Assembly: GCF_015910445.1 (NCBI RefSeq)
Contig: NZ_CP048882.1
Coordinates: 3,286,001-3,350,000, forward strand
Reading direction: 5' to 3'
Origin: Streptomyces bathyalis
GTDB lineage: Bacteria; Actinomycetota; Actinomycetes; Streptomycetales; Streptomycetaceae
Length of the DNA stretch: 64,000 nt
Of this stretch, positions 1-64,000 are shown piece after piece. The notes below the pieces were generated by a model. That model saw only the letters and a program-made list of their open reading frames with translations. It did not search any database and was not told where the DNA came from. Made by a program: the position numbers and the translations under genes. Position 1 is the first letter of the stretch. Each line of letters starts with the position of its first letter.

Positions 1-19
1 GGGCCGGTGCGCCGGCGGG

Positions 20-1351
20 TCACCCCACGTCGCTGCGCTCCTCCCCCGCGCCGTCGGGAGCCGCGGCATGCTCCGGGGACTTTTCGGCCGACGTCTCCCC
101 GGCGGGCGACGGCGACGGCACGTCGCGCACCTTCGGGGAGAGCACGAGGAACGCGGCGAGCAGGCCGAGCACCGCCGCACCGCAGACGAACGGCAGCGAG
201 ACGCCCGTCTGGTACAGCGCCGTCGCGGCGAGCGGGCCGAGGACGAGGGTGAAGCCGTTCGTCGCGGAGATCAGCCCGGCGACACCGCCCTGTTCGTCGG
301 CACCGACCCGCAGGCTCAGCACGGAGTTGTAGCCCGGGATGGCCAGACTGTGGCCCAGGCCGGAGAGCACGGTCGCCGCGAAGAAGACCGGCAGGCTGTC
401 GGCGAAGACCATGACCACGAAGGCGATCCCGGTCAGCGGCACCCCGACGCGCAGCAGCCGCAGTGGCCGCCACTTGAGGAACGGGATGACGACGCCCTGC
501 ACCAGCAGCATGGGGAGCCCGCCGGCCAGCAGCACGTACCCGGACCACTCGGCGGTCTCCCCGGTCGTCAGCCCGAGCCGGTCCTGGAGCAGGAAGCCCA
601 GGCTCATCTGCAGCATGCTGACGGAGAGGTAGACGCCGACGCCCGCCAGGAGGAAGGGCCACACCCGCTCGTCCCGCCAGCTCAGCCGCGGTGCCTTCTT
701 CTTCGGGCCCTCGGAGCGCGCGTCTTGCGGCAGGGCCGCCCATACAGCGAAGGCGGGCAGCAGGATCAGGCCCGGCGCCAGGTAGAGAGCGGCGACCAGC
801 CCGAACTCGGCCAGTACGCCGCCCAGTCCGGGCCCGAGGACCAGCGCGAGGCCGATGGCCGCACCCACGCGCGCCATGCCCTTCACGCGGTCCTGCTCGT
901 CCGGCGTGACGTCGGCGACGTAGGACTGCGCCGCCACCGGCAGGGCGGCCAGCGCTCCGCCGAAGACGATGCCGCGGGTCGCCAGCAGCAGGGCGAAGGT
1001 GAGGGCGGCGCCGATCGCGCCGAGCAGCCCGAAGTGCGCGGAGACGGCGAACGCGAAGAGGCCCGCGGCGGCGCCGAACAGCGAGACCACGAGCAGCGGT
1101 TTGCGCCCGTGTGCGTCGCTGCGCCGGCCCCACCAGGGGCTGACGAGCGCGACCATGGCTGCGGAGGCGCTCATCACGATGCCGAACTGGAACTCGCTGA
1201 GGGAGAGTTCACGTGCCAGCGGCGGAAGTGCGGGCGTGAGGATCTGCTGACCCGTGTAGCCCCCGAAGACCGCCAGGTAGAGCAGCAGGAGGCTGCGCCG
1301 GGGAGGGCTGCTCGAGCCGGCCGGCGTGGCGTGTGGCGCCGCAGTGGTCAT
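20..1351 (-). CDS. MFS transporter, probable exporter of the cluster product
   Basis: The 443-residue protein is almost entirely hydrophobic helices, about twelve. A major-facilitator motif A (GRRSDAHGRKP) lies at residues 75-85, between helices 2 and 3. I chose the ATG at 1351, which gives MTTAAPHATP just before the first membrane helix. The open frame extends upstream, but that part is Arg/Pro-rich and looks non-coding. It is the last gene of the minus-strand run, 358 nt after the amidase, so it may have its own promoter. Two CCGTGCACGG palindromes lie in that gap. By family and position I infer export of, or self-resistance to, the product. The substrate cannot be read from the sequence. 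Confidence 0.9.
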   Translation of the reverse strand: MTTAAPHATPAGSSSPPRRSLLLLYLAVFGGYTGQQILTPALPPLARELSLSEFQFGIVMSASAAMVALVSPWWGRRSDAHGRKPLLVVSLFGAAAGLFAFAVSAHFGLLGAIGAALTFALLLATRGIVFGGALAALPVAAQSYVADVTPDEQDRVKGMARVGAAIGLALVLGPGLGGVLAEFGLVAALYLAPGLILLPAFAVWAALPQDARSEGPKKKAPRLSWRDERVWPFLLAGVGVYLSVSMLQMSLGFLLQDRLGLTTGETAEWSGYVLLAGGLPMLLVQGVVIPFLKWRPLRLLRVGVPLTGIAFVVMVFADSLPVFFAATVLSGLGHSLAIPGYNSVLSLRVGADEQGGVAGLISATNGFTLVLGPLAATALYQTGVSLPFVCGAAVLGLLAAFLVLSPKVRDVPSPSPAGETSAEKSPEHAAAPDGAGEERSDVG

Positions 1352-1709
1352 GTTCGTCCCATCGATTCCGGTTCGGCCGACGTCTGGTGGTTCGGGGGTG
1401 CCCTTCCCCTCCGGTCCGACGTCGGACGGATTCTTCGCCGTTCTCCGGCGTCCTCGCCGGCTCCCGTGCACGGATTCGTGCCGTGCACGGCCGGTCCGTG
1501 TCAGGCCGCCGAGGGCCAGGGCTGTCCGGCCCGCGGACCCCAACCCGGGCCGCTGGTCAGTCTTATCCGGTGCCGGCCTGCTCGGCTGCCGATTTCCGGT
1601 CATCCTCCGCACGTCCCTCCTCACCGCCCGTCTGCCGGCCGTCGCCCTTCATCTGTTGCCTCCTCGGTCGCCCCTCGTCGCCCGACTGCCTTGCTCTGCC
1701 TGCCGGTTC
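1352..1709. promoter_or_regulatory. Intergenic region upstream of the MFS gene with two palindromes
   Basis: I see no gene in this 358-nt gap. The perfect 10-bp palindrome CCGTGCACGG occurs twice, at 1464-1473 and 1481-1490, so the repeats are 17 bp apart and lie about 115-140 nt upstream of the MFS start. Spaced identical palindromes suit a dimeric repressor. No TetR or MarR gene is adjacent, so the regulator would be elsewhere or be the LysR at 17430. The function is inferred. Confidence 0.4.
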
Positions 1710-3143
1710 TCAGGCGGGGCGCAGCTCCAGGGGCTCCAGTGCCGTGGTGAGCTGCTGCGCGAGGCGGATCAGCGAACCGTCGTCCCCCGGGCGGCCGACG
1801 AGCTGCACGGCCAGGGGCGCACCGTGCTCCGGGTCCCGGCCGACGGGCACGGTGACCGCCGGCAGACCGGCGAAGCTGGCGACGGGCGTGAAGCCCACCT
1901 CGCGCTCGAAGGCGGGGTCGTCTGCGTCGGGGATGGTGGAGGCCGCCACCACCATGCCGCGGGGCCGCGGCACGCCCGGGTCCAGCGGCATGAGCCACAC
2001 GTCGACGGACTCGGCGGCGAACAACTCCACCACGCCCGCCCGCAGTTGCGCCATGCTGCCGCGGATCTCCGCGAGCCGTTCGTCGGTCACCTTCGCGCCC
2101 GTCTCCAGCGCCCGCCAGGTCGACGGCATCAGCTCGTCCACGAGCCGGTCGCGCCACACCTGGTGGCCGTCCCAGGCCTCGCGGGCGCACAACTCCCATG
2201 CCGCCGCACGGCAGTTCCACAGTTCTCCCAGGGGGCGCGACGCGACGCGGTGTCCGCGCGAGGTGAGCGCCGCGCTCGCCGTGTCGAGTGCTCCGGCGAT
2301 CTCCGGGTCGATGACGCCCGGCCGGTACAGCTCCTGCGGCACGCCGACCCGCAGGCTCGGCGCCGAGAGCCGGGGGGCCTCGCCGAGGCCCAAGTGCCGC
2401 CAGGCGAAGGCGAGATCGTCGGCGGTGCGGGCGACCCAGCCGGGTGCGTCCATGCAGGGGCTGAGCGGGAAGATGCCCGCGAGCTTCGCCGGGTCGTGCG
2501 TCGTGCGCAGGCCGACGACGCCGCAGCGTCCCGCGGGCCAGCGCACGGAGCCCAGCACGTCGGTGCCCAGCGCGACGTCGCAGATGTTCGCCGCGACGGC
2601 CACCGCCGATCCGGTGCTGGATCCGGCCGGGTCGAACTGCGGGAAGTAGGGGTTGCCGCAGCCCGAGCCCACACCGATGTTCAACTCCGTGGTGATGACC
2701 TTCGCGTTGACCTCCGCGCGGCGGAGCCCCGCCACCACCGTCGCCGACTCCCGGGGGTGGTGCCGGTAGTGGCGCAGCCCGAGCCGCGTGGCGAAGCCCC
2801 GCACGTCGACGGTGTCCTTGACGCCGACCCGCAGGGCGCCGCCGCCCCTGCCGCTCCCGTCCGCCTCGTCCCCGTCATGTCCGCCGCCGGCTCCGTCGAC
2901 CGACTCCCCTGTGGTGACGCGCAGTTGGGCACAGGCCCGGTACCGCTGGTCAGCGACGGGCTCCCAGGAGGCAGCCGCTCCGTACAGCTCGGCCGCGGAC
3001 AACTCGCCCTTGCGCAGCAGCGCGTCCCGTTCCGCGAGGGGCAGGGCGAGCACGCGGGGCACGGCCGGCGCCGCCGCGTCGCCCGTCGCGCCGGGCCGTC
3101 TGCGGCCGACGAAGTCCGCCACTGCACTTTGAGGCGTTCGCAT
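1710..3143 (-). CDS. Amidase-signature family enzyme
   Basis: This 477-residue amidase-signature protein has the Ser-cisSer-Lys triad. The Lys is K109 in GVKDTVDV, the cis-Ser is S175 in DPAGSSTGSA and the nucleophile is S199 in LGTDVLGSV. The family hydrolyses amides, but some members act in amide transfer. I chose the ATG at 3143 (MRTPQSAVADF) because the upstream extension is low-complexity Pro/His. Residues 84-103 are a Gly/Asp-rich insertion before the catalytic Lys. It lies 220 nt downstream of an ATP-grasp ligase, separated by a strong hairpin. In this cluster it could trim or rearrange an amide made by the ATP-grasp enzymes. The actual substrate is unknown. Confidence 0.9.
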   Translation of the reverse strand: MRTPQSAVADFVGRRRPGATGDAAAPAVPRVLALPLAERDALLRKGELSAAELYGAAASWEPVADQRYRACAQLRVTTGESVDGAGGGHDGDEADGSGRGGGALRVGVKDTVDVRGFATRLGLRHYRHHPRESATVVAGLRRAEVNAKVITTELNIGVGSGCGNPYFPQFDPAGSSTGSAVAVAANICDVALGTDVLGSVRWPAGRCGVVGLRTTHDPAKLAGIFPLSPCMDAPGWVARTADDLAFAWRHLGLGEAPRLSAPSLRVGVPQELYRPGVIDPEIAGALDTASAALTSRGHRVASRPLGELWNCRAAAWELCAREAWDGHQVWRDRLVDELMPSTWRALETGAKVTDERLAEIRGSMAQLRAGVVELFAAESVDVWLMPLDPGVPRPRGMVVAASTIPDADDPAFEREVGFTPVASFAGLPAVTVPVGRDPEHGAPLAVQLVGRPGDDGSLIRLAQQLTTALEPLELRPA

Positions 3144-3310
3144 CGCTGCTCCTGCATGTCGGCGCCGATGATGTTCGGCTCTGTGGGGTTGGGTGTGTGG
3201 CTTGGGTGTGTGGCTCGGGTGTGTGGGCTGGGGTGTTTGGGCTGCGCTGTGTCGTGGCCGGTGCTCCCGCTCCGCCTGGCCCCGCATACGCCCGTACGGG
3301 GAGCCGGGCC

Positions 3311-3355
3311 GCTGTTCGGGCACGAAAAAACGGGGTGCGCACGTGCCCGAACAGC
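3311..3355 (-). terminator. Strong intercistronic hairpin between ATP-grasp and amidase genes
   Basis: The arms CTGTTCGGGCACG (3312-3324) and CGTGCCCGAACAG (3342-3354) are perfect complements, and a further G-C pair makes a 14-bp stem. The 17-nt loop contains AAAAAA, read as U6 on the minus-strand RNA. It lies 9 nt after the ATP-grasp stop and about 170 nt before the amidase start, so it could attenuate transcription or protect the upstream mRNA. The T-run is inside the loop, not after the stem, so it is not a standard terminator. Confidence 0.6.
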
Positions 3356-3363
3356 CGTCGTGC

Positions 3364-4611
3364 TCAGCCGAGTTCGTAGAAGCCCTCACCGTCGAGATAG
3401 CGCAGCGTGCCGAAGTCGCGCATGACGACCTCCTCGACCTCGTGCCGGAGGTTGACGATCATCGGGTAGGTGAGGTCGTCGACCGTCGGCTCGATGGCGG
3501 AGCCGGGGCTGACGAGGGTGCGGATCTCGTGGAGGCTCTCCAGCTTCTCCACCGTCTCCAGGTGCGGGTAGCGGCGCAGCGTGCCCCGCACTGAGGAGAT
3601 CATCGCGACGGACGCGAAGTGGTGCCGGATCCGGTACTCCTCGTGCTGCCGCGCGTCGAAGCGTTCCGGGTTGACGTAGGCGTCGACCGTCCAGTCGATC
3701 TGGGACTCGCCGATGCCCATGCGGGCGTAGTGCGGGATGTCGCCGCCGGCGATGCGCGCGCCCACCTCGACGAGCCGCGGCCCGTCCGGCGTCAGCTTCA
3801 CCTCCAGGTGGGCGGGACCGTTGCGGATGCCGAGGGCGTCCAGGACCCGCCGTGCGTACGCGGCGAGGGTGTGTCCGTCGTCGCTGCCGGAAGCGATGAG
3901 GCGGACGGCGTCGCACAGGTCGAGCACGCCGTTCGCCGTCAGCCGCGTCGTCTTCCACATGTCGCACACGTGGTGCCGGCCCTCGCGGCTGACGGTGTTG
4001 ACGATGAACTCGCCGCCGACGAGGTACTCCTGGGCGACGATGCCCTCGTTGCTCTGAGAGAAGACGTTGCTGGCCGACCTCAGGGCCCGGTAGGCGTCGA
4101 CGGACTCCTGCGGCGTGTCGCAGAAGTGGATGCCGTCGCCCGCGGTGCTTCGGACCGGCTTGACCACCACGCGGCCGCCCAGCTTCTCGTGCCAGCGCCG
4201 CAGTTCGTCCTCACCCGTGATGCGGAGCTGCTCGGCTCCGGGCACACCGGCTGCCTTGATCGTCTCGATCATCGTGTACTTGTCGCGGCGTGCGGCGCTG
4301 AGTGCGGTGCCGTTGGTGGCCAGACCCATCTCCTCGCTGAGCAGGTCGGTGAACTCCACGCCGAACTCACCTCCCGGCACGACGGCCACGGGACCGAAGT
4401 CGGCGAGCGCCTTCACCGTCTCGTCCAGGTCGCCCCGGTGGACGATGTTCCCGGCGTAGTCGTCGAGGCTGAAGGAGGAGCCGTAGACCTCCGGCACCTC
4501 GGGGGTGCTCTGCACGCGCACGCACCCGTATCCGGCCTTCACGAACTCCGGGGCGAGCCGCCTGGTGAAGCTGTAGGCGTCGACGATGGCCACATAGCCC
4601 TTTTCCGGCAT
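3364..4611 (-). CDS. ATP-grasp ligase 1 (L-amino acid ligase type)
   Basis: This 415-residue ATP-grasp protein has the nucleotide-binding Lys in RVVVKPVRSTAGDG (K151), a second ATP segment AQEYLVGGEFIVN (residues 193-205) and the metal-binding acidic pair around E270 and E282 in HLEVKLTP and LVEVGARIAGG. The last motif is typical of carboxylate-amine ligases that activate an acid as acyl phosphate and form amides or dipeptides. The ATG at 4611 begins MPEKGYVAIVDAYS. It lies 110 nt after the SDR gene. It is the second of two ATP-grasp enzymes in the operon, which suggests two amide bonds or two alternative amines. Substrates cannot be deduced. Confidence 0.9.
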   Translation of the reverse strand: MPEKGYVAIVDAYSFTRRLAPEFVKAGYGCVRVQSTPEVPEVYGSSFSLDDYAGNIVHRGDLDETVKALADFGPVAVVPGGEFGVEFTDLLSEEMGLATNGTALSAARRDKYTMIETIKAAGVPGAEQLRITGEDELRRWHEKLGGRVVVKPVRSTAGDGIHFCDTPQESVDAYRALRSASNVFSQSNEGIVAQEYLVGGEFIVNTVSREGRHHVCDMWKTTRLTANGVLDLCDAVRLIASGSDDGHTLAAYARRVLDALGIRNGPAHLEVKLTPDGPRLVEVGARIAGGDIPHYARMGIGESQIDWTVDAYVNPERFDARQHEEYRIRHHFASVAMISSVRGTLRRYPHLETVEKLESLHEIRTLVSPGSAIEPTVDDLTYPMIVNLRHEVEEVVMRDFGTLRYLDGEGFYELG

Positions 4612-4721
4612 GGCTTCTCTCTCCTGTCTGGGCGCGGCAGCCGCCGCTGTGCTGTGCCGGTGGGTCACCGGCCTCGGGTGCTCTGCGGGGGGGATGATTC
4701 GGGGGACGGGCCTGACGGGCG

Positions 4722-5489
4722 TCAAGCGCCGTGCTGCGCACCGCCGTTGACCTGGACGACCTGTCCCGTGACGTGGCCCGCGCCGGGCGAGGAGAGCCAG
4801 TGCACGGTGTCGGCGATGTCCGCGGGCGTGCCGGCGCGGCCGTTGTCGGTCTGTGCGACGAGCATCTTGCGCCGCTCGTCCGACATCAGGTCGCCGAAGA
4901 ACTCGGTGTCCTCGATGAAGCCGGGGGCCACCACGTTCACGGTGGCTCCGTGCCCGCCCAACTGCCCCGCAAGGTCGTAGGCGTAGGGATGCAGGGCCGC
5001 CTTCGACGCGGCGTACGAACCGGAACCCGAGCCCCGGTATGCGGCGATGGAGCTGATCAGCACCACCCGGCGGCCCGGCTGCTGCAGGAGGTCCCTGAGC
5101 GCCTCGGTGAGAAGCACGCAAGTGAGCACGTTGCAGTTGAAGTTGCCGGTCCAGTGCCGTGCGACGCCGGCGAGTCCGCCGGGAGCGTCGTCGGGCGCGC
5201 CGATCTCCACGTTGCCGCCGGCGTTGTTGACCAGCACGTCCACGCGGCCGTAGAGCCGGTCGACCTCGGCACGTACGCGTTCCGCCTCCGCCGGGTCGGA
5301 GAGGTCGGCCGCGAAGGTCCGGATCTCCCCGCTGATGCCGTCCTCGGCCGCGAGCGCCTCGGCCGCGTCGCTGAGCACCCCGGCCCGGCGTCCGACAAGC
5401 AGCACACTGTCGCCGTCCGCGGCGAACCCGCGGGCCACGGCACGTCCGATGCCCGTCCCTCCACCGCTGACGATCACCACTCGTGACAT
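4722..5489 (-). CDS. SDR-family NAD(P)-dependent oxidoreductase
   Basis: This 255-residue classical short-chain dehydrogenase has the cofactor motif SGGGTGIG near residue 8, the NNAG motif, and the catalytic Ser and YAASK in SSIAAYRGSGSGSYAASK. Length and architecture match the family (FabG-like). It sits between the two ATP-grasp genes with gaps of about 110 nt on both sides, on the same strand. A ketone/alcohol redox step during tailoring is the natural inference. It could also act on a carrier-bound acyl group. Confidence 0.92.
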   Translation of the reverse strand: MSRVVIVSGGGTGIGRAVARGFAADGDSVLLVGRRAGVLSDAAEALAAEDGISGEIRTFAADLSDPAEAERVRAEVDRLYGRVDVLVNNAGGNVEIGAPDDAPGGLAGVARHWTGNFNCNVLTCVLLTEALRDLLQQPGRRVVLISSIAAYRGSGSGSYAASKAALHPYAYDLAGQLGGHGATVNVVAPGFIEDTEFFGDLMSDERRKMLVAQTDNGRAGTPADIADTVHWLSSPGAGHVTGQVVQVNGGAQHGA

Positions 5490-5601
5490 CTCATCCCCTC
5501 TCCTGCTGCGTGCTGCCCGGTCCGGTCGGCCGGTCCGGTCGTGTTCCGCCGCGTCGTGTGTTCGTTCCGGTCCTGCCCGGAGCCGCCTGCCGTCGTGCCC
5601 T

Positions 5602-6897
5602 TCACCGGGATCCGGCTCCGACGATGTTCTCGTCCCGCACCGGCTCCGCGGTCACCCGGAACGCCTCGGCCGTGGCGACGAGGGCCTTCTCCACCTCACC
5701 GCTGTCGCGGCCCCGGAAGCGGAACCGGCCGCCGACGTGCTCGTAGTAGGCGTCGGCCGCGGGCAGCACCTCCCCGACGCTCAGCAGGGACTCGCTGTAC
5801 GGTCCGGGCTCCAGGCCGGTCATGGGCGTCACCTCGGTGATGCGGCACGGCTTCTCCGCCGGTGCGGGGATCAGCAGCCAGCCGCCGCGCTCGGGACCGT
5901 GGCCGACGCCGGTGCCGGATCCGTCGCTGCCGTGAGCCGCGGACGGCGCCGGCGGCGCGGGTTCGCCGAGCTGGATGCGGAAGGCTGCCTCCATCAGGTC
6001 GTAGCCGTGCAACTCCCGCCAGATGAACGGGATCTCCGCACCGCCGACGCGCGCGCCCACCTCCAGGAACTCGCACCGCAGCCCCACCCGGTCCACGAAC
6101 ATCTCCAGGTGGAACGGCGTGGGCCGGTCGGTGAGCGCCGCGAGGAACCGGCGCGTGTACGTGCCGATGACGGCCAGCAGTTCCTGGTCGTCCTCCTCCA
6201 CGGACCCGAGGAAGAGCCCTTCGCGGAAGCCGAGGCAGGAGTTCACGTAGCGGGAGGCACGCCAGGTGGCCAGTTCCTCGCCGGTGAAGACACCGTCCAC
6301 GTGGTAGATCGGATGCGGATTGCACACCTGCACCAGTGACGGCTCCGACCAGGATGTGGCCGCGAGCTGTTCCTGCCCGTCCAGCACGGTGACCCCCGCG
6401 CTGGAACTGCCCGTGCGCGGCTTGAGCACCACCGGCCAGCCGTGCCGTTCCGCGAAGCCAGTGACGGCCTCCGGTCCGGGTGCGGGCTCACACGCGGGCA
6501 CCGGCAGCCCTGCCTCGGCGATCGCCGAGGCCATCAGGTACTTGTCGCGGAACCGCAGCAGGTCCCCGGGGAGTTGGCCGGGGCATCCCAGGTCGGCGCG
6601 CAGCTGCGCCGCCACCAGCAGGTCGTCCTCCTTCAGGGCGACGATCCCGGCGGGCCGCCCGTGCCTGCCGGCCAGAGCGTGCACGGCCGCACGAACCTCC
6701 TCGAGGTCGTCGGTGCGCCGTACACGGGCCACCTCCGTGGCCGCCGGCGGTACGGAGCCGAGTGCGATGCCACTGGCAACGTAGGTGACGGTGTGGGTCT
6801 CGTGGTCGAGGTAGCGCTCGTACTGTGCGTAGTGCTCACGCCAGCGGGTGATCACCACGATGTGGGGCCTGTCGTCCGGTGCGCTCGCGGCTGTCAC
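5602..6897 (-). CDS. ATP-grasp ligase 2
   Basis: The 431-residue protein has ATP-grasp features: the PVVLKPRTGSSSAGV ATP-binding loop, a central YHVDGVFTGEEL segment and the metal-binding FLEVGARVGGAEIP. I chose the GTG at 6897 (VTAASAPDDRP), preceded by a good GGAGAG site. The longer frame to 6981 lacks one. A Gly/Ser-rich insertion near residues 320-340 interrupts the C-terminal lobe. It is distinct from the first ATP-grasp protein and is not a recent duplicate. It probably ligates a carboxylate to an amine in the cluster's amide-forming chemistry. Substrate unknown. Confidence 0.9.
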   Translation of the reverse strand: MTAASAPDDRPHIVVITRWREHYAQYERYLDHETHTVTYVASGIALGSVPPAATEVARVRRTDDLEEVRAAVHALAGRHGRPAGIVALKEDDLLVAAQLRADLGCPGQLPGDLLRFRDKYLMASAIAEAGLPVPACEPAPGPEAVTGFAERHGWPVVLKPRTGSSSAGVTVLDGQEQLAATSWSEPSLVQVCNPHPIYHVDGVFTGEELATWRASRYVNSCLGFREGLFLGSVEEDDQELLAVIGTYTRRFLAALTDRPTPFHLEMFVDRVGLRCEFLEVGARVGGAEIPFIWRELHGYDLMEAAFRIQLGEPAPPAPSAAHGSDGSGTGVGHGPERGGWLLIPAPAEKPCRITEVTPMTGLEPGPYSESLLSVGEVLPAADAYYEHVGGRFRFRGRDSGEVEKALVATAEAFRVTAEPVRDENIVGAGSR

Positions 6898-6988
6898 GTG
6901 CTTCTCTCTCCGTCGGCTGCCGGGCGGTGCCGGCAAGGCAGTCTGGGCTCTCTGGGCGGTCGGGTACGCGGGTCCGTGCATTCGGCGG

Positions 6989-8227
6989 TCACAGCAGCCG
7001 GGCGGCGAACGCCACCAGTTCCTCGGCCTGTTCGGCGTTGAGACGCGGATCGCAGGCGGAGGTGTAGCGGGTCAGGGCATCGGCACGTTCGAGGTCGCCG
7101 CGTTCGCCCACGCACTCGGTCACGGGCTCGGGGGTCGTCTCCAGGTGCAGGCCGCCCGGGTACGCGCCGTACTCGCGGAGTGCGGCGAGGAATCCGCGCA
7201 CCTCCTCCCGGACGTCGGCCAGTACGCGGCTCTTGCGCCCCGAGGCGTGCGGCAGCGTGTTCCCGTGCATCGGGTCGCACAGCCAGACCACGCGGCCCGC
7301 GAAGGGAGCCGCCGCCTCGATGAGCCGGGGAAGCCGCTCCGAGACCGCTCCGCGCCCCATGCGGCTGATCAGCGTCAGCCGGCCGGGCGGCCCGTACCGG
7401 TCGAACCGCTTGCACAGCGCGCGCACGTCCGCCGGGTCGGCCGACGGGCCGAGCTTGACGCCCACCGGGTTGTTCACCTGCTCCGCGAAGTGCACGTGAG
7501 CGCCGTCCAGTTGGCGGGTTCGCTCACCAATCCACAGCATGTGGGCGGACGAGGCGTACGAGCCGCCGACGATCGCGTCCGGACGCACCAGGGACTCCTC
7601 GAAGTCCAGCAGCAGCGCCTCGTGGCTGGTGAAGACCGCCTCGCGCTGCCGCGAGCTGCGGGCCTCCGGGCCGGGTGCGCCGGGCAGCTCCGGGCCGTGC
7701 GGTGCCGGGCCGTCAATTCCCGTCCGCCCTCCGGGTGTTCCGAGCGCCGCGAGCGCATCGGCGGCGTGGTCATAGGCGCGTACGAGCCGGGCGGGGTCGG
7801 CCCGCCGCGCCTCGGGCAGCGGCTCCGGGGAGTTGACCGCGTCACCGCGGTAGACGGGCAGTACCTGCCCGCCGACCGTCTCCGTCGGGTTCGACCTCGG
7901 CTTGGCGTACTGCCCGGCGAGCCTGCCGATCAGGACGCTCTCCAGCCCGGACAGCTCCCCCACGAGCGCGCCGAGCCGCCGGAGCTGCTGCTCCTTCGCC
8001 CGCACCTGGCCGGGCGCGGAGGCGGCGAACCGCTCGGCGCAGTCGCCGCCCTGTACGACGAACGCCTCGCCGCGGGCCGCCGCCGCCAGCCGGTGGCGCA
8101 GCTCGTGGCAGTCGCCCGCGCTCACCAGCGCGGGCCTGGTCGCCAACTCCTTCACGGCCAGGACGAGTTCCTCCTCGTCCTCCCATTGCGGCTGCTGCGC
8201 GGCGGCAAGCCGGGTTCCGAGTGTCAC
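6989..8227 (-). CDS. Class II DAHP synthase, compact secondary-metabolism form
   Basis: The 412-residue protein condenses phosphoenolpyruvate and erythrose-4-phosphate at the entry of the shikimate pathway. Class II motifs are visible: GGDCAERF (residues 60-67), GRLAGQYAKPRS, and CDPMHGNT near the C-terminal half. Primary-metabolism class II enzymes are around 450-475 residues, and this one is shorter, like the phenazine-type isozymes, which often escape feedback inhibition. The GTG start at 8227 overlaps the ammonia-lyase stop as GTGA, so the two are translationally coupled. Coupling to an aromatic lyase strongly suggests that the cluster boosts its own tyrosine or phenylalanine supply. Confidence 0.93.
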   Translation of the reverse strand: MTLGTRLAAAQQPQWEDEEELVLAVKELATRPALVSAGDCHELRHRLAAAARGEAFVVQGGDCAERFAASAPGQVRAKEQQLRRLGALVGELSGLESVLIGRLAGQYAKPRSNPTETVGGQVLPVYRGDAVNSPEPLPEARRADPARLVRAYDHAADALAALGTPGGRTGIDGPAPHGPELPGAPGPEARSSRQREAVFTSHEALLLDFEESLVRPDAIVGGSYASSAHMLWIGERTRQLDGAHVHFAEQVNNPVGVKLGPSADPADVRALCKRFDRYGPPGRLTLISRMGRGAVSERLPRLIEAAAPFAGRVVWLCDPMHGNTLPHASGRKSRVLADVREEVRGFLAALREYGAYPGGLHLETTPEPVTECVGERGDLERADALTRYTSACDPRLNAEQAEELVAFAARLL

Positions 8228-9837
8228 GCTGGGCACCGGGTGTACTCCTGATCCTCGTCGTTCGCGCCGTGTCGCTCCCCGGCGCGGGAGTAGTGGGCCT
8301 CGATGCGGCCGGCCATGGCCGCGACCTCGTGGGCGAGCGGCCGGTCGCGCGTCAACGGGGGCCAGTCGCGAGCCAGTTCGGCCCAAAGCGAGTCCGCGCC
8401 GCGGCCGTCCCCGCCCCTCCCGTCGCCGGGTCCGCCGGCGCCCGCACCGCCCCGGGTCAGGTGGCCGAGCCGGGTGACGGCGAGGAACAGGGAGGAGACG
8501 ATCCACCACGCCCGCTCCGTCATCTCCGCCACCGCATTGGCGCTGTTGAGGGCGAGCGGTACGTGGTCCTGGTTGTCTAGGTTCGTCGGCACCGGCGTGA
8601 AGGACGCCGGATAGCCGCGCTGTCGCAGGGCGCCCAGATGGGCGGTCGCCGCGATCTGCACACCGGCGAACCCGCTGTCCCTGCCGGGCCGTTCCGCCAG
8701 CAGCGGCGGTTGCCCGCCGTTGTGCTGCGGGTCGAGCACCAGCGCGAGCTGCCGCTCGGCGAGGTAGGCGAGCTGGTGCACGCACAGGGCGTGCTGCTCG
8801 CTTGCCAGGCCCACCGGCGCGGCGTGGAAGTTGCCGCCGTGCAGCACGTCGTCGTCGACGAGCACCGGGTTGTCGGTGCAGCCCTCCGCCTCGGCGGCCA
8901 GTATCCGTCCCTGCGCTGCGAGTTGGTCGAGAACCGCTCCGACGACCTGGGGCGCGCAGCGCAGCGAGTACGGCTCCTGGAGCCTGCGCGGCGCGGTACC
9001 GGTACCGTCCTGCCCTGCGCTGCCCGCGGCCGAGCGGTGCATCTCCTCGCGTACCAGCGCGGCGGCGACCCGCTGGCCGTGGTGTCCCCGCACCGCCGAG
9101 AGCGCGTCCGCGTACGCCTCCGTGTTGCAGCCCAGCAGGGCCGCGGTGCGCCCGGTGACCGAGGCGAGGGCACGTGCCAGGGCGGCCAGCCGCACGTGGT
9201 TGTGCAGGGCCCGCGCCAGCGACGCGCCCGAGCCGTTCGCGAAGGCCAGGGCGGAACGTGCGTCCCAGCGCACCGCGGGCAGGCCATTGGCGGCCAGGGC
9301 CTCGGCCGCCGGCACGCGCCGCTGCTCGCCGCCGAGTTCGAGCCAGGCCTCGCCGCGTCCGGCCGCCGCCTGCGCGGCGTGGGCGAGCGGCACCAGGTCG
9401 CCGCTCGCGCTGAGGCTGCCCTCCTGCGGGACAACGGGAGTAAGCCCGTGGTTCCACTGCTCGGCGAGGGTCTGCCACACCTCCACGTCGACCGCCGAGT
9501 GCCCCTGCGTCATCCCGCGCAACCGCAGCCAGACCATGGTGCGTACGACGTCGCGCGGCAGCGGTGCTCCCTGTCCGGCGGTGAGGTGGTCCAGCAGGCC
9601 GAGCCCCTGCTCGCGGGGGTCCTCGTCGGCCGCGTACTCGGCGAGCGGGCCGAAGCCGCGGGTGAGCCCGTAGACCGGGCGGTCCTTTGCGATGCGGGCG
9701 AGCGCCGATGCGGATGCCCGCATGCGCTGTTCCTCGTCGCGGGTGAGCACCAGCTTGCCGCCGGGCACCGTGTGGGCGAGCAACTCCCCGACCGGGCACG
9801 GGAGTTCGTGCGGCGCGTCGGTGGGTTCCGTCGTCAT
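8224..9837 (-). CDS. Aromatic amino acid ammonia-lyase, probably tyrosine type
   Basis: This 537-residue MIO-dependent lyase forms the prosthetic group from A144-S145-G146 in SLSASGDL. Other family residues are Y56 in YGLTRGFG, N201 in FANGSG, Y290/R293 in QEPYSLRC, and HGGNFHA. The selectivity pair is H84-L85 (LLDHLTAGQG), which matches the His-Leu of bacterial tyrosine ammonia-lyases; histidine lyases have Ser-His here. The later NQDHV (422-426) is also PAL/TAL-like, whereas histidine lyases have QEDHV. I infer p-coumarate from tyrosine. It starts 3 nt after the AMP-ligase stop and is coupled to DAHP synthase. No hut genes are nearby, so histidine catabolism is unlikely. Confidence 0.9.
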   Translation of the reverse strand: MTTEPTDAPHELPCPVGELLAHTVPGGKLVLTRDEEQRMRASASALARIAKDRPVYGLTRGFGPLAEYAADEDPREQGLGLLDHLTAGQGAPLPRDVVRTMVWLRLRGMTQGHSAVDVEVWQTLAEQWNHGLTPVVPQEGSLSASGDLVPLAHAAQAAAGRGEAWLELGGEQRRVPAAEALAANGLPAVRWDARSALAFANGSGASLARALHNHVRLAALARALASVTGRTAALLGCNTEAYADALSAVRGHHGQRVAAALVREEMHRSAAGSAGQDGTGTAPRRLQEPYSLRCAPQVVGAVLDQLAAQGRILAAEAEGCTDNPVLVDDDVLHGGNFHAAPVGLASEQHALCVHQLAYLAERQLALVLDPQHNGGQPPLLAERPGRDSGFAGVQIAATAHLGALRQRGYPASFTPVPTNLDNQDHVPLALNSANAVAEMTERAWWIVSSLFLAVTRLGHLTRGGAGAGGPGDGRGGDGRGADSLWAELARDWPPLTRDRPLAHEVAAMAGRIEAHYSRAGERHGANDEDQEYTRCPA

Positions 9838-9840
9838 CCG

Positions 9841-10875
9841 TCACTCACCTGCCGTCGCTGCCGTGGCGGCGGGGGCCGTCAGCAGATGCGTGAGCGGCTT
9901 GCCCGTGGCGCTCCGGGGTATGCGGGGCACGCGCCGCAGCGACCGGGGCAGCGGGGTGCCGCCCAGGGCGCGGCGCAGCAGCGGCCACAGCGACGTGGCG
10001 TCGAGGCTTCCGGCCGGGTCGGCACAGACCAGCTCGTAGTGCTCCCCGCGCACCGCGTCGCGCACCGGCAGGCACACGGCGTCGAGGCCCGGCAGCGCTG
10101 CGGCGACGGTCTGCTCCACGCGGCCCAGGTCGCAGCGGAGCCCGTTCACCTTGATCAGCCGCGAGGCGCGGCCGACGAAGGTGAACTGCCGCTCCCCCGC
10201 GGGCCGTACGAGGTCGCCCATCTGCCAGGAGGCGGGCGGCGCGTCGTGCCCGTCGCGCCGTGCCAGCCGGGGCGAGCTGACGGTGAGCCTGCGCTCCGCC
10301 GGCTCTGCGGGCAGGTCGGCGTGCACGTCGGGCAGCAGCCGCCAGGGCTGCTCGTCCCGTGCGTCCGCGGCGATCTCCCGGGAGGCCACCGCGCCGGTCT
10401 CGGTCGAGCCGAACAGCTCCACGGCCCGGAAGGGGTGCCCGCGCAGCGCGCCCACCAGCTGCCGGGTGTGCGGCGTCGTCGGCCCGGCGCTGTGCAGGGC
10501 CACGGCGCGCGGCAGTTCGGCGATGCGCGGCGCGAGGCTGCGCAGCGCCACCCAGCTCGCGGGCAGGCACACGAAGAGCGCCGGGACGCCGGGGCGCCAT
10601 GTCGGCGGCGTGACGGGGTCCTGCCACGCGGAATGCACCTCGATGCCTTTCAGGGCGGGCAGTTCGACGCCGAAGAGCCTTCCGAAGAGGTGCCCCGGGG
10701 GCGCCAGGGTCACCACCTGGCCCACCTCGCCGACGACCGTGGCGACGAGCAACTCCACCTCCGCACGGAGCTGTTCGGGCGTCCGCCACCACCGCACGGG
10801 TTCCCCGGTATGCCCTGAGGTGTCGAACGGGATCTCGGCCTCGAGGACGGGCCGGTCCGTCACGCAGGCGTTCAC
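9841..10875 (-). CDS. Short AMP-dependent acyl ligase, probable ACP loader
   Basis: The 344-residue protein is an ANL-family adenylating enzyme. Visible motifs are FDTSGHTGEP (A3 phosphate loop), ELFGSTETGAVA (A5), GRASRLIKVNGLRCDLGRVE (A8) and RIPRSATGKP with the catalytic A10 Lys. It begins almost directly at A3 and so lacks the N-terminal subdomain of ordinary 500-residue ligases. The usual Lys after A3 is absent (GEPVRW). The GTG at 10875 overlaps the ACP stop (GTGA). Aryl-polyene-type pathways have similarly short ligases that charge hydroxycinnamate onto an ACP, and the same role is inferred here. Confidence 0.87.
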   Translation of the reverse strand: MNACVTDRPVLEAEIPFDTSGHTGEPVRWWRTPEQLRAEVELLVATVVGEVGQVVTLAPPGHLFGRLFGVELPALKGIEVHSAWQDPVTPPTWRPGVPALFVCLPASWVALRSLAPRIAELPRAVALHSAGPTTPHTRQLVGALRGHPFRAVELFGSTETGAVASREIAADARDEQPWRLLPDVHADLPAEPAERRLTVSSPRLARRDGHDAPPASWQMGDLVRPAGERQFTFVGRASRLIKVNGLRCDLGRVEQTVAAALPGLDAVCLPVRDAVRGEHYELVCADPAGSLDATSLWPLLRRALGGTPLPRSLRRVPRIPRSATGKPLTHLLTAPAATAATAGE

Positions 10876-11174
10876 GCGCGGTTTTCCAGCACGGCGCGGT
10901 CCTCCAGCTCGCCCCGCACGAACTCGGCGATGCGCCGGAGCGTCGCGAAGGAGTAGCGCACGTCGTGTGCGACGAAGTCGACCTCGATGCCGAAGGCGTT
11001 CTCCACCCGGGAGACGCACTCCAGCGCGGCGAGGCTGTCGTAGCGGTCGCCCAGCGCCTCCGTCAGCGGCTGGTCCTCACCCGCCGACTTCGGGCCGTCG
11101 CCGAGCAGTTCGCCGAGGACCTCGCGCACGCGCGAGAGCGTCTCGTCGTACGCCGGAATGGTGCGGTTGCTCAT
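10872..11174 (-). CDS. Acyl carrier protein
   Basis: The 100-residue carrier protein has the phosphopantetheine Ser at S47 in LGDRYDSLAALE. It is predicted to hold the activated acyl group as a thioester. The ATG at 11174 overlaps the preceding stop (ATGA), and its own stop overlaps the AMP-ligase GTG (GTGA), so the tautomerase, ACP, ligase, lyase and DAHP synthase form one tightly coupled block. No ketosynthase is present in the window, so it is more likely an activation or transfer station than a PKS/FAS extender. Confidence 0.9.
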   Translation of the reverse strand: MSNRTIPAYDETLSRVREVLGELLGDGPKSAGEDQPLTEALGDRYDSLAALECVSRVENAFGIEVDFVAHDVRYSFATLRRIAEFVRGELEDRAVLENRA

Positions 11175-11593
11175 CGCAGTGCCTTTCCCTGAGCGGCGGC
11201 AAGGGCCTCTCCGGCCTGTCGCAGCGTTCCTTGGTGGGCGAGATGGACGCGGCCGGGGTCGGTCTCCCGGAACTCGATGTAGAGGAAGGGGGTTTGCTCG
11301 TTCATCTCCAGCGCCGAGGCGATCTCGGCGGCCAGCTCCGTGCGGAAGTCCTCGTCGCGGTCCGACCCCACACACACGGTCACCGACGCGTGCTGCAGGC
11401 CTTCGTCGCCGTGCGGCAGGGCATCGACGGGCATGCCGCCGCTGAAGACGGTGGACGGCGGTGTGGCACAGAAGCGGACCACCACGTGGCCGCCCGGTAC
11501 GCCGCGTGCGGTGAACCAGCGCGTGAGCCGCAGCGCCACCCTGCGGCGGGCCGGGACCGCGAGGTCGGGGCCGCTGATCTCGATCGTGGGCAT
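11171..11593 (-). CDS. Tautomerase-superfamily protein with Pro after the start Met
   Basis: The 140-residue protein begins MPTIEISG. Tautomerase (MIF/4-OT/CHMI) family enzymes use an N-terminal Pro, exposed after Met removal, as general base or nucleophile. The beta-alpha-beta pattern seems to occur twice (residues 2-75 and 70-135), with a terminal strand FLYIEFRETD followed by a loop, as in that fold. It is 14 nt after the repeat protein and overlaps the ACP start. A keto-enol or Michael-type reaction on a cluster intermediate is plausible, but the assignment rests on the N-terminus and general pattern only. Confidence 0.65.
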   Translation of the reverse strand: MPTIEISGPDLAVPARRRVALRLTRWFTARGVPGGHVVVRFCATPPSTVFSGGMPVDALPHGDEGLQHASVTVCVGSDRDEDFRTELAAEIASALEMNEQTPFLYIEFRETDPGRVHLAHQGTLRQAGEALAAAQGKALR

Positions 11594-11607
11594 GGAGACC
11601 TTCCTGG

Positions 11608-13398
11608 TCAGGAGAGCGCGAGGTCGGGGAGGGCGCGCAGGGCGCCGTCGACGCGGCGGCGCAGCAGGGAGCCGAGCGCGTCGGCGAGCGGACCTCCGCT
11701 GCCGGGTGCCAGCGGGCTCCACGCGGTGCCGCCGTCGCTGTGCACGCGGTCGGTGAAGCGCCGCAGATGCTCGGCGTCGAGGGGCAGCCCGTACAGGTCC
11801 GCGGTGGCGACCGCCTCGTACGTGGAGAGCAGATCGGGCAGTCGCGCACCGGTGTTGGCCCAGCCGCCGCCACGCACCCGGTGCCGGTCGAGGAGCGACG
11901 TCACGGCGTGCGGGGAGCCCTCGCCGAGTGCGTGCCGGATGCGCTGCGCCTGCAGGCCCTGGCGGAGCGTCGGTTCGGTGCCGGGCAGTGCCGCGGTGCA
12001 CTCATCGGGGCCGAGGCAACGGGAGACGAAGGCGCGCAGCGCGGCGGCGTCGAGAAGCTCCGGCACGGCGGCGCCCAGGTGACGTACGACGCCGACCGCG
12101 GCCGCCGTGGAGAGCAGTTCGGAGCCCCGTCCCTCCCAGAAGCCGAAGCCTCCGTCGGGGTTCTGGATGCCGCGCACCCACTCGGCGATGCGCCTGCGCG
12201 CGGGCTGAGCCGCCTCACCGGCGAACGCTCCTGCGGTCAGGCCCCACAGGGTGCAGCGGATCTCGCTGCCGCGGGCCGGCATGTACATCAGGCCGCCCTC
12301 GTTGGGGAGTTGGCAGCTCTCCAGCCAGGTGATGCGGTCGGCACGTACGGACGGCTCCGGGGAACCGGACGATTCCCGGGCACCCGGGGGCTCCGTCCCG
12401 TCAGCCAGCACGGCGGCCGCGGTGCTCAGTGCGTCGGCCGCGTGCTCGGGCTCGCGGTAGGTGTATCCGCCGCCCGCGCAGCGCAGTGCGCTGATGCGGG
12501 CCACCACGGCGTCGGCGACGTCGGCGGTCGGCGCCCCGACCGCCTGCAGCGCGCCGACCGCGCAGAACGAGGCCCACACGTCCTCGACCTCGTAGCCCTG
12601 CCAGCGCACGAACGCGCCGGAGGCACCGCGCAGTTCACGTATCCACGGCTCGACGGGGCGGCTCGGGGAGGCGCCCAGGATGTTCAGTGCCGCCGTCGCG
12701 CGGTACGTGGCCCACATGCAGGGCACGTCCGCCTCCGGCGAGAAGCGGAAGCCGCCCTCGGGTGTCTGCTGTTCGCACAGCCAGCGGGTGAGCGCCGCGA
12801 CGTCCCACGGCGGGTCCACCGGGGCGACGCCGTTCAGCGCGAACCAGGCGGCGGCACCGTAGTGACAGGCACGCACGTCGCTGGTCCGCGAGTCCGGACT
12901 CCACGACAGCCCGCCGTCCGGGCGCTGGAGCGCGCCGAGCCAAGCCAGCAGCCGCGCCCTGTCCGGCACGCCGTCGCCGCAGATGCGCACGGTGCTGCGG
13001 GTGGAGAAGTGCGTGGCCCACACGTCCGGCGCCTGGCCGGGCGCCATCGCGTAGGCCGCGCCGGTACCGTCCGCCGTCCAGGTGCCGCGCAGCCACTGTG
13101 CGGTGCCGTCGGGCTCGGGCAGGGGGCGGCCGAGGTCGGCGAGGGCCTGCGTGCAGTAGAAGGTCGCCCACGCATCGGACGGCATTCCGGCGGACCAGGC
13201 GTAGCCGCCGTCGGAGTTGCGTCTGCTGCGCAGGTAGCGGGCCGTCGCCTCGGCGTCCTCGGCCTCGGCGGTGCGGCCGAGCCAGGCCAGGGTGCGCATC
13301 GCGGCGTAGGTGCACCACAGGTCCGGTTCGCCGGTGCCGGCGGCACGGCTCTGCGACAGGGCGGCGGGCACGGGCTGTGCCTGTGTGAGGGCGCTCAT
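11608..13398 (-). CDS. Prenyltransferase/squalene-oxidase-repeat protein
   Basis: The 596-residue protein is built from about ten repeats. Each has a Gly-Gly-rich turn (for example DGGYAW, DGGLSW, EGGFRF, DGGFGF) followed by a helix with Asp and often Trp-Ala-Thr/Ser (SDAWATF, PDVWATH, CMWATY, EDVWASF). This is the alpha/alpha toroid of squalene-hopene cyclases and protein prenyltransferase beta subunits. I see no DXDD acid motif of class II cyclases, so classic cyclase activity is doubtful. Its ATG shares one base with the stop of the PaaK-like gene (TGATG), implying coupled production and possibly a complex. Role unknown. Confidence 0.85.
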   Translation of the reverse strand: MSALTQAQPVPAALSQSRAAGTGEPDLWCTYAAMRTLAWLGRTAEAEDAEATARYLRSRRNSDGGYAWSAGMPSDAWATFYCTQALADLGRPLPEPDGTAQWLRGTWTADGTGAAYAMAPGQAPDVWATHFSTRSTVRICGDGVPDRARLLAWLGALQRPDGGLSWSPDSRTSDVRACHYGAAAWFALNGVAPVDPPWDVAALTRWLCEQQTPEGGFRFSPEADVPCMWATYRATAALNILGASPSRPVEPWIRELRGASGAFVRWQGYEVEDVWASFCAVGALQAVGAPTADVADAVVARISALRCAGGGYTYREPEHAADALSTAAAVLADGTEPPGARESSGSPEPSVRADRITWLESCQLPNEGGLMYMPARGSEIRCTLWGLTAGAFAGEAAQPARRRIAEWVRGIQNPDGGFGFWEGRGSELLSTAAAVGVVRHLGAAVPELLDAAALRAFVSRCLGPDECTAALPGTEPTLRQGLQAQRIRHALGEGSPHAVTSLLDRHRVRGGGWANTGARLPDLLSTYEAVATADLYGLPLDAEHLRRFTDRVHSDGGTAWSPLAPGSGGPLADALGSLLRRRVDGALRALPDLALS

Positions 13399-14711
13399 CA
13401 GGCCTGCTCCACCACGCGTATGTTGGAGCGCTTCCAGCTCTTCTGGGAACCACCGCTCTTGGTGGTGCTGGGCAGGGAGTTGACGAAGGCGACGGCGTCC
13501 CAGTGGAGGCCGAGTTCCTTCTCCGAGTAGCGCTGCACCGCCTCGATGGCGGCCGGCTCGGCCGAGCGGTCCGCCCCGATGCCCCGTTCGAGGAGCAGGC
13601 GTCCGAAGTCGCCGGTGGCCTCGAGCTCGACGAGGTAGCCGGTGGCCTCGGTCGCGCCGTACACGGCGTTCTCCACGCCGAGGATGTTCAGTTGCGCGCC
13701 GTGTATGCGGATCGTCTCGCTGCTGCGTCCGCACACCACGATCACCGGCGCCGGGTCCTGGCACTCGCAGCCGGCCGCGTCGATGTTGACGTCGTCGCCG
13801 GTGTCCAGCCGCAGCATCGGACGGGCGTACAGGTTGAGCGGCGTGACGACGAGGCGGCCGGAGCCCTTGGCGGGCAGCGGCACCAGGCCCTCGTCGGTGG
13901 CGAGTTCGAAGTAGTTGGTGCCGGTCAGCAGGTGCAGGCTGCCGCGCGGGCAGGCCGCCGCGAGGGTGCCGGTCTCGGTGCTGCCGTAGCTGGCGTCGTG
14001 GGCGTCGGCTCCCCACCACTGGCCGAGCCGCGCCCGCAGGGCGGGGGTGCTGACCTCGCCGAGAAGCATGATGTTGCGCACCGCGCCGCTGTGCCGCTCC
14101 ATCAGGTCGCGCTGCTTGAGCAGGCGCGTGAGCTGGAGCATCACGCCCGGCGAGACGAACAGGGTCGTGGGGCGCAGGTTCTCCCAGAAGGCGAGCAGCC
14201 TGTCCCAGTCGGAGATTCCGGTGGCGAACGGGTACAGCCGGCTGTGCGGCAGGCCCAGGTATTCGCATACGGAGACGATCAGGTCCGCGACGGGCACGAC
14301 GTCCGAGGGCAGCAGCACCGCCACACGGTCGTCGTCGTGCAGGATCGTGCGCCACGCCTCCGCCACGGAGACGGTGTTCCAGATGACGTCCTCGGCCAGG
14401 CGCGGCGTCGGCGTGACCCGTCCCGTGGTGCCCGTGGTCTCGTAGTACTTCGCCGCGCCCGACACCCCGGTGACGGCGAAGTTCCAAGGGTCGGCCTTCA
14501 GTTGGTCCTTCGTCATGACCGGCAGGCGTCCGAACTCCTCCCAGGAGAAATCCGGGAGCCCCTGGAAGGCGGGACTCTTCCTCGCCCGGTCCCAGACCGC
14601 GGCGAGCTTTCCGCCGTGGAAATCCTCGGGAACGGGATTCCCGCGCAGCGAACGTAATTCCTCCTGAGCGCAGCGCATCATTTCCAGTCCCGCACGGTCC
14701 CGGACGAGCAC
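13398..14711 (-). CDS. PaaK-like adenylating enzyme 1, first gene of the operon
   Basis: This 437-residue protein is of the phenylacetate-CoA ligase/CapK family. It has ETTGTTGRVT (residues 91-100, phosphate loop), ASYGSTETGTL and GCECQDP, with the acidic and Cys positions typical of the family. The GTG at 14711 is preceded by GAGGGG. Codon 19 is TTA (14655-14657), rare in Streptomyces, making expression of the whole operon potentially dependent on the bldA tRNA. It is only distantly related to the PaaK-like gene at 15048, which is transcribed divergently. It probably activates an aryl or acyl carboxylate, with substrate and acceptor unknown. Confidence 0.88.
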   Translation of the reverse strand: MLVRDRAGLEMMRCAQEELRSLRGNPVPEDFHGGKLAAVWDRARKSPAFQGLPDFSWEEFGRLPVMTKDQLKADPWNFAVTGVSGAAKYYETTGTTGRVTPTPRLAEDVIWNTVSVAEAWRTILHDDDRVAVLLPSDVVPVADLIVSVCEYLGLPHSRLYPFATGISDWDRLLAFWENLRPTTLFVSPGVMLQLTRLLKQRDLMERHSGAVRNIMLLGEVSTPALRARLGQWWGADAHDASYGSTETGTLAAACPRGSLHLLTGTNYFELATDEGLVPLPAKGSGRLVVTPLNLYARPMLRLDTGDDVNIDAAGCECQDPAPVIVVCGRSSETIRIHGAQLNILGVENAVYGATEATGYLVELEATGDFGRLLLERGIGADRSAEPAAIEAVQRYSEKELGLHWDAVAFVNSLPSTTKSGGSQKSWKRSNIRVVEQA

Positions 14712-15047
14712 GAGCCACCCCTCAATTCACGGAAAAGACAGAGGACTTCTGCGGAGGCGAACCCCTCCGAGAATCCGACCGGCCGCCTTGTTGCGGCCGG
14801 AAGCGAACGCAATGCTGCAGCACCGCCCGGCCGACCGTCCAATACGAGGAGACGCGGCCACCAGAAGCGCCGGTTATGAAGCGAGGTGGCCAATCGGGCC
14901 GCACAGCGCCTAGCTGCCGCAATAGGAATCACTTATTCAAGGCGTGCGAAGTTCTCTTGGACAACTCTGGTATTTCGTGGCGCACTCGAGGGGTCCTGCT
15001 TTCCTGCCGTACTTCTTGCGGCAACGTGCGATGGGAGACCGTCCCGC
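14712..15047. promoter_or_regulatory. Divergent promoter region of the biosynthetic locus
   Basis: This 336-nt region separates the minus-strand operon from the plus-strand PaaK-like gene and must contain both promoters. Positions 14905-14995 are clearly less GC-rich than the surroundings. The segment around 14919-14936 contains AATAGGAATCACTTATT, an imperfect dyad resembling a LysR T-N11-A box, which would suit the LysR at 17430. No convincing -35/-10 pair can be fixed by eye. Confidence 0.4.
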
Positions 15048-16310
15048 ATGGCCATCACCTCCTCGGAAGAGTCCGCCACGGCACACCGCGACCCGGCGCA
15101 GCACGACCGCGTGCTGTCGCCGGAGGTCGTGCGCCGGCTGCTGGACCGGATGAGCGACCTGCCCTCGCTCAGCCACCTCTACGACAAGGCGCGCTCGCTG
15201 CCGGACCCGGCTCTCGGCGACCTTCCCGTTTTGACGAAGGACGACTTCCGCACCGCGCTGCCGGACACCGTGCTCAGGGCGCGGCGGCGCGCGCACGGTT
15301 CCCTGGTGCTCGGCAGCGGCGGCACAACGTCCGCCCCCAAGCTCAGCCTCGTGCCCAGCGGCCAGATGATCGAGGAGATCCGCACGGTCTGGGACCCGCT
15401 GTCCGCCGACGATGTGCTGGTCAACTACGACACCCCGGGCCGGCTCTGCTCCTCGCACGCCTTCTTCAACGCGCTGGCCCACTCGTCGGGCGCCGTCTCC
15501 GTTCCGCTGGGCGCCATCGAGGACCGCCAACTCCCCGAGTGGATGGGCATGGTGCACCGTCTGGGCGCCACGGCGCTCAACGCCACCCAGAGCCAGATCG
15601 CACATCTGCTGCAGACCTGCGTCGACGCCGGGATCACCCCCGGTTTCCGCAAACTCCTGTGGACCGGCGAGCCGTTCGGCGCCGCGGCCCTCGACGTGGT
15701 GCGGCGCATCCTGCCCGACGCGGAGCTGTACGGCTGCTACGGCTCGACCGAGACGTGGGTGATCGGGCACAACGGCCCGGGCTGCGCCATGGACACCTTC
15801 CACCTCGTGCCCTACCAGCACGTCGAGCTCGACGACGGGCTGATATTCGTGACGAACCTGCACCCCGAGTGCGTCAACCCGGTGGTGCGCTACCGCATCG
15901 GCGACAGGGGCGAGTTCACCTCCTGCACCTGCGGCCGTACGGAGCCCGCGCTGCGCGTGCTGGGCCGCGACGACCCTCAGATGAAGTTCCTCAGCATCCT
16001 CGTCACGCCGCAGGAGATCGAGGAGGCGGCCCTGAAGGACCCGGACGTCACGGGCGTGCAGGTGGCGCTCTTCGACCACGGCGCTCCCGCGGAACGCATG
16101 GAGCTGCGCGTGAAGGTGCGGGAGGGCGCGCAGGCGGACGAGGTCGAGGCGCGGGTCAAGGAGACGGTGCTGACGCAGGTGTACCGGATGGGCTACGAGG
16201 TCGAGACGGAGGCACCCGAGGCGTTCTGGGTCCGCGTCACGCCGCGCTTCAGCATCAACGAGCGCTCACAGAAGACGCCGCTGCTGGTCAAGGACTCGCC
16301 CCTGGACTGA
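15048..16310 (+). CDS. PaaK-like adenylating enzyme 2
   Basis: This 420-residue protein is of the same superfamily as the gene at 13398 but is clearly divergent. It has LGSGGTTSAPKLS (residues 89-100, phosphate loop), YGCYGSTETW, and a Cys pair in TSCTCGRTEP that is likely metal-binding or structural. The ATG at 15048 follows GGGAG. It is transcribed away from the main operon across the 336-nt shared promoter region, so it is probably co-regulated. Two PaaK-like enzymes plus a separate short AMP ligase imply up to three different carboxylates activated in this locus. Coenzyme A may not be the acceptor. Confidence 0.88.
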   Translation: MAITSSEESATAHRDPAQHDRVLSPEVVRRLLDRMSDLPSLSHLYDKARSLPDPALGDLPVLTKDDFRTALPDTVLRARRRAHGSLVLGSGGTTSAPKLSLVPSGQMIEEIRTVWDPLSADDVLVNYDTPGRLCSSHAFFNALAHSSGAVSVPLGAIEDRQLPEWMGMVHRLGATALNATQSQIAHLLQTCVDAGITPGFRKLLWTGEPFGAAALDVVRRILPDAELYGCYGSTETWVIGHNGPGCAMDTFHLVPYQHVELDDGLIFVTNLHPECVNPVVRYRIGDRGEFTSCTCGRTEPALRVLGRDDPQMKFLSILVTPQEIEEAALKDPDVTGVQVALFDHGAPAERMELRVKVREGAQADEVEARVKETVLTQVYRMGYEVETEAPEAFWVRVTPRFSINERSQKTPLLVKDSPLD

Positions 16311-16386
16311 GCACCCTCCCGGCGCGCCGCGTGGCCGTATCCGGCCCGGCGCCGCAGCGGGCGGGCGTCCTGCCGCCCGCACCGAT

Positions 16387-16427
16387 CCCTTCGCCAGCCC
16401 CGATCCCTTCGCCAGCCCCGATCCCTG
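16387..16427 (+). repeat. 18-bp tandem repeat upstream of the dimethylargininase gene
   Basis: The unit CCGATCCCTTCGCCAGCC is present twice in perfect copies, and a third partial copy CCGATCCCT runs directly into the GGAG ribosome-binding site. It could be replication slippage in a spacer, or it could tune spacing or regulation of the gene at 16436. Confidence 0.8.
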
Positions 16428-16435
16428 GAGTCGCC

Positions 16436-17335
16436 ATGCCCGAGTCCTCCGCCGTCCGCACCGCACGGCCCCGCCGCTATCTGATGTGCAGACCCACGTA
16501 CTTCGACGTCCAGTACTCCATCAACCCGTGGATGAGCCCCGAGAAGCCGGTGGACCGGGACCGGGCCGTCGCGCAGTGGGAGAAGCTGAAAGAGCTCTAC
16601 ACCGGCCTCGGGCACACCGTGGAGCTCATCGACCCGCTGCCCGGCCTTCCCGACATGGTCTTCGCCGCCAACGGCGCCACCGTCGTGGACGGAAAGGTAC
16701 TGGCCGCGCGCTTCCGCAACGAGGAGCGGGCGGCCGAAGGCCCCGCCTACGCGCAGTGGTTCCGCGACCGGCGCTTCGGCCGGGTCCACGAACCGCAGTG
16801 GGTCAACGAGGGCGAGGGCGACTATCTGACGACCGACCGCTGGATCCTCGCCGGCACGGGCTTCCGTACCGATCCTCGCTCCCACCAGGAGGCCCAGGAG
16901 CTCTTCGGCCGGCCCGTGGTCGGCCTCACCCTCACCGACCCCCGCTTCTACCACTTGGACACCGCACTCGCCGTACTCGGCGAGGAGGTCATGTACTACC
17001 CGGAAGCCTTCTCGGAAGGCAGCCGGGCCGTGCTGCGCGAACTCTTCCCCGGCGCGATCACCGCCTCGGCCCACGACGCCGAGGCGTTCGGCCTGAACGC
17101 CGTATCGGACGGACGCAACGTCGTGCTCCCCGAGACGGCCACGGGACTCATCGCCGAGCTGCGACGACGCGGCTACGAGCCGCACGGCGTCGACCTCTCG
17201 GAGCTGCTCAAGGCCGGGGGCAGCGTGAAGTGCTGCACTCTGGAGATCCGGGAGCCGTCCGGCGGACGTGAGCAGCGATCGGGCAGGGCCGGCACCACCG
17301 CGTCGGCGCCGGCGCAGACCGCCTGCGTCGTCTGA
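16436..17335 (+). CDS. Dimethylargininase/amidinotransferase-family hydrolase
   Basis: The 299-residue protein of the guanidino-group-modifying superfamily has the catalytic His in FYHLDTALAVL (H173) and the nucleophilic Cys in GGSVKCCTLE (C266 by position). The early segment MVFAANGATV binds the substrate amino acid in this family. Family members hydrolyse methylarginines to citrulline or transfer amidino groups. The ATG at 16436 follows GGAG. Similar genes are widespread in Streptomyces outside biosynthetic clusters, so membership in this cluster is uncertain. If it belongs, it would bring arginine-derived citrulline or a related amine to the ATP-grasp ligases. A strong terminator follows. 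Confidence 0.85.
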   Translation: MPESSAVRTARPRRYLMCRPTYFDVQYSINPWMSPEKPVDRDRAVAQWEKLKELYTGLGHTVELIDPLPGLPDMVFAANGATVVDGKVLAARFRNEERAAEGPAYAQWFRDRRFGRVHEPQWVNEGEGDYLTTDRWILAGTGFRTDPRSHQEAQELFGRPVVGLTLTDPRFYHLDTALAVLGEEVMYYPEAFSEGSRAVLRELFPGAITASAHDAEAFGLNAVSDGRNVVLPETATGLIAELRRRGYEPHGVDLSELLKAGGSVKCCTLEIREPSGGREQRSGRAGTTASAPAQTACVV

Positions 17336-17342
17336 CGTGCAC

Positions 17343-17394
17343 GTGCGGCCTCCGGGATGCTCGTGCCCCGTGCCGGAGCCCCGGGAGGCCGCAC
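17343..17394. terminator. Bidirectional terminator hairpin
   Basis: GTGCGGCCTCCGGG (17343-17356) pairs with CCCGGGAGGCCGCAC (17380-17394) with one bulged base. It lies between the convergent stops of the dimethylargininase-like gene (17335) and the LysR gene (17430). No T-run is present, which is common for Streptomyces terminators. Confidence 0.8.
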
Positions 17395-17429
17395 CGCACG
17401 CCCGCCGTCCGACTCGGGGGCGGCCGGGC

Positions 17430-18386
17430 TCAGTTCACGTCGTAGCGCCGCAACCCGGGGCCGGGCTCCGGCAGCGCGGCGCGCGGCGAGAGGCCCGGAG
17501 CGGAACCGGCGACTTCGGCACGTACGAACTCAACGAACGTACGCAGCGCCGCGTTGGTGTTGTCCCCCCGCCACGCCAGATCCAGCCCGACGCTGGGCGA
17601 GCCCGACAGCCTGCGCAGTTCGACCCCGGGAACGTCGAGCATCGCCACCGAACCCTCCGTCACCAGGGTGATGCCCGCACCCTCGGCGACCGCGGCGAGC
17701 ATGTGCGGGACGTCGGGCTCCTCCCGGCAGATCTCGGGGAAGTAGTGGCCGCCGTAGACGGCGGAGAGCATGGAATGCCACAGGCCGCCCGCGGACTCGG
17801 AGAAGTACACCAGCGGCAGGCCCACGAGGTCCTGCCTGCGCACCTCGGCCGAGCGTGCCAGCCGGTGCCCCGCGGGCAGCCCCACGAGCACCGCTTCCCG
17901 GCCGACGCTGACGGATTCCACTTCCGCGTCGTCGGGAAGAGGGGGGCGAACGAACCCCACGTCGAGGCGGCGTTCGCGTATGGCTTCGAGGTTGCTGCTG
18001 CTGGAGGCGCTGGATGTCTGTATCCGTAATCGCGGGCAGGCGCCCCGGAAACGGCTGATCAAGTCGAAGGCCCGGCCCAGACCGGCGGATCTCGTGTATC
18101 CGACGGTGAGACTTCCGTGGAACTGTTCTGCGAGGATTTTCACGAAGGCGTCGACGGCGTCGGCACGGGCCAATAACTCGCGGAACTCCGGGAGCAGAGC
18201 CTCCCCTTCGGCCGTGAGCGCCACGCCCTGCCGGCCCCGTTCGAAGAGCTGCATGCCGATGGCCTTCTCAAGTGCCTTCACACCTTGGGAAAGACCCGGC
18301 TGGGTTATGTGCAATCGTTTCGCCGCGCGACCGAAATGCAGATCCTCGGCGACAGCTACAAAGTAACGCGCACTACGAATATCCAT
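17430..18386 (-). CDS. LysR-family regulator with a TTA codon
   Basis: The 318-residue LysR-type regulator has an N-terminal winged helix-turn-helix (MDIRSARYFVAVAEDL, then AAKRLHITQPGLSQGVKALE) and a C-terminal periplasmic-binding-like sensor domain. The ATG at 18386 gives the canonical LysR N-terminus. Codon 71 is TTA (18174-18176), which in Streptomyces commonly places pathway regulators under developmental control by bldA. It closes the biosynthetic locus and is the best candidate pathway-specific regulator. The ligand is unknown. Confidence 0.92.
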   Translation of the reverse strand: MDIRSARYFVAVAEDLHFGRAAKRLHITQPGLSQGVKALEKAIGMQLFERGRQGVALTAEGEALLPEFRELLARADAVDAFVKILAEQFHGSLTVGYTRSAGLGRAFDLISRFRGACPRLRIQTSSASSSSNLEAIRERRLDVGFVRPPLPDDAEVESVSVGREAVLVGLPAGHRLARSAEVRRQDLVGLPLVYFSESAGGLWHSMLSAVYGGHYFPEICREEPDVPHMLAAVAEGAGITLVTEGSVAMLDVPGVELRRLSGSPSVGLDLAWRGDNTNAALRTFVEFVRAEVAGSAPGLSPRAALPEPGPGLRRYDVN

Positions 18387-19322
18387 GTTGGGACTACCCC
18401 CGACGTCCCGCATACACAAGGTCTGAAACTTGAACACCGGCAGGGCAGCGCGGCCGGCTCCGGGAAGGCGACGGCGGTCGCAGCGGCCTCGCGCTGCTAC
18501 GAGATCCCACTACGGCCGTGATGTCCGATGTTACGTCACGAGTCGCCCAGAAGCGTACCGATGTTCCCTGCACTGCACCAGGTGACGAGGATCTCGCACT
18601 GCGTGCTCGCGGCCCACCGGGAGCCGCCCGTCCGCCCCTCCGTCACCTCTCCGCCGCAGTGGACGACGTCCGCCTTCGAAGCGGTTCCGGCAGCGACGCG
18701 GCGGCGCACGATGCCCCGGTGGCTGAAACGGCGCGGGAACACGCGCAGTTCGGACGGTGTAATAGCGGCCAAATACCTCCAACCTTCACCACCCGGACCT
18801 GCCGGCCCGGATTCGGCGCACCCGGCGAGCGTCCGACAGGACCGGGCCGCGGCCAGCGTCGCACCGGCCGCTCGGCCGGATTCCGGGGCCCCGGCAACTC
18901 CCTTGAATCGGCGGAAAGAAATGACGTTTGTTATTGAATTCGGCACCCACGCTTGCCGAATCCGTTGCCGTCAATGTACGCATTGTCTGAGTTGAGCCTG
19001 ACCAGACCGCTCATCCCCCTCACGTCGCCCGTCGGACGTGGCAGCGCCAGGTGGACCAAGTGGAGGGCAATACACGGTGCGCGACACGTGACTTGAATCT
19101 GAGCCGTCACGGGTCAGACGGAGAGCGGCAGTGCGCGTTCGAGCCCCAAGTGGCCGTGGTACCGCGCCGGTTCGGAATGCGCTATGGGGAGGCCGCCCCG
19201 GTCCGCGGTGCGCGCCCAGCCCTCCACTTCGCGGCGGCTCGCCGAGGACCACGGGGCGGCGCCCGGCCCGGGACGAGCGGTTGGGTGGCGGGGGCGTGCC
19301 GCTCCGGGGGGCATGTCCGGGC

Positions 19323-19382
19323 GGCATGATTTACGGCCGACCACTGGGAACCAGATCGCCAGGTTCGCATCGGCACAAATCA
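19323..19382 (+). repeat. 60-bp inverted-repeat element, copy A
   Basis: It begins ATGATTTACGGCCGACCA, contains GGAACCAG and ends ACAAATCAC. Its own ends are near-complementary (TGATTT..GGCCGA against TCGGC..AAATCA). Similarity to copy B extends outward for about 50 bp, and weakly inward. This resembles a MITE-like element or a structured intergenic repeat. Confidence 0.7.
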
Positions 19383-19721
19383 CTTCCCCACGCTTCGCTG
19401 GGGAGACCCCAATGGCCCGGACACGGCCCCCCTGCGCGTCCCGCCCCCTCCCGCCCGTCCAGCGGCATTCCGCCGGTGGACACCGCACCCCCGTGACTTC
19501 TCCTCCGCCGCCGGGCCCGCCCATGTCATCGCCCCTGAACCAACCCTCACAGCAGACGAGTTGAGCCACCCGAAGCCGCAGGTGGCGGCGGAGACCACCG
19601 GCCGGAGGCCGCGGTGGGCAGTCCGACCCAACGGACGACAGCGAACCCGTACGAAAGGCGGCAGACGCGGGACGGCGGAAGGGGGCGGGACGTGGAGGGG
19701 GATGGTTCCGGGGCTCAAACG

Positions 19722-19783
19722 TGATTTGTGGCCGACACAGAGCTCACCGAACTGGTTCCGTTGGTCGGCCGTAAATCATGCCG
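19722..19783 (-). repeat. 60-bp inverted-repeat element, copy B
   Basis: Read on the minus strand it begins ATGATTTACGGCCGACCA, contains GGAACCAG and ends CACAAATCAC, matching copy A in order and spacing. The two copies face each other across about 340 bp. The outer flanks also match imperfectly in inverted orientation. Confidence 0.7.
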
Positions 19784-19852
19784 CCCCGGGGCCGCCCCCG
19801 GAACGGCCCGCACCCGCCACCACCCGCCCGGCCCGGGACGAGCGAACGGAAA

Positions 19853-19880
19853 AGCCCCGGCCGCGTACATGGCCGGGGCT
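19853..19880 (-). terminator. Terminator of the RHH-like gene
   Basis: A perfect 10-bp stem AGCCCCGGCC / GGCCGGGGCT with an 8-nt loop is followed on the minus strand by TTTT. It lies about 20 nt after the stop of the gene at 19900 and is a standard intrinsic terminator. Confidence 0.85.
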
Positions 19881-19899
19881 GACCCACGTGGGCAAGCCA

Positions 19900-20145
19900 T
19901 CAGACGAAGTGCAGGCGCTCCAACTCGTCGCTGCCTTCGGTCTTCACGTACAGCGTGCCGCCCTCCTGCATGAGTTGCTCAAGGTAGGCGTAGATCCGCA
20001 GGGAGCGGTTCACGGTGTCGGTCTTGGTGTCGCCGGTCAGCTTGACCGCCCGGTTCAGGGCACTGGCCGCCTTGGGGGCGAGATTGACGGTGATGCGTTC
20101 GAGGCCGGCAGATTTCGCGTCGGTGTCCGACTGTCCGGAGGCCAT
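19900..20145 (-). CDS. Small ribbon-helix-helix-like protein
   Basis: The 81-residue protein has LERITVNLAPKAASALNRAV followed by TKTDTVNRSLRIYAYLEQL, a beta strand and two helices as in Arc/MetJ-type ribbon-helix-helix DNA-binding proteins, with a short C-terminal tail. The ATG at 20145 follows GGAGGG. It is transcribed as a single gene with its own terminator. It could be a small transcription factor or an orphan antitoxin-like protein, and no toxin partner is adjacent. No specific target is known to me. Confidence 0.75.
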   Translation of the reverse strand: MASGQSDTDAKSAGLERITVNLAPKAASALNRAVKLTGDTKTDTVNRSLRIYAYLEQLMQEGGTLYVKTEGSDELERLHFV

Positions 20146-20343
20146 ACGGGGCCCTCCCTCCTCGGGGTGCCGTGTTGGCACCGAGCCGCGTCCAACGCAG
20201 TCCAGTATGACAGACAGTCAGACGTCGTCAAGCGATCGTATGCGTGATCGCTGTACGTTGCGCGTACATGAGGTGCAACGGTGGCGCGTCTGATACTGAG
20301 TCAGTTTCCATGGAAGCTGGGCTTGTCAATATGAGGGGGATGG

Positions 20344-20739
20344 ATGCCCATAACGGGTAGCCGTAGCGGCGGAAACACCGACTTAAGCGAAGAGGTCCCC
20401 AGCAGCCGCGCCGATGTGTCGGTGCTGCGAGAGGGCACCGGGCTGCAGTTCGAGGTGAAGGTCGGCCCTATCAAGGCCCAGGCCTCCGTGGACGGCGAGC
20501 CGGACTCGACGCCGTTCAGCGTGCTGACCCTGCTGCTCCTCGCGGGCGCGGCCTGCGTTCTCTCACTGGGGTTCAGCCTGTTGTTCTGGGCCGGGGGCTT
20601 CGTTCTCGGAATCAGCGCCGTGGGGCTGTTCGGCGTGCTCTTCGCCGGGGGCCTGGCGCTGATCCGTCTCGGTCTGCCCCGCCCCGCACGCACACCGCCG
20701 CAGCGCGTGCCGTCGCAACGCGGGCCGTCCGAGGAGTGA
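20344..20739 (+). CDS. Small membrane protein with a TTA codon
   Basis: The 131-residue protein has a polar N-terminus of about 55 residues, two hydrophobic segments (roughly FSVLTLLLLAGAACVLSLGF and GFVLGISAVGLFGVLFAGG) and a basic Pro/Arg tail. The ATG at 20344 follows a GAGGGGGA-like site. Codon 14 is TTA (20383-20385), so translation is expected to depend on bldA. I do not recognise the family. It stands alone between the RHH-like gene and the HxlR gene. Confidence 0.72.
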   Translation: MPITGSRSGGNTDLSEEVPSSRADVSVLREGTGLQFEVKVGPIKAQASVDGEPDSTPFSVLTLLLLAGAACVLSLGFSLLFWAGGFVLGISAVGLFGVLFAGGLALIRLGLPRPARTPPQRVPSQRGPSEE

Positions 20740-20809
20740 GCGGGGCGAGACGAGGCGACAGGGCGGGACGTGCGCCCGGTGCCGGACGGCGCCCGGCGCC
20801 CACGCAGAC

Positions 20810-21253
20810 CTACTGGTCCTGGGACCCGTCGTACCGGTCGCGGTTGGCGAGGACCTCGTCCATGTGGGCCTCCGCCCAGGCCTTGATGCCGCGCATGAGG
20901 TCGTGGAGCGAGAGGCCGAGGTCGGTCAGTTCGTAGGTGACCGTGACCGGCACGGTCGGCGTCACCGTGCGGCTCAGCAGGCCGTCGCGCTCGAGGGAGC
21001 GCAGCGTCTGGGTGAGCATCTTCTGGCTGACCCCCGCCAGCCGGCGGGAGAGCTCCGAGTAGCGCAGCGGCCGCGGCTCGCCGGCATCCTCTTCCCCTGG
21101 GTGCGGGCCGTTGCCGCCGAGAGCCGCCAGGACCAGGGCCACCCACTTGTCGGAGATCCGGTCCAGGAGCCGCCGGCTGGGGCACTGCGCCAGAAACGCG
21201 TCGTACTCCACCTTCGCCTCGGCCCGCTTCTCGGCCGCCGTCATCGTCGGCAT
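20810..21253 (-). CDS. HxlR-family transcriptional regulator
   Basis: The 147-residue protein has the HxlR pattern: a Cys near the N-terminus (FLAQCPSRRLLDRISDKWVALV), then RYSELSRRLAGVSQKMLTQTLRSLERDGLLSR and a wing with TVTYELTDLG. Such regulators often sense redox or electrophilic stress. The ATG at 21253 follows GGAAGGAG. It is divergent from the zinc-type quinone oxidoreductase at 21369, a very common pairing, and two palindromes lie between them. It probably represses its neighbour and itself. Confidence 0.92.
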   Translation of the reverse strand: MPTMTAAEKRAEAKVEYDAFLAQCPSRRLLDRISDKWVALVLAALGGNGPHPGEEDAGEPRPLRYSELSRRLAGVSQKMLTQTLRSLERDGLLSRTVTPTVPVTVTYELTDLGLSLHDLMRGIKAWAEAHMDEVLANRDRYDGSQDQ

Positions 21254-21282
21254 CGGCCACTCCTTCCTACCGCGCGGTGGCA

Positions 21283-21342
21283 TACGCACCTCGAAGTGCG
21301 TACTTCCCGTTGGAGAGCTACACCTCCAGTGTGGAGTAGTAG
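21283..21342. promoter_or_regulatory. Palindromic operators between HxlR and oxidoreductase genes
   Basis: Two dyads lie in the 115-nt divergent region. TACGCAC-N6-GTGCGTA at 21283-21302 is perfect. CTACACCTCCA-GTG-TGGAGTAGTAG at 21318-21342 matches at 9 of 11 positions. The second is about 27 nt before the oxidoreductase ATG. Both are plausible HxlR dimer sites, and their location supports mutual regulation. Confidence 0.65.
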
Positions 21343-21368
21343 CACTGATTTCTCCACAGGAGGCGAAG

Positions 21369-22277
21369 ATGTCCACCACCTTCCGTACGGCGGTCGTACG
21401 GACCCCGAAGGGTCCCGATTCCATCGAGATCATCGATGTTCCCGTGATCGAGCCCGGGCCGGGCCAGGTGCGGGTCGAGATCGCCGGAGCCGCGGTCAAT
21501 CCGGTCGACCTGGCGGTCGCCGCCGGGGTGTTCCACGGGCTCGGGCTGGTCGACCAGCCCGACCGCACCGGCCTGGGCTGGGACTTCGCCGGCACCGTCA
21601 CCGCTGCCGGTCCGGGTGTCGACCTGCCGGTCGGCAGCCGCGTCGCCGGGCTGGTCGGCGGCTTCGACCGCGACTTCGGCACCTACGCCGAACAACTGGT
21701 CGTTCCGGCGAGCGACACCGCCCTGGTACCCGACGGCCTCGACCTGACCACGGCAGCCACCGTCCCGCTCAACAGCCTGGCCGCGTCGAAGCTGGTCGAC
21801 CTGCTCGGCGACGGCGCGGGCCGGAGCCTGCTGGTGACCGGTGCCGCCGGGGCGGTCGGGGGCTACGTCCTCGTGCTCGCCCAGGATCGCGGCTGGCAGG
21901 TCACCGGACTGGCCAGGGCCGAGGACGAGGAGTTCGTGCGCGGCCTCGGCGCCGGATTCACCACGCAGGCATCGTCCGGCTGGGACGCGGTCGCCGACGG
22001 TGCGGCGCTCCAGGAACAGGCCGTCGCGCTGGTCCGCGACGGCGGCCTCTTCGTCGGCGTGCAGCCGAGTTCTGAGCCGGCGCAGGAGCGGGGCGTCACC
22101 GTCCGTGTGGTCGTGACGGAGCCCGACGGCGCCAGGCTCGCCCGGCTCCTCGACGCCACGGCGAGCGGGCGCCTGCCGTCGCGGGTGCACGCGGTCGTGC
22201 CGCTGGACCAGGTCGCCTCCGTCCACCGCGCGGTCGCGAAGGGCGGGGTGCGCGGGAGGTACGTGCTTCAGCCCTGA
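21369..22277 (+). CDS. NADP-dependent quinone oxidoreductase (zinc-independent MDR)
   Basis: This 302-residue medium-chain dehydrogenase has the N-terminal GroES-like domain (VNPVDLAVAAGVF, GWDFAGTVTAAG) and a nucleotide-binding loop LVTGAAGAVGGYVL. The zinc-binding Cys/His residues are absent, as in quinone oxidoreductases. The ATG at 21369 follows AGGAGG. It reduces quinones or reactive carbonyls in related systems. Paired divergently with HxlR, so inducible stress detoxification is likely. Confidence 0.92.
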   Translation: MSTTFRTAVVRTPKGPDSIEIIDVPVIEPGPGQVRVEIAGAAVNPVDLAVAAGVFHGLGLVDQPDRTGLGWDFAGTVTAAGPGVDLPVGSRVAGLVGGFDRDFGTYAEQLVVPASDTALVPDGLDLTTAATVPLNSLAASKLVDLLGDGAGRSLLVTGAAGAVGGYVLVLAQDRGWQVTGLARAEDEEFVRGLGAGFTTQASSGWDAVADGAALQEQAVALVRDGGLFVGVQPSSEPAQERGVTVRVVVTEPDGARLARLLDATASGRLPSRVHAVVPLDQVASVHRAVAKGGVRGRYVLQP

Positions 22278-22662
22278 GGGCCGGCGCGCTGAGGGGCGGC
22301 GCCAGGCACGTCCCGTCCCCGCCGCGCAGGAAATCGCAGGCCGGGCCGGCCTTCTCGGCGAGAGAGGGCCGGCCCGCTCCTGCGTGCCTGACTCCTCGCG
22401 TGCGTGACCGCCCTCGCAAGACCATGATCCCGTTTCGACGCCCCTCCTAGGACGCTATTGCTCGGCGCCGGACGACGGAGGCGGCCGGGACCGACTTCGC
22501 CCCACGACCGGTTCGTCACGTCGGGTCGGCGTCAAGCAGGGTCGATGCCCGGCAGGAGAGCGTCCCGCCAGGTCAGCGCTCCGGTTGCCCGGACTGCACA
22601 GTGATCGCCGAGTGGGGAAACCGGCATGCGCGGGCGGTGCCGGAGTCCGTAGGGTTCCGCGC
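22278..22662. other. Intergenic region, terminator and no gene
   Basis: Apart from the terminator at 22343-22375 I see only non-coding sequence. The short open frames on both strands lack ribosome-binding sites and good codon bias. The promoter of the cold-shock-like gene must lie near the right end. Confidence 0.6.
22343..22375 (+). terminator. Terminator after the quinone oxidoreductase
   Basis: GGGCCGGCC (22343-22351) and GGCCGGCCC (22367-22375) are perfect complements around a 15-nt loop, 66 nt after the stop. No T-run is present. Confidence 0.7.
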
Positions 22663-22881
22663 ATGGTTACGGCGACGGTCCGCGAGTGGAGCGACGAGGA
22701 AGGGTGGGGCGTGCTCGATTCGCCCGAGACTCCCGGTGGCTGCTTCGGCCATTTCTCCGACATCCGGGCGACCGGCTTCCGCACGCTTTTGCCCGGACAG
22801 CGGGTCGACCTCACCTGGGAGGCCCCCGGCCAGGACGGATACGACTACCGCGCGGTGAGCATCGCGCCGCGGACTGCCTGA
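22663..22881 (+). CDS. Cold-shock-domain-like small protein
   Basis: The 72-residue protein ATVREWSDEEGWGVLDSPE.. CFGHFSDI..GFRTLLPGQRVDLTWE follows the cold-shock domain pattern (GTVKWFN-type strand, GxGFI, HFSxI, GxxVxF). The RNP1 aromatic residues are partly changed (WGVL, not FGFI). The family binds single-stranded nucleic acid as a chaperone. The ATG at 22663 is the natural start. It appears monocistronic. Confidence 0.85.
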   Translation: MVTATVREWSDEEGWGVLDSPETPGGCFGHFSDIRATGFRTLLPGQRVDLTWEAPGQDGYDYRAVSIAPRTA

Positions 22882-22969
22882 CGGTCGAGTACGGCACGCG
22901 CGCAGCGTCCCCGCAACTGCCGGTGACGGGAACGCGCCGAGCGTGACTGTCTCACCGCTCGGTGCGCTG

Positions 22970-24199
22970 TCACGGCGCCGAGGGGATGCGCCCGTCCACC
23001 GGCAGCGTCGGCACGTCGACCGGGACAGTCTCCGGGTACTTCAGGCCGCTGCCGGTGTTGAGCACGACGACGCGCTCGTCGCCCCGCAGCCAGCCGGAGT
23101 CGCGGAGGCGGTGCACGGCGGCGAAGCAGGCCGCGCCCTCCGGGCAGACGAACGCGCCCTCCGCGCGGGCCAGTTCACCCTGCGCGGCCAGCAACTCCTC
23201 GTCGGTCACCGAGATCGCGGTGCCGTCGGTCTGCCGTACGGCGTCCAGCACGAGGAAGTCGCCGAGCGCCTTGGGCACCGTGATGCCGAAGGCGACCGTA
23301 TGGGCGTCCTTCACGGGACGGCTCTCGCTCTCCCCGCGCTCGTACGCCTCGACGATGGGCGCGCAGCCCTCCGCCTGCACCGCGACCAGCCGTGGCAACT
23401 CGCCTTCCAGCCAGCCGAGTTCACGCATCTCCAGCAGGGCCTTGTGGATGCCGATGATGCCGACGCCGCCGCCGGTCGGATAGAGGATGACGTCGGGCGT
23501 GCGCCAGCCGAGCTGCTCGGCGATCTCGTAGCCCATCGTCTTCTTGCCTTCGAGCCGGTACGGCTCCTTGAGCGTGGAAACCTCCTGGAAGCCGTCCCGT
23601 TCGGCGACGGCCGCGGCGACGAGCTTGCCCGCGTCCCCGATCAGCCCGTCCACCAGGCTGAGTTCGGCTCCGGCGACCACGCATTCGGTGCGGGTGATCT
23701 CAGGGGCGTCGACCGGCATGGCGATCAGGCTGCCGAGCCCGGCACGGGCCGCGTACACCGACCAGGCCGCGCCCGCGTTCCCGTTCGTGGGCATGGCGAC
23801 TCCGCGCGCCCCGAGCTCCGCCGCGCGTGAGACCCCGACTGCGGCACCGCGCGCCTTGAAACTGCCGGTGGGGATGAGCCCTTCGTCCTTCATCAGCAGC
23901 CCGGGGACGCCCAGTTGGGCCCCGTAGCGTGGCAGCCGCAGCAGCGGCGTCATCCCCTCGCCGAGGCTGCACACATGGCGCTCCCCGCGCACCGGCAGCA
24001 GCTCGCGGTACCGCCAGAGATCGGGCGCCCGTGAGGCGATCTGCTCCCGTGTCACGGTCGCCGCGACCCGTCCCAGGTCGTAGCGGGCAAGCAGGGGAGC
24101 ACCCACGTCGGAGGTGCCCTGCACCACGTCTGCGTCGAACGTCGTGCCCGTACGGGAGCATTCGAGGTGGGAGAGGGCCGAGAAATGCGCAGTAGGCAT
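22970..24199 (-). CDS. Threonine synthase-like PLP enzyme
   Basis: This 409-residue fold-type II PLP enzyme begins with a threonine synthase N-terminal pattern (HLECSRTGTTFDAD). It has the PLP Lys in IPTGSFKARGAA, the substrate loop PTNGNAGAAW and the phosphate-binding YPTGGGVGIIG. It would convert O-phosphohomoserine to threonine, or be a paralogue acting on a related beta-substituted substrate. It is not in a hom-thrC-thrB cluster, so it may be a second copy. The ATG at 24199 gives the full-length family size. Confidence 0.88.
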   Translation of the reverse strand: MPTAHFSALSHLECSRTGTTFDADVVQGTSDVGAPLLARYDLGRVAATVTREQIASRAPDLWRYRELLPVRGERHVCSLGEGMTPLLRLPRYGAQLGVPGLLMKDEGLIPTGSFKARGAAVGVSRAAELGARGVAMPTNGNAGAAWSVYAARAGLGSLIAMPVDAPEITRTECVVAGAELSLVDGLIGDAGKLVAAAVAERDGFQEVSTLKEPYRLEGKKTMGYEIAEQLGWRTPDVILYPTGGGVGIIGIHKALLEMRELGWLEGELPRLVAVQAEGCAPIVEAYERGESESRPVKDAHTVAFGITVPKALGDFLVLDAVRQTDGTAISVTDEELLAAQGELARAEGAFVCPEGAACFAAVHRLRDSGWLRGDERVVVLNTGSGLKYPETVPVDVPTLPVDGRIPSAP

Positions 24200-24546
24200 G
24201 CCGCTCCTTGCTCAGTCGGTGTCGCCTCATGACACGTCGGCGCCGTCGGCCGGTGTTGGGGTCTCCCGACGCGGAAGGCGTAGGGGAAGGGACCACCAGC
24301 GGTGCGGCCCTCCGCTGCAGGACGCTCGCGGCGTCGCGCTCCAGATCGTACAGACCCGTCCTGATCAGCCGTCCGCCCCGGCGAGCAGCGGCTGTTCGCC
24401 ATCCGGGGGCGCCGAATACGCCGAAGCCCGGCGGGCCGGACAGAATCAGACGATCGTGCGCATTTCACTTCTAACGTGTGCAGAGGCTGCGTATCATCGT
24501 TCCAGGGCGCCCAGCAGGGCAGCCGAACGCCGGCCGGGGGACCGCC
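24200..24546. other. Intergenic region with no visible gene
   Basis: The 347-nt gap between divergent genes must hold promoters for both. Positions 24460-24480 (TTTCACTTCTAACGTGTG) are relatively AT-rich and suit a promoter for the small plus-strand gene. No strong hairpin or palindrome was noticed. Confidence 0.5.
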
Positions 24547-24750
24547 ATGGAGACCTACCAGCAGTGGGACCCTGACAAGGTCTACGCGAAGGGCGACCGC
24601 ACCGTTCACCACGAACGGCTGTATGTGGCCGCGGAGTCCGTCGTCGCCATCGAACCCGACCCGGGCAGCGGTTTCGACCACTGGCCGTGGGTGTATCTCG
24701 GCTGGCACTCGATGCGACAGCCGTCGCCTCCAACTGCCCCTGGAGTCTGA
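24547..24750 (+). CDS. Small chitin/carbohydrate-binding-like protein
   Basis: The 67-residue protein METYQQWDPDKVYAKGD.. LYVAAESV..DPGSGFDHWPWVYLGW follows the CBM5/12 pattern (W at the start, Y-x-x-GD-x-V, LY-x-A and an exposed Trp pair at the end). No signal peptide is present, unusual for a chitin-binding module, so the protein is either cytoplasmic or only fold-related. The ATG at 24547 gives the module exactly. Confidence in the gene is better than in its function. Confidence 0.68.
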   Translation: METYQQWDPDKVYAKGDRTVHHERLYVAAESVVAIEPDPGSGFDHWPWVYLGWHSMRQPSPPTAPGV

Positions 24751-24850
24751 CCGATCGGCAGAACGGGGCAGTCGGCGGCAGCACGTGATCGAGACCGTTC
24801 ACAGGACGAGCAGAGGTCCCGGTTCCCCGGTCAGTACGTCAGTTCTCCGG

Positions 24851-26545
24851 TCAGCGCGTCGTCGTGGACCCGGTGTCCGGCGTCCGTGTCCGTGAGCCAC
24901 CGGGGAGCCTGGCCGCCAGGTCTGCCATCAGGCGGTCGACGTCGATCGGCCTTCCGCGGTGGCCGACATGCCCGTCCGGCCTGATGACGAAGGCACCGGC
25001 AGCCGTGATCCCGTACCGGCGATGTGCGGACCGGTCAGGATCCGCGAGCACCAGTGGCTGGTCGGTCATTCGTTCCGCGCTGATCACGCGCGCTTTCACG
25101 AGCCCGGGGTGGGCCTCCTCGAGTCGTTCGGCGACGCGGCACAACTCGACGGAGGACCGGGCATGGTCGCCGAGCCCGGTGAAGAGCAGCACGGTGTGGT
25201 GCGTTCCGCGGAGCACGTCGTGGAGGCGTCCCGGCTTCCCGTCCACGAGCAGATCCGCCTCGCGCGCCCGGTCGCCGGGTGCCGGCGCGTCCTGCCAGCC
25301 CGTGCCCTCCTCGGAGTTGAGCGGGCTGTCCGGGTAGCGCAGGCGCAACTGGGCGAGCATGCCGACGAATTTGCGCCGTACCGAGCGGCGGGTCAGCACC
25401 CCGCCGGCCAGCTGCGGGGCGATCCGTCCGCGGGCTGTCCTCGAGATCGGGTTGTGCCCCGCGATGACGGAGAACAGGCGGTCGGTCGTCTTCAGCAACC
25501 GGAGGCCGACCGGGTGCCGTTCGGCGTGGTAGCTGTCCACCAGCGAACCCCCGGCGATGCCCCGCTCGACCAGTGCGAGCTTCCACGCCAGGTTGTAGGC
25601 GTCCTGGATGCCGGTGTTCATGCCCTGGGCTCCGGCGGGGCTGTGCACATGTGCCGCGTCGCCGGCCAGGAAGACCTGCCCGTCGCGGTAGCGCGGCACG
25701 CTGCGGCTGTGCACGCGGTAGCGCGTCACCCAGTACGCCTCGACGACCTTGGCCGGGAAGGGCACTCGCTCGTCGAGCATCGCCTGGAACTCTTCGTGCG
25801 TGGGTTCGCTGTACTCGGCACCGGACCCCTCGGGCCTGGACGGTACGTTGCCGAAGATGCGGAACCGGTTCTCACCAGGCATCGAGAAGGCCGCGAAGAT
25901 CCCGGCAGTGCTGGGGAATCCGTACAGCTCACCGTGGGGCAGCTCCCAGTCGAGCCGGGCGTCGGCCATGATGAACTCGCTGCGGTAGGTGCTCCCTTCG
26001 AACGGGATGCCCGCGGCCTTGCGCACCGCGCTGTGCGCGCCGTCGCAGCCGATGACCCAGCGGCATCGGACGGTCTCCGTCGATCCGTCCTCATCGCGCA
26101 GCGAGACGGTCACCGCCTCCCCGTCCTGCGTCAGATCCGTCAGTGCCCGCCCACGCTCGACCTCGACGCCCTTGGCGACCAGGGCCTCGGCGAGGATCCG
26201 CTCGGTGTCGTCCTGCGAGAGCGTCCGCAACGAGGAGTAGGCGGTGTGGTTCCGGGGGCCGGTCAGCAGATCGGCGATGTCCATCCGCACCTGCTTGTTC
26301 CTGAACGTGATGGTGAGCGCCGCAGCCCGGTTGCCGGCCGCCAGCGCCTCGTCGATCACGCCCATGTCGTCGAAGATCTCCAGCGTTCGCGGCTGGACGA
26401 CCAGTGCCCGGGAGGTGGTGGCCGGTGCGGGAGCACGATCGATGATCCGCGGGACGACGCCGTGCCGCGCCAGTTCGTTGGCCACTGTCAGCCCCGTCGG
26501 TCCCGCACCCACCACCAGCACCGGAGCCGGCCGCTCGTCCGCCAT
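24851..26545 (-). CDS. FAD-dependent aromatic monooxygenase (PheA/TfdB family)
   Basis: The 564-residue class A flavoprotein monooxygenase has the dinucleotide motif VLVVGAGPTGLTVANEL at the N-terminus, the DG motif GCDGAHSAVRK and the second FAD motif FLAGDAAHVHSPAGAQGMNTG. A C-terminal thioredoxin-like domain follows (about 400-560), as in phenol and polyketide hydroxylases and rifampicin monooxygenases. The start is ATG 26545, or the adjacent GTG at 26548. It would hydroxylate an aromatic substrate with NAD(P)H and O2. It is divergent from the FAD oxidoreductase at 26931. Confidence 0.92.
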   Translation of the reverse strand: MADERPAPVLVVGAGPTGLTVANELARHGVVPRIIDRAPAPATTSRALVVQPRTLEIFDDMGVIDEALAAGNRAAALTITFRNKQVRMDIADLLTGPRNHTAYSSLRTLSQDDTERILAEALVAKGVEVERGRALTDLTQDGEAVTVSLRDEDGSTETVRCRWVIGCDGAHSAVRKAAGIPFEGSTYRSEFIMADARLDWELPHGELYGFPSTAGIFAAFSMPGENRFRIFGNVPSRPEGSGAEYSEPTHEEFQAMLDERVPFPAKVVEAYWVTRYRVHSRSVPRYRDGQVFLAGDAAHVHSPAGAQGMNTGIQDAYNLAWKLALVERGIAGGSLVDSYHAERHPVGLRLLKTTDRLFSVIAGHNPISRTARGRIAPQLAGGVLTRRSVRRKFVGMLAQLRLRYPDSPLNSEEGTGWQDAPAPGDRAREADLLVDGKPGRLHDVLRGTHHTVLLFTGLGDHARSSVELCRVAERLEEAHPGLVKARVISAERMTDQPLVLADPDRSAHRRYGITAAGAFVIRPDGHVGHRGRPIDVDRLMADLAARLPGGSRTRTPDTGSTTTR

Positions 26546-26930
26546 CACTCAGCCCTCACAATAATTCGCCACTTGATGAATTTACTGCCGCCATGGTGCT
26601 ACGAGTGACCCTCCTCCGTCCATAGGCATCGCTGGGTCGCTGTCCGGACTTCTGAGAGGGCACCGCGTCGCCAAGCGCGCTGCGCCCGTTCACGGAGCGG
26701 TCGGCGGACGCGACCACCGGCCGCCCGGTCGCCCGCACCCCGATGCGGAGCGGCATGCCGCGCGGCCGCCCGAGCGGGGCCTTTTTCGGTTGTCGCCGGG
26801 GTCCGCCCTGCGGCACAGTGCTGCGGATGAGCGTGCGACGCGTCATGACGGACCTGCCCAGCGGGGCGCCGGCGGAGAGTCAGGAGTTCCGTCGGCGCGT
26901 GCCCGGCCGGGAGCCGAGGATCGGCCGCCG
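26546..26930. other. Intergenic region with a plus-strand terminator-like hairpin
   Basis: Near the monooxygenase start (26560-26590) is an AT-rich patch that likely contains its promoter. At 26763-26786 an imperfect GC-rich hairpin (GGCCGCCCG..CGGGGCC) is followed by TTTTT on the plus strand, although no plus-strand gene ends here. Frames across 26743-26934 look non-coding. Confidence 0.5.
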
Positions 26931-27989
26931 GTGAGCAGCGACCTGGTGGTCGTCGGCGCCGGCATCGTCGGCGCCTCGGTGGCCTATCACGCGGCCCGGG
27001 CCGGTGCCGTCGTGACCCTCGTCGACGCCGGGCGGCCGGGCGCCGGCGTGACGGCGGACTCGTTCGCCTGGATCGGAGCGTCCGGCGTACGCACCGGTCC
27101 GGCCGCCGCGCTGCGGGCGACCGCGACGGAGGAGTACCACCGCCTCGAGGCCGAGCTGCCGGGGCTCCCGATGACCTGGTCCGGCTCCCTGTCCTGGGGC
27201 ACCACGGACGCAGCGCCGGAGGCGGGGCCCGGGCAGGAGATCGTGGACGCGGCCACCGTGGCGACGCTCGAGCCCACGCTGCGGCAACCTCCGGAGTGGG
27301 CCGTCTGGGCACCCGGTGACGCCGCCGTCGACCCGGTCGGCGTGACCGAGCGGCTGGTCGCGGGTGCCCGGGCTCACGGCGCCAGGGTCCGCCCGGACAC
27401 CCCGGTCACCGCGGTCCGCCGGGACGCGGGGGGCCGGGTCGTCGGGGTCGAGACGGCCGCAGGACCCCTCTCCGCCGCGACCGTGGTGCTCGCGGCCGGG
27501 GTGGCCACGGCCGCGCTGGGCGCGTCGCTCGGCGTACGCGTTCCGGTCGATCCGTCGCCGGCGACGCTCTTCCGCTTCCGCGCTCCGGCCGGTCTGGTGC
27601 GCACCGTGGTCAACAACCGGGACTTCGATCTCCGGCAGGTCGCCGCGGATCAGCTGATCGCCGCCGCGGACTCGCGCGAACGGACTCTCGCCGCCGTCCG
27701 GTCCACCTTCCGCGGCGCCGCGAACGTCGAGCTGCTGAGCACGCGGGTCGGCGTACGCCCCATGCCGGCAGACGGCGAGCCGATCGTCGGCCCGGTCGCC
27801 CCGGTGCCCGGCCTGAACGTGGCGGTGCTGCACGCTGCGGTCACGCTCGCCCCGGCCGTGGGCCGCCTGGTCGCGCGGGAGCTGGCCGAGGGCACCGAGG
27901 AGCCGGTGCTGGCGGGCTGCCGTCCCGGCCGCTTCCAGGGCGCGACCCTGCCGCAACCCGGAAGTGCGGATCCGGGGGGTGTGCCCTAG
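26931..27989 (+). CDS. FAD-dependent oxidoreductase (DAO family)
   Basis: The 352-residue protein starts with SSDLVVVGAGIVGASVAYHAARAG (Rossmann FAD site) and ends with a DAO-type GVRPMPADGEPIVGPV segment. The GTG at 26931 is chosen because the FAD motif follows immediately, and a weak GAGG lies upstream. The family oxidises amines or amino acids such as glycine, sarcosine or D-amino acids. Its stop overlaps the TetR stop tail-to-tail at CTAG (27986-27989). Confidence 0.88.
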   Translation: MSSDLVVVGAGIVGASVAYHAARAGAVVTLVDAGRPGAGVTADSFAWIGASGVRTGPAAALRATATEEYHRLEAELPGLPMTWSGSLSWGTTDAAPEAGPGQEIVDAATVATLEPTLRQPPEWAVWAPGDAAVDPVGVTERLVAGARAHGARVRPDTPVTAVRRDAGGRVVGVETAAGPLSAATVVLAAGVATAALGASLGVRVPVDPSPATLFRFRAPAGLVRTVVNNRDFDLRQVAADQLIAAADSRERTLAAVRSTFRGAANVELLSTRVGVRPMPADGEPIVGPVAPVPGLNVAVLHAAVTLAPAVGRLVARELAEGTEEPVLAGCRPGRFQGATLPQPGSADPGGVP

Positions 27990-28732
27990 CCGGTGACCGT
28001 GGCCGAAGAGCTGCTCGCCTTGCGGCCGTTGCGGGGCCGGGACACCGTTGCCGGCGACTGCTCGTCCGGCGCGGTCCTCGTCACCATTCTCAGGGCGAGA
28101 TCGGCATAGAACTCACCGAGCTCCTCAGGGGAGTCGGGCCCGTCCAGCCGGTACCAGCGGACCAGGTCGATGCCGAGCGAGAGCATGCCGCGCACCACCC
28201 TGTTCACGTCGGTCTGCGCGAAGGTGCCGTCGGCGACGCCGCGGGCGACGGCCTCACGGAAGACCTCGGTGGTGCGGTGACGCAGTTCCCGGATCTGCTC
28301 GAAGTGCTCCGGAGTCAGCGCGTTGAGCTCGTACTGGCAGACCCGCGCGGCCACGTGGTGACGCGCGTGCCAGGCGGTGTACCGCCGCGTGAGGACCCGA
28401 AGCCGGTCCGCGGAGTCGACAGCCGCCTCGACCTCGGGCCCCTGCACGTTTGCGAGCGCGCGCTCATGGCCGATCCGCATGATCTGGTAGAGCACGAGCT
28501 CCTTGGACGGGAAGTGCACGTAGAGCGCGGCCGGACTGAGCCCGACCCCGGCCGAGATGTCCCGGGTGGTCGTGGCGTGGAAGCCGTTGGCGGCGAAGCA
28601 GCGGACGGCGGAGGCGAGCATCCCGCGCGCGACCTCCCCGAACTCCTCGCCCCACAGATCCGGGGACTGGTCCTGCAGGCGCGGGTCGTCCTCCATCTCC
28701 GCCGGGGTGAAGCGGGCCTGCCGTTTGGCCAT
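27986..28732 (-). CDS. TetR-family transcriptional regulator
   Basis: The 248-residue protein has the TetR DNA-binding domain AVRCFAANGFHATTTRDISAGVGLSPAALYVHFPSKELVLYQIM around residues 40-85, then a large helical ligand-binding domain. The ATG at 28732 follows GGAAGGGG. It is divergent from the SMP-30/LLM genes, and a TetR-type palindrome at 28971-28988 lies in the shared region. The ligand is probably a substrate of the neighbouring oxidoreductases or an acyl-CoA. Confidence 0.93.
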   Translation of the reverse strand: MAKRQARFTPAEMEDDPRLQDQSPDLWGEEFGEVARGMLASAVRCFAANGFHATTTRDISAGVGLSPAALYVHFPSKELVLYQIMRIGHERALANVQGPEVEAAVDSADRLRVLTRRYTAWHARHHVAARVCQYELNALTPEHFEQIRELRHRTTEVFREAVARGVADGTFAQTDVNRVVRGMLSLGIDLVRWYRLDGPDSPEELGEFYADLALRMVTRTAPDEQSPATVSRPRNGRKASSSSATVTG

Positions 28733-29120
28733 GCCGTGACGCCCCTTCCTGCACTTCCGGTACTGGTCCTGGCTCCGCTGCCGGCTCGGTTCCGGCTCGG
28801 ACGCGGTGGCTGTGAGGTGACGTGCCCGCGCCACGAGTGCCTTGAACTGTGTACCACGCGCCCGTGCTCCGTCGATCGGCCGAGGTGTTCAGGACCGGCC
28901 ACCTCTGGATGACCATGGCGCCCTCGCTGAATACCGTCGCCCGGACCCTTGACGCACATCCCAAGCGGAATGACTATGCGCTTAGTCACTGCGGCCGACT
29001 GCTGTTGGCAGGCAGCTCTCGTGCCGTGGGATGTGGTCGCTCTCACGAGCGACGGTGGCATCACGCCTTCCGAACTGCCAACGACGACGTACGGGAATGA
29101 CGTACGGGAACGAGGTCACG
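28733..29120. other. Divergent promoter region between TetR and the SMP-30 gene
   Basis: No gene is supported in this 388-nt gap. It contains the operator at 28971-28988, overlapped by a possible plus-strand promoter with -35 TTGACG at 28949-28954 and the -10 region inside the operator, consistent with repression of the SMP-30/LLM operon. Confidence 0.55.
28971..28988. promoter_or_regulatory. TetR operator
   Basis: TGACTA-TGCGCT-TAGTCA has perfect 6-bp arms around a GCGC core. It is one base away from the TGACTAAGCGCTTAGTCA form used by many actinobacterial TetR repressors. It sits between the divergent TetR gene and its likely target genes. Confidence 0.75.
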
Positions 29121-30029
29121 ATGGAGGAAGGACAGCCGTCGGCCCGGGAGTTGACGGTCGTGCTGGACGGATACTCCTACCTGGAGTGCCCGCGGTGGCA
29201 CGACGGCCGGTTGTGGGTCTCGGACTTCTACACCAACCAGGTCGTGGCGACGGACGGTCGCGGCGGCACCGAGGTCGTGGCGGCGGTGCCCAACCAGCCG
29301 TCCGGGATCGGTTTCCTGCCCGACGGGCGGGCGCTCATAGTGTCGATGCGTGATCACCGGGTCCTCGTACGCCAGGAGAGGGGACAGCTCACCGAGCACG
29401 CCGACCTGTCGGACGCCGTCTCCGGGATGCTCAACGACATGGTCGTGGACGAGCGCGGACGCGCCTACGTGGGCAACTTCGGCTTCGACCTCATGGGTGG
29501 GGAAGCGCTGCGCTACACCACGATCACGCGGGTCGACCCCGACGGGACCGTGACGACCGCCGCGAAGGATCTGGGCTTCCCCAACGGCATGGTGATCCTG
29601 CCCGGCGGAGTACTGGTCGTCGCGGAGACGTTCGCCGGACGGCTGACCGCCTTCGACATCGGTGAGGACGGTGCGCTGAGCAACCGCCGCATATGGGCGC
29701 AGTTCGGCGAGACGCCGCAGACCGAGGACGTCGGCGAGGCCGTGGAGCGCCTCGAGGTCGGCCCCGACGGAATCTGCGCGGACGCCGACGGCGCGATATG
29801 GGTTGCGGACGCACTCCACTCCCGCGTCATCCGCGTCGCGGAGGGCGGCGGGATCCTGGAGGAAATCCCCACCGGGACGGGCGTCTTCGCCTGCATGCTC
29901 GGCGGTGACGACGGCCGGACCCTGTATCTGTGCGCCGCCCCCTCCTTCCCGGAGCACGAGCGCCGGCCCGTGCGAGAGGCCCAACTGCTGTCGGTGCGCG
30001 TCGAGGTGCCGCACGCCGGACTGCCCTAG
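29121..30029 (+). CDS. SMP-30/gluconolactonase-family protein
   Basis: The 302-residue protein is a six-bladed beta-propeller of the SMP-30/Gre/lactonase family. Metal-binding signatures are YLECPRWHDGRLWVSDFY at the N-terminus, LNDMVVDERGRAYVGNFGF in the middle, and ICADADGAIWVADALHSRV. The family hydrolyses lactones using a Ca or Zn ion. I chose the ATG at 29121 with GAGG at the right distance; an in-frame ATG at 29097 is possible. It probably shares a transcript with the LLM oxidoreductase 83 nt downstream, under TetR control. Confidence 0.9.
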   Translation: MEEGQPSARELTVVLDGYSYLECPRWHDGRLWVSDFYTNQVVATDGRGGTEVVAAVPNQPSGIGFLPDGRALIVSMRDHRVLVRQERGQLTEHADLSDAVSGMLNDMVVDERGRAYVGNFGFDLMGGEALRYTTITRVDPDGTVTTAAKDLGFPNGMVILPGGVLVVAETFAGRLTAFDIGEDGALSNRRIWAQFGETPQTEDVGEAVERLEVGPDGICADADGAIWVADALHSRVIRVAEGGGILEEIPTGTGVFACMLGGDDGRTLYLCAAPSFPEHERRPVREAQLLSVRVEVPHAGLP

Positions 30030-30112
30030 ACCGTCCCGGCCCGGCCGTTCCTTCCGCGGCGCGGCCGGTCCCCTGCCGTTCCATCCGATCCGACATGTGA
30101 AATGGAGGGGCC

Positions 30113-31102
30113 GTGGAGGTGTCCTGTGCTTTCCCGACCGCCCTGGACTCGCCGGACAACATCGCTCTGGCCGAACAACTGGGATACGCGCGGGCGTGGG
30201 TCTACGACACGCCTCAGCAGAGCCCGGACGTATGGATGACCCTCGCCCTTGCCGCCGAGCGGACCGAGAGGATCGGCCTCGGCCCGGGCGTGCTGATACC
30301 CAGCCTGCGCCACCCGATGGTCAATGCCGCCGCGACCGCCACCCTGGCCGAACTGGCGCCCGGAAGGGTCGCTGTCGCCTTCGGCACCGGGTTCACCGGC
30401 CGCCGCGCCATGGGGTACCGCGCGATCACCTGGTCCTTCATGGACTCCTACATCCGCGCCTACCGCGCGCTTCTCCGGGGCGAGGTCGTCGAGTGGGAGG
30501 GCGTGGAGATGCAGATGCTGCACCCCGACGGACACGCTCCCGCCCGTCCGGTCGACGTTCCCGTCCTCATCAGTGCCCTCGGGCCCAAGGGGCATGAAGT
30601 GGCCAAGCAGCTCGCCGACGGGCTCTACGTGACGCTCCAGTTGCCGGAGTTCATGAGCGAGTACTCGTGGGTGCCGAACCTGGTGTGGGGAACGGTGCTC
30701 GACGACGACGAGGCCACCGACTCCGAGCACGCCCGTCTCTCGGGCGGACCGGGCTGGGCCCTGGCCTACCACGGGGCCTACGAGTTCGGTGGTCCCTCGG
30801 CCGTACGTGAACTGCCCGGCGGCGCCGAGTGGATGGACGTCGTCGAGCGGACCCCCGAGAAGCAGCGGCACCTCGCTGTCCACGAGGGGCACTGCGTCGA
30901 GCTCAACGCGGCCGACGAGGCCGCGTGGAAGGCCGGCGGTCATCAGATGCTCCATGACGTGACGGTCAGCGGAACGCGTGACCAGATCCGCCGCCGGCTC
31001 GACGAATTCGCCGAGAAGGGCGTCACGGAGATCGTGTTCCAGCCTTGCGGGTCCGACACCCGTACCGAGCTCGAGCGGTTCCTCGAGGCGGCCGACTCCT
31101 GA
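30113..31102 (+). CDS. LLM-class flavin-dependent oxidoreductase
   Basis: The 329-residue luciferase-like TIM-barrel protein has WVYDTPQQSPDVWMTLALAAERTERIGLGPGVL followed by AELAPGRVAVAFGTGF, the usual flavin or F420-binding strands. The GTG at 30113 follows GGAGGGG. It is probably co-transcribed with the SMP-30 gene and controlled by the TetR. An F420- or FMN-dependent oxidoreductase plus a lactonase suggests degradation of a cyclic or lactone-forming substrate. The substrate is not deducible. Confidence 0.9.
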   Translation: MEVSCAFPTALDSPDNIALAEQLGYARAWVYDTPQQSPDVWMTLALAAERTERIGLGPGVLIPSLRHPMVNAAATATLAELAPGRVAVAFGTGFTGRRAMGYRAITWSFMDSYIRAYRALLRGEVVEWEGVEMQMLHPDGHAPARPVDVPVLISALGPKGHEVAKQLADGLYVTLQLPEFMSEYSWVPNLVWGTVLDDDEATDSEHARLSGGPGWALAYHGAYEFGGPSAVRELPGGAEWMDVVERTPEKQRHLAVHEGHCVELNAADEAAWKAGGHQMLHDVTVSGTRDQIRRRLDEFAEKGVTEIVFQPCGSDTRTELERFLEAADS

Positions 31103-31491
31103 AGTCCTCCGCCGGGCACCCGGTCGCACCGGGCCTCGTGAGGGTCGCGGCCCCGCCGGCGTCGGTGTGCGTCGGCGTCGGTGCGTCGGCGTCGGTGCGC
31201 TGGCGTCGGTGCGCTGGCGGGACCGCGGACGCCGGGCCGTGCGGCTGGGCCGGAAAAAACGGTGTGCTCCCGCCGGGGAGCACACCCGTCAACCTCCCCT
31301 GTTCTCCTGCTCGTTCACCGTGACGCGGTTCCGGGGTGCCGGCAGCCGCACGGTGAGCGCATGAGCGAGGCCCCCGAACCTCCCCCTGACGGCCACCCGG
31401 ACATCGCCCGAGTGCGGGCGGCGGGCGATGTGGGGGGCCGGAGCCGACCGGCGCGGGTGGCGACGGACGTGCCCGGCCGCCCGTCCTCCGC
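31103..31491. other. Intergenic region with short tandem repeats and a terminator
   Basis: Positions 31159-31219 contain irregular tandem copies of GGCGTCGGTGCG-type units. The hairpin at 31261-31286 follows. The rest has no credible gene. Confidence 0.6.
31261..31286 (-). terminator. Intrinsic terminator, minus strand
   Basis: GGTGTGCTCCC and GGGAGCACACC form a perfect 11-bp stem with a 4-nt loop. On the minus strand the stem is followed by GTTTTTT (plus-strand AAAAAAC at 31254-31260). It would terminate transcription of the frameshifted methyltransferase and could also stop plus-strand readthrough. Confidence 0.88.
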
Positions 31492-32072
31492 TCAGGCCCG
31501 GTACAGCAGCAGATACCGCCACAGCAGCAGGCGGCGCAGCGTCGAGCCCGGCAGCAGGCGGGCTGATTCGGCGCGGGTCTCGGCGTACGTGAGCGGCGGC
31601 GGCCAGACGATGGGGACCTGCACGGCGGGGCCTCGGCGGCGCCGGCTCAGCAGCCGGTCCGCCTTGAGGAGGGCGATCGCGGGGAGGGCGCAGACGAGGT
31701 CGGGCACCGTCCTGGCCGGATAGAGCCCCAGCACCGCCAGGACGCCTCCCGGGGCGAGGCCTTCCGCAGCGTCAGCACCATGTCGAACGGCATGTGGTGG
31801 AGGCTGGCGATGCAGGAGATGAAGTCGTAGTGGGACTCGGGCAGTTGGTCCTCGCGGGCGTCGGTGTGACGGTACCGGGGGCCTCCGCCGGCGGCTTGCG
31901 CCGCCTCGATGACCTGCGCGTTGCCGTCGATCCCCTCGACATCGAGTCCCCGGCCGGCGAGCAACCGCGCGAACTGCCCCGTCCCGCAGCCGACGTCCAG
32001 GGCGGTCCTCGCACCCTCGGGCACGTGCTTCAGCAGCAGCGGGTGGTAGTGGGCGTTGTAGTCGATCGCCAT
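31492..32072 (-). pseudogene. SAM-dependent methyltransferase with a frameshift
   Basis: The N-terminal part, from the ATG at 32072, reads MAIDYNAHYHPLLLKHV, then the SAM motif ALDVGCGTGQFARLL and later DFISCIASLHHMPFDMVLTLRKA. Near 31757-31761 the frame breaks. The expected continuation LAPGGVLAVLGLYPARTVPDLVCALP is present in another frame and runs to the stop at 31492. One missing C (GCCTC where GCCCTC is expected) explains it. It is either a recent pseudogene or a sequencing error. The intact protein would have about 193 residues. Confidence 0.82.
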
Positions 32073-32180
32073 GCGGACGGACCTTATCCGCGCCCGGCCA
32101 CGGCCCGGACACGATCCGGGTCCGGCCCTGTGCCGGACCACTGCCGCGTCAGTCGTGGCGTCCGACTGCCACGGCGGCGG

Positions 32181-33023
32181 TCAGGGCTTGCGCGCGAGGC
32201 CGCAGAGAGAGGCGATGTCGGCGGCGGAGTCGGTGACGGGTTCCTCGGGGCGCCACCGCGGGCCCGATACGACTCCGGGGTCGACGAGTTCCAGGTGGGA
32301 GAAGAGCTCCTGCACCTGAGCCAGATCCGGGAGCCGGTAGGGGGTGCCGCCGTGTTCGCCGACGCGGCGCTCGGCCTCCACCAGTGCGGGGTCGCCGTCG
32401 GTGCCGGTGTACAGCCCGAGGTGGCTGCCCGGGGCCAGTCCCCCCGTCAGGCTGCGCACGATCGAGAGCGCCTCGGAGTGCTCGTCCACGTGCCCGACGA
32501 TGCCGAACATGATCAACCCCACGGGGCGGGACAGATCGAGGGTGTGGGCCGCCCCCTCCAGGATCGCCTGGGGGTCGTGCATGTCGGCGTGGAGATAGTC
32601 GGTCGCGCCCTCCGGCGTCCCGGTCAGCAGCGTGCGGGCGTGTGTGAGCACGAGCGGGTCGTTGTCCACGTACACGATGCGGCTCTCGGGTGCGACCCGC
32701 TGAGCGATCTGGTGGGTGTTGTCAGCGGTCGGCAGTCCGGTGCCGACGTCGAGGAACTGGCGGATGCCCGCCTCGGTGATGAGGTACCGCACGACGCGGC
32801 TGAGCAGCGCACGGCTGGTACGGGCGATGTCCACGATGCCCGGGTAGGCCTCGCGGGCGGTCTCCCCCGCCCGTCGGTCGACGGCGTAGTGGTCCTTGCC
32901 GCCCAGCCAGTAGTCCCACATCCGGGCCGAGTGCGGGACGTCGCTGACGATCGACGGGACGTCGTGACCGACGATCAGCGGGTCGCCCCGGGACTCGTCA
33001 GTCGCATCGACATCGTCTGCCAT
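32181..33023 (-). CDS. SAM-dependent methyltransferase, DUF574 type
   Basis: The 280-residue protein has the features of the large Streptomyces DUF574 family: ARMWDYWLGGKDHYAVDRRAGE at the N-terminus, FLDVGTGLPTADNTHQIAQ as the SAM-binding loop and IVYVDNDPLVLTHARTLL. Members are abundant in Streptomyces genomes and mostly of unknown substrate. The ATG at 33023 follows GGAG. It is upstream of the frameshifted methyltransferase on the same strand but separated by about 108 nt. Confidence 0.92.
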   Translation of the reverse strand: MADDVDATDESRGDPLIVGHDVPSIVSDVPHSARMWDYWLGGKDHYAVDRRAGETAREAYPGIVDIARTSRALLSRVVRYLITEAGIRQFLDVGTGLPTADNTHQIAQRVAPESRIVYVDNDPLVLTHARTLLTGTPEGATDYLHADMHDPQAILEGAAHTLDLSRPVGLIMFGIVGHVDEHSEALSIVRSLTGGLAPGSHLGLYTGTDGDPALVEAERRVGEHGGTPYRLPDLAQVQELFSHLELVDPGVVSGPRWRPEEPVTDSAADIASLCGLARKP

Positions 33024-33228
33024 GTCTCCACGCTCCTCGATGTGTCGACCGTCACGCGATGCTAACTCACCGCCGTGTGGCGGCAGTCTGCCAGTGATGC
33101 GCCAGGGCGCCCGGGGCGCGCCGCATCCAGTGGCCCTCAACTTCCTTGATTCCGGGAGCACTTCGGGACGACCTCTTCGCGGCCGCGTCTGCCCCGGACC
33201 CCGTCCCCGTCCCCGTCCATGTCCCTGT

Positions 33229-34116
33229 TCAGCCGACCGGGCAGGTGTCACGGGACTCCGTGACCTGCGCCGTGCGCGGTGGCGGGCAGAGGCGGTCGGC
33301 GGACCCGGTGTCGCCGTCGACGAAGCGCTTGAACCAGGCGACCACCTGGCGGGCGACCAGGGCGTCGGGCGGGGTGGCCACGAAGTGGTCGCCCTTCAGC
33401 TCCAGGTATGCCTTTTCCTTCGCGCCGCCCAGATCCTCGTAGAAGACCTCGGCGTGCTCGGACGTGGGGGCGATCTCGTCGGTGCTGCCGCCGACGACGA
33501 GGGTCGGCGCCTTCACACCCCGCCACTCGCCCCGGGTCGCGTACGGGGTCAGCGGCACAGCCGCCTTGATCGCCGGGTTGCGCGCGGCCGCGAACAGGGC
33601 TCCGCCGCCGCCCATGGAGTGGCCCAGTACGCCCAGTCGCTTCGGGTCGGCCCGGTCCGCGGCGTCGCTGCGCCCGGCCGCGTAGTCGAGGGCGTCCAGC
33701 AGCTGGCGGCCCCGCTGCGAGGGCGAGTCCTCGGTGGTCTTCGTGTTGAACGTGATGACCACGAAGCCGTGCGAGGCGAGCAGTTGGCCGAAGGGCGTGA
33801 CCATGGACTCGTCCGCGCCGAGCCCCGGTGAGGCCGCGATCACTCCGTGGTCGCGGCTGTCGTCGTCCGGGTAGTGGACGGTACCGCTGCCGAAGTCGCC
33901 GCCCACGTCGTCGGGCGAGACGGTCTGGGTGCGCACCTTGTAGGGGCCCTTCTTCGGGCTGCCGGCGTGGCGTTCGGCCCCGGCGCCGGGACTGCTCTCC
34001 CGCGGACCCTCCTCGGGAGGCTCTCCGGAGCAGGCCACCCCGGACGCGAGAAGGAGGGCCGTGAGCAGGCCCACGGCCTTGCGTGAGCCGGACGCACCAG
34101 CGGCAACGCGTGCCAT
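33229..34116 (-). CDS. Secreted polyesterase/cutinase-like alpha/beta hydrolase
   Basis: The 295-residue protein has a signal-like N-terminus (LLTALLLASGVACSG) and the actinobacterial cutinase/PET-hydrolase architecture. The nucleophile is S167 in LGHSMGGGG, the acid D213 in GGSTDEIAP and the base H244 in LKGDHFVA. C277 and C292 form the conserved C-terminal disulfide pair (RLCPPPRT, DTCPVG). The position that is Tyr in cutinases and PETases (SPGY) is Leu here (SPGL, L99), and the Trp of the aromatic clamp is Tyr (LTPY, Y192). The substrate pocket is therefore altered. Lipoprotein anchoring is possible but the lipobox is weak. Confidence 0.9.
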   Translation of the reverse strand: MARVAAGASGSRKAVGLLTALLLASGVACSGEPPEEGPRESSPGAGAERHAGSPKKGPYKVRTQTVSPDDVGGDFGSGTVHYPDDDSRDHGVIAASPGLGADESMVTPFGQLLASHGFVVITFNTKTTEDSPSQRGRQLLDALDYAAGRSDAADRADPKRLGVLGHSMGGGGALFAAARNPAIKAAVPLTPYATRGEWRGVKAPTLVVGGSTDEIAPTSEHAEVFYEDLGGAKEKAYLELKGDHFVATPPDALVARQVVAWFKRFVDGDTGSADRLCPPPRTAQVTESRDTCPVG

Positions 34117-34263
34117 GACATGACGGTACGAACGCCCGTGCACACCGGCAACCCCGGCGAGCGTGGTCAAGGCGTTCGACCCGCCGTCTGCTGTCGGCAG
34201 AGCCGGGCGGCTCCCGGCGGCGGATCCCCGTGCACGGGGCGGCCGGCGGGTAGCTTTCGGCGC

Positions 34264-35220
34264 ATGCGGGAGTTTCGGTTTTCACAGGGGCTCGCGAGTT
34301 CCGGGACGTACGGGGCCGTCGCCGCCGAGTGCCGCCGGGCCGAACGCGACGGATACGACGCGGTCTACGCCGCCGACCACCTCGGCATCCCGGCACCGTT
34401 CCAGCTGCTCGTCGCCGCCGCTCGGGCAACCGAGCGTCTGAGGGTGGGCACGCTGGTCCTCAACGCCGAGTTCTGGAACCCGGCGTTGCTGGCCCGGGAG
34501 GCGGCGACCGCCGACCTCCTCACCGGCGGGCGGCTCGAACTCGGCCTAGGCGCAGGGCACATGAAGTGGGAGTTCGACGAAGCAGGCGTGCCGTGGCGGC
34601 CGATCGCCGAGCGGACGGAGCATCTGCGGGCCGTCGTACGGGAGTTGGGGCGGCTCTTCGGCTCGGACGGATACGAGCAGCAGCACGGGATGCGGACCAG
34701 GTTCGGCCTCCCGGCGCTCCGCCCCGTCCAGCGGCACGGTTTCGGCGGCGCCGGGCCGCCGCTCATCGTGGGCGGCACCGGCGACCGGGTGCTGGACGTC
34801 GCGGCGGAGCACGCGGACATCGTCAGCATCGCGGGCCTCTACCAGCGCAAGGGCGAGCCGCCCGGAACGCTGCGGCTGGGTTCCGCCGCCGAGGCGGATG
34901 ACCGGGTGCGTTACGTCAGGGAACGAGCGGGTGCGCGTGCCGAGAGCATCGAATGGCACGCGCTCGCACAGGCGGTGGTGGTGACGGACGACAGACGTGA
35001 AGAGGCCGAGCGCCTGCTGGAGCGGTTCGGGCAGGCGATGAGCCCCGAGGAACTCCTGGAGTGCCCCTTCGTGTTCGTCGGCACCGTCGAGGAGATGGCG
35101 GAGCAGGTGATGCGGAACCGGCAGCGGTACGGCTTCACGCACTACACCGTCCTCGGCCCGTACGCGGAGGCGTTCGCACCTGTCGTCGCCCGCGTACGGG
35201 AACTGGCCGTCCGCGACTGA
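34264..35220 (+). CDS. LLM-class F420-dependent oxidoreductase
   Basis: This 318-residue luciferase-like protein begins REFRFSQGLASSGTYGAVAAECRRAERDGYDAVYAADHLG. It has LLTGGRLELGLGAGHMKWEFDEAGV, typical of the F420-dependent subgroup. The ATG at 34264 is the natural start. It stands alone, divergent from the polyesterase gene and convergent with the SPFH pair. Physiological substrate unknown. Confidence 0.9.
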   Translation: MREFRFSQGLASSGTYGAVAAECRRAERDGYDAVYAADHLGIPAPFQLLVAAARATERLRVGTLVLNAEFWNPALLAREAATADLLTGGRLELGLGAGHMKWEFDEAGVPWRPIAERTEHLRAVVRELGRLFGSDGYEQQHGMRTRFGLPALRPVQRHGFGGAGPPLIVGGTGDRVLDVAAEHADIVSIAGLYQRKGEPPGTLRLGSAAEADDRVRYVRERAGARAESIEWHALAQAVVVTDDRREEAERLLERFGQAMSPEELLECPFVFVGTVEEMAEQVMRNRQRYGFTHYTVLGPYAEAFAPVVARVRELAVRD

Positions 35221-35225
35221 CACCG

Positions 35226-35312
35226 CACGGCCAAGGGCCCGCACACCCTTCCCCTACGCCATCGGCGTGCGGAGACCCCGAAGCGGCGTCGGTGCGGGCC
35301 CCTTGTGCCGTG
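35226..35312. terminator. Inverted repeat between convergent genes
   Basis: CACGGCCAAGGGCCCGCAC (35226-35244) is nearly complementary to GTGCGGGCCCCTTGTGCCGTG (35292-35312), with two bulged bases and a 47-nt loop. It lies just after the LLM gene stop and before the SPFH stop, so it is a likely bidirectional terminator. Confidence 0.65.
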
Positions 35313-35360
35313 CTTCCTGCCGTGCTCACCCCTGCCGCGGCGCGCGGCGAGGGGCCGTCC

Positions 35361-36674
35361 TCAGTCCTCGCGGTCCGCCGAGCGGGCCGCCTCCGGCGGC
35401 AGCAGGGAACCGTTCAGCTTCGGGATCAGCTGAGCCGTGAGCAACGTCGACAGGGCGGAGGTGTCCCCGCCGTTCCCGTCGGTGCGCACGACCACCGGCT
35501 GCGGTGCGCGGCCTGCGAGGATCGCGCCCACCTCCAGCCGCCTGCGGGCCAGTTCGTACTGCAGCACCGCACGGTTGTCGCGGTAGGCCTGGGCCAGTCG
35601 GCGCTGCGCGCGGGCCTCGTTCTCGGCGGAGATGAGGCCGCTGCGGCCGCGGGTCTCGATCTCGAAGCGCACCTTCTGCGCGTTCGTCTCCTGCTCCTCC
35701 AGGAGCTGAGCCACGTCCTCACGCGCCTTGTTGAGCGCTGCCTTCACCTCGACGATGCGGGCGTCGCGCACCTTCTTCGCCCGCTCGATGTCCATCTGGA
35801 GGCTGTCGATACGGCGCTTGCGCGTCAGGCCCCATTCCTGGTCGTACGCGGTGCGTTCCTTGGCCACGCGCTCCCGGGTGGCCAGGTGCTGCTGGTACTG
35901 GGCGGGCAGCTGGACGTCCGGGATGTTGGAGCCCGTGATGCGCACCCCGTAGCGGGAGAGCTGGCGGTTGAGCAGTTCCTGCATGTCGGCGACGTCGGAC
36001 CCGCGCAGGTCGTACGCGCGTTCCGTCTGCACCAGGCGGGCGCGCTGGCGGATGGCGTCCTGCACGGCCTGGGAGAGCACCAGGTCGAAGTTGCCCGCGC
36101 CGATGGTGCGCACGAACAGGACGGCGTCGTTGATGCGGAACTTCAGGAAGAACTCGATCGAGCGCAGCGGCACGTTCTCCCGGGTGGGACACGCCATCAC
36201 CGGTGCCGAGTACGGGATCTCGGTGGCGGTGTCGACGACGAAGTCGACCCGTGACCAGGGGTGCCAGAGGTAGTGCCGCCCCGGGTCGAGTGTGCGGGTG
36301 ACGGCTCCGTAGCGGGTCAGGACGCCCGCGGTGCCCTGCTCGATCTCGGCGATGGAGGACCGCCACCACCACAGCATCCCCAGCACGAGCAGGACGGCGC
36401 CGGCGGCATAGGCGGTCGAGGCCAGCGCGTCGTAGGCGACGGCGGCGACGTCGGCAGAGGGGCCGTCGGGCTCCCTCAGCGAGAACATCACGCCGGTCAG
36501 CAGCGCGAAGAGCCCGAGCCAGATCAGCAGCAGCCACCACAGCCTGCGGGTGTGCTTGGGGATGATGACGGGGATCAGCTTGTCCGTCTCGCCGCCGCGC
36601 AGCAGTTGGCGGATCTCGCTCCAGGGAGCGACCTCTTCGGAGATGACCGACCGGCGGCTTCTTGTGACGCTCAT
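35361..36674 (-). CDS. SPFH (band 7) membrane protein, downstream partner
   Basis: The 437-residue protein has two transmembrane segments (about residues 46-65 and 88-104), an SPFH/prohibitin-like domain (GVLTRYGAVTRTLDPGRHYLWHP.. VPLRSIEFFLKFRI) and a long coiled coil rich in Glu, Arg and Ala (about 260-390). Such proteins form membrane microdomain scaffolds. The ATG overlaps the stop of the upstream SPFH gene (ATGA at 36671-36674), so the two are made together and probably hetero-oligomerise. Confidence 0.88.
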   Translation of the reverse strand: MSVTRSRRSVISEEVAPWSEIRQLLRGGETDKLIPVIIPKHTRRLWWLLLIWLGLFALLTGVMFSLREPDGPSADVAAVAYDALASTAYAAGAVLLVLGMLWWWRSSIAEIEQGTAGVLTRYGAVTRTLDPGRHYLWHPWSRVDFVVDTATEIPYSAPVMACPTRENVPLRSIEFFLKFRINDAVLFVRTIGAGNFDLVLSQAVQDAIRQRARLVQTERAYDLRGSDVADMQELLNRQLSRYGVRITGSNIPDVQLPAQYQQHLATRERVAKERTAYDQEWGLTRKRRIDSLQMDIERAKKVRDARIVEVKAALNKAREDVAQLLEEQETNAQKVRFEIETRGRSGLISAENEARAQRRLAQAYRDNRAVLQYELARRRLEVGAILAGRAPQPVVVRTDGNGGDTSALSTLLTAQLIPKLNGSLLPPEAARSADRED

Positions 36675-38413
36675 TCTGCGGCCTCCTCGGACGCGGCCTC
36701 GGCCGGTGCTTCCCCGGTCGCGTTTCCGGAGGCCCCGCGGGGTTCTCCGGGTGACTTCCCGGCCGCCGGCACGGACGGTCCCGCGGACTCCGCCACGGAG
36801 TCGGCGTCAGGGCCCGCGGTGCCGGCGGCGGCAGGAACGGTCGGGCGGTCCGTCTCCAGCAGGGCGTCGATCTCTGCCTCGCGTGCGCGGATGCGCTCCG
36901 AGACCTCGAAGAGGCGGGCGCGCCCGGCAGCCATGTCCTCCTCGGAGAACAGCTCCGTGCCGCGCTCGCCCACCAACTCCCGTGCGAGCGCGAGGAAGTC
37001 GACCCCGACGCCGCCCCCGTCGGACTCGGTGCCGCCGCCGATGCGCAGCAGCCGCGGAAGGTGGTCGGCGACCTCCTCCAGCGTGTCGAGGACCTGCTGC
37101 TGGTAGCGGTACTGAAGGATCTCCGGCGCCTCGGCGGCGGTGACCGCGCGGATGTCCAGTGCCTGCGCCTCCAGGAGCGCCGCGTTGGCCTTCGCCTCCG
37201 ACTCGGCCTGTACATAGCGCTGACGGGCCGTCGCCTCGGCGCGGTTCGTCTCGCGCTCCACGGCGGTGTCCATCTGCGCCTGGTACTGGGCGATGTCGGC
37301 CATGATCGCCGAGAGGGTCTCGTGACGGGAGGCCAGCTCCTTCGTCAGGTCTCCCTCGTCCTGCTCCTTGCGGAGGTGCAGCGCGTACTCGTGGGTGTAG
37401 GCGTCCTTCGCGACACGCACCATCTCCGGCGACGCCAGGTCCATGCGGTAGCCGCGGTCGGACGGTTCGGCGTGGGTGATATTGGCGTTGGTCAGCTCCA
37501 CGGCGGGACGGAACTGCTGGTTGAGCTGCTCCAGGAGGCGGCCGGTGTCCTCGCCGACCATGTCGTAGATCTCGGCGGCCTCCTGCTCGTAGATGAGGCT
37601 CCGGATCGTCTCGCTGGTGGCGTTGCTGAGCTTCTCCTCGAACCCCCGCACGGCGCCGAGCGTGTAGACGAACTCCACCGGGTCGCTGATGCGGAACTGG
37701 ATGAACAGGTCGATGGACGCCTTGACGCCGCCCTTGGTCGGGGCCTCACGCACCGGCGCGTTGAACGGGTACTCGCGCGTGGTGTTGATGATGTACGACA
37801 CCCGCTTCCACGGGTTCAGCAGGATCACCCTGCCGGGGCCGACCACGTCCTCCAGCTTCCCGAAGCGCGTGATCAGCGCCTGGCAGCCGTCCGGCACCAT
37901 GACCATGCCCTGCCGCCACCACACGAAGCCGATGGCGAGCAGCGACAGCACCCAGTAGTGGATGCCGAAGAGGGGATGGGTGAGGAGGGAACTGCCCGCG
38001 GACGACGTGATGGCGCTCCCGGCCGCCCCCACCACCAGCAGAAGCAGTACGGGCAGCATGCTGACGAACGAGCGGCCGCGGGGCAGGGCCATCGGGCAGA
38101 TGGCGTGGACCTTCCGGCCGTCCTCACGGCGCTGTTCGCTGCGGTTGAGCACCTCCCGCGCCTCGTCCATGGGCACGGTCTGCTGCGTCATCACCGTGTC
38201 GATGCTGCCGCCCTGTTCGCGGGCGGCTGGGAAGTCGGCGGGGTCGAGTCCGTCGTCGCCGCGCAGTTCGCCCGAACCGCCGTCGTCACGTCCGTCCCCC
38301 GAACGCTGCCGCACCACCGCGCCGCCGCGGCGCCGTAGCTCACCCTCGGCTGCTTCGCGCAGCTCCGGATTCTCCGCGACCGCCTTGGCGATCCTTTTCA
38401 CGCTCTGGCTCAC
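36671..38413 (-). CDS. SPFH (band 7) membrane protein, upstream partner
   Basis: The 580-residue protein has a charged N-terminal region (about 1-110), two transmembrane helices (about 112-135 and 145-165), an SPFH domain (GCQALITRFGKLEDVVGPGRVILLNPWKRVSYIINTT) and a coiled-coil region. Its C-terminal tail is Ala/Pro/Ser/Glu-rich and low-complexity. The GTG at 38413 (VSQSVKRIAKAV) follows GGGGG. With the coupled gene at 35361 it resembles the HflK/HflC pair arrangement, although it is not clearly HflKC. Likely a membrane scaffold or quality-control complex. Confidence 0.87.
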   Translation of the reverse strand: MSQSVKRIAKAVAENPELREAAEGELRRRGGAVVRQRSGDGRDDGGSGELRGDDGLDPADFPAAREQGGSIDTVMTQQTVPMDEAREVLNRSEQRREDGRKVHAICPMALPRGRSFVSMLPVLLLLVVGAAGSAITSSAGSSLLTHPLFGIHYWVLSLLAIGFVWWRQGMVMVPDGCQALITRFGKLEDVVGPGRVILLNPWKRVSYIINTTREYPFNAPVREAPTKGGVKASIDLFIQFRISDPVEFVYTLGAVRGFEEKLSNATSETIRSLIYEQEAAEIYDMVGEDTGRLLEQLNQQFRPAVELTNANITHAEPSDRGYRMDLASPEMVRVAKDAYTHEYALHLRKEQDEGDLTKELASRHETLSAIMADIAQYQAQMDTAVERETNRAEATARQRYVQAESEAKANAALLEAQALDIRAVTAAEAPEILQYRYQQQVLDTLEEVADHLPRLLRIGGGTESDGGGVGVDFLALARELVGERGTELFSEEDMAAGRARLFEVSERIRAREAEIDALLETDRPTVPAAAGTAGPDADSVAESAGPSVPAAGKSPGEPRGASGNATGEAPAEAASEEAAE

Positions 38414-39212
38414 GCAATTCCCCCATTTCGCATGCCGTCCGTCGGTGCTGCCCGGATGCCGGTGCCGGTACCGATGCGGGAGTCCGCGCCGGCCGCCGTG
38501 GCCCGCAGGTCGTGCGGAAGCCCGGTGCGACCGACGGTCCCCGGACTCCGCGCGAACACAAGACGAACTTGATGCGCTCCCCCGTTCGGTGAACCGCATG
38601 GCAACAACGACGACTCGCAAGGCCACGTTCCGGTGCACCGTCGGCCAACTTACACAAGCGGCGCCGCGGGCCCGAGAGGGACCGCGCGTTCCGGGCTACG
38701 TGACTCTGCGTCAGTCACCGTCGTGCACACATAGAAGACGCTAGAACTTCACACAACCTCCGCTACTCGCAGGTTAGTTCTGGCACGTACCGATGGACCG
38801 GACCTGGGGTTCGAACATCCGCACTGCCGTGTCGTACCCAATAGGGCCTCTCCCGGTCACTTTCCGACGAGCCGGTTCTTTCTGGCCAACTCACCCCCCG
38901 TCGCCGCATTCCGTTTTTAGGTGCTGAGGGCACCTGTCCGTCTGACGCACATTTGTGAGCCTCGGGGGCCTACTGTCCTGACCTGCTCAGTTTCGGCACC
39001 GAAGTGGACCCTAAGCGGCACTCGCACGAAGACTCTGCGTCACAAGTGATCGGTTCCGGCTATGCTGCCCGAGGCTCAGTGGACCGGACCAACCTCCTCG
39101 CCCAGCCGCCGAGTTGAGACCGAATGTGCGGTTCGGGCGATCCCCTTCGTGCCTGTCGCTGCTGCCCCGCACTGCCTGCTCACCAGCTTTTTCGATTGAT
39201 TTGAGGATCCTG
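38414..39212. promoter_or_regulatory. 799-nt divergent region between SPFH genes and the conservon
   Basis: No gene is supported. The right half (38740-39070) is noticeably AT-richer, as expected for promoters. I see a perfect dyad GTGACT-N7-AGTCAC at 38700-38718 and a small hairpin GGTGC..GCACC around 38920-38934. The conservon start at 39213 has GAGG upstream. This is an unusually long regulatory region for both operons. Confidence 0.5.
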
Positions 39213-40955
39213 ATGGTTCGTGCTGGATCGTCACCCGGAGAGCAAGGGTCCGGCCCGGTACTCGTCTGGCTGCTGCCCGCCGTTGTGACGGCGGCGGCCA
39301 CAGGCATCGCAGTCCCCCTCGTACCGGCGAGCGCCCGCACGGCGGTCACCGTGTGCGGACTCGTCGCGACGCTCGCCGTGGCCGTCGTGGTGGCCGAAGT
39401 GGCCCGCCGCGGACGCGCACTGACGCTGATGCGGGCCCAGCATGCCGAGCAGCTGTCGATGCTCCAGGCCCGGCTGCACCAACAGGAGCGCGTGACGGTG
39501 CAGTTGGCCAAGGAGCGGCTGCCCGAGGCTGTGGAACGCCTCCAGGAGGGCGAGTTCGCCGAGGACGTGCTGCAGTCCATGCCGCGGGCCGAGGGACTCA
39601 GCAGTGAATTCCAGGCTGCGCACCAGGAGTTGCTGCGCTCCGTCGTCGAGGCCGTCCAGGCGGAGGAGACCTTGCGCGACTCCGCGCAGCGGGGCGTGGT
39701 GAACATCGCACGCCGCGTGCAGGCCATCGTCCACCGGCAGGCGACCGACCTGCGGGGCATGGAGGACCGGCACGGCCAGCAGCCGGACTTCTTCGCCGAC
39801 CTGCTGAGGCTCGACCACGGCACCGCCCTCATCGGCCGTCTCGCCGACAGCATCGCCGTGCTCGGCGGCGCCCGGCCCGGCAGGCAGTGGAGCAAGGCCG
39901 TCCCGGTGTACAGCGTGCTGCGTGGCGCGATGTCGCGGGTGCTGGACTACCAGCGCGTCGAGCTGCACTCCGTCGCCGACGTCGCGATCGTCGGTCCGGC
40001 GGTGGAACCGCTCATCCACGCGCTCGCCGAGCTTCTCGACAACGCCACCCGCTACTCGCCGCCGAAGGCACGTGTCCACCTGACCGCGGGCGAAGTGCAC
40101 GCCGGCATCGCCATCGAGATCGAGGACGGCGGCGTGGGCCTGAGCGAAGAGGCCCGCAAGCGCGCCGAGTTGAGGCTGAAGGAGGCCCAGGCGGGCATCG
40201 ACCTCAACGACCTCGGTGAGTCGCCGCGCCTCGGCCTCGCCGTGGTCGGCCGCCTCGCCCAGGCCTACGACTTCCAGGTCTCGCTGCCGCCTTCGGCGTA
40301 CGGCGGCGTGCGTGCCGTGCTCGTCGTGCCGAAGAAGCTGGTCACCACCGCGCCCGCCACGGGACGTGCCCACGGCATCGGCGCGGGCCCCGGCCAGGAG
40401 GCATCCCGCCGGGAGGTCCCCGGCACGGAGGCTCCGGCCGCCGCGGTCCCGGGCAACGGCGCACCGTCGTTCGACGGGGCACCGGCCTCCGTCGCCTCAC
40501 CCGCCCCGGGGGCCCCGCCCGCGCCGGGGTTCGCGGGGGACGAAGCACCCCGCACTGCTCCACAGCGCATGCCGTTCCAGGACGCGCCTTCGGCGGCACC
40601 CCCGGCGGGAGCGCCTGCCGCCGGGCACCGGATGCCGCCACGTCCTGACCCCTGGCTTCCGGAAAGCGGCCCCGCACGGCAGGAAGACGAAGTGCAGGAC
40701 GAGACACCACCAGTGGTCGAGCGCAACGCCAACGGGCTGCCCCAGCGCCGCCGACGCAGCGCGAACCCGAACGCGCGTCCCGGAGGCATCGGCGGCCGGA
40801 GCACCGGGACGCCGCAGCCTCCGGCGCGGCCCGCGCCGGACGAACCGGCACCGGGCCTGTGGATGGCAGACCTGCAGAGCGGACTGTCGGGCAAGACCGA
40901 CGAGAACTCCTACGCGGACCGTAATGAAGACGCGTCGTCGGATGAGGGTGAGTGA
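39213..40955 (+). CDS. cvnA: Conservon sensor-like ATP-binding protein
   Basis: The 580-residue protein has two N-terminal transmembrane segments (about residues 13-30 and 37-60), a helical region, then a histidine-kinase-like ATPase domain (LIHALAELLDNATRYSPPKARV, EIEDGGVGLSEE, RLGLAVVGRLA). A Pro/Ala-rich disordered tail of about 180 residues follows. CvnA proteins resemble sensor kinases and work with the roadblock, DUF742 and GTPase partners at the membrane. The ATG at 39213 follows GAGG. It starts the five-gene conservon operon. Confidence 0.93.
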   Translation: MVRAGSSPGEQGSGPVLVWLLPAVVTAAATGIAVPLVPASARTAVTVCGLVATLAVAVVVAEVARRGRALTLMRAQHAEQLSMLQARLHQQERVTVQLAKERLPEAVERLQEGEFAEDVLQSMPRAEGLSSEFQAAHQELLRSVVEAVQAEETLRDSAQRGVVNIARRVQAIVHRQATDLRGMEDRHGQQPDFFADLLRLDHGTALIGRLADSIAVLGGARPGRQWSKAVPVYSVLRGAMSRVLDYQRVELHSVADVAIVGPAVEPLIHALAELLDNATRYSPPKARVHLTAGEVHAGIAIEIEDGGVGLSEEARKRAELRLKEAQAGIDLNDLGESPRLGLAVVGRLAQAYDFQVSLPPSAYGGVRAVLVVPKKLVTTAPATGRAHGIGAGPGQEASRREVPGTEAPAAAVPGNGAPSFDGAPASVASPAPGAPPAPGFAGDEAPRTAPQRMPFQDAPSAAPPAGAPAAGHRMPPRPDPWLPESGPARQEDEVQDETPPVVERNANGLPQRRRRSANPNARPGGIGGRSTGTPQPPARPAPDEPAPGLWMADLQSGLSGKTDENSYADRNEDASSDEGE

Positions 40956-40958
40956 ACG

Positions 40959-41363
40959 ATGGAACGGCGTGCCGACATGGACTGGATGCTGAAGGATCTG
41001 GCGGAGACCGTCCCCCAGACCCGCCACGTGATCGTGCTGTCCTCCGACGGTCTGTGCATGGCCAAGCACGGCACCGACACCGACACGGCCGACCGGCTGG
41101 CCGCGATCGGCTCCGGCCTGCAGAGCCTCTCCTCCGCCGTGGCGGCCGAATTCCCGCACAGTGACGGGCGGATGCGCATGGTCGTCATCGAAGTCAACGG
41201 CGGTTTCATGTACTTGATGGCGGCGGGAGCCGGCGCGCATCTGGCCGTACTCGCGGACGAGGGTGTCGACGCGGGCCTCGTCGGCGGGCGCATGAGGGAC
41301 CTCGTTGCTCGCATCGGCGAGCATCTGACCAGTCCCCCGCGCGACGGCGGATTGGCCATATGA
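40959..41363 (+). CDS. cvnB: Conservon roadblock/LC7 protein
   Basis: This 134-residue roadblock/LC7 protein has MDWMLKDLAETVPQTRHVIVLSSDGLCMAKH, then VVIEVNGGFMYLMAAGAGAHLAVLAD. CvnB proteins act as regulators of the small GTPase CvnD. It starts 3 nt after cvnA and overlaps cvnC at 41360-41363 (ATGA). Confidence 0.95.
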   Translation: MERRADMDWMLKDLAETVPQTRHVIVLSSDGLCMAKHGTDTDTADRLAAIGSGLQSLSSAVAAEFPHSDGRMRMVVIEVNGGFMYLMAAGAGAHLAVLADEGVDAGLVGGRMRDLVARIGEHLTSPPRDGGLAI

Positions 41364-41713
41364 GCCAGGTTCCGGGATGGGACGACGACATCGGGCCCGA
41401 GCGGCTCTACGTGATCACCGGCGGGCGCAGCGACCCCTCCGAGCAGACGGGCCTGGACCTCGTCACGTTAATCGTGGCGAGGCAGGACCCCCAGGTGGGG
41501 ATGCAGCCCGAGCACGCCTCGATTCTACGCGTGTGCAGCTCCCCGCTCTCCGTGGCGGAGATCTCCGCGTACCTGGGACTGCCCGTGAGCGTCATCACCG
41601 TCCTGCTGGCGGACCTGCTGACCGAGGAACGGGTCGAGGCGCGATCGCCCGCCCCGTCGCTTCCTGACATCGAACTGATTGAGGCGGTGATCCATGGACT
41701 CCGGAATCTCTGA
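41360..41713 (+). CDS. cvnC: Conservon DUF742 protein with a TTA codon
   Basis: This 117-residue DUF742 protein has RLYVITGGRSDP and ILRVCSSPLSVAEISAYLGLPVSVITVLLADLLTE, a winged-helix-like region of unknown biochemical role in conservons. It overlaps cvnB (ATGA) and, in another frame, cvnD by 20 nt. Codon 37 is TTA (41468-41470), so expression of the conservon switch may depend on bldA. Confidence 0.95.
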   Translation: MSQVPGWDDDIGPERLYVITGGRSDPSEQTGLDLVTLIVARQDPQVGMQPEHASILRVCSSPLSVAEISAYLGLPVSVITVLLADLLTEERVEARSPAPSLPDIELIEAVIHGLRNL

Positions 41714-42314
41714 CACAGCCACGGGGCCTAGGAGCGAAGACAGACTGCCCTCCTCCGCCAGCTCCGCGGTGAAGATCGTCATCGTCGGCGGTTTCGGTGT
41801 CGGCAAGACGACCCTCGTCCGTTCCGTCAGCGAGATCCGCCCGCTGACGACAGAAGAGACGATGACGCAGGCGAGCGAGAACATCGACGACACCGCCGGC
41901 GTCGAACGCAAGACCGCCACCACCGTCGCCATGGACTTCGGACGCATCAGCCTCAACGACGAGCTGGTGCTCTACCTGTTCGGGACGCCGGGGCAGCAGC
42001 GCTTCTGGTTCCTCTGGAACGGGCTCTTCGACGGTGCCCTGGGAGCCGTGGTCCTCGTCGACACGCGCCGTCTCGAGGTGAGCTTCGACGTGATCGGCCG
42101 GCTGGAGGAGTCCGCCGTCCCGTTCGTCGTCGCCGTCAACGCCTTCCCGGAGGCCCCGAGTTACCCCGTCGAGGACCTGCGCAGCGCCCTGGACCTCGAC
42201 CCGCGGGTCCCGATCATCGTGTGCGACGCACGCCAGCGGTCCTCCAGCCAGGACGTCCTGCTGCAGCTGATGCACTACCTGCGCTCCCTTGCACTGACCT
42301 CGGAGGCGAAGTGA
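41694..42314 (+). CDS. cvnD: Conservon small GTPase
   Basis: The 206-residue GTPase has the P-loop VGGFGVGKTTLVRSV, the switch region TTEETMTQASENID, the G3 region LFGTPGQQRFWFLW (DxPGQ-type with Thr) and the base-recognition AVNAFP. It is the nucleotide switch of the system. The ATG at 41694 lies inside the end of cvnC. Its stop overlaps the P450 GTG (GTGA). Confidence 0.95.
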   Translation: MDSGISDTATGPRSEDRLPSSASSAVKIVIVGGFGVGKTTLVRSVSEIRPLTTEETMTQASENIDDTAGVERKTATTVAMDFGRISLNDELVLYLFGTPGQQRFWFLWNGLFDGALGAVVLVDTRRLEVSFDVIGRLEESAVPFVVAVNAFPEAPSYPVEDLRSALDLDPRVPIIVCDARQRSSSQDVLLQLMHYLRSLALTSEAK

Positions 42315-43861
42315 CCTCTCCACCACCCGACCCGGACGCCCCCGGCCGCCCGGACGGCTCCGGCCCCGCTCCCGCGGCCCCCGGCGCCGGCACGCCCTCC
42401 GCGCACACGCCCGGCGAGCCCGACGCGGGCTCACCGGCTGCCTCCGGCTTCGACGTGTTCGACCCCTCCCCCGCTCCGCCGCCCGGCTGCCCCGCCCACG
42501 GTCTCGGTCCGGACGGGCTGCGCCGTCTGTACGGACCCGAGGCGGACGCCGATCCCATCGCGCTGTACGAGAGGCTGCGCAGCGAGCACGGGGCGGTGGC
42601 TCCCGTACTGCTGCCGGGTGACCGGGAGGCGTGGCTGGTGCTGGGGCACCGGGAGAACCTCGAGGTCTCGCGCACGCCCTCCCTCTTCTCCCGCGACTCC
42701 CGCCTGTGGCGCGACATGCAGGAGGGCAAGGTCCCGCCGACGCATCCGCTGGCGCCGCTGACGATGTGGCAGCCGCTGTGCGTCTTCGCCGAGGGCGAGG
42801 AGCACGAGCGGCTGCGCAGGGCCGTCACCGAGAGCCTCGCGCGCTTCGAGGCGCGCGGCATCCGCCGGTACGTGACGCGCTTCGCACACCAGCTGATCGA
42901 CGAGTTCGAGCCGAAGGGACGCGCCGACCTGGTCGAGCAGTTCGCCGACCAGCTGCCGCTGCGCGTGATCACACAGCTCTTCGGCATGCCCGAGCACCAC
43001 GGGCCCCGGCTGATCGAAGCGGCCAAGGACATGATCCGGGGCTCGGAGACCGCCGTGGCGAGCAACGACTACATCACCGAGGCCCTTCAGGACCTGGTGG
43101 ACCGCAAGCGTGCGTCGCCGGGACACGACGTGGCGTCCAAGCTGATCGAGCACCCCGCCCGGCTCACGAACGACGAGGTGCGCGAACACCTTCGGGTGGT
43201 GCTCGTCTCGGCGAACGAGCCGACGGTCAACCTGATCGCGAACACCCTCCGCCTCGTCCTGACCGACCAGCGCTTCCGGGCGACTCTCGCCGGGGGGCAC
43301 ATGACACTGCCCGACGCGCTGGAGCAGGTGCTCTGGGACGAGCCACCCATGACGACGAATATCGGCCGCTGGGCGACGGGCGACGCACAGCTCGCGGGCA
43401 AGACGATCAAGGCCGGAGACATGCTGTTGCTCGGCCTCGCCGCCGGCAACGCCGATCCGCAGATCCGGCCCGACAAGTCCACGCCCATGCACGGCAACCG
43501 CTCGCATCTCGCGTTCAGCGGGGGACCCCACGAGTGCCCGGGCCAGGACCTCGGCAGGGCGATCGTGGACACCGGGATCGACACGCTCCTCACGCGCATC
43601 CCGGATCTGCGGCTGGCCGTCCCGGAGGAACATCTGAAGTGGGAGACCGCGCTGATGTCCCGGCGGCTGGTCGCGCTCCCCGTGGAGTTCGCCGCACGCC
43701 GCACCAACACCACGGGACGCCAGGGACCGGGCGTCCCCTCCGTCGAACTTCCGCCGCTGCAGCCGCAGGAGCCGGCCTCCGTGCCGATGCCCCCGGTCGC
43801 ACCGCCGCCCGTCCACACCTCGTGGTGGACGCGGCTGAAGCGGAAACTGCGGGGGTGGTGA
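42311..43861 (+). CDS. cvnE: Conservon cytochrome P450
   Basis: The 516-residue P450 has the heme-binding FSGGPHECPGQDLGR and a modified I-helix VLVSANEPTVNLIANT in place of AGxDT. An N-terminal Pro/Ala-rich extension of about 60 residues precedes the P450 fold, and a Pro-rich basic tail (WWTRLKRKLRGW) ends it. Some conservons encode such a fifth, P450 member, whose substrate is unknown. The altered I-helix Thr region may affect oxygen activation. It is translationally coupled to cvnD. Confidence 0.93.
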   Translation: MTSPPPDPDAPGRPDGSGPAPAAPGAGTPSAHTPGEPDAGSPAASGFDVFDPSPAPPPGCPAHGLGPDGLRRLYGPEADADPIALYERLRSEHGAVAPVLLPGDREAWLVLGHRENLEVSRTPSLFSRDSRLWRDMQEGKVPPTHPLAPLTMWQPLCVFAEGEEHERLRRAVTESLARFEARGIRRYVTRFAHQLIDEFEPKGRADLVEQFADQLPLRVITQLFGMPEHHGPRLIEAAKDMIRGSETAVASNDYITEALQDLVDRKRASPGHDVASKLIEHPARLTNDEVREHLRVVLVSANEPTVNLIANTLRLVLTDQRFRATLAGGHMTLPDALEQVLWDEPPMTTNIGRWATGDAQLAGKTIKAGDMLLLGLAAGNADPQIRPDKSTPMHGNRSHLAFSGGPHECPGQDLGRAIVDTGIDTLLTRIPDLRLAVPEEHLKWETALMSRRLVALPVEFAARRTNTTGRQGPGVPSVELPPLQPQEPASVPMPPVAPPPVHTSWWTRLKRKLRGW

Positions 43862-44238
43862 CGGGGGCGGGGGAGACCAACCACGTCCGGGATGTCTGCA
43901 ATGCCCGGCCTTATTCGGCCACTGGCGTCAACTCGCCTCCTACTGGTGATAGTTGAACGTGTAATGGCGGGTGACCAGGGGGAAGCCTTCCTGTGGCCAT
44001 AACGGATCCGCAGGTTCCGCCTGTTTTCCCGTGGCCGAACAGCCCCTTGATGGAGTGGTGATGTCCATGTAGCAGACGGTGACGTGCCGCCCGCCCGCAG
44101 CCGCGGACGGGCGCTGTTTCCGCAGGCAGGACGTGCTATTGGCCGGTTATACCCGGTGCAGGGGGCCACGGAGAGGTCAACTGCCGAGAGGTTGAGTGGA
44201 AGGCGGCGGGAGCCGCCGGATTACTGAGGTGATCGACA
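43862..44238. promoter_or_regulatory. Region between conservon P450 and terpene synthase
   Basis: No gene is supported in these 377 nt. Hairpins are visible: TCAAC..GTTGA (about 44177-44195) and GGCGGC-GGGA-GCCGCC at 44202-44217, the latter 21 nt upstream of the terpene synthase GTG. They may form a leader structure. A GCCGCCCG..CGGGCGC hairpin near 44090-44115 could be a weak terminator of the conservon. Confidence 0.5.
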
Positions 44239-45342
44239 GTGGAGCACGGCTTGATCGTGCCACCCGTTTTTTCTCCCATCCCACCCGCGATACACCCTCG
44301 CCACGAAGCGATCAACGAGCGAACCACGGCCTGGGCCAACACCTTCTCCATCGGCTCCCCGGAGCTGCGGGAGAAGCTGGTCGTCCACGACATCGGCACC
44401 TTCGCCGCCCGGGTCCTGCCCGAGGGCCGCGAGGAGGTCGTCTCGATACTCGCGGACTTCATCATCTGGCTCTTCGGCGTCGACGACGGCCTCTGCGAGG
44501 AGGGCGAACTCGGCAAGGACCCCGCGGAGTTGGTGGGTGAGCTGTCCAGGATGCTGCGCGTCGCGCAGAACCCGGACGTGCCGATGCTCTCCGAGAACCC
44601 CCTCGCGGCGGGGCTGAGAGATCTGCGCCACCGCGTCTCGCGGTACGCGACCCCGGGCCAGGAGGCCCGCTGGGTGGACGCACTGCGCGAGTACTTCCTC
44701 TCCGTCGTGTGGGAGGCCTCCCACCGCAGCCGGGAGACGGTGCCCGGCCTGAACGACTACACGCTGATGCGCCTCTACGACGGCGCCACGTCCGTCGTCC
44801 TGCCCTTGCTGGAGATGGGGCACGGGTACGAGCTGCATCCCAACGAGCGGGACAGCACGGCAGTTCGCGCCGCCGCCGAGATGGCGTACTTCATCATCAC
44901 GTGGGACAACGACCTCTTCTCGTACCACAAGGAGAGCCGGGCCCAGCAGTACTACCTCAACGTCCTGCGAGTGCTGGAGAACGAGCAACAACTCACCCCC
45001 GCCGAGGCGTTGTCCCATGCGGTCGCCCAACGCGACCGCGTCATGTGCCTGTTCCTGCGGGTACGGGACGAACTCGCCGCGACGGGGAGCCCTCAGCTGC
45101 GCCAATACCTGGAGAACCTGGGGACGTTCATCCGCGGGGCCCAGGACTGGGGCATCAGTTCGCACCGCTACACGACACCGGACGACCCCGCCGACCTGCC
45201 CTCGACGTTCTGCGACACCCCCACCGACGACAGCGACGAGGCCCTCGACATCCCTGCCGTCGCATGGTGGTGGGACGTTCTCCCCGAGAGGGAAACGTTT
45301 CAGCCGTCGCATGGCGAATTCCGCACCTCCGCAACGGTCTGA
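44239..45342 (+). CDS. Class I terpene synthase
   Basis: The 367-residue protein has the Asp-rich motif in FIIWLFGVDDGLCEEGE (residues about 75-91) and the NSE triad in WDNDLFSYHKESR, the two metal-binding motifs of bacterial class I terpene cyclases. The length suits a sesquiterpene cyclase, but diterpene or other prenyl substrates are possible. The GTG at 44239 follows GAGG. A P450 lies 280 nt downstream on the same strand, so oxidation of the hydrocarbon is likely. Product unknown. It does not look like an epi-isozizaene or geosmin synthase. Confidence 0.93.
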   Translation: MEHGLIVPPVFSPIPPAIHPRHEAINERTTAWANTFSIGSPELREKLVVHDIGTFAARVLPEGREEVVSILADFIIWLFGVDDGLCEEGELGKDPAELVGELSRMLRVAQNPDVPMLSENPLAAGLRDLRHRVSRYATPGQEARWVDALREYFLSVVWEASHRSRETVPGLNDYTLMRLYDGATSVVLPLLEMGHGYELHPNERDSTAVRAAAEMAYFIITWDNDLFSYHKESRAQQYYLNVLRVLENEQQLTPAEALSHAVAQRDRVMCLFLRVRDELAATGSPQLRQYLENLGTFIRGAQDWGISSHRYTTPDDPADLPSTFCDTPTDDSDEALDIPAVAWWWDVLPERETFQPSHGEFRTSATV

Positions 45343-45622
45343 ACCCGCGCGGAAACCCCGGCCCACGCACATCCGCGGCCACGCACACTGCACGGACCCG
45401 AGCACCGATCATGCGCTGACCGACGCACCGCCGTAAGTCCGAAGCACACCAAGCAACGCCGGCCATGCCGGCACCGAAGCCCAGCGCGCCCACAGAGCAC
45501 CGAAGACCCGTACGCCTGCACGCCTTTGACCCGCACCGGCCCTCGTCACGTACCACCGAAATCGAATATCGGCTGCACCTCCACCCCGGACCCCCCACCT
45601 CTTGCCCGAAGGAGCTGCGAAC

Positions 45623-46966
45623 GTGAGTGCTGCACTGAAGGCTGTCCCCCTGGCCCCGAACCGACGCCCCCTGATCGGCCACGCCCTCCCCCTGCTACGG
45701 CAGCCCCTCGACTTCATGAAGTCGCTCCGAGATACCGGCGACCTCGTACGGGTCGACGTCGGAACCCTGCCCATCTACTTCGTCACCAGCGCGGAGCTCA
45801 CCCATGAGCTGCTCGTCACCAAGGCGCGCAACTTCGACAAGGGCCGCTTCTTCATACGGGCACGCACCCTCGTCGGCGACGCGCTGCCCACCGCACCCTC
45901 GGACATCCACAAGCGGCACCGAAGGCTGATGCAGCCGATGTTCCACCACGCCCGCATCGCCGGGTACGCGAACGTCATGGCCACCCGCGCGAACGCGATG
46001 GCCGAGTCGTGGAAACCGGGCGAGACCGTCGCCGTCGACGAGGAACTGGCCCAGTTCTCCGTGGCCACGCTCGCCGAGACGATGTTCTCCGCGGAGATCA
46101 GCCGTCCCGCCGCCGAGGCCGTCATCCGCGACGTCCCGATCCTGCTGAAGAACGCGCTCGTTCGGGCCGTCACGCCGAGGCTCATGGACCGGATGCCGAT
46201 CCCCGCCAACCGCCGCTTCGACACCGCGGCGGCACGGCTGCGCAAGGTCATCGACGACGTCATCGCGATCTCCCACCAGCAAGGGGACGAGGACAACGAG
46301 GACCTGCTGTCCCTGCTCATGGCCGCGCGCGACGCCGACACCGGGGACACGCTCAGCGACCGCGAGGTGCGCGACGAACTCGTCGCGATCATGTTCGCGG
46401 GCACCGAGACGACGGCCTCCACGCTCGCCTGGACCTTCCACGAGCTCGCCACGCACCCCGAGGTCGAGGACCAGCTGCTGGCCGAGATCGAGTCGGTGCT
46501 CGGGGACCGTCCCGTCACCTTCGAGGACGTCCCCAAGCTCGAGTACATGGACCGGGTGCTGCGCGAGATCTCCCGGATGCACTCGGTGCCGCTGCTCATG
46601 CGCCAGGCCACCGCACCCGTCGAACTCGGCGGTACGGAGATGCCCGTGGGCACCGAGCTCGCCTTCAGCCTCTACGCGCTCCACCGCGACGCGCGCCTGT
46701 ACGAGGACCCCGAGCGCTTCGACCCGGACCGCTGGCTTCCGGAGCACGGCGCGAAGGTGCCGCGCGAGGGCTACATCCCGTTCGGCGCCGGCAACCGCAA
46801 GTGCATCGGCGACGGCTTCGCCTGGACGGAGATCGTCATCACCCTTGCGACCGTTCTGCGGCGCTGGAGGTTCCAGCGGGTGCCGGGCCACACCGTCAAG
46901 GAGGTCGCCTCGGCGGTCGCGCACCCCGACAGCCTCCCCATGACCGTGCTGCCCAGGGAGGGGTGA
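45623..46966 (+). CDS. Cytochrome P450, probable terpene hydroxylase
   Basis: The 447-residue P450 has the I-helix VAIMFAGTETTASTLAW, the ExxR motif in VLREISRMHS, and the heme site YIPFGAGNRKCIGDGFAW. It is of the P450 type with the PERF-like segment DPERFDPDRW, as in pentalenene oxygenase relatives. The GTG at 45623 follows AAGGAG; a TTG upstream is less likely. Its position after the terpene synthase suggests oxidation of the cyclised terpene. Confidence 0.93.
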   Translation: MSAALKAVPLAPNRRPLIGHALPLLRQPLDFMKSLRDTGDLVRVDVGTLPIYFVTSAELTHELLVTKARNFDKGRFFIRARTLVGDALPTAPSDIHKRHRRLMQPMFHHARIAGYANVMATRANAMAESWKPGETVAVDEELAQFSVATLAETMFSAEISRPAAEAVIRDVPILLKNALVRAVTPRLMDRMPIPANRRFDTAAARLRKVIDDVIAISHQQGDEDNEDLLSLLMAARDADTGDTLSDREVRDELVAIMFAGTETTASTLAWTFHELATHPEVEDQLLAEIESVLGDRPVTFEDVPKLEYMDRVLREISRMHSVPLLMRQATAPVELGGTEMPVGTELAFSLYALHRDARLYEDPERFDPDRWLPEHGAKVPREGYIPFGAGNRKCIGDGFAWTEIVITLATVLRRWRFQRVPGHTVKEVASAVAHPDSLPMTVLPREG

Positions 46967-47038
46967 GCCGCGGTCCCGGGCCGGGCGGTCCCGCACGGGG
47001 GAGTGGACCGTTCGCCGGGTGCCGGGTCATGGTGAGGC

Positions 47039-48040
47039 ATGCTGCTTCGCCAGTTGGAATACCTGGTCGCGCTGGCCAGGGAACGTCACTTCGCGCGTGC
47101 GGCGGCCGCTTGCTTCGTCTCGCAGCCGTCGCTCTCCGCGGGCATCCGCAAGCTGGAACGTGAGCTGGACGTACCGATCGTCCAGCACGGCGCGCGTTTC
47201 CAGGGCCTGACGCCCGAGGGCGAACGCGTCCTGCTGTGGGCCCACCGCATACTCGGCGACCGCGACGCCCTCCAGCAGGAGATCGCCGCGATGCACGGAC
47301 GCCTCACCGGCACCCTGCGGCTCGGCGCCATCCCCACGGCGCTCACCGTCACCTCGCTGCTGACCACGCCCTTCTGCGAGCGCCACCCCGAGGCGGGCGT
47401 ACGTCTGGAATCGCTCTCCTCGCGCGAGATCATGCGCCGGCTCGCGGAGTTCGAGATCGACGCGGCACTCACCTACCTGGACGACGAGACCCTGCAGGGC
47501 GTGCACAAGCTGCCGCTGTACGAGGAGCGCTACGTCCTGCTCACGCCGGAGGACGAGCCGGTCACCGCCGACGGCGACGGCGACGGATATGCCGGCTCCC
47601 CCGGCGACAGCGACGGATATGCCGGCTCCACCGGCGACGGCGAAGAGGTGGTGAGCTGGTCGCAGGCCGCGCGGCTACCGCTGTGCCTGCTCTCTCCTCG
47701 CATGCGCAACCGCCGCATCCTCGACGGGCTCTTCGCCGCGGACGGCGCCTCGGTCTCCCCCGCCGTCGAGTCCGACACCGTCGACGGCCTCTACGCGCAC
47801 CTCGCGTCGGGACGCTGGTCGAGCGTGATCTCCCACGCGTGGCTGCACATGTTCGGCATCCCCGCAGGCATGCGCGTTGTGCGGCTGCACGGCGACGGCG
47901 ACAGCAGGCCGCGCGTCGGCCTGGTCTTCGCGGCCCACGAACCGCGGCCCGCCATGGTCCGCGCGCTGCTGGAAGTGGCGGAAGGCGCACGCGTACGGGA
48001 CTCGCTGGACGAGCTGCTCAGCGCCCACCTCGGGTCATAG
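47039..48040 (+). CDS. LysR-family regulator with a repeat insertion
   Basis: The 333-residue LysR-type regulator begins MLLRQLEYLVALARERHFARAAAACFVSQPSLSAGIRKLE. An insertion at about residues 177-201 in the sensor domain holds two copies of a decapeptide (DGYAGSPGDS, DGYAGSTGDG) encoded by near-identical 30-bp DNA repeats. Such Gly/Asp-rich loops are absent from typical family members. It may regulate the terpene/P450 genes or act on the palindrome just downstream at 48048-48061. Confidence 0.92.
   Translation: MLLRQLEYLVALARERHFARAAAACFVSQPSLSAGIRKLERELDVPIVQHGARFQGLTPEGERVLLWAHRILGDRDALQQEIAAMHGRLTGTLRLGAIPTALTVTSLLTTPFCERHPEAGVRLESLSSREIMRRLAEFEIDAALTYLDDETLQGVHKLPLYEERYVLLTPEDEPVTADGDGDGYAGSPGDSDGYAGSTGDGEEVVSWSQAARLPLCLLSPRMRNRRILDGLFAADGASVSPAVESDTVDGLYAHLASGRWSSVISHAWLHMFGIPAGMRVVRLHGDGDSRPRVGLVFAAHEPRPAMVRALLEVAEGARVRDSLDELLSAHLGS
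47570..47642 (+). repeat. Two-copy 30-bp tandem repeat inside the LysR gene
   Basis: Copies share GACGGATATGCCGGCTCC and encode DGYAGSxGD units. It lies in frame in the sensor domain and may vary in copy number between strains. Confidence 0.8.
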
Positions 48041-48348
48041 GCGCCGGCTATGCAGGCATAGGGAGGTTTGCTTTGACCCCCGCGCGGTGGACGGAGATGC
48101 TGGTCGAGCGCTTGCACCCCTGCTCCGCGGCCGGGGAGAGCGCGAGAGCCAGGCGGCGCCTGACCGCGCCCGGTCCGCCCCGACCGGGAGGCACTCCCCC
48201 TGGGCCCTTGGGGCCCCGGGGGGGGACCCCCAGCCTGGTGGCCCGAAGGGCCCCGGAGAGAGCCCGGGGTCCTTCCGTCACCGCCCCCGCGGCGACGACT
48301 TCGGAAACGCGCCCAGCTGGAAGCCGCTGCGCCGGTACGGGTGCGCCG
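48041..48348. promoter_or_regulatory. Intergenic region downstream of LysR with a palindrome
   Basis: CTATGC-AG-GCATAG at 48048-48061 is a perfect 6-2-6 palindrome just after the LysR stop. The rest is C/G-rich runs (48181-48270) without a credible gene; such GC-homopolymer segments often mark terminators or degenerate repeats. Confidence 0.5.
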
Positions 48349-48924
48349 TCACTCGGGACGCCGGCCGCGGAAGCGCAGGCCGCCGCTCTCCGGGTGCCGG
48401 TCGACCAGTACATCGGTGAAGCCCGCCGCCTCCAGCCGTCCCGGAAGCGTCTTCGGGGGCAGCGTGTTCATCGTGTCGCCGATGTGCAGCAGCCGGAAAC
48501 GGAAGTTGGGCTGGCTGTCGCTGCCCGCGAAGATCCCGCCGGGACGCAGCACACGGAAGGCCTCGCGGAAGATCTTGTCCTGCGTCGGGACCTCCGGCAC
48601 GTGGTGGAGCATCGTGAAGCAGACCACGGATGAGAAGCCGCCGTCCGGCAACGGCAGATCCGAGGCGTCACCGTGGATGATGCGGGCACGCTCGCCCCAA
48701 CTCTCCCGCAGCAGACGCGTGGTGTCCCCGTCGATCTCCACGGCGGTGAGGCTGGGGACCTGCTCGACCAGTACGCGGAGGTTGGCGCCGTACCCGGGGC
48801 CGAGTTCCAGTACCTCGTCGCCCAGTTCGACGTCCTCGAGGGCCCAGGGCAGCAGACGGTCACGCACGCCCTGCGCCCACTTCTCGGAGCTGCACAACCT
48901 TCGATGTGCTCGGTTCATCGGCAT
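48349..48924 (-). CDS. Class I SAM-dependent methyltransferase
   Basis: The 191-residue protein has EVLELGPGYGANLRVL (motif I), VEIDGDTTRLL and SSVVCFTMLHHVPE followed by FRVLRPGGIFAGSDS, as in the UbiE/COQ5-like class. The ATG at 48924 begins MPMNRAHRRLCSSEKWAQGV. Small-molecule methylation is likely but the substrate is unknown. It is single and not obviously tied to its neighbours. Confidence 0.9.
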   Translation of the reverse strand: MPMNRAHRRLCSSEKWAQGVRDRLLPWALEDVELGDEVLELGPGYGANLRVLVEQVPSLTAVEIDGDTTRLLRESWGERARIIHGDASDLPLPDGGFSSVVCFTMLHHVPEVPTQDKIFREAFRVLRPGGIFAGSDSQPNFRFRLLHIGDTMNTLPPKTLPGRLEAAGFTDVLVDRHPESGGLRFRGRRPE

Positions 48925-49060
48925 GAGCAGACGCTACGGCCCGGGTGACCGTCCCGCTACGCTCCGGACACGAGCTCGTCGGCGCTCCACGCCTCGGCCC
49001 GCGCCGCGCCTCGGCCGCGCCGCGACCGTTCCCGAACCGGCGAGGACGTGCCGCAGGCCG

Positions 49061-50191
49061 CTACTCATACATCACGTACTCCGGTTCCGGGCGCAGCTTC
49101 AGGACCTCCGGCGGCTTCATCAGGCGGGAGCCCTCGGCGTCCTCCTCGTAGAAGAGCTTGAATCCGGTGTGGAGTCCGTCGGGCATGTCCTCGACGAGCT
49201 GCCGCCACGTGGCCCGCTTGAGTCCGGGGGATCCTATGCCGTCGGCGCTCTTGATCAACGTGACGCCGTCCGCGGGGCGCAGCTTCTTCTCGTCGCTGAG
49301 GACGGACGTGGCGACCTGGTGGAAGACGAGCGGCTTGTGCGGCAGATCGTGCTCGTCGACGAGCTTCGACAGGTGGTCGGCGACGTCGTTGATCTCGCCG
49401 CCGCCGGTGCGTCCGTATGTCTCGCCGGGCGTCTGGCCGGGGCCCATGTCCCATTCGGGGTCGAGGGCCACTCCTACGTCGGGGTGTTCCAGCCATTCCT
49501 CCAGTGCCCTGACCTCGTCGAGCATCCCGGCGCGTCCGGGCTGGATGTTCAGCAGCAGCAACGCGTCGTTCTTGCGGGCGAGTTCGTGGAAGCGGCGGAT
49601 CGTCTTCCCGGGGGTCCGGGTGCGGTACTCGCCGTCGGGGCCCGCGTTCGGGTTGGCCACGGTGGCGAGGAGTTCCAGCACGGGCAGCGCCTCGCGGCCC
49701 CCGGCATACTTGCGCGCGGTCTTCTCGATCTCGGAGGCCCGCTTGCCCGGATCGCCGTCGCCGAGGCGGCCCAGCGCCGGAGCTCCCGGCAGCCCGCAGT
49801 AGCCGACCAGCCGGTACTTCGGGAACAACTCCCGGCCGCCGCGAGGCAGTTGAGGCCGCTTCCTGGTCCGCCGCGGCTTCGGGGACCTTGACGGCGAGGC
49901 GCTGCGCCCGCCGTCACGTGCCGAACTCGCGCCGCCCTTCGCGTCGTCGGGCCGCGAGGGGGAGGACGTGCCGCAACCCGTGACCACGCCGATCCCGGCG
50001 GCCGCTCCGGCCGCGAGCAGTCCCCTGCGGCTCGGCGGTCCGGACGGTGCCGTCGGCGGAGCCGGTGGCGTCGGCGGGGGCGGTGGCGGTGGCGCCCAAC
50101 TTCCCCCTGGCGCAGAGCTGTTGGTCCTGGTCCCGTCGGATCCGTCCTGCCCGTGCCGTGCCGTCGGCTCACCGTTCGTCCCGTCAGCCAC
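49061..50191 (-). CDS. Exported lipoprotein of unknown function
   Basis: The 376-residue protein has a 50-residue Gly/Pro-rich N-terminal leader, then a Tat-like signal SRRGLLAAG at residues 54-62 and a lipobox VTGC with C73. The mature part reads like a TIM-barrel enzyme of the glycosidase type (LVGYCGLPGAPALGRLG, VALDPEWDMG, PLVFHQVATSV), with E and D residues at strand ends. I chose the GTG at 50191 because of a perfect GGAGG site. The long leader before the signal is unusual. It is divergent from the S9 peptidase. Confidence 0.8.
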   Translation of the reverse strand: MADGTNGEPTARHGQDGSDGTRTNSSAPGGSWAPPPPPPPTPPAPPTAPSGPPSRRGLLAAGAAAGIGVVTGCGTSSPSRPDDAKGGASSARDGGRSASPSRSPKPRRTRKRPQLPRGGRELFPKYRLVGYCGLPGAPALGRLGDGDPGKRASEIEKTARKYAGGREALPVLELLATVANPNAGPDGEYRTRTPGKTIRRFHELARKNDALLLLNIQPGRAGMLDEVRALEEWLEHPDVGVALDPEWDMGPGQTPGETYGRTGGGEINDVADHLSKLVDEHDLPHKPLVFHQVATSVLSDEKKLRPADGVTLIKSADGIGSPGLKRATWRQLVEDMPDGLHTGFKLFYEEDAEGSRLMKPPEVLKLRPEPEYVMYE

Positions 50192-50349
50192 GTCGCCTCC
50201 GTCCGCCCGGTCGGTGCGTCTTGCGTGCGCGTACGTAGGTCCCCGTCCCGTCTGCTTGTCCCGCGGGCCCCGCCCCGAAACGATGTTGATCCCGCCACGT
50301 ACGGCGGCCCCCGCCCTCGCGGCGTCCGCTCCCGGCGCAGAATGGGCAC

Positions 50350-52209
50350 ATGACGCAGAAGACCGATGCCATGCCGGAGTGGGAGAAGCGCTTCCGGGCA
50401 CCGCGGGTCTCGTTGCCCGACTGGGCCGAGGACGCTCCCGACCGCTCGCTGTACGTCTCCAACGTGACGGGCACCTTCGAGCTGTACGCGTGGGACCGGG
50501 TCACCGGTGAGCACCGCCAGGTGACCGACCGCCCCAACGGGACGACCGACGGCGTACTGACGCCCGACGGCGAGGAGATCTGGTGGTTCTCCGACACCGA
50601 CGGTGACGAGTTCGGGGTCTGGATGCGGCAGCCCTTCAAGGGCGGCGACGACGAGCCGGCGGTACCCGGTCTCGCCCCGTCCTTCCCCGCGGGACTGACC
50701 ATCGGACGCGACGGCAGTGCCGTCATCGGCCGCTCGACCGACGAGGACGGCACGACGATCCACCTCTGCCGTCCCGGCCAGGAGCCCGTCGAGATCTACC
50801 GCCATCGCGAGTCCGCCGGGGTGGCCGACCTCTCGCACGACGGGACGCTGCTCGTCGTCGAACACACCGAGCACGGCGACGCGATGCACTCCGCGCTGCG
50901 CGTGATGCGCCCCGACGGCACGACCGTCGCCGAACTCGACGACAGCGAGGGAGGCACCAAGGAACTCGGCCTGTCCGCCCTCGGGTTCGCGCCCGTGCCG
51001 GACGACTCCCGGCTGCTGATCGCGCACCAGCGCACGGGCCGCTGGGAGCCGATGATCTGGGAACCCCTCACTGGAGACACGACCGAGCTCGCCATCGACC
51101 TGCCCGGGGACGTGAGCGCCGACTGGTATCCGGACGGCAGCGCGCTCCTCGTGTCCCACAGCCACCAGGCGCGCAGCGACCTGTGGCGCTACGACCTCGC
51201 GGACCGCACCCTGACCCGGGTCGAGACCCCGCCCGGCTCGGTCTCCGACGCGACGGTACGGCCCGTCGCGCAGGCCGCGCAGGGAACGGAGGGGCCCGGC
51301 GGAGCGGATGGCACCGGCGTCAGCGTCGAGTATCTGTGGTCGTCCGCGGCACAGCCACCGCAGGTGCGTTCCGTCGCCGGTGACGTCGTCCTGGACCCGC
51401 CCGGCATGACGGCACCGCCGTCGGTCGCAGTCGAGGACGCCTGGGTGGAGGGCCCCGGCGGCACCATCCACGCGCTCGTGCAGAAGCCGGAGGGCGAGGG
51501 CCCCTTCCCCACCGTCTTCGACGTGCACGGCGGCCCGACCCATCACGACAGCGACGCCTTCGCGGGCCAGCCCGCCGCGTGGATCGACCACGGCTTCGCC
51601 GTCGTACGCGTCAACTACCGCGGCTCCACCGGCTATGGACGGGCCTGGACGGACGCGCTCAAGCACCGCGTCGGCCTCATCGAGCTGGAGGACATCGCGG
51701 CGGTGCGTGAGTGGGCCGTCGATTCCGGCCTCGCCGATCCCAGTCGGCTGGTGCTGGGCGGCGGATCGTGGGGCGGCTATCTGACGCTGCTCGGCCTGGG
51801 CACCCAGCCCGAGGCGTGGGCGGTCGGCCTCGCCGCCGTGCCGGTCGCCGACTACGTCACCGCGTACCACGACGAGATGGAGGCGCTGAAGTCGCTGGAC
51901 CGCACGCTGCTCGGCGGCTCCCCAGAGGAGGTGCCGGAGCGCTACGAGGTCTCGTCACCGCTGACGTACGTCGACGACGTCCGCGCACCGGTCTTCATCT
52001 CCGCGGGCGTCAACGACCCGCGCTGCCCCATCCGGCAGGTCGAGAACTACGTGCAGCGGCTGGAGCGGCGAGGGGCACCGCACGAGGTGTACCGCTACGA
52101 CGCCGGGCACGGATCGCTCGTGGTCGAGGAGCGGATCAAGCAGTTGAGGCTGGAGATCGACTTTGCCCTGAGGCACCTTCCGGATCCTGCTCCTGCGGCC
52201 CGGGGATGA
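50350..52209 (+). CDS. S9-family prolyl oligopeptidase-like peptidase
   Basis: The 619-residue protein has an N-terminal beta-propeller-like domain (about 30-370) and a C-terminal alpha/beta-hydrolase domain with the nucleophile Ser at 473 in GGGSWGGYL, an Asp in NDPRCPIRQ and a His in YDAGHGSL. It would cleave peptides or acyl-amino acid bonds in the cytoplasm. The ATG at 50350 is the natural start. Its 3' end overlaps the convergent SURF1 gene by 74 nt. Confidence 0.93.
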   Translation: MTQKTDAMPEWEKRFRAPRVSLPDWAEDAPDRSLYVSNVTGTFELYAWDRVTGEHRQVTDRPNGTTDGVLTPDGEEIWWFSDTDGDEFGVWMRQPFKGGDDEPAVPGLAPSFPAGLTIGRDGSAVIGRSTDEDGTTIHLCRPGQEPVEIYRHRESAGVADLSHDGTLLVVEHTEHGDAMHSALRVMRPDGTTVAELDDSEGGTKELGLSALGFAPVPDDSRLLIAHQRTGRWEPMIWEPLTGDTTELAIDLPGDVSADWYPDGSALLVSHSHQARSDLWRYDLADRTLTRVETPPGSVSDATVRPVAQAAQGTEGPGGADGTGVSVEYLWSSAAQPPQVRSVAGDVVLDPPGMTAPPSVAVEDAWVEGPGGTIHALVQKPEGEGPFPTVFDVHGGPTHHDSDAFAGQPAAWIDHGFAVVRVNYRGSTGYGRAWTDALKHRVGLIELEDIAAVREWAVDSGLADPSRLVLGGGSWGGYLTLLGLGTQPEAWAVGLAAVPVADYVTAYHDEMEALKSLDRTLLGGSPEEVPERYEVSSPLTYVDDVRAPVFISAGVNDPRCPIRQVENYVQRLERRGAPHEVYRYDAGHGSLVVEERIKQLRLEIDFALRHLPDPAPAARG

Positions 52210-52984
52210 TGCCGAGCGCGGCGTCCTTCGCGAGCTCCGCGTCCCGGCGGAAGAGCCGGAACCACATGAAGACCACGAAGCCCGCGAAGACGAACCACTC
52301 GGCCGTGTAGCCGAGGTTCTGGAACGCCTTGATGTCGAGGCCGGTGTTGTCGGGACGTACGGGCGGCACCGGCTTCAGTTTCGAGTCGGCAGGGATGTGC
52401 TGCACGGTGATCCAGGCGTCGTGGACGTCGTACGGGACGACGTTGACGAGGGCCGCCGCGCTGATCATGCCGAGCTGCCCCTTCGGCAGGCCCCCTTCGG
52501 CCCGCACGCCCGGAGTGCCCTGTGTCTCGGACGCCTGGAGCGCACCGGTCACCCGCACCTCCCCGCGCGGAGTCCGGGGCACCCGGGAGGGATCGGCGTC
52601 GCCGGGCAGCCATCCCCGCACCACCGGGAGCGCCTTGCCGTGGCCGCCGGTCCCGGCGTGGGTGCGCAGCAGCGACAGCACGTAGAAGCCACGCCTGCCC
52701 TCCAGGCTCCGGTCGGGGACCAGCAGCGGACGGGAGGTGTCGTAGCGTCCGGTGACCTCCGCGGTGCGGCCGCTGGTCACGGCGTCGACGGGCAGCAGCC
52801 GGGACAGCGGTTCGGGCTTCGCGTGCTCCGCGCGGGAGACCGTCCTCTGCTGCTCCTCATGGCTCTCGACCCGTGCCTCGAAGCGGGAGAGCTGCCAGCT
52901 GCCCATGAAGAGGCACACCGGGATCGCCAGCACGGAGAAGAGGTTGATTCCCCACCACCGCGGGGTCAGCAGGAACCGGTACAC
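52136..52984 (-). CDS. SURF1-family protein
   Basis: The 282-residue protein has two transmembrane helices, near residues 13-30 and 232-250, enclosing the SURF1 segments (GSWQLSRFEARVESHEE, GRYDTSRPLLVPDRSLEGRRGFYVLSLL, LPVVRGWLPGDA). SURF1 helps insert heme into cytochrome c oxidase. The ATG at 52984 gives the canonical MYRFLLTPRWW start. Its 3' end overlaps the convergent peptidase gene, a compact but common arrangement. Confidence 0.93.
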   Translation of the reverse strand: MYRFLLTPRWWGINLFSVLAIPVCLFMGSWQLSRFEARVESHEEQQRTVSRAEHAKPEPLSRLLPVDAVTSGRTAEVTGRYDTSRPLLVPDRSLEGRRGFYVLSLLRTHAGTGGHGKALPVVRGWLPGDADPSRVPRTPRGEVRVTGALQASETQGTPGVRAEGGLPKGQLGMISAAALVNVVPYDVHDAWITVQHIPADSKLKPVPPVRPDNTGLDIKAFQNLGYTAEWFVFAGFVVFMWFRLFRRDAELAKDAALGIIPGPQEQDPEGASGQSRSPASTA

Positions 52985-53419
52985 GCCTCAACGGTACGGG
53001 GCCGGGGAGCGGCGGTGGCGCGTGGGTGCGCGCGGCGCGGGTGCGCGCGGCGCCAGGCGCCGGGCACGCACGCGGCGCGGGTACGCGCAGCGTCGGGATC
53101 CGGGCACGCACGCGGCGCGGGTGCATTCGGCGCTGGGCGACGGGCCGGAGCGCGGGTGCGCGCGGTGTCGGGACCCGGGCACGCACGGGGCGCGGGTACG
53201 CGCAGCGAGCGGCCCTGGGCGACGGGCCGGAGCGCGGGTACGCGCAGCGAGGGGCGCCGGGCGACGGGCCGGGGCGCGGCACAGCTCATGAGCGGGTGCA
53301 GGGTATGGCCGCCGGACACAGGCCGCGGGGCACCTTCGCCGTCCGGCTTTCCCACCCCGGCCAACCGGTCCCGGAGGGCCCGCGGGCCCGCGGGCCCGCG
53401 GCCCGGCCAGTCGACCCGG
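52985..53419. repeat. GC-rich minisatellite and gap between SURF1 and the sigma-partner gene
   Basis: Positions 53022-53280 hold about six imperfect copies of a 40-42 bp unit built from GCGCGGGTACGCGCAGCG, CGGGCACGCACGCGG and GGGCGACGGGCCGGAGCG. Every strand and frame encodes Arg/Ala/Pro repeats without codon bias, so it is not a gene. It is likely a slippage-prone minisatellite or remnant repeat. The rest of the gap has no gene. Confidence 0.8.
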
Positions 53420-55453
53420 TCAGTCGGCCGCAAGCACTCCGGTGCGGTAGAGCGTGCCGGCGCAGGCGCCCTCGAGTTCGGTGTTCGCCGCCGCCGGATC
53501 GCCCACGTCCGGTGTGTGGCTGAGCACGACGCTGGCCTCCTCGTCCGACTCCCCGCCGTCGCCGCCGGAGTTGGAGCTGTTGCCGCCGGCGTCGTCGCCG
53601 CCGGAGTTCCCGTTGCTGCCACCGCTGTCGTTGCCGCCGGGGTTGCCGTTGTTGCCGCCCTGGCTGCCCTCGGGCCCGTTGCCCTCCTGGGCCTTGGGCT
53701 CGGGATCGCCGGAGGGTTCGCAGTCCTTGGGCACCCAGGCCCACTTGACCTCGTAGGCCTGGCCGGGCTTCAGCACCAGCTCGCTCGCGGCGAGGGCGGG
53801 GTCGGGAAGCGCCGTGGCGGCGTCGCCCGCGGTGTGGTCCAGGACGTCTATGCGCTCGATGTCGGCACGGCCGTGCGCGGACGCGCCGACGATGCCCTCG
53901 CCCTCGACGGTGCAGGCGTCGGAGGAGGTGTTGACGACGCGGAAGCTGCCGTAGACCTTCCCCTCGGAGTCGGGGCTCTCCGTCGCCGCCGAGCCGTCGC
54001 CGAGCTGTTGCCGGCCGCAGCTCGGGGCGCTCGTGGCGAGGGTGTCGTTCGGGTCTCCCCCCTCGGAGCCCGCGCCCTGCGTGGGCGAGGGCGACGCCGA
54101 TCCGTCACCGCCGCCCGACTTGCCGCCGTTGCCGCTCGCACCGCCCGACCCGCTGCCCGGGCCCTGGGTGTTGCCGGTACCGTTCGCCCCGCCGACGCTC
54201 TGCGCCTGGCTGTTGCCCTCGCCCGCGTTGATCGACGAGCCGCCCTCGATGCCCGGGATCAGCCCCGCGTTCACCAGCCCGGGGAAGCCCACTCCCACCA
54301 GCACGACGGCGGCCGCGGCGCCCGCGAGGGCACGGCGGCGGTGCGCACGGCGGGCCGGCACCGCGTGCTTGAGGTGGGTGAGGGCCTCGGGGGCGGGCTC
54401 GATGCCGCGCACGCTCTGGTGCAGCATCCGGCGCAGCTCCGCCTCGACCTCGCTGTCGTCGCCGTCGTGACCGCCGTCGCCGGCGGGACCGTGTTCCCCG
54501 TCGCCGCCGCTGCCCCCGCCGCCCGTTCCGCGGAGACCGCCGCCGGAGCCCTGCCCGCCGTTGCCGCCGGGAGCGGGCGGAGGCACGGCGGCGCCTTCTC
54601 CCCACTCCTGCGGGGAGCCGTGACGCCGCTCCGGCTGCTCCAGGCCGGACGGACCCGGCTCGTCCGGGAATCGCATCGTGTACGTGTGGTTCGAATGCAT
54701 GGCTGTTACCGCGCTGGCTGCTACCGCGTCGAGAACCGCGTCCGGCCCACCGGGGGCGGAATGCGGAGGGTCAGGGAGGTCCGGCGGACGCGGCACGTCG
54801 GGCGCGTCCGGGGCCGATGGGTCGCCGGGCGCGCCCGGCAGGTCCGCAGGGGGGCCCGGGAGGTCGACGGGCCGGTCCAGCTCCGGCAGGTCCGGATCGT
54901 CGATCCGCGGAGGTTCCGGGATCTCGGGCTCGTCATGGATGCCGGGGCTCTCTGGGATCTCGGGAGCCTCCGGAACGTCGGGCATGTCGGGGACATGCGG
55001 CGCCGGCGGTATGTCCGGCGTCGGCGGGATCTCCGGGCTCCGCAGCACGTCCGGTGCGCCGGGGATCTCCGGCATCTCCGCCGGACCGTCGACCTCCGGG
55101 ACGTCCGGCACTCCGGGCAGATCCGGCAGATCGGGGGACTCGGGTGCCTCGTGCGGCGGGAATTCGGGGCTTTCGGGCACGTGGGGTGCGTCCGGCGCGT
55201 GCGGCGTCTCGGGCGCGTGCGGCCCGTCCGGCAGACCGGGCTCCTCGGGACCGGTGCCCGGGCCGCCCTGCTCGTGGGCGGCGACCGGCGCGGCACCGCG
55301 GCCGCCCGGGTTGTGCCCGTTGAGGTGCATACCCAGCTCGTAGGGACCGCCGGGCTCGCTCGAGACGTCCTGCAGCTCACCGGCTCCGGCCAGACGCACG
55401 AGCTCGCGCAGCCGCCGGCTCAGGACCATGTCCTGGTCGTCGTACGCACTCAT
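53420..55453 (-). CDS. Large Pro/Asp-rich membrane protein coupled to an ECF sigma factor
   Basis: The 677-residue protein starts MSAYDDQDMVLSRRLRELVRLAGAGELQDV. Residues about 75-230 are a low-complexity tract of repeated P-x-x-P-D/E units, followed by a Gly-rich linker. A cytoplasmic helix (EVEAELRRMLHQSVRGIEPAPEALTHLKHAVPARR) precedes a single transmembrane segment (about 375-395). The extracellular part is Gly/Ser/Asn-rich and ends with a cysteine-containing beta domain. Its ATG overlaps the sigma-factor stop (ATGA). It is probably a membrane-anchored partner or anti-sigma-like regulator, but no ZAS domain is visible. Confidence 0.8.
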   Translation of the reverse strand: MSAYDDQDMVLSRRLRELVRLAGAGELQDVSSEPGGPYELGMHLNGHNPGGRGAAPVAAHEQGGPGTGPEEPGLPDGPHAPETPHAPDAPHVPESPEFPPHEAPESPDLPDLPGVPDVPEVDGPAEMPEIPGAPDVLRSPEIPPTPDIPPAPHVPDMPDVPEAPEIPESPGIHDEPEIPEPPRIDDPDLPELDRPVDLPGPPADLPGAPGDPSAPDAPDVPRPPDLPDPPHSAPGGPDAVLDAVAASAVTAMHSNHTYTMRFPDEPGPSGLEQPERRHGSPQEWGEGAAVPPPAPGGNGGQGSGGGLRGTGGGGSGGDGEHGPAGDGGHDGDDSEVEAELRRMLHQSVRGIEPAPEALTHLKHAVPARRAHRRRALAGAAAAVVLVGVGFPGLVNAGLIPGIEGGSSINAGEGNSQAQSVGGANGTGNTQGPGSGSGGASGNGGKSGGGDGSASPSPTQGAGSEGGDPNDTLATSAPSCGRQQLGDGSAATESPDSEGKVYGSFRVVNTSSDACTVEGEGIVGASAHGRADIERIDVLDHTAGDAATALPDPALAASELVLKPGQAYEVKWAWVPKDCEPSGDPEPKAQEGNGPEGSQGGNNGNPGGNDSGGSNGNSGGDDAGGNSSNSGGDGGESDEEASVVLSHTPDVGDPAAANTELEGACAGTLYRTGVLAAD

Positions 55454-56106
55454 GACGCCGCCTCCATCGCGACCCTGAGCGCGGCGATGCCCCGCGAGCC
55501 GTAGGCCTTCACCGAGCCGAGCGACAGTCCTAGCACGTCGGCCACCTGCGCCTCGGTCATGTCCGCGAAGTAGCGCAGCACCAGCACCTCGCGCTGGCGG
55601 CGCTGCAGGCCGCGCATGGCGTGGATCAGCTCGTCGCGCTCCAGTTGCTCGTACGCGCCCTCCTCGGCGCTCGCCATGTCCGGCATCGGCTTGGAGAGCA
55701 GCTTCAGACCGACGATGCGCCTGCGCAGCGCGGAACGGGAGAGGTTGACGACGGTCTGCCGCAGATACGCGAGGGTCTTCTCCGGGTCGCGGACGCGCTT
55801 GCGTGCGGAGTGGACGCGGATGAAGGCCTCCTGCACGACGTCCTCGCAGGACGCGGTGTCGTCCAGGAGCAGGGCCGCGAGCCCGAGCAGCGACTTGTAG
55901 TGGACTCGGTAGGTCTCGGTCAGGTGGTCGACTGTCGTGCCCGCTGCCATCGCGTCGTCAGATTCCGCGCCCGGGGCAGGGACACGCGTGGGACGGGTGG
56001 CGGACCACGGCGAGATCACCGGCATGCCCCCGGTTGCGATGCCGGAGGTGCCAGGTGCCGTCGCGAGTACTGATCCGAATGCTTCCGCCACGCTTGTTGG
56101 ACACAC
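55450..56106 (-). CDS. ECF-type RNA polymerase sigma factor (SigE/Sig70 family)
   Basis: The 218-residue sigma-70 family protein has region 2 (LLLDDTASCEDVVQEAFIRVHSARKRV) and region 4 (LQRRQREVLVLRYFADMTEAQVADVLGLSLGSVKAYGSRGI). The first 50 residues are Pro/Ala-rich, so the GTG at 56106 may be too long; internal Met starts are possible. The stop overlaps the membrane partner (ATGA), suggesting a coupled sigma/regulator pair. Its regulon cannot be predicted. Confidence 0.88.
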   Translation of the reverse strand: MCPTSVAEAFGSVLATAPGTSGIATGGMPVISPWSATRPTRVPAPGAESDDAMAAGTTVDHLTETYRVHYKSLLGLAALLLDDTASCEDVVQEAFIRVHSARKRVRDPEKTLAYLRQTVVNLSRSALRRRIVGLKLLSKPMPDMASAEEGAYEQLERDELIHAMRGLQRRQREVLVLRYFADMTEAQVADVLGLSLGSVKAYGSRGIAALRVAMEAAS

Positions 56107-56466
56107 ACTCCCCCTGCAGGGTTGTACGCGTTTGTCATCGTCGGAGACGAACCTTCGAACGCGTTCATGCGTACCAGCTCTTCCCGGATGCCCTCATCGT
56201 CACAGCGCCTCTCGCGAATCCAGGCAGTGGACAGAAAGACGCCTCGCCCCCCGGAGCCGGTTGCAGCGCCCGGGAGAGAAATTCTCGTCCAGTCGTCGTG
56301 TACAGGCCAGTGCCAAGACCCTTCCTTGACGTAGAACTTCGCACCGTTCCGCGTGGATACAGCAGACGGTCGACAGTTCCCGGAGACGCCGAACGCATTG
56401 GCGGAGGTGGCCCTGCGCGAGGAAATCCATTTGTCCGCGGCACACGCACAAGCCAGCCTGTGCCGG
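56107..56466. promoter_or_regulatory. Divergent promoter region of the sigma-factor and kinase genes
   Basis: No gene is supported here. The region is less GC-rich than average and must contain promoters for the minus-strand sigma factor and the plus-strand phosphotransferase. I could not assign -10/-35 boxes with confidence. Confidence 0.45.
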
Positions 56467-57390
56467 GTGAGCGAAATCTCAGCACCCCCGTCGGTCGACG
56501 CGGACCTCGTACGGAAGTTGATCGCCTCGCAGTTCCCGCGCTGGGCCCATCTGCCGGTCACGCCCGTCGCGGCGGGCGGCGTCGACAACCGCACGTTCCA
56601 CCTCGGCGACGAGATGGCCGTCCGCCTGCCGAGCGCCGAGGGATACGCGCCGCAGGTCGACAAGGAGCAGACGTGGCTGCCGGTACTCGCGCCGCGGCTG
56701 CCGCTGCCGGTGCCCGCGCCGCTCGCCAAGGGCGAGCCCGCGGAGGGCTATCCCTTCCGCTGGTCCGTCAACCGGTGGATCGAGGGCGAGACCGCGAGCA
56801 GGGAACGCATCGGTGATCTCACGGAGTTCGCCACGGACCTCGCCGGTTTCCTCACCACGCTTCAGGGGATCGACGCGACCGGCGGGCCGCTCGCCGGGGC
56901 GCACAGCTTCTACCGCGGCGCCCCGCTCACGACGTACGACGCCGAGACGCGCCGCTCCATCGAGGCGCTGGCGGGACGCATCCCTGCCGTCGCCGAGACG
57001 GCCACGGCCGCGTGGGAGTCGGCCCTGAACGCCTCGTGGGAGGGCCGGCCCGTCTGGTTCCACGGCGATGTGGCGTCCGGCAATCTGCTCGTCGCGGAGG
57101 GACGTCTCTCAGCCGTCATCGACTTCGGATGCTCGGGCGTCGGCGATCCCGCCTGCGACTTGAGCATCGCGTGGACGCTGCTGTCCGGCGAGAGCCGGAA
57201 GGCCTTCCGGGAGGCGATGTACGCCGGGGGTCACGTCGACGCCGCCTGCTGGGAGCGCGGACGGGGCTGGACGCTGTGGAAGGCGCTCATCTCCCTCGCG
57301 GGGCTCATGTGCGACGGTGCGGGCACCGAGGCTGCGGCCGTCCTCGACGAGGTGCTGACCGAGTACGAGGAGGAGCGGACGGACCGCTAG
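56467..57390 (+). CDS. Aminoglycoside phosphotransferase-family kinase
   Basis: The 307-residue protein has the APH signature: the N-terminal TPVAAGGVDNRTFHLGDEMAVRLPS, catalytic WFHGDVASGNLLV (His-Gly-Asp and Asn) and metal-binding VIDFGCSGVGDPACDL. Members phosphorylate aminoglycosides, choline or small metabolites. Here it is more likely chromosomal housekeeping than resistance. I chose the GTG at 56467; the open frame upstream has no conserved look. Confidence 0.87.
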   Translation: MSEISAPPSVDADLVRKLIASQFPRWAHLPVTPVAAGGVDNRTFHLGDEMAVRLPSAEGYAPQVDKEQTWLPVLAPRLPLPVPAPLAKGEPAEGYPFRWSVNRWIEGETASRERIGDLTEFATDLAGFLTTLQGIDATGGPLAGAHSFYRGAPLTTYDAETRRSIEALAGRIPAVAETATAAWESALNASWEGRPVWFHGDVASGNLLVAEGRLSAVIDFGCSGVGDPACDLSIAWTLLSGESRKAFREAMYAGGHVDAACWERGRGWTLWKALISLAGLMCDGAGTEAAAVLDEVLTEYEEERTDR

Positions 57391-57470
57391 CGTCCCGCAC
57401 GGCGAACCCGGCCCCGTCGACCGGCCGATGCGGACGGACCGCGAAACCGCGGCGGACCGAGAAGGAGCCC

Positions 57471-57728
57471 TCAGGCGTCCTCGGGCTCCAGCTCGAACGT
57501 GAAATAGACGCTCAGCATGAAGGGTTCGTCCTCGTCGTGCATGAAGTCCCATGAGACATCCACCAGGAAGACATCGTGCTCGCCCACCCACTCGTGGGCC
57601 TTCCTGAAGGCGTCGGCGGCGGTCGTGGCGGGGAAGAGCTTCCTCGCCATGGGATGAACCTGGGACTCGGCGTCGCTGTCGTCGAAACCCTCCGGAACGT
57701 CCAGGCAGAGGCCGGGGTCGAACTCCAT
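57471..57728 (-). CDS. Small acidic hypothetical protein
   Basis: The 85-residue protein MEFDPGLCLDVPEGFDD.. DVSWDFMHDEDEPFMLSVYFTFELEPEDA is acidic and has alternating strand/helix character. The ATG at 57728 follows GGGAGG at a slightly long spacing, and a GTG three codons upstream is possible. I do not recognise it. It lies alone between the kinase and asd genes on the minus strand. Confidence 0.65.
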   Translation of the reverse strand: MEFDPGLCLDVPEGFDDSDAESQVHPMARKLFPATTAADAFRKAHEWVGEHDVFLVDVSWDFMHDEDEPFMLSVYFTFELEPEDA

Positions 57729-57898
57729 GGACTGCACCCTCCCGTCGGTCACCGCTGCGCGTCGGCAGAGGCGGCCCCGCGAACACGACACCCGGAAGGA
57801 CCGCGGCACGAGCGGCAGGGTTGCTTCGACCGTCCGGCCCGATCGGCGAGGGTCCTGCGGGGGCGGTGCCGTCGCCCCCAACGACCGCGCATGACGGC

Positions 57899-59053
57899 CT
57901 AGTTGCCCGACGCGGCCTTCTCCGCCGCGACCTGCTCGGCGATCTGCGCCATGTTGAGCGCCGCGCCCTTGCGCAGGTTGTCCGCGCAGACGAACAGCTC
58001 CAGCGATTGCGGGTCGTCCAGCGACTGCCGCACACGTCCCGCCCAGGTGGGGTCCGTGCCGGCCACGTCCGCGGGAGTCGGGAAGTCGCCAAGGGCCGGG
58101 TCGTCGCACAGCACGACGCCCGGCGCGTTCGCCAGTATCTCGCGCGCTCGCCCCACGGACACCTCACGCTCGAACCGGGCGTGCAGGGACGTCGAATGAG
58201 CCGTGAACACCGGCACCCGCACGCACGTCGCCGCGACGGGAAGGCCGGGCAGCCCGAGGAGCTTCCTCGTCTCGTCGCGGACGGTCAGCTCCTCGGACGT
58301 CCACCCGCCCTCGCTCATCTCCCCCGTGAACGGCACGACGTTGAGCGCGACGGGCGTGGCGTGCGGGTCGCCCGGTGAAGCGGACGTGGAAGCCACGGCG
58401 GCCCCACGCCCCTCCGCCACGGCCCGCCGCACGTCGCCGGGATGCCTGCCCAGCTCGGCACCGGCCGCCTCCGCGGACGTGACGGCCGCCAACTGGCCGC
58501 GCAGCGCCTCCACTCCGGAACGACCCGCGCCGGAGACGGCCTCGTACGAGGAGAGGACCAGCTCGGCCAGCCCCCACTCCCCGTGCAGGGCGCCCAGCAC
58601 GACGATCATCGAGAGAGTCGTGCAGCCGGGACTGGCGATGACGCCGCGCGGCCTCTTCCTCACGGCCTCGCCGTTGAGTTCGGGCACGACCAGCGGCACG
58701 TCCTCCGCCATACGGAAGGCCCGGGAGCCGTCCACGACGACGACACCGAGCCCGGCGGCGACGGGTACCCACCGTGCCGCGACCTGCTCCGGAACGGCGA
58801 AGACCGCCACGTCGGCGCCCTTGAGCGCCTCCTCGCTCAGCGCGCGCACAGCGGTGCCCTCGCCGCGTACGTCCCGTACCCGTCCGGAGGAGCTCGGCGA
58901 GGCGATCAGGCGGATCTCGCCCCAGACGTCGGCCCGTTCGGAGAGCAGGCCGAGCAGTACCGTCCCGACGGCCCCGGTCGCACCGACGACCGCCAGGACG
59001 GGCTTGCCCGCGCGCCCGCCGCCGGGGCGGGCGGCACGGGCCGGGGGCGTCAC
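57899..59053 (-). CDS. asd: Aspartate-semialdehyde dehydrogenase
   Basis: The 384-residue enzyme has the NADP-binding [14 protein letters not shown] (residues 21-34), the catalytic Cys C144 in [10 protein letters not shown] and the later [13 protein letters not shown]. The usual NPGC is SPGC here, but the Cys is kept. It reduces aspartyl phosphate to the semialdehyde for lysine, threonine and methionine. The GTG at 59053 overlaps the aspartokinase stop (GTGA), the usual lysC-asd coupling in actinomycetes. Confidence 0.92.
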
Positions 59054-60402
59054 CGCCCTGTGCCTCCGTAGACGACTGCCTCGTCACTCTCGCTGTCGAG
59101 CCCGAACGCCGAATGCACCGCGCGCACCGACTCGTTGACGTCGTCCTCGCGCGTGATGACCGAGATGCGGATCTCCGAGGTGGAGATCAGCTCGATGTTG
59201 ACCTCCGCCTGCGACAGGGCCTCGAAGAAGGTGGCCGTCACACCGGGGTTCGTCTTCATTCCGGCACCGACGAGCGAGATCTTCGCGATCTGGTCGTCGT
59301 AGCGCAGCGAGTCGAACCCGATGCCGCCCTGCGCCTTCTCCAGCGCCCCGATCGCCTTGCGCCCCTCGCTCTTGGGGAGCGTGAAGGAGATGTCCGTCAG
59401 ACCGGTCGACGCGGCGGAGACGTTCTGCACGACCATGTCGATGTTGACCTCGGCGTCCGCGATGGCACGGAAGATCACCGCGGCCACACCGGGCTTGTCC
59501 GGCACTCCGACAACCGTGATCTTCGCCTCCGAGGTGTCGTGCGCGACACCCGAGATCATGGCCTGTTCCATCGACTGTTCCCCTTGCCCGCTGTCCTTGC
59601 TCTGCCCGCTCTTCAGCGCGGCCTGTGCACCCGGGGTGCCCTCTCCGTGCCCTTCATATCCACCCGGCGGCTCGCTGCTGACCCAGGTGCCCTGAAGCCC
59701 CGAGAAGGACGACCGGACGTGGATCGGGATGTTGTAGCGGCGGGCGTACTCGACGCAGCGGTGCAGGAGGACCTTCGAACCCGAGCTCGCCAGCTCCAGC
59801 ATGTCCTCGAAGGAGATCCAGTCGATCTTGCGGGCCTTCTTCACGACCCGCGGGTCGGCGGTGAACACACCGTCGACGTCGGTGTAGATCTCACAGACGT
59901 CCGCTTCCAGCGCGGCGGCCAGCGCGACGGCGGTCGTGTCGGAGCCGCCGCGGCCCAGCGTGGTGATGTCCTTGCTGTCCTGCGAGACGCCCTGGAAGCC
60001 CGCGACGATCGCGATGTTGCCCTCGTCGACGGAGGTCTGGATACGGCCCGGCGTGACGTCGATGATCCGCGCCTTGTTGTGGGCGGAGTCGGTGATCAGG
60101 CCTGCCTGGCTTCCGGTGAACGACTGTGCCTCGTGGCCGAGGGATTTGATCGCCATCGCCAGCAGTGCCATGGAGATTCGCTCTCCGGCGGTCAGCAGCA
60201 TGTCGAACTCGCGCCCCGTCTGTACGGGGGACACTTCCTTCGCGAGATCGATCAGCTCGTCCGTCGTGTCACCCATCGCCGAGACCACGACGACAACCTG
60301 GTTGCCGTTCTTCTTGGCCTCGACGATCCGCTTGGCAACGCGCTTGATGCCCTCGGCATCGGCAACGGAGGAGCCGCCGTACTTCTGCACGACTAGGCCC
60401 AC
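59050..60402 (-). CDS. lysC: Aspartate kinase with an internal beta-subunit start
   Basis: The 450-residue enzyme has the kinase motif [16 protein letters not shown] at the N-terminus, the catalytic [19 protein letters not shown] and two ACT domains ([44 protein letters not shown]). A linker insertion of about 28 residues ([17 protein letters not shown]..) separates kinase and ACT domains, making it longer than typical. The GTG at 60402 follows GAGGAG. An internal ATG at 59571 (MEQAMISG), preceded by AAGGGG, can make the regulatory beta subunit, as in other actinobacteria. Confidence 0.93.
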
Positions 60403-60931
60403 GTGTGCTCGCTCCTCGATTCTCAAGTCCTCGCGCCCTTCCCCTGCCTGCCTGAGTGGCCGGGGCGACTCCCGTCCGGAAGTCCTCGGGTCGGCTCATT
60501 TTACCGAGAAGGCGTCCCGCCCTCTCGTCCAGCGAGCAACCCTGCCCGTTCAAGGGGCGTCCACACGGGAACGTAAGAAGGGTCACACGCGGGCGCTACT
60601 GGGCGGAGGACTCACCATTGGCGCTCGGCCACCCTCGGCGGCCCGCTTTCCCTGCCCGAGCGGCTGCGTGCCGGGGTTCCGTCCGTTCAGGCCGGCTCCC
60701 GTTCCGCCGGCGCGAGGCGGCACTGCTGCCCTTGTCAGGTGCCGTCACACCGCGTGACCGGACGGCGCCGTCATCGGTTCCGGACAGCGGCGCCCCGCCA
60801 TTCCGGCGGAGCGGCCGGCTCCGGGAGGGGCCCGCCCTGTCGCCCAGGCGGCCGTTGTCAGTGCCCTCTGCTCCAATTCCGGCTACAGGGATGGAACAAC
60901 GGGGTCCGTCCTCAACTCCGGAGGACGAACG
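60403..60931. other. 529-nt region between lysC and the SRPBCC gene
   Basis: Open frames on both strands here are poor in codon bias and lack ribosome-binding sites. It must contain the lysC promoter (minus strand) and the promoter of the SRPBCC gene (GGAGG at about 60920). No repeat or strong dyad was noticed. Confidence 0.5.
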
Positions 60932-61429
60932 ATGAGTTCACCACAGGTGACAGTGGAGCGCCGCATCGCGGCACCGGTGGACAAGGTGTGGGCCGCGCTG
61001 ACGGACATCGAGCACGGTGCCGATGTGATCAAGGGGATCGACCGGATCGAGATGCTCAGCGAAGGCCCCTTCGGAGTCGGCACCCGCTGGCGGGAGACGC
61101 GCCGCATGCTGGGCAAGGAGGCCACCGAGGAGATGTGGGTGACCGAGAGCGAGCCCCGGACCCGCTACGTGGTCGAGGCCGAGTCCCGCGGCACGCACTA
61201 CACCTCGGAGTTCCTGCTCACGCCGCAGGGGGACGACGCCACTTCGGTGCGCCTGACCTTCGGCGCCGAGACCGGCGAACAGGGCGGTCTCAAGGCCGTG
61301 CTGATGAAGGCCTTCGTCACCGTCGGCGCCAAGGGCGCGGCCAAGGCTCTGGCCAAGGACCTCGCGGACATAGCCGCGTCCCTGGAGGAGGCGGCACCTC
61401 CCGAGGGGCAGGGGCCACGCTCGCGCTGA
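60932..61429 (+). CDS. SRPBCC-family protein, copy 1
   Basis: The 165-residue START/Bet v1-like protein has VTVERRIAAPVDKVWAALTDIEHG, FGVGTRWRETRRMLGKEATEEMWVTE and a C-terminal helix. The family binds hydrophobic ligands or acts as polyketide cyclase-like or lipid transfer proteins. The ATG at 60932 follows GGAGG. A clear paralogue lies at 62762. The two flank the ArsR/AHSA1 pair. Confidence 0.88.
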   Translation: MSSPQVTVERRIAAPVDKVWAALTDIEHGADVIKGIDRIEMLSEGPFGVGTRWRETRRMLGKEATEEMWVTESEPRTRYVVEAESRGTHYTSEFLLTPQGDDATSVRLTFGAETGEQGGLKAVLMKAFVTVGAKGAAKALAKDLADIAASLEEAAPPEGQGPRSR

Positions 61430-61487
61430 TCCGCCCGCTCCGGCACCGGCCCCGGACCTCTGCACGGCCCTGGATCCTGCCTGCTCC

Positions 61488-61540
61488 GGCCCCACGGCCC
61501 ACGGCCCACGGCCCCCGGCCCCCGGCCCCCGGCCCCCGCA
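61488..61540 (+). repeat. 7-bp tandem repeat tract
   Basis: About seven copies of GGCCCAC or GGCCCCC follow one another in the gap between the first SRPBCC gene and the ArsR gene. No gene spans it. It is probably a slippage-prone microsatellite. Confidence 0.75.
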
Positions 61541-61585
61541 GGACGACGCCACCGGGGCGGCGGCCGGAATCCTTGCTTCACCTAT

Positions 61586-61599
61586 GGCTTATATAAGCC
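61586..61599. promoter_or_regulatory. AT-rich perfect palindrome, putative ArsR operator
   Basis: GGCTTATATAAGCC is a perfect 14-bp palindrome lying about 21-35 nt upstream of the ArsR GTG at 61621. It is unusually AT-rich for this genome and overlaps where the core promoter should be. It is a good candidate for autoregulatory ArsR binding. Confidence 0.65.
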
Positions 61600-61620
61600 G
61601 TGGCTGTATATATTGCTGCC

Positions 61621-61983
61621 GTGCACGCGTTGGATGTCCTGGGAGACCCGGTGCGCCGCCGGATACTCGAACTGCTCGCCGACGGTGAGCGGACCTCGGG
61701 AGCCGTCGGCGCCGTGATCCAGGCCGAGTTCGGCATCTCCCAGCCCGCCGTCTCCCAGCACCTGCGGGTACTGCGCGAGACGGGCTTCGCCTCCGTACGG
61801 CCGGAGGGCACCCGGCGGCTCTATGCCGTCGAGCCCGCTCCCCTGCGCGAGGTCGATACATGGCTCGAGCGCTTCCGGGGCTTCTGGGAACAGCGGCTGG
61901 ACGCGCTCGGCACGGAGCTGGCGCGCGGCAAGCGCGAACGCCGCACAAGAGGCGCCGGCGCGGACAGCGGCAAGGAGCAGTGA
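61621..61983 (+). CDS. ArsR-family transcriptional regulator
   Basis: The 120-residue regulator has VHALDVLGDPVRRRILELLADGERTSGAVGAVIQAEFGISQPAVSQHLRVLRETGFASVRPEG, a winged helix-turn-helix of the ArsR type without metal-binding Cys motifs. I chose the GTG at 61621 so the protein starts where family members do. A GTG at 61600 would overlap the palindrome. Its stop shares a base with the downstream AHSA1 gene start (TGATG), the usual ArsR-AHSA1 regulatory pair. Confidence 0.88.
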   Translation: MHALDVLGDPVRRRILELLADGERTSGAVGAVIQAEFGISQPAVSQHLRVLRETGFASVRPEGTRRLYAVEPAPLREVDTWLERFRGFWEQRLDALGTELARGKRERRTRGAGADSGKEQ

Positions 61984-62624
61984 TGAGCGACATCATCGAC
62001 GAGATCAACGACATCCACCGGGAAGTCGGCAGCCGGAGCGTGGGCGAGGAGGAGGCCCGCACCATCCTGCTGCGGCGGACGTACGACGCCACGGCCGAGG
62101 ACGTCTGGGACGCCTGCACGGACCCGGAACGCATCGCCCGGTGGTTCCTCCCCGTGAGCGGCGACCTGAAGCTCGGCGGCAACTACCAGCTCGAGGGCAA
62201 CGCGGGCGGCGAGATCCTGCGCTGCGAACGGCCCCGGCTGCTCAAGGTGAGCTGGGTGATGGGCGAGAGCCCCGGCTTCAGCGAGGTCGAGGTGCGCCTG
62301 ACACCAAAGGGCGAGGAGAAGACGCTCTTCGAACTGGAGCATGTCGCCGTCGTACCCCCGGAGTTCTGGGACCAGTTCGGCCCGGGAGCCGTCGGCGTCG
62401 GCTGGGACCTCACGCTGATCGGTCTCGGGATGCATCTGCGCGGCGAGTCCGTCGGCGACCACGAGAAGTTCGAAGCGAGCGACGAGGCACGGAACTTCAT
62501 GACCCGCAGCAGCGAGTTGTGGGGCGCGGCGCACGAGGCTTCCGGCGCACCGGCCGACGCCGTGGAGGAGGCGGTTCGCGGCACGACGGCCTTCTACGTA
62601 CCGCCCCGCGAGGACGGCGCCTGA
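61983..62624 (+). CDS. AHSA1/SRPBCC-domain protein
   Basis: The 213-residue protein has the AHSA1-like pattern TILLRRTYDATAEDVWDACTDPERIARWFLPVSGDLKLGGNYQLEGNAGGEILRCERPRLLKVSW. Such proteins often pair with ArsR repressors as ligand-binding partners. The ATG at 61983 overlaps the ArsR stop. Its C-terminal extension (about 150-213) is helical and longer than the minimal AHSA1 domain. Ligand unknown. Confidence 0.9.
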   Translation: MSDIIDEINDIHREVGSRSVGEEEARTILLRRTYDATAEDVWDACTDPERIARWFLPVSGDLKLGGNYQLEGNAGGEILRCERPRLLKVSWVMGESPGFSEVEVRLTPKGEEKTLFELEHVAVVPPEFWDQFGPGAVGVGWDLTLIGLGMHLRGESVGDHEKFEASDEARNFMTRSSELWGAAHEASGAPADAVEEAVRGTTAFYVPPREDGA

Positions 62625-62702
62625 GCACGGCCGAGGACCGAGTCGCACCGGGAGTCGCTGCCAATCCCTCGACGCCCGAGCTCCGTTGCCGGAGACTGCT
62701 GA

Positions 62703-62733
62703 TCTGATTCCGGCCAAGGAGGCCGGAATCAGA
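62703..62733 (+). terminator. Perfect hairpin between the AHSA1 and SRPBCC genes
   Basis: TCTGATTCCGGCC and GGCCGGAATCAGA form a perfect 13-bp stem with the loop AAGGA. It is 79 nt after the AHSA1 stop and 28 nt before the ATG at 62762. It probably terminates the ArsR-AHSA1 transcript, though it may be a leader structure for the next gene. No T-run is present. Confidence 0.7.
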
Positions 62734-62761
62734 CACCGGTCCCCGACGGAAGGGCTCGTTC

Positions 62762-63226
62762 ATGACCACGTGGCAGGTGACGGTGGAGCTCCGCATCGCG
62801 GCTCCCGTGGAGCGGGTGTGGCAGGCGATGACGGACATCGAAGGCTCTCCCGGGGTGATCGCCGGCATCGAAAGCGTGGAAGTTCTCAGCGAAGGCCCCT
62901 TCGGGGTGGGCACGCGATGGCGGGAGACCCGCAGGATCTTCGGCAAGGAAGCCACCGAGGAGATGTACGTGACGGCCGCCGAGGCCCCCGCGCGCTACGT
63001 CGTCGAATCCGATTCGCGGGGCGTGCACTACATGTCGGAGTTCACGCTCACTCCCGACCAGGACGGAGCCACCACCGTCCGGCTGGTCCTCGACGCCGAG
63101 ACGGAGAAGAAGAGCCTCGGCGGCGCGATGGGGAAGTTCCTCGGCGGGATCGGCTCCAAGGCCGTGGCGAAGACGGTGTCGAAGGACCTGGAAGACGTCG
63201 CCGCGGCCGTCGAGTCCTCGAAGTGA
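62762..63226 (+). CDS. SRPBCC-family protein, copy 2
   Basis: The 154-residue protein is a close paralogue of the one at 60932: VTVELRIAAPVERVWQAMTDIEG and FGVGTRWRETRRIFGKEATEEMYVTAAEA align directly, with a different C-terminal tail. The ATG at 62762 starts the domain. Duplication around an ArsR pair suggests local amplification. Ligand unknown. Confidence 0.9.
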   Translation: MTTWQVTVELRIAAPVERVWQAMTDIEGSPGVIAGIESVEVLSEGPFGVGTRWRETRRIFGKEATEEMYVTAAEAPARYVVESDSRGVHYMSEFTLTPDQDGATTVRLVLDAETEKKSLGGAMGKFLGGIGSKAVAKTVSKDLEDVAAAVESSK

Positions 63227-63250
63227 CCTGCCTGAGCAGGCACTTGAGGC

Positions 63251-63913
63251 TCAGCGGGCCCGCGATGTCCGGGGTGGGTTCTTGTAGCCGGTGTCGAGCT
63301 TGTGCCCGGTCTCGCGGACCACGCGGGCGGCAAGGACTTCCTGGTTGCTCCGGATGAAGCTCCGCACGGCGTCCGGGTCCCAGATCACCAGCTGACGCAG
63401 AGCCCACGACAGCGCCTTGACGACCATGTCGTCGCGGTCCGACACCAGCCGGGCGCAGATGTCGAGGGTGCGCTCCGCGTCGCCGGTGCCGCCACGGGAT
63501 CGCAGATTCAGGGGGACGGTCGAGACCAGGGCGGCGCGGCGCCACCACCGGTCCTCAGATCCGGCCCACCGGTGGATCACCTCGTCGGGGATCACCCCCC
63601 GCCGCCAGGCAGGACCCGAGACGCAGCAGCCGAAGGTATCCACCGAGACCCAGCTGTCGAGCCGGCCGGCGAGCCCCTCGACATCCTCAACGCTCAGGCA
63701 GGTCAGGGCAGTCGGGTGGTGGTAGATCAACTCGAAGGCGACCCAGCGCTGCCGGTCCGCCAGCGCCCAAGCCAGCGCCACGGCGTACTCGCCCGACTCC
63801 GTTCGCAGATCCTTCGAGAACTCACGACGGACCCGGCGTACCGACTCCGTCGTCGGCTCGGAAAGCATGCGGATGCGCCGGTCCAACTCGTCGGCAAGCG
63901 CTCGCTCGTCCAT
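63251..63913 (-). CDS. DNA alkylation repair (AlkD-like) HEAT-repeat protein
   Basis: The 220-residue helical protein ends with DDMVVKALSWALRQLVIWDPDAVRSFI and LAARVVRETGHKLDTGYK, typical of AlkD-type DNA glycosylases, which excise alkylated bases without base flipping. The N-terminal RIMLSEPTTESVRRVRREFSKDLR fits the family start. I chose the ATG at 63913, preceded by GAGG; a GTG at 63919 is possible. The stop is convergent with the SRPBCC gene. Confidence 0.85.
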   Translation of the reverse strand: MDERALADELDRRIRMLSEPTTESVRRVRREFSKDLRTESGEYAVALAWALADRQRWVAFELIYHHPTALTCLSVEDVEGLAGRLDSWVSVDTFGCCVSGPAWRRGVIPDEVIHRWAGSEDRWWRRAALVSTVPLNLRSRGGTGDAERTLDICARLVSDRDDMVVKALSWALRQLVIWDPDAVRSFIRSNQEVLAARVVRETGHKLDTGYKNPPRTSRAR

Positions 63914-63935
63914 GTGCACCTCAGTGGTGGACGCC

Positions 63936-64000
63936 TCAGTCGCGCCCGTCGATCCGCTCCTCCAGACGAACGGTCACCATCTCCCCCGCCTTCTTGCCGA
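63936..64000 (-). CDS. C-terminal fragment of a minus-strand gene cut by the window edge
   Basis: The last 20 codons read GKKAGEMVTVRLEERIDGRD before a TGA at 63936-63938. The codon bias and charge pattern look coding. The gene starts outside the window, so I cannot identify it. It lies just upstream of the AlkD-like gene on the same strand. Confidence 0.5.
   Translation of the reverse strand, partial: GKKAGEMVTVRLEERIDGRD

Follow-up and report, generated by a model that had tools for sequence, protein, structure and literature searches.

Gene content and organization of the locus

The window analyzed here, a stretch of 64,000 nucleotides from Streptomyces bathyalis (NZ_CP048882.1, positions 3,286,001 to 3,350,000), carries a minus-strand run of twelve genes from 14711 to 20, as determined by gene calls combining codon-position GC with Pfam/NCBIfam matches. 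The run opens with PaaK1, a PaaK-like adenylate-forming ligase (13398..14711; PF00501, 30.7 bits), followed by a 596-aa alpha/alpha-toroid repeat protein of the squalene-hopene-cyclase/prenyltransferase-beta fold, here called the toroid (11608..13398; Pfam Prenyltrans/SQHop_cyclase_N), a small candidate cis-CaaD-fold tautomerase (11171..11593; Tautomerase_3, 25.0 bits against a cut-off of 25.7), a free-standing carrier protein, the ACP (10872..11174; PP-binding PF00550, 25.3 bits for a longer frame), and PaaK2, a short AMP-forming ligase resembling 4-coumarate ligases (9841..10875). Next come an MIO aromatic amino acid lyase, predicted to be a tyrosine ammonia-lyase (8224..9837; PF00221, 370 bits), a divergent class II DAHP synthase (6989..8236; PF01474, 435.6 bits; TIGR01358, 410.2 vs 614.7 bits), ATP-grasp1 (5602..6981; weak ATP-grasp Pfam matches), an SDR oxidoreductase (4722..5489; adh_short_C2, 127.8 bits), ATP-grasp2 (3364..4611), an amidase-signature enzyme (1710..3143, taking the ATG at 3143 in a frame open further upstream; PF01425, 136.9 bits), and an MFS transporter (20..1624; PF07690, 149.3 bits). 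The first eight genes are separated by -1, 14, -4, -4, 3, -13, and 7 bp, the ACP gene being overlapped by that of PaaK2, and the spacings after ATP-grasp1 are 112, 110, 241, and 85 bp, where 241 becomes 220 if the amidase starts at 3143.

The plus strand encodes PaaK3, a third and divergent adenylate-forming ligase (15048..16310; AMP-binding, 49.8 bits), and a dimethylargininase (16436..17335; NF045659, 441 bits, above the cut-off of 300), and a LysR gene on the minus strand (17430..18437; LysR Pfam domains) possibly regulates the cluster. The dimethylargininase was set aside as a pathway enzyme, since it scores above the cut-off of an ordinary equivalog model and 28 of the 31 genomes, ours among them, have a homologue; its membership is doubtful, and a role in the pathway is still conceivable because the genome holds a second copy elsewhere. 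The divergent 336-bp intergenic region was inspected for an operator and yielded short, unconvincing GC palindromes. Beyond the left edge of the window, at 0.2 and 2.1 kb, lie an amino-acid permease gene and a third ATP-grasp gene, the latter 67% identical to ATP-grasp2, indicating that the locus is cut by the window.

These gene calls and domain matches agree with the initial annotation in the minus-strand run, the divergent genes, and the LysR gene, and also in the lack of ketosynthase or NRPS functions, as Pfam detected neither ketosynthase nor condensation domains in the genes of 20-18437. However, that annotation had counted two PaaK-like enzymes and two ATP-grasps, and with PaaK3 and the gene outside the window there are three of each.

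A five-gene core conserved across Streptomyces and rhizobial plasmids

PaaK1, the toroid, the tautomerase, the ACP, and PaaK2 comprise a constant five-gene core. Of 392 Streptomyces genomes, nine (own included) have the toroid gene, and exactly these nine have the tautomerase gene, a coincidence with a chance of ~2e-18 for two random nine-genome sets if shared descent is ignored, and the core gene order is constant in eight of these nine. The core was also present in three of the four loci retrieved from genome contigs with the lyase as query, and a homologous core was found on three Rhizobium rhizogenes plasmids (pAtK84c, pC5.7c, and pColt5.8a), whose hosts include the biocontrol strain K84. 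In a sample of the phylum, the toroid was confined to one of 396 genomes, namely our own. Co-inheritance, on which the proposal of an orphan locus depended, is thus seen for the five core genes; the lyase, DAHP synthase, and ATP-grasps vary between loci around an invariable core. Within the open-access literature we found no description of the gene set, and to that extent the locus can still be called an orphan.

Several other leads were set aside. The ATP-grasp genes were rejected as a marker of the locus, as their relatives are widespread without the core; for ATP-grasp1, 13 of the 61 genomes (ours counted) have one. The PaaK1-like genes of Pseudomonas syringae plasmids belong, in the one record read, to a cluster of different make-up containing anthranilate synthase, and the PaaK3-like gene that Streptomyces sp. 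NBC_01276 has on a plasmid lies in another cluster, with ketosynthase genes.

Sequence and structural features of the core proteins

The fold of the repeat protein, initially described as that of terpene cyclases, was upheld both by Pfam and by the AlphaFold model (pLDDT 75, of middling quality from a three-row alignment), for which the top Foldseek match was 1sqc (E 6.8e-8, TM 0.46). The toroid has the overall alpha/alpha-toroid fold in common with squalene-hopene cyclase and class II terpene cyclases but differs from them in lacking the DxDD acid motif, which is absent from all 11 homologues, so that a class II terpene cyclase was set aside as a reading, and in residing in an ACP-containing operon with no terpene gene among those scanned.

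The tautomerase gene had not been named in the initial annotation. The AlphaFold model of its product (pLDDT 84) found its best Foldseek matches in cis-CaaD/Cg10062 (2flz, E 1.3e-8, TM 0.66), making it a candidate cis-CaaD-like member of the tautomerase superfamily; NCBIfam gave no match. In all 13 homologues, the codons for a Pro-Thr pair follow a possible start codon, giving a candidate Pro-1 that rests on predicted starts, the automatic call lying further upstream in G017, G314, and G378 and further downstream in G247. In the ACP, the Asp-Ser-Leu motif is invariant across 13 aligned sequences.

PaaK1 exhibits the P-loop, YGSTE, and TGD motifs and the C-terminal Lys. Its NCBIfam matches, DVU1553_fam (71.9 bits) and BagE_FevW (71.6 bits), fall far under the cut-offs, and its top PDB relatives are the phenylacetate-CoA ligase 9s3l, AjiA1 (6wuq), and the PaaK-like ligase 6siw, which we take to be NatL2. 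PaaK2 carries the motifs TSGHTG, FGSTE, MGDLVR, IKVNG, and SATGK and is matched by TIGR02372, the model for 4-coumarate ligase, with a score well short of the cut-off (70.5 against 334.7 bits). Three loci in which no core was seen (L015, L079, and L080) have adjacent PaaK2 and lyase genes, which supports PaaK2 as the ligase of the lyase product.

Lyase subfamilies and the supply of aromatic precursors

The lyase conserves the Ala-Ser-Gly triad of the MIO group (GSLSASGDLVPLAH) and the catalytic Tyr, Asn, and Arg (YGLTRGFG, FANGSG, and YSLRC). Its top PDB relative is 2o6y, which we take to be the R. sphaeroides tyrosine lyase, and its His-Leu pair, presumably the selectivity pair of the bacterial tyrosine lyase, aligns with the HL of 2o6y; the variant 2o78 has F in place of this His. 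The scores lie below the curated tyrosine-lyase cut-offs of FlxA (218.7 vs 700 bits) and BagA_FevW (151.8 vs 1000 bits), models that represent other lyase subfamilies. The core loci of types D and E hold another lyase subfamily, its one scanned member, from G017, scoring best, below cut-off, on the bagremycin/ferroverdin tyrosine-lyase model. Among the sequences compared, the core-linked lyases fall into two subfamilies with 57-63% and 56-87% identity within and 31-36% between them, whose nearest relatives, 2o6y and the BagA/FevW model respectively, are both tyrosine lyases. The His-Leu pair is out of register in the second subfamily, and selectivity pairs are insufficient to prove a lyase over an aminomutase.

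Of the 12 Streptomyces core loci, 10 have a lyase homologue next to the core, or seven of nine without the three loci found via the lyase itself, and this frequent company of tyrosine-type lyases suggests p-coumarate as the substrate. The three Rhizobium loci (tblastn) and, within the stretches read, G260 and G378 have no lyase, so that the core may use an acid that does not require a linked one. At E 1e-70, lyase relatives themselves turned up in 24 of the 392 genomes, 19 of them without the toroid. Shikimate-pathway genes identified by Pfam lie beside other cores, namely EPSP synthase, chorismate synthase, and shikimate kinase in G017, chorismate synthase and shikimate dehydrogenase-kinase in G314, and DAHP synthase I in G247.

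ATP-grasp ligases, amidase, and the related Rhizobium clusters

ATP-grasp2 belongs to the PRK07206/DdaF-like L-amino acid ligase family (NF005543, 347 bits, above the cut-off of 302), and its top PDB match is the L-amino acid ligase 30vh. It therefore shares a wider family with the dapdiamide synthase DdaF but falls short of the DdaF equivalog cut-off (227.6 vs 840 bits). A search of viral contigs gave no match to ATP-grasp2, and one G268 gene considered as a permuted ATP-grasp found no Pfam support. The amidase keeps the signature Lys and two Ser (VKD, GSSTGSAVAV, and GTDVLGSVRWP). PaaK3 is 33% identical to genes in G268 and L014.

The Rhizobium clusters share with the Streptomyces locus the core, amidase, MFS transporter, regulator, PaaK3, SDR, and ATP-grasp, with identities of 45% for PaaK3, 48% for the SDR, 54% for ATP-grasp2, and 30% for the amidase; their counterparts of the tautomerase and the ACP show weak similarity (26% and 36%) and matched no Pfam family. 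The LysR genes annotated in the pC5.7c and pColt5.8a clusters are ~26% identical to ours. Homologues of the DAHP synthase and ATP-grasp1 were, like the lyase, absent from all three loci by tblastn, whereas the Streptomyces locus has all three genes; conversely, the Rhizobium cluster carries an additional N-acetyltransferase beside its amidase.

Proposed pathway and alternative explanations

From the gene content, coupling, core, motifs, predicted folds, and co-occurrence observed, we infer the following reactions and product. The DAHP synthase would increase shikimate flux and the lyase would convert tyrosine to p-coumarate, which PaaK2 may adenylate and load onto the free-standing ACP. On the ACP-bound unit, the cis-CaaD-like Pro-1 enzyme could hydrate or isomerise the conjugated double bond, the SDR could perform redox chemistry at the beta position, and the squalene-cyclase-fold protein might act as pocket or catalyst for a further step. 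PaaK1 would activate either the processed acid or another one to form an ester or amide in the manner of NatL2 or FevW. Amino acids would be attached and trimmed by a second module, in which PaaK3 works with the amidase and with two or three of the ATP-grasp ligases; export would fall to the MFS transporter and control perhaps to LysR. On balance, we favor the view that the cluster makes an amide or short acyl-peptide derived from p-coumarate, in an ACP-dependent manner and without PKS or NRPS. From tyrosine, this gene set of a soil bacterium, which a few other Streptomyces and plasmids of root bacteria have as a block too, probably makes an unusual small molecule that contains an amide.

This differs in one part from the earlier proposal of a p-coumaroyl-type acid that is made, activated, and amidated by ATP-grasp chemistry. 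The lyase residues and the relationship to 2o6y, together with the TIGR02372 match of PaaK2, are in line with its making and activation, whereas amidation of the coumaroyl unit itself by the ATP-grasps is less likely: ATP-grasp ligases act on free carboxylates and not on ACP thioesters, so that the probable role of these enzymes is to supply the amine part or to join amino acids to the released acid. Several observations speak against the favored pathway: the absence of lyase, DAHP synthase, and ATP-grasp1 homologues from the Rhizobium loci and of a lyase from G260 and G378 in the stretches read, the lyase relatives in genomes without the toroid, the out-of-register His-Leu pair of the second subfamily and the limits of selectivity pairs, the ATP-grasp2 relatives in other clusters, and the weak similarity of the Rhizobium tautomerase and ACP.

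More tentatively, the squalene-cyclase fold may have been taken outside terpenoid chemistry, working alongside the Pro-1 tautomerase on a hydroxycinnamoyl unit bound to the ACP, in which case the five genes would form a new carrier-protein assembly line lacking ketosynthase and condensation domains, common to Streptomyces and rhizobial plasmids. If our reading of the locus is right, it defines a rare co-inherited biosynthetic core overlooked by tools that seek PKS and NRPS, and the toroid and tautomerase would offer a compact anchor for mining it. The locus raises the question of what a squalene-cyclase fold without the acid motif does next to a carrier protein, and it suggests that Rhizobium rhizogenes plasmids, including that of the biocontrol strain K84, encode a product still to be described.

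An alternative that we consider unlikely takes the MIO enzyme as a tyrosine aminomutase, with beta-tyrosine loaded on the ACP, its amine shielded by an aminoacyl group added by the ATP-grasps, and deprotection by the amidase as the last step. MIO lyases and aminomutases have the same catalytic residues, and our lyase also scores 204.4 bits on TIGR03832, the model for tyrosine aminomutase; the ATP-grasp amino acid ligases and amidase of the locus, and the N-acetyltransferase adjoining the amidase in Rhizobium, would suit such a scheme. Nevertheless, 2o6y outscores the aminomutases as solved relative (219.6 vs 160.6 bits), and the second-subfamily lyase of G017 reaches 809 bits on the BagA/FevW tyrosine-lyase model against 373 on the mutase model.

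Quite unlikely, too, is a bagremycin-like route in which PaaK1 joins a (hydroxy)cinnamic or second aryl acid to a phenol or amine, yielding an aryl ester or amide, while the ACP and toroid only prepare a partner and the ATP-grasps serve in tailoring or self-protection. The likeness lies in the bag/fev clusters of Streptomyces, which, according to the available excerpt of PMC6692506, combine tyrosine ammonia-lyase, DAHP synthase, and a PaaK-like condensing synthetase in one aromatic pathway, and PaaK1 matches the synthetase model of that pathway, albeit far under its cut-off (71.6 against 800 bits). The same excerpt mentions no ACP, squalene-cyclase-fold protein, tautomerase, or ATP-grasp for these clusters, all of which our locus has; the bag/fev pathway obtains its second half from 3,4-AHBA and decarboxylates coumarate, whereas no domain for 3,4-AHBA synthesis and no UbiX/UbiD domain was found among the scanned genes of 20-18437. 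The presence of 6siw, taken to be NatL2, among the top PDB matches of PaaK1 would also favor this route. NatL2-type enzymes of nataxazole-type pathways are PaaK-like adenylating enzymes that form an ester en route to the benzoxazole (PMC7204872); PaaK1 is a distant relative. The zinc-dependent cyclase of that pathway was not seen here, and our amidase belongs to the Ser-Ser-Lys amidase-signature family.

That the locus joins two unrelated units, with the core and lyase forming one pathway and the ATP-grasp, amidase, and MFS genes a separate one for a peptide, is very unlikely. In favor of such a division, the spacing jumps from 7 to 112 bp past ATP-grasp1, the loci of types B, D, and E have no ATP-grasp2 homologue within the stretches read, and ATP-grasp2-type ligases with MFS neighbors exist without the core. 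Against it, the Rhizobium core is accompanied by amidase, PaaK3, SDR, ATP-grasp, and MFS genes, that of G268 by diverged amidase, PaaK3-like, SDR, and ATP-grasp2-like genes, and the amidase adjoins PaaK2 in the type B loci.

Gene organization of the locus

The window (C1:3286001-3350000; G+C 67-75%) belongs to a 7.38-Mb single-contig genome. Gene calling by codon-position GC together with Pfam/NCBIfam recovered the minus-strand run of coupled genes proposed in the initial annotation, which comprises twelve genes from PaaK1 at 14711 to the MFS gene at 20. The five core genes, PaaK1 (14711-13398), the squalene-cyclase-fold toroid (13398-11608), the tautomerase (11593-11171), the ACP (11174-10872) and PaaK2 (10875-9841), are followed on the same strand by the aromatic amino acid lyase (9837-8224), DAHP synthase (8236-6989), ATP-grasp1 (6981-5602), SDR (5489-4722), ATP-grasp2 (4611-3364), amidase (3143-1710) and MFS (1624-20) genes. 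The eight genes from PaaK1 through ATP-grasp1 are coupled, with gaps of -1, 14, -4, -4, 3, -13 and 7 bp, and gaps of 85-241 bp follow down to the MFS gene. The plus strand carries PaaK3 and then a dimethylargininase gene (16436-17335), beyond which comes a LysR gene on the minus strand; the dimethylargininase is of the ordinary type, has a second copy in the genome and could be either a bystander or recruited.

Directly left of the window, the segment L082:12574-15842 (C1:3282573-3285841) holds a third ATP-grasp gene (C1:3282573-3283946; 67% identity to ATP-grasp2) and an amino-acid permease gene (C1:3284123-3285841; Pfam 147.9 bits), so that the locus seems to extend past the window edge, with these two genes probably continuing it. 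Their membership is tentative, since the decayed relative in genome G297 has different genes past its MFS gene. In the right flank (21111-26548), alcohol dehydrogenase-like, PALP-family PLP-dependent enzyme and FAD-binding monooxygenase-like genes were observed, with no visible link to the cluster.

Distribution of the core and of the lyase

With the window's own genome included in all conservation counts, the toroid protein search was positive in 9/392 Streptomyces genomes, and the tautomerase profile returned the identical nine. The five-gene core was complete and kept its order in eight of these. The exception, G297 (L031, G297:C3:3414000-3433999), looks decayed: it has no PaaK1 and only part of the toroid, and its lyase and DAHP synthase matches each fall in more than one frame. 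Of the four loci that a lyase scan of genome contigs yielded, L013 (S. tuirus), L014 (Streptomyces sp. DH12) and L016 (S. caatingaensis) have the core and L015 (Amycolatopsis rifamycinica) lacks it. The DNA of L013 is ~91-92% identical to that of G009 and G260, and these three loci are thus not independent; PaaK1, toroid and PaaK2 are each split over frames in L013, perhaps from sequencing errors. Across ten loci compared, PaaK1 identities ranged from 50 to 93%. In a phylum-wide sample the toroid was found in the own genome only (1/396; E 1e-40), and among 72,556 plasmid records in three, each from Rhizobium rhizogenes.

The lyase is less specific than the toroid, with relatives in 24/392 genomes (E 1e-70), five toroid-positive and 19 toroid-negative. 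A lyase homologue adjoins the core in 10/12 Streptomyces loci, the exceptions being G260 and G378; without the three loci that came from the lyase scan itself, the unbiased figure is 7/9.

Locus types in Streptomyces

Gene functions were assigned by Pfam using one representative per locus type. Type A comprises the window and the decayed G297 locus. Type B (G260, G009, L013, L016) carries an amidase, a DAHP synthase and an asparagine-synthase-like gene in 4/4 loci, an aldo/keto reductase called in 3/4, and the lyase in 3/4, cleanly missing from G260 relative to L013. Type C (G268, L014) combines lyase, SDR, amidase, a PaaK3-like gene and a RimK-like ATP-grasp; G268 also has an ATP-grasp2 relative (37%), and in L014 the contig ends. 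Type D (G314, G378, G247) has an SDR and a further AMP-binding gene, with a second-subfamily lyase, an aldehyde-dehydrogenase-family gene and a class I DAHP synthase common to G314 and G247, and chorismate synthase and shikimate dehydrogenase-kinase genes in G314. Type E (G017) encodes a class II DAHP synthase, a second-subfamily lyase, an SDR and the shikimate genes EPSP synthase, chorismate synthase and shikimate kinase.

A related cluster on Rhizobium rhizogenes plasmids

A related core cluster occurs on pAtK84c (L032, CP000631.1), pC5.7c (L033) and pColt5.8a (L081). On the latter two, PaaK1, toroid, tautomerase-like, ACP-like, PaaK2, GNAT, amidase and MFS genes are followed by a LysR gene on the opposite strand, PaaK3, SDR and ATP-grasp; the ACP and a shortened PaaK2 of pColt5.8a are separated by an IS256 transposase gene. 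The gene order is alike in pAtK84c, whose annotation fuses PaaK3 and SDR into a single CDS, labels the MFS product a chloramphenicol resistance protein and gives the regulator no family name. Identities of pC5.7c to the window were 39% (PaaK1), 40% (toroid), 26% (tautomerase), 36% (ACP) and 29% (PaaK2) for the core, and 30% (amidase), 45% (PaaK3), 48% (SDR) and 54% (ATP-grasp) for the other genes. The tautomerase-like and ACP-like proteins matched no Pfam family when scanned alone, and tblastn searches of the three stretches (E 1e-3) with the lyases of the window and of G017, DAHP synthase and ATP-grasp1 returned no homologue. The host of pAtK84c, K84, is described as a well-known biocontrol strain (PMC10410297); nothing was found tying the cluster to that activity.

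Sequence features of the encoded proteins

The toroid matched Pfam Prenyltrans (104.9 bits), and its AlphaFold model (pLDDT 75, pTM 0.61) had 1sqc as best Foldseek match (TM 0.46). DxDD was absent from 11/11 homologues and no His was invariant across them, so that conservation extends neither to the acid motif of class II cyclases nor to a farnesyltransferase-like zinc site. The 32 invariant residues (Asp, Glu, Arg, Cys or Tyr) nevertheless speak for a putative functional pocket.

The tautomerase model (pLDDT 84) matched cis-CaaD and Cg10062 best in Foldseek. Pro directly follows a possible start codon in 13/13 homologues, and His36, Arg79 and Arg84 are invariant. As cis-CaaD-type enzymes hydrate conjugated acids, this suggests by analogy that the protein may hydrate or isomerise the cinnamoyl double bond. 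Adenylation motifs are kept in PaaK1, PaaK2 and PaaK3 of the window, as is the amidase Lys-Ser-Ser; simple patterns missed some motifs in some relatives, including the PaaK1 P-loop and PaaK3 motifs in G268 and L014 and PaaK2 motifs in several loci.

The top solved relative of the window lyase was 2o6y (219.6 bits; tyrosine aminomutases 160.6 bits), which we take to be the R. sphaeroides tyrosine lyase and whose entry title reads putative histidine ammonia-lyase; the His-Leu of both proteins aligns. On NCBIfam, histidine-lyase models ranked top (319 bits, under the cut-off of 524), followed by those for FlxA tyrosine lyase (219 bits) and for tyrosine aminomutase (204 bits). In an alignment of nine lyases, His-Leu was present in all six of the type A/B/C and Amycolatopsis group, and those of G017, G314 and G247, mutually 56-87% identical, lacked it in the same register. 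The G017 lyase, the one scanned of its group, matched the BagA/FevW tyrosine lyase model best (809 bits vs cut-off 1000); in PMC6692506, the fev/bag lyase is named FevV/BagA and the synthetase FevW.

PaaK2 and a first-group lyase are also neighbours in three loci in which the core was not observed (L015, L079 and L080). These pairs, with a His-Leu-type lyase, lie near genes that we read as sugar-nucleotide or glycosyltransferase-like, Pfam having identified an EryCIII-like gene in L015 and NRPS domains in L080, and possibly yield glycosylated hydroxycinnamoyl products.

Biosynthetic model

In the proposed route, tyrosine would be converted to p-coumarate, which PaaK2 would activate for the ACP, and this is the best-supported link of the model. 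The least supported points are the toroid role, the PaaK1 substrate and the amino acids added by the ATP-grasp enzymes. Because ATP-grasp ligases require a free carboxylate, these enzymes would act once the acyl unit has left the ACP part, or alongside that part, and not on coumaroyl-ACP.

The cluster would represent an NRPS/PKS-independent, ligase-based biosynthesis whose ingredients have known relatives singly: the tyrosine lyase, DAHP synthase and PaaK-like synthetase found together in bag/fev (PMC6692506), NatL2-type ester formation (PMC7204872) and DdaF-type ligases. In the open-access papers searched, we found no description of these ingredients combined with a squalene-cyclase-fold protein, an ACP and a Pro-1 tautomerase.

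ATP-grasp1 relatives were also observed in L048, L050, L051 and L053, some of them accompanied by additional ATP-grasp genes and, in our reading, carbamoyltransferase-like genes. A cluster common to two Streptomyces plasmids (L083, L087) contains an ATP-grasp2 relative (~57%) together with genes annotated as glutamine-synthetase, EgtB-family, asparagine synthetase B and phytanoyl-CoA dioxygenase.
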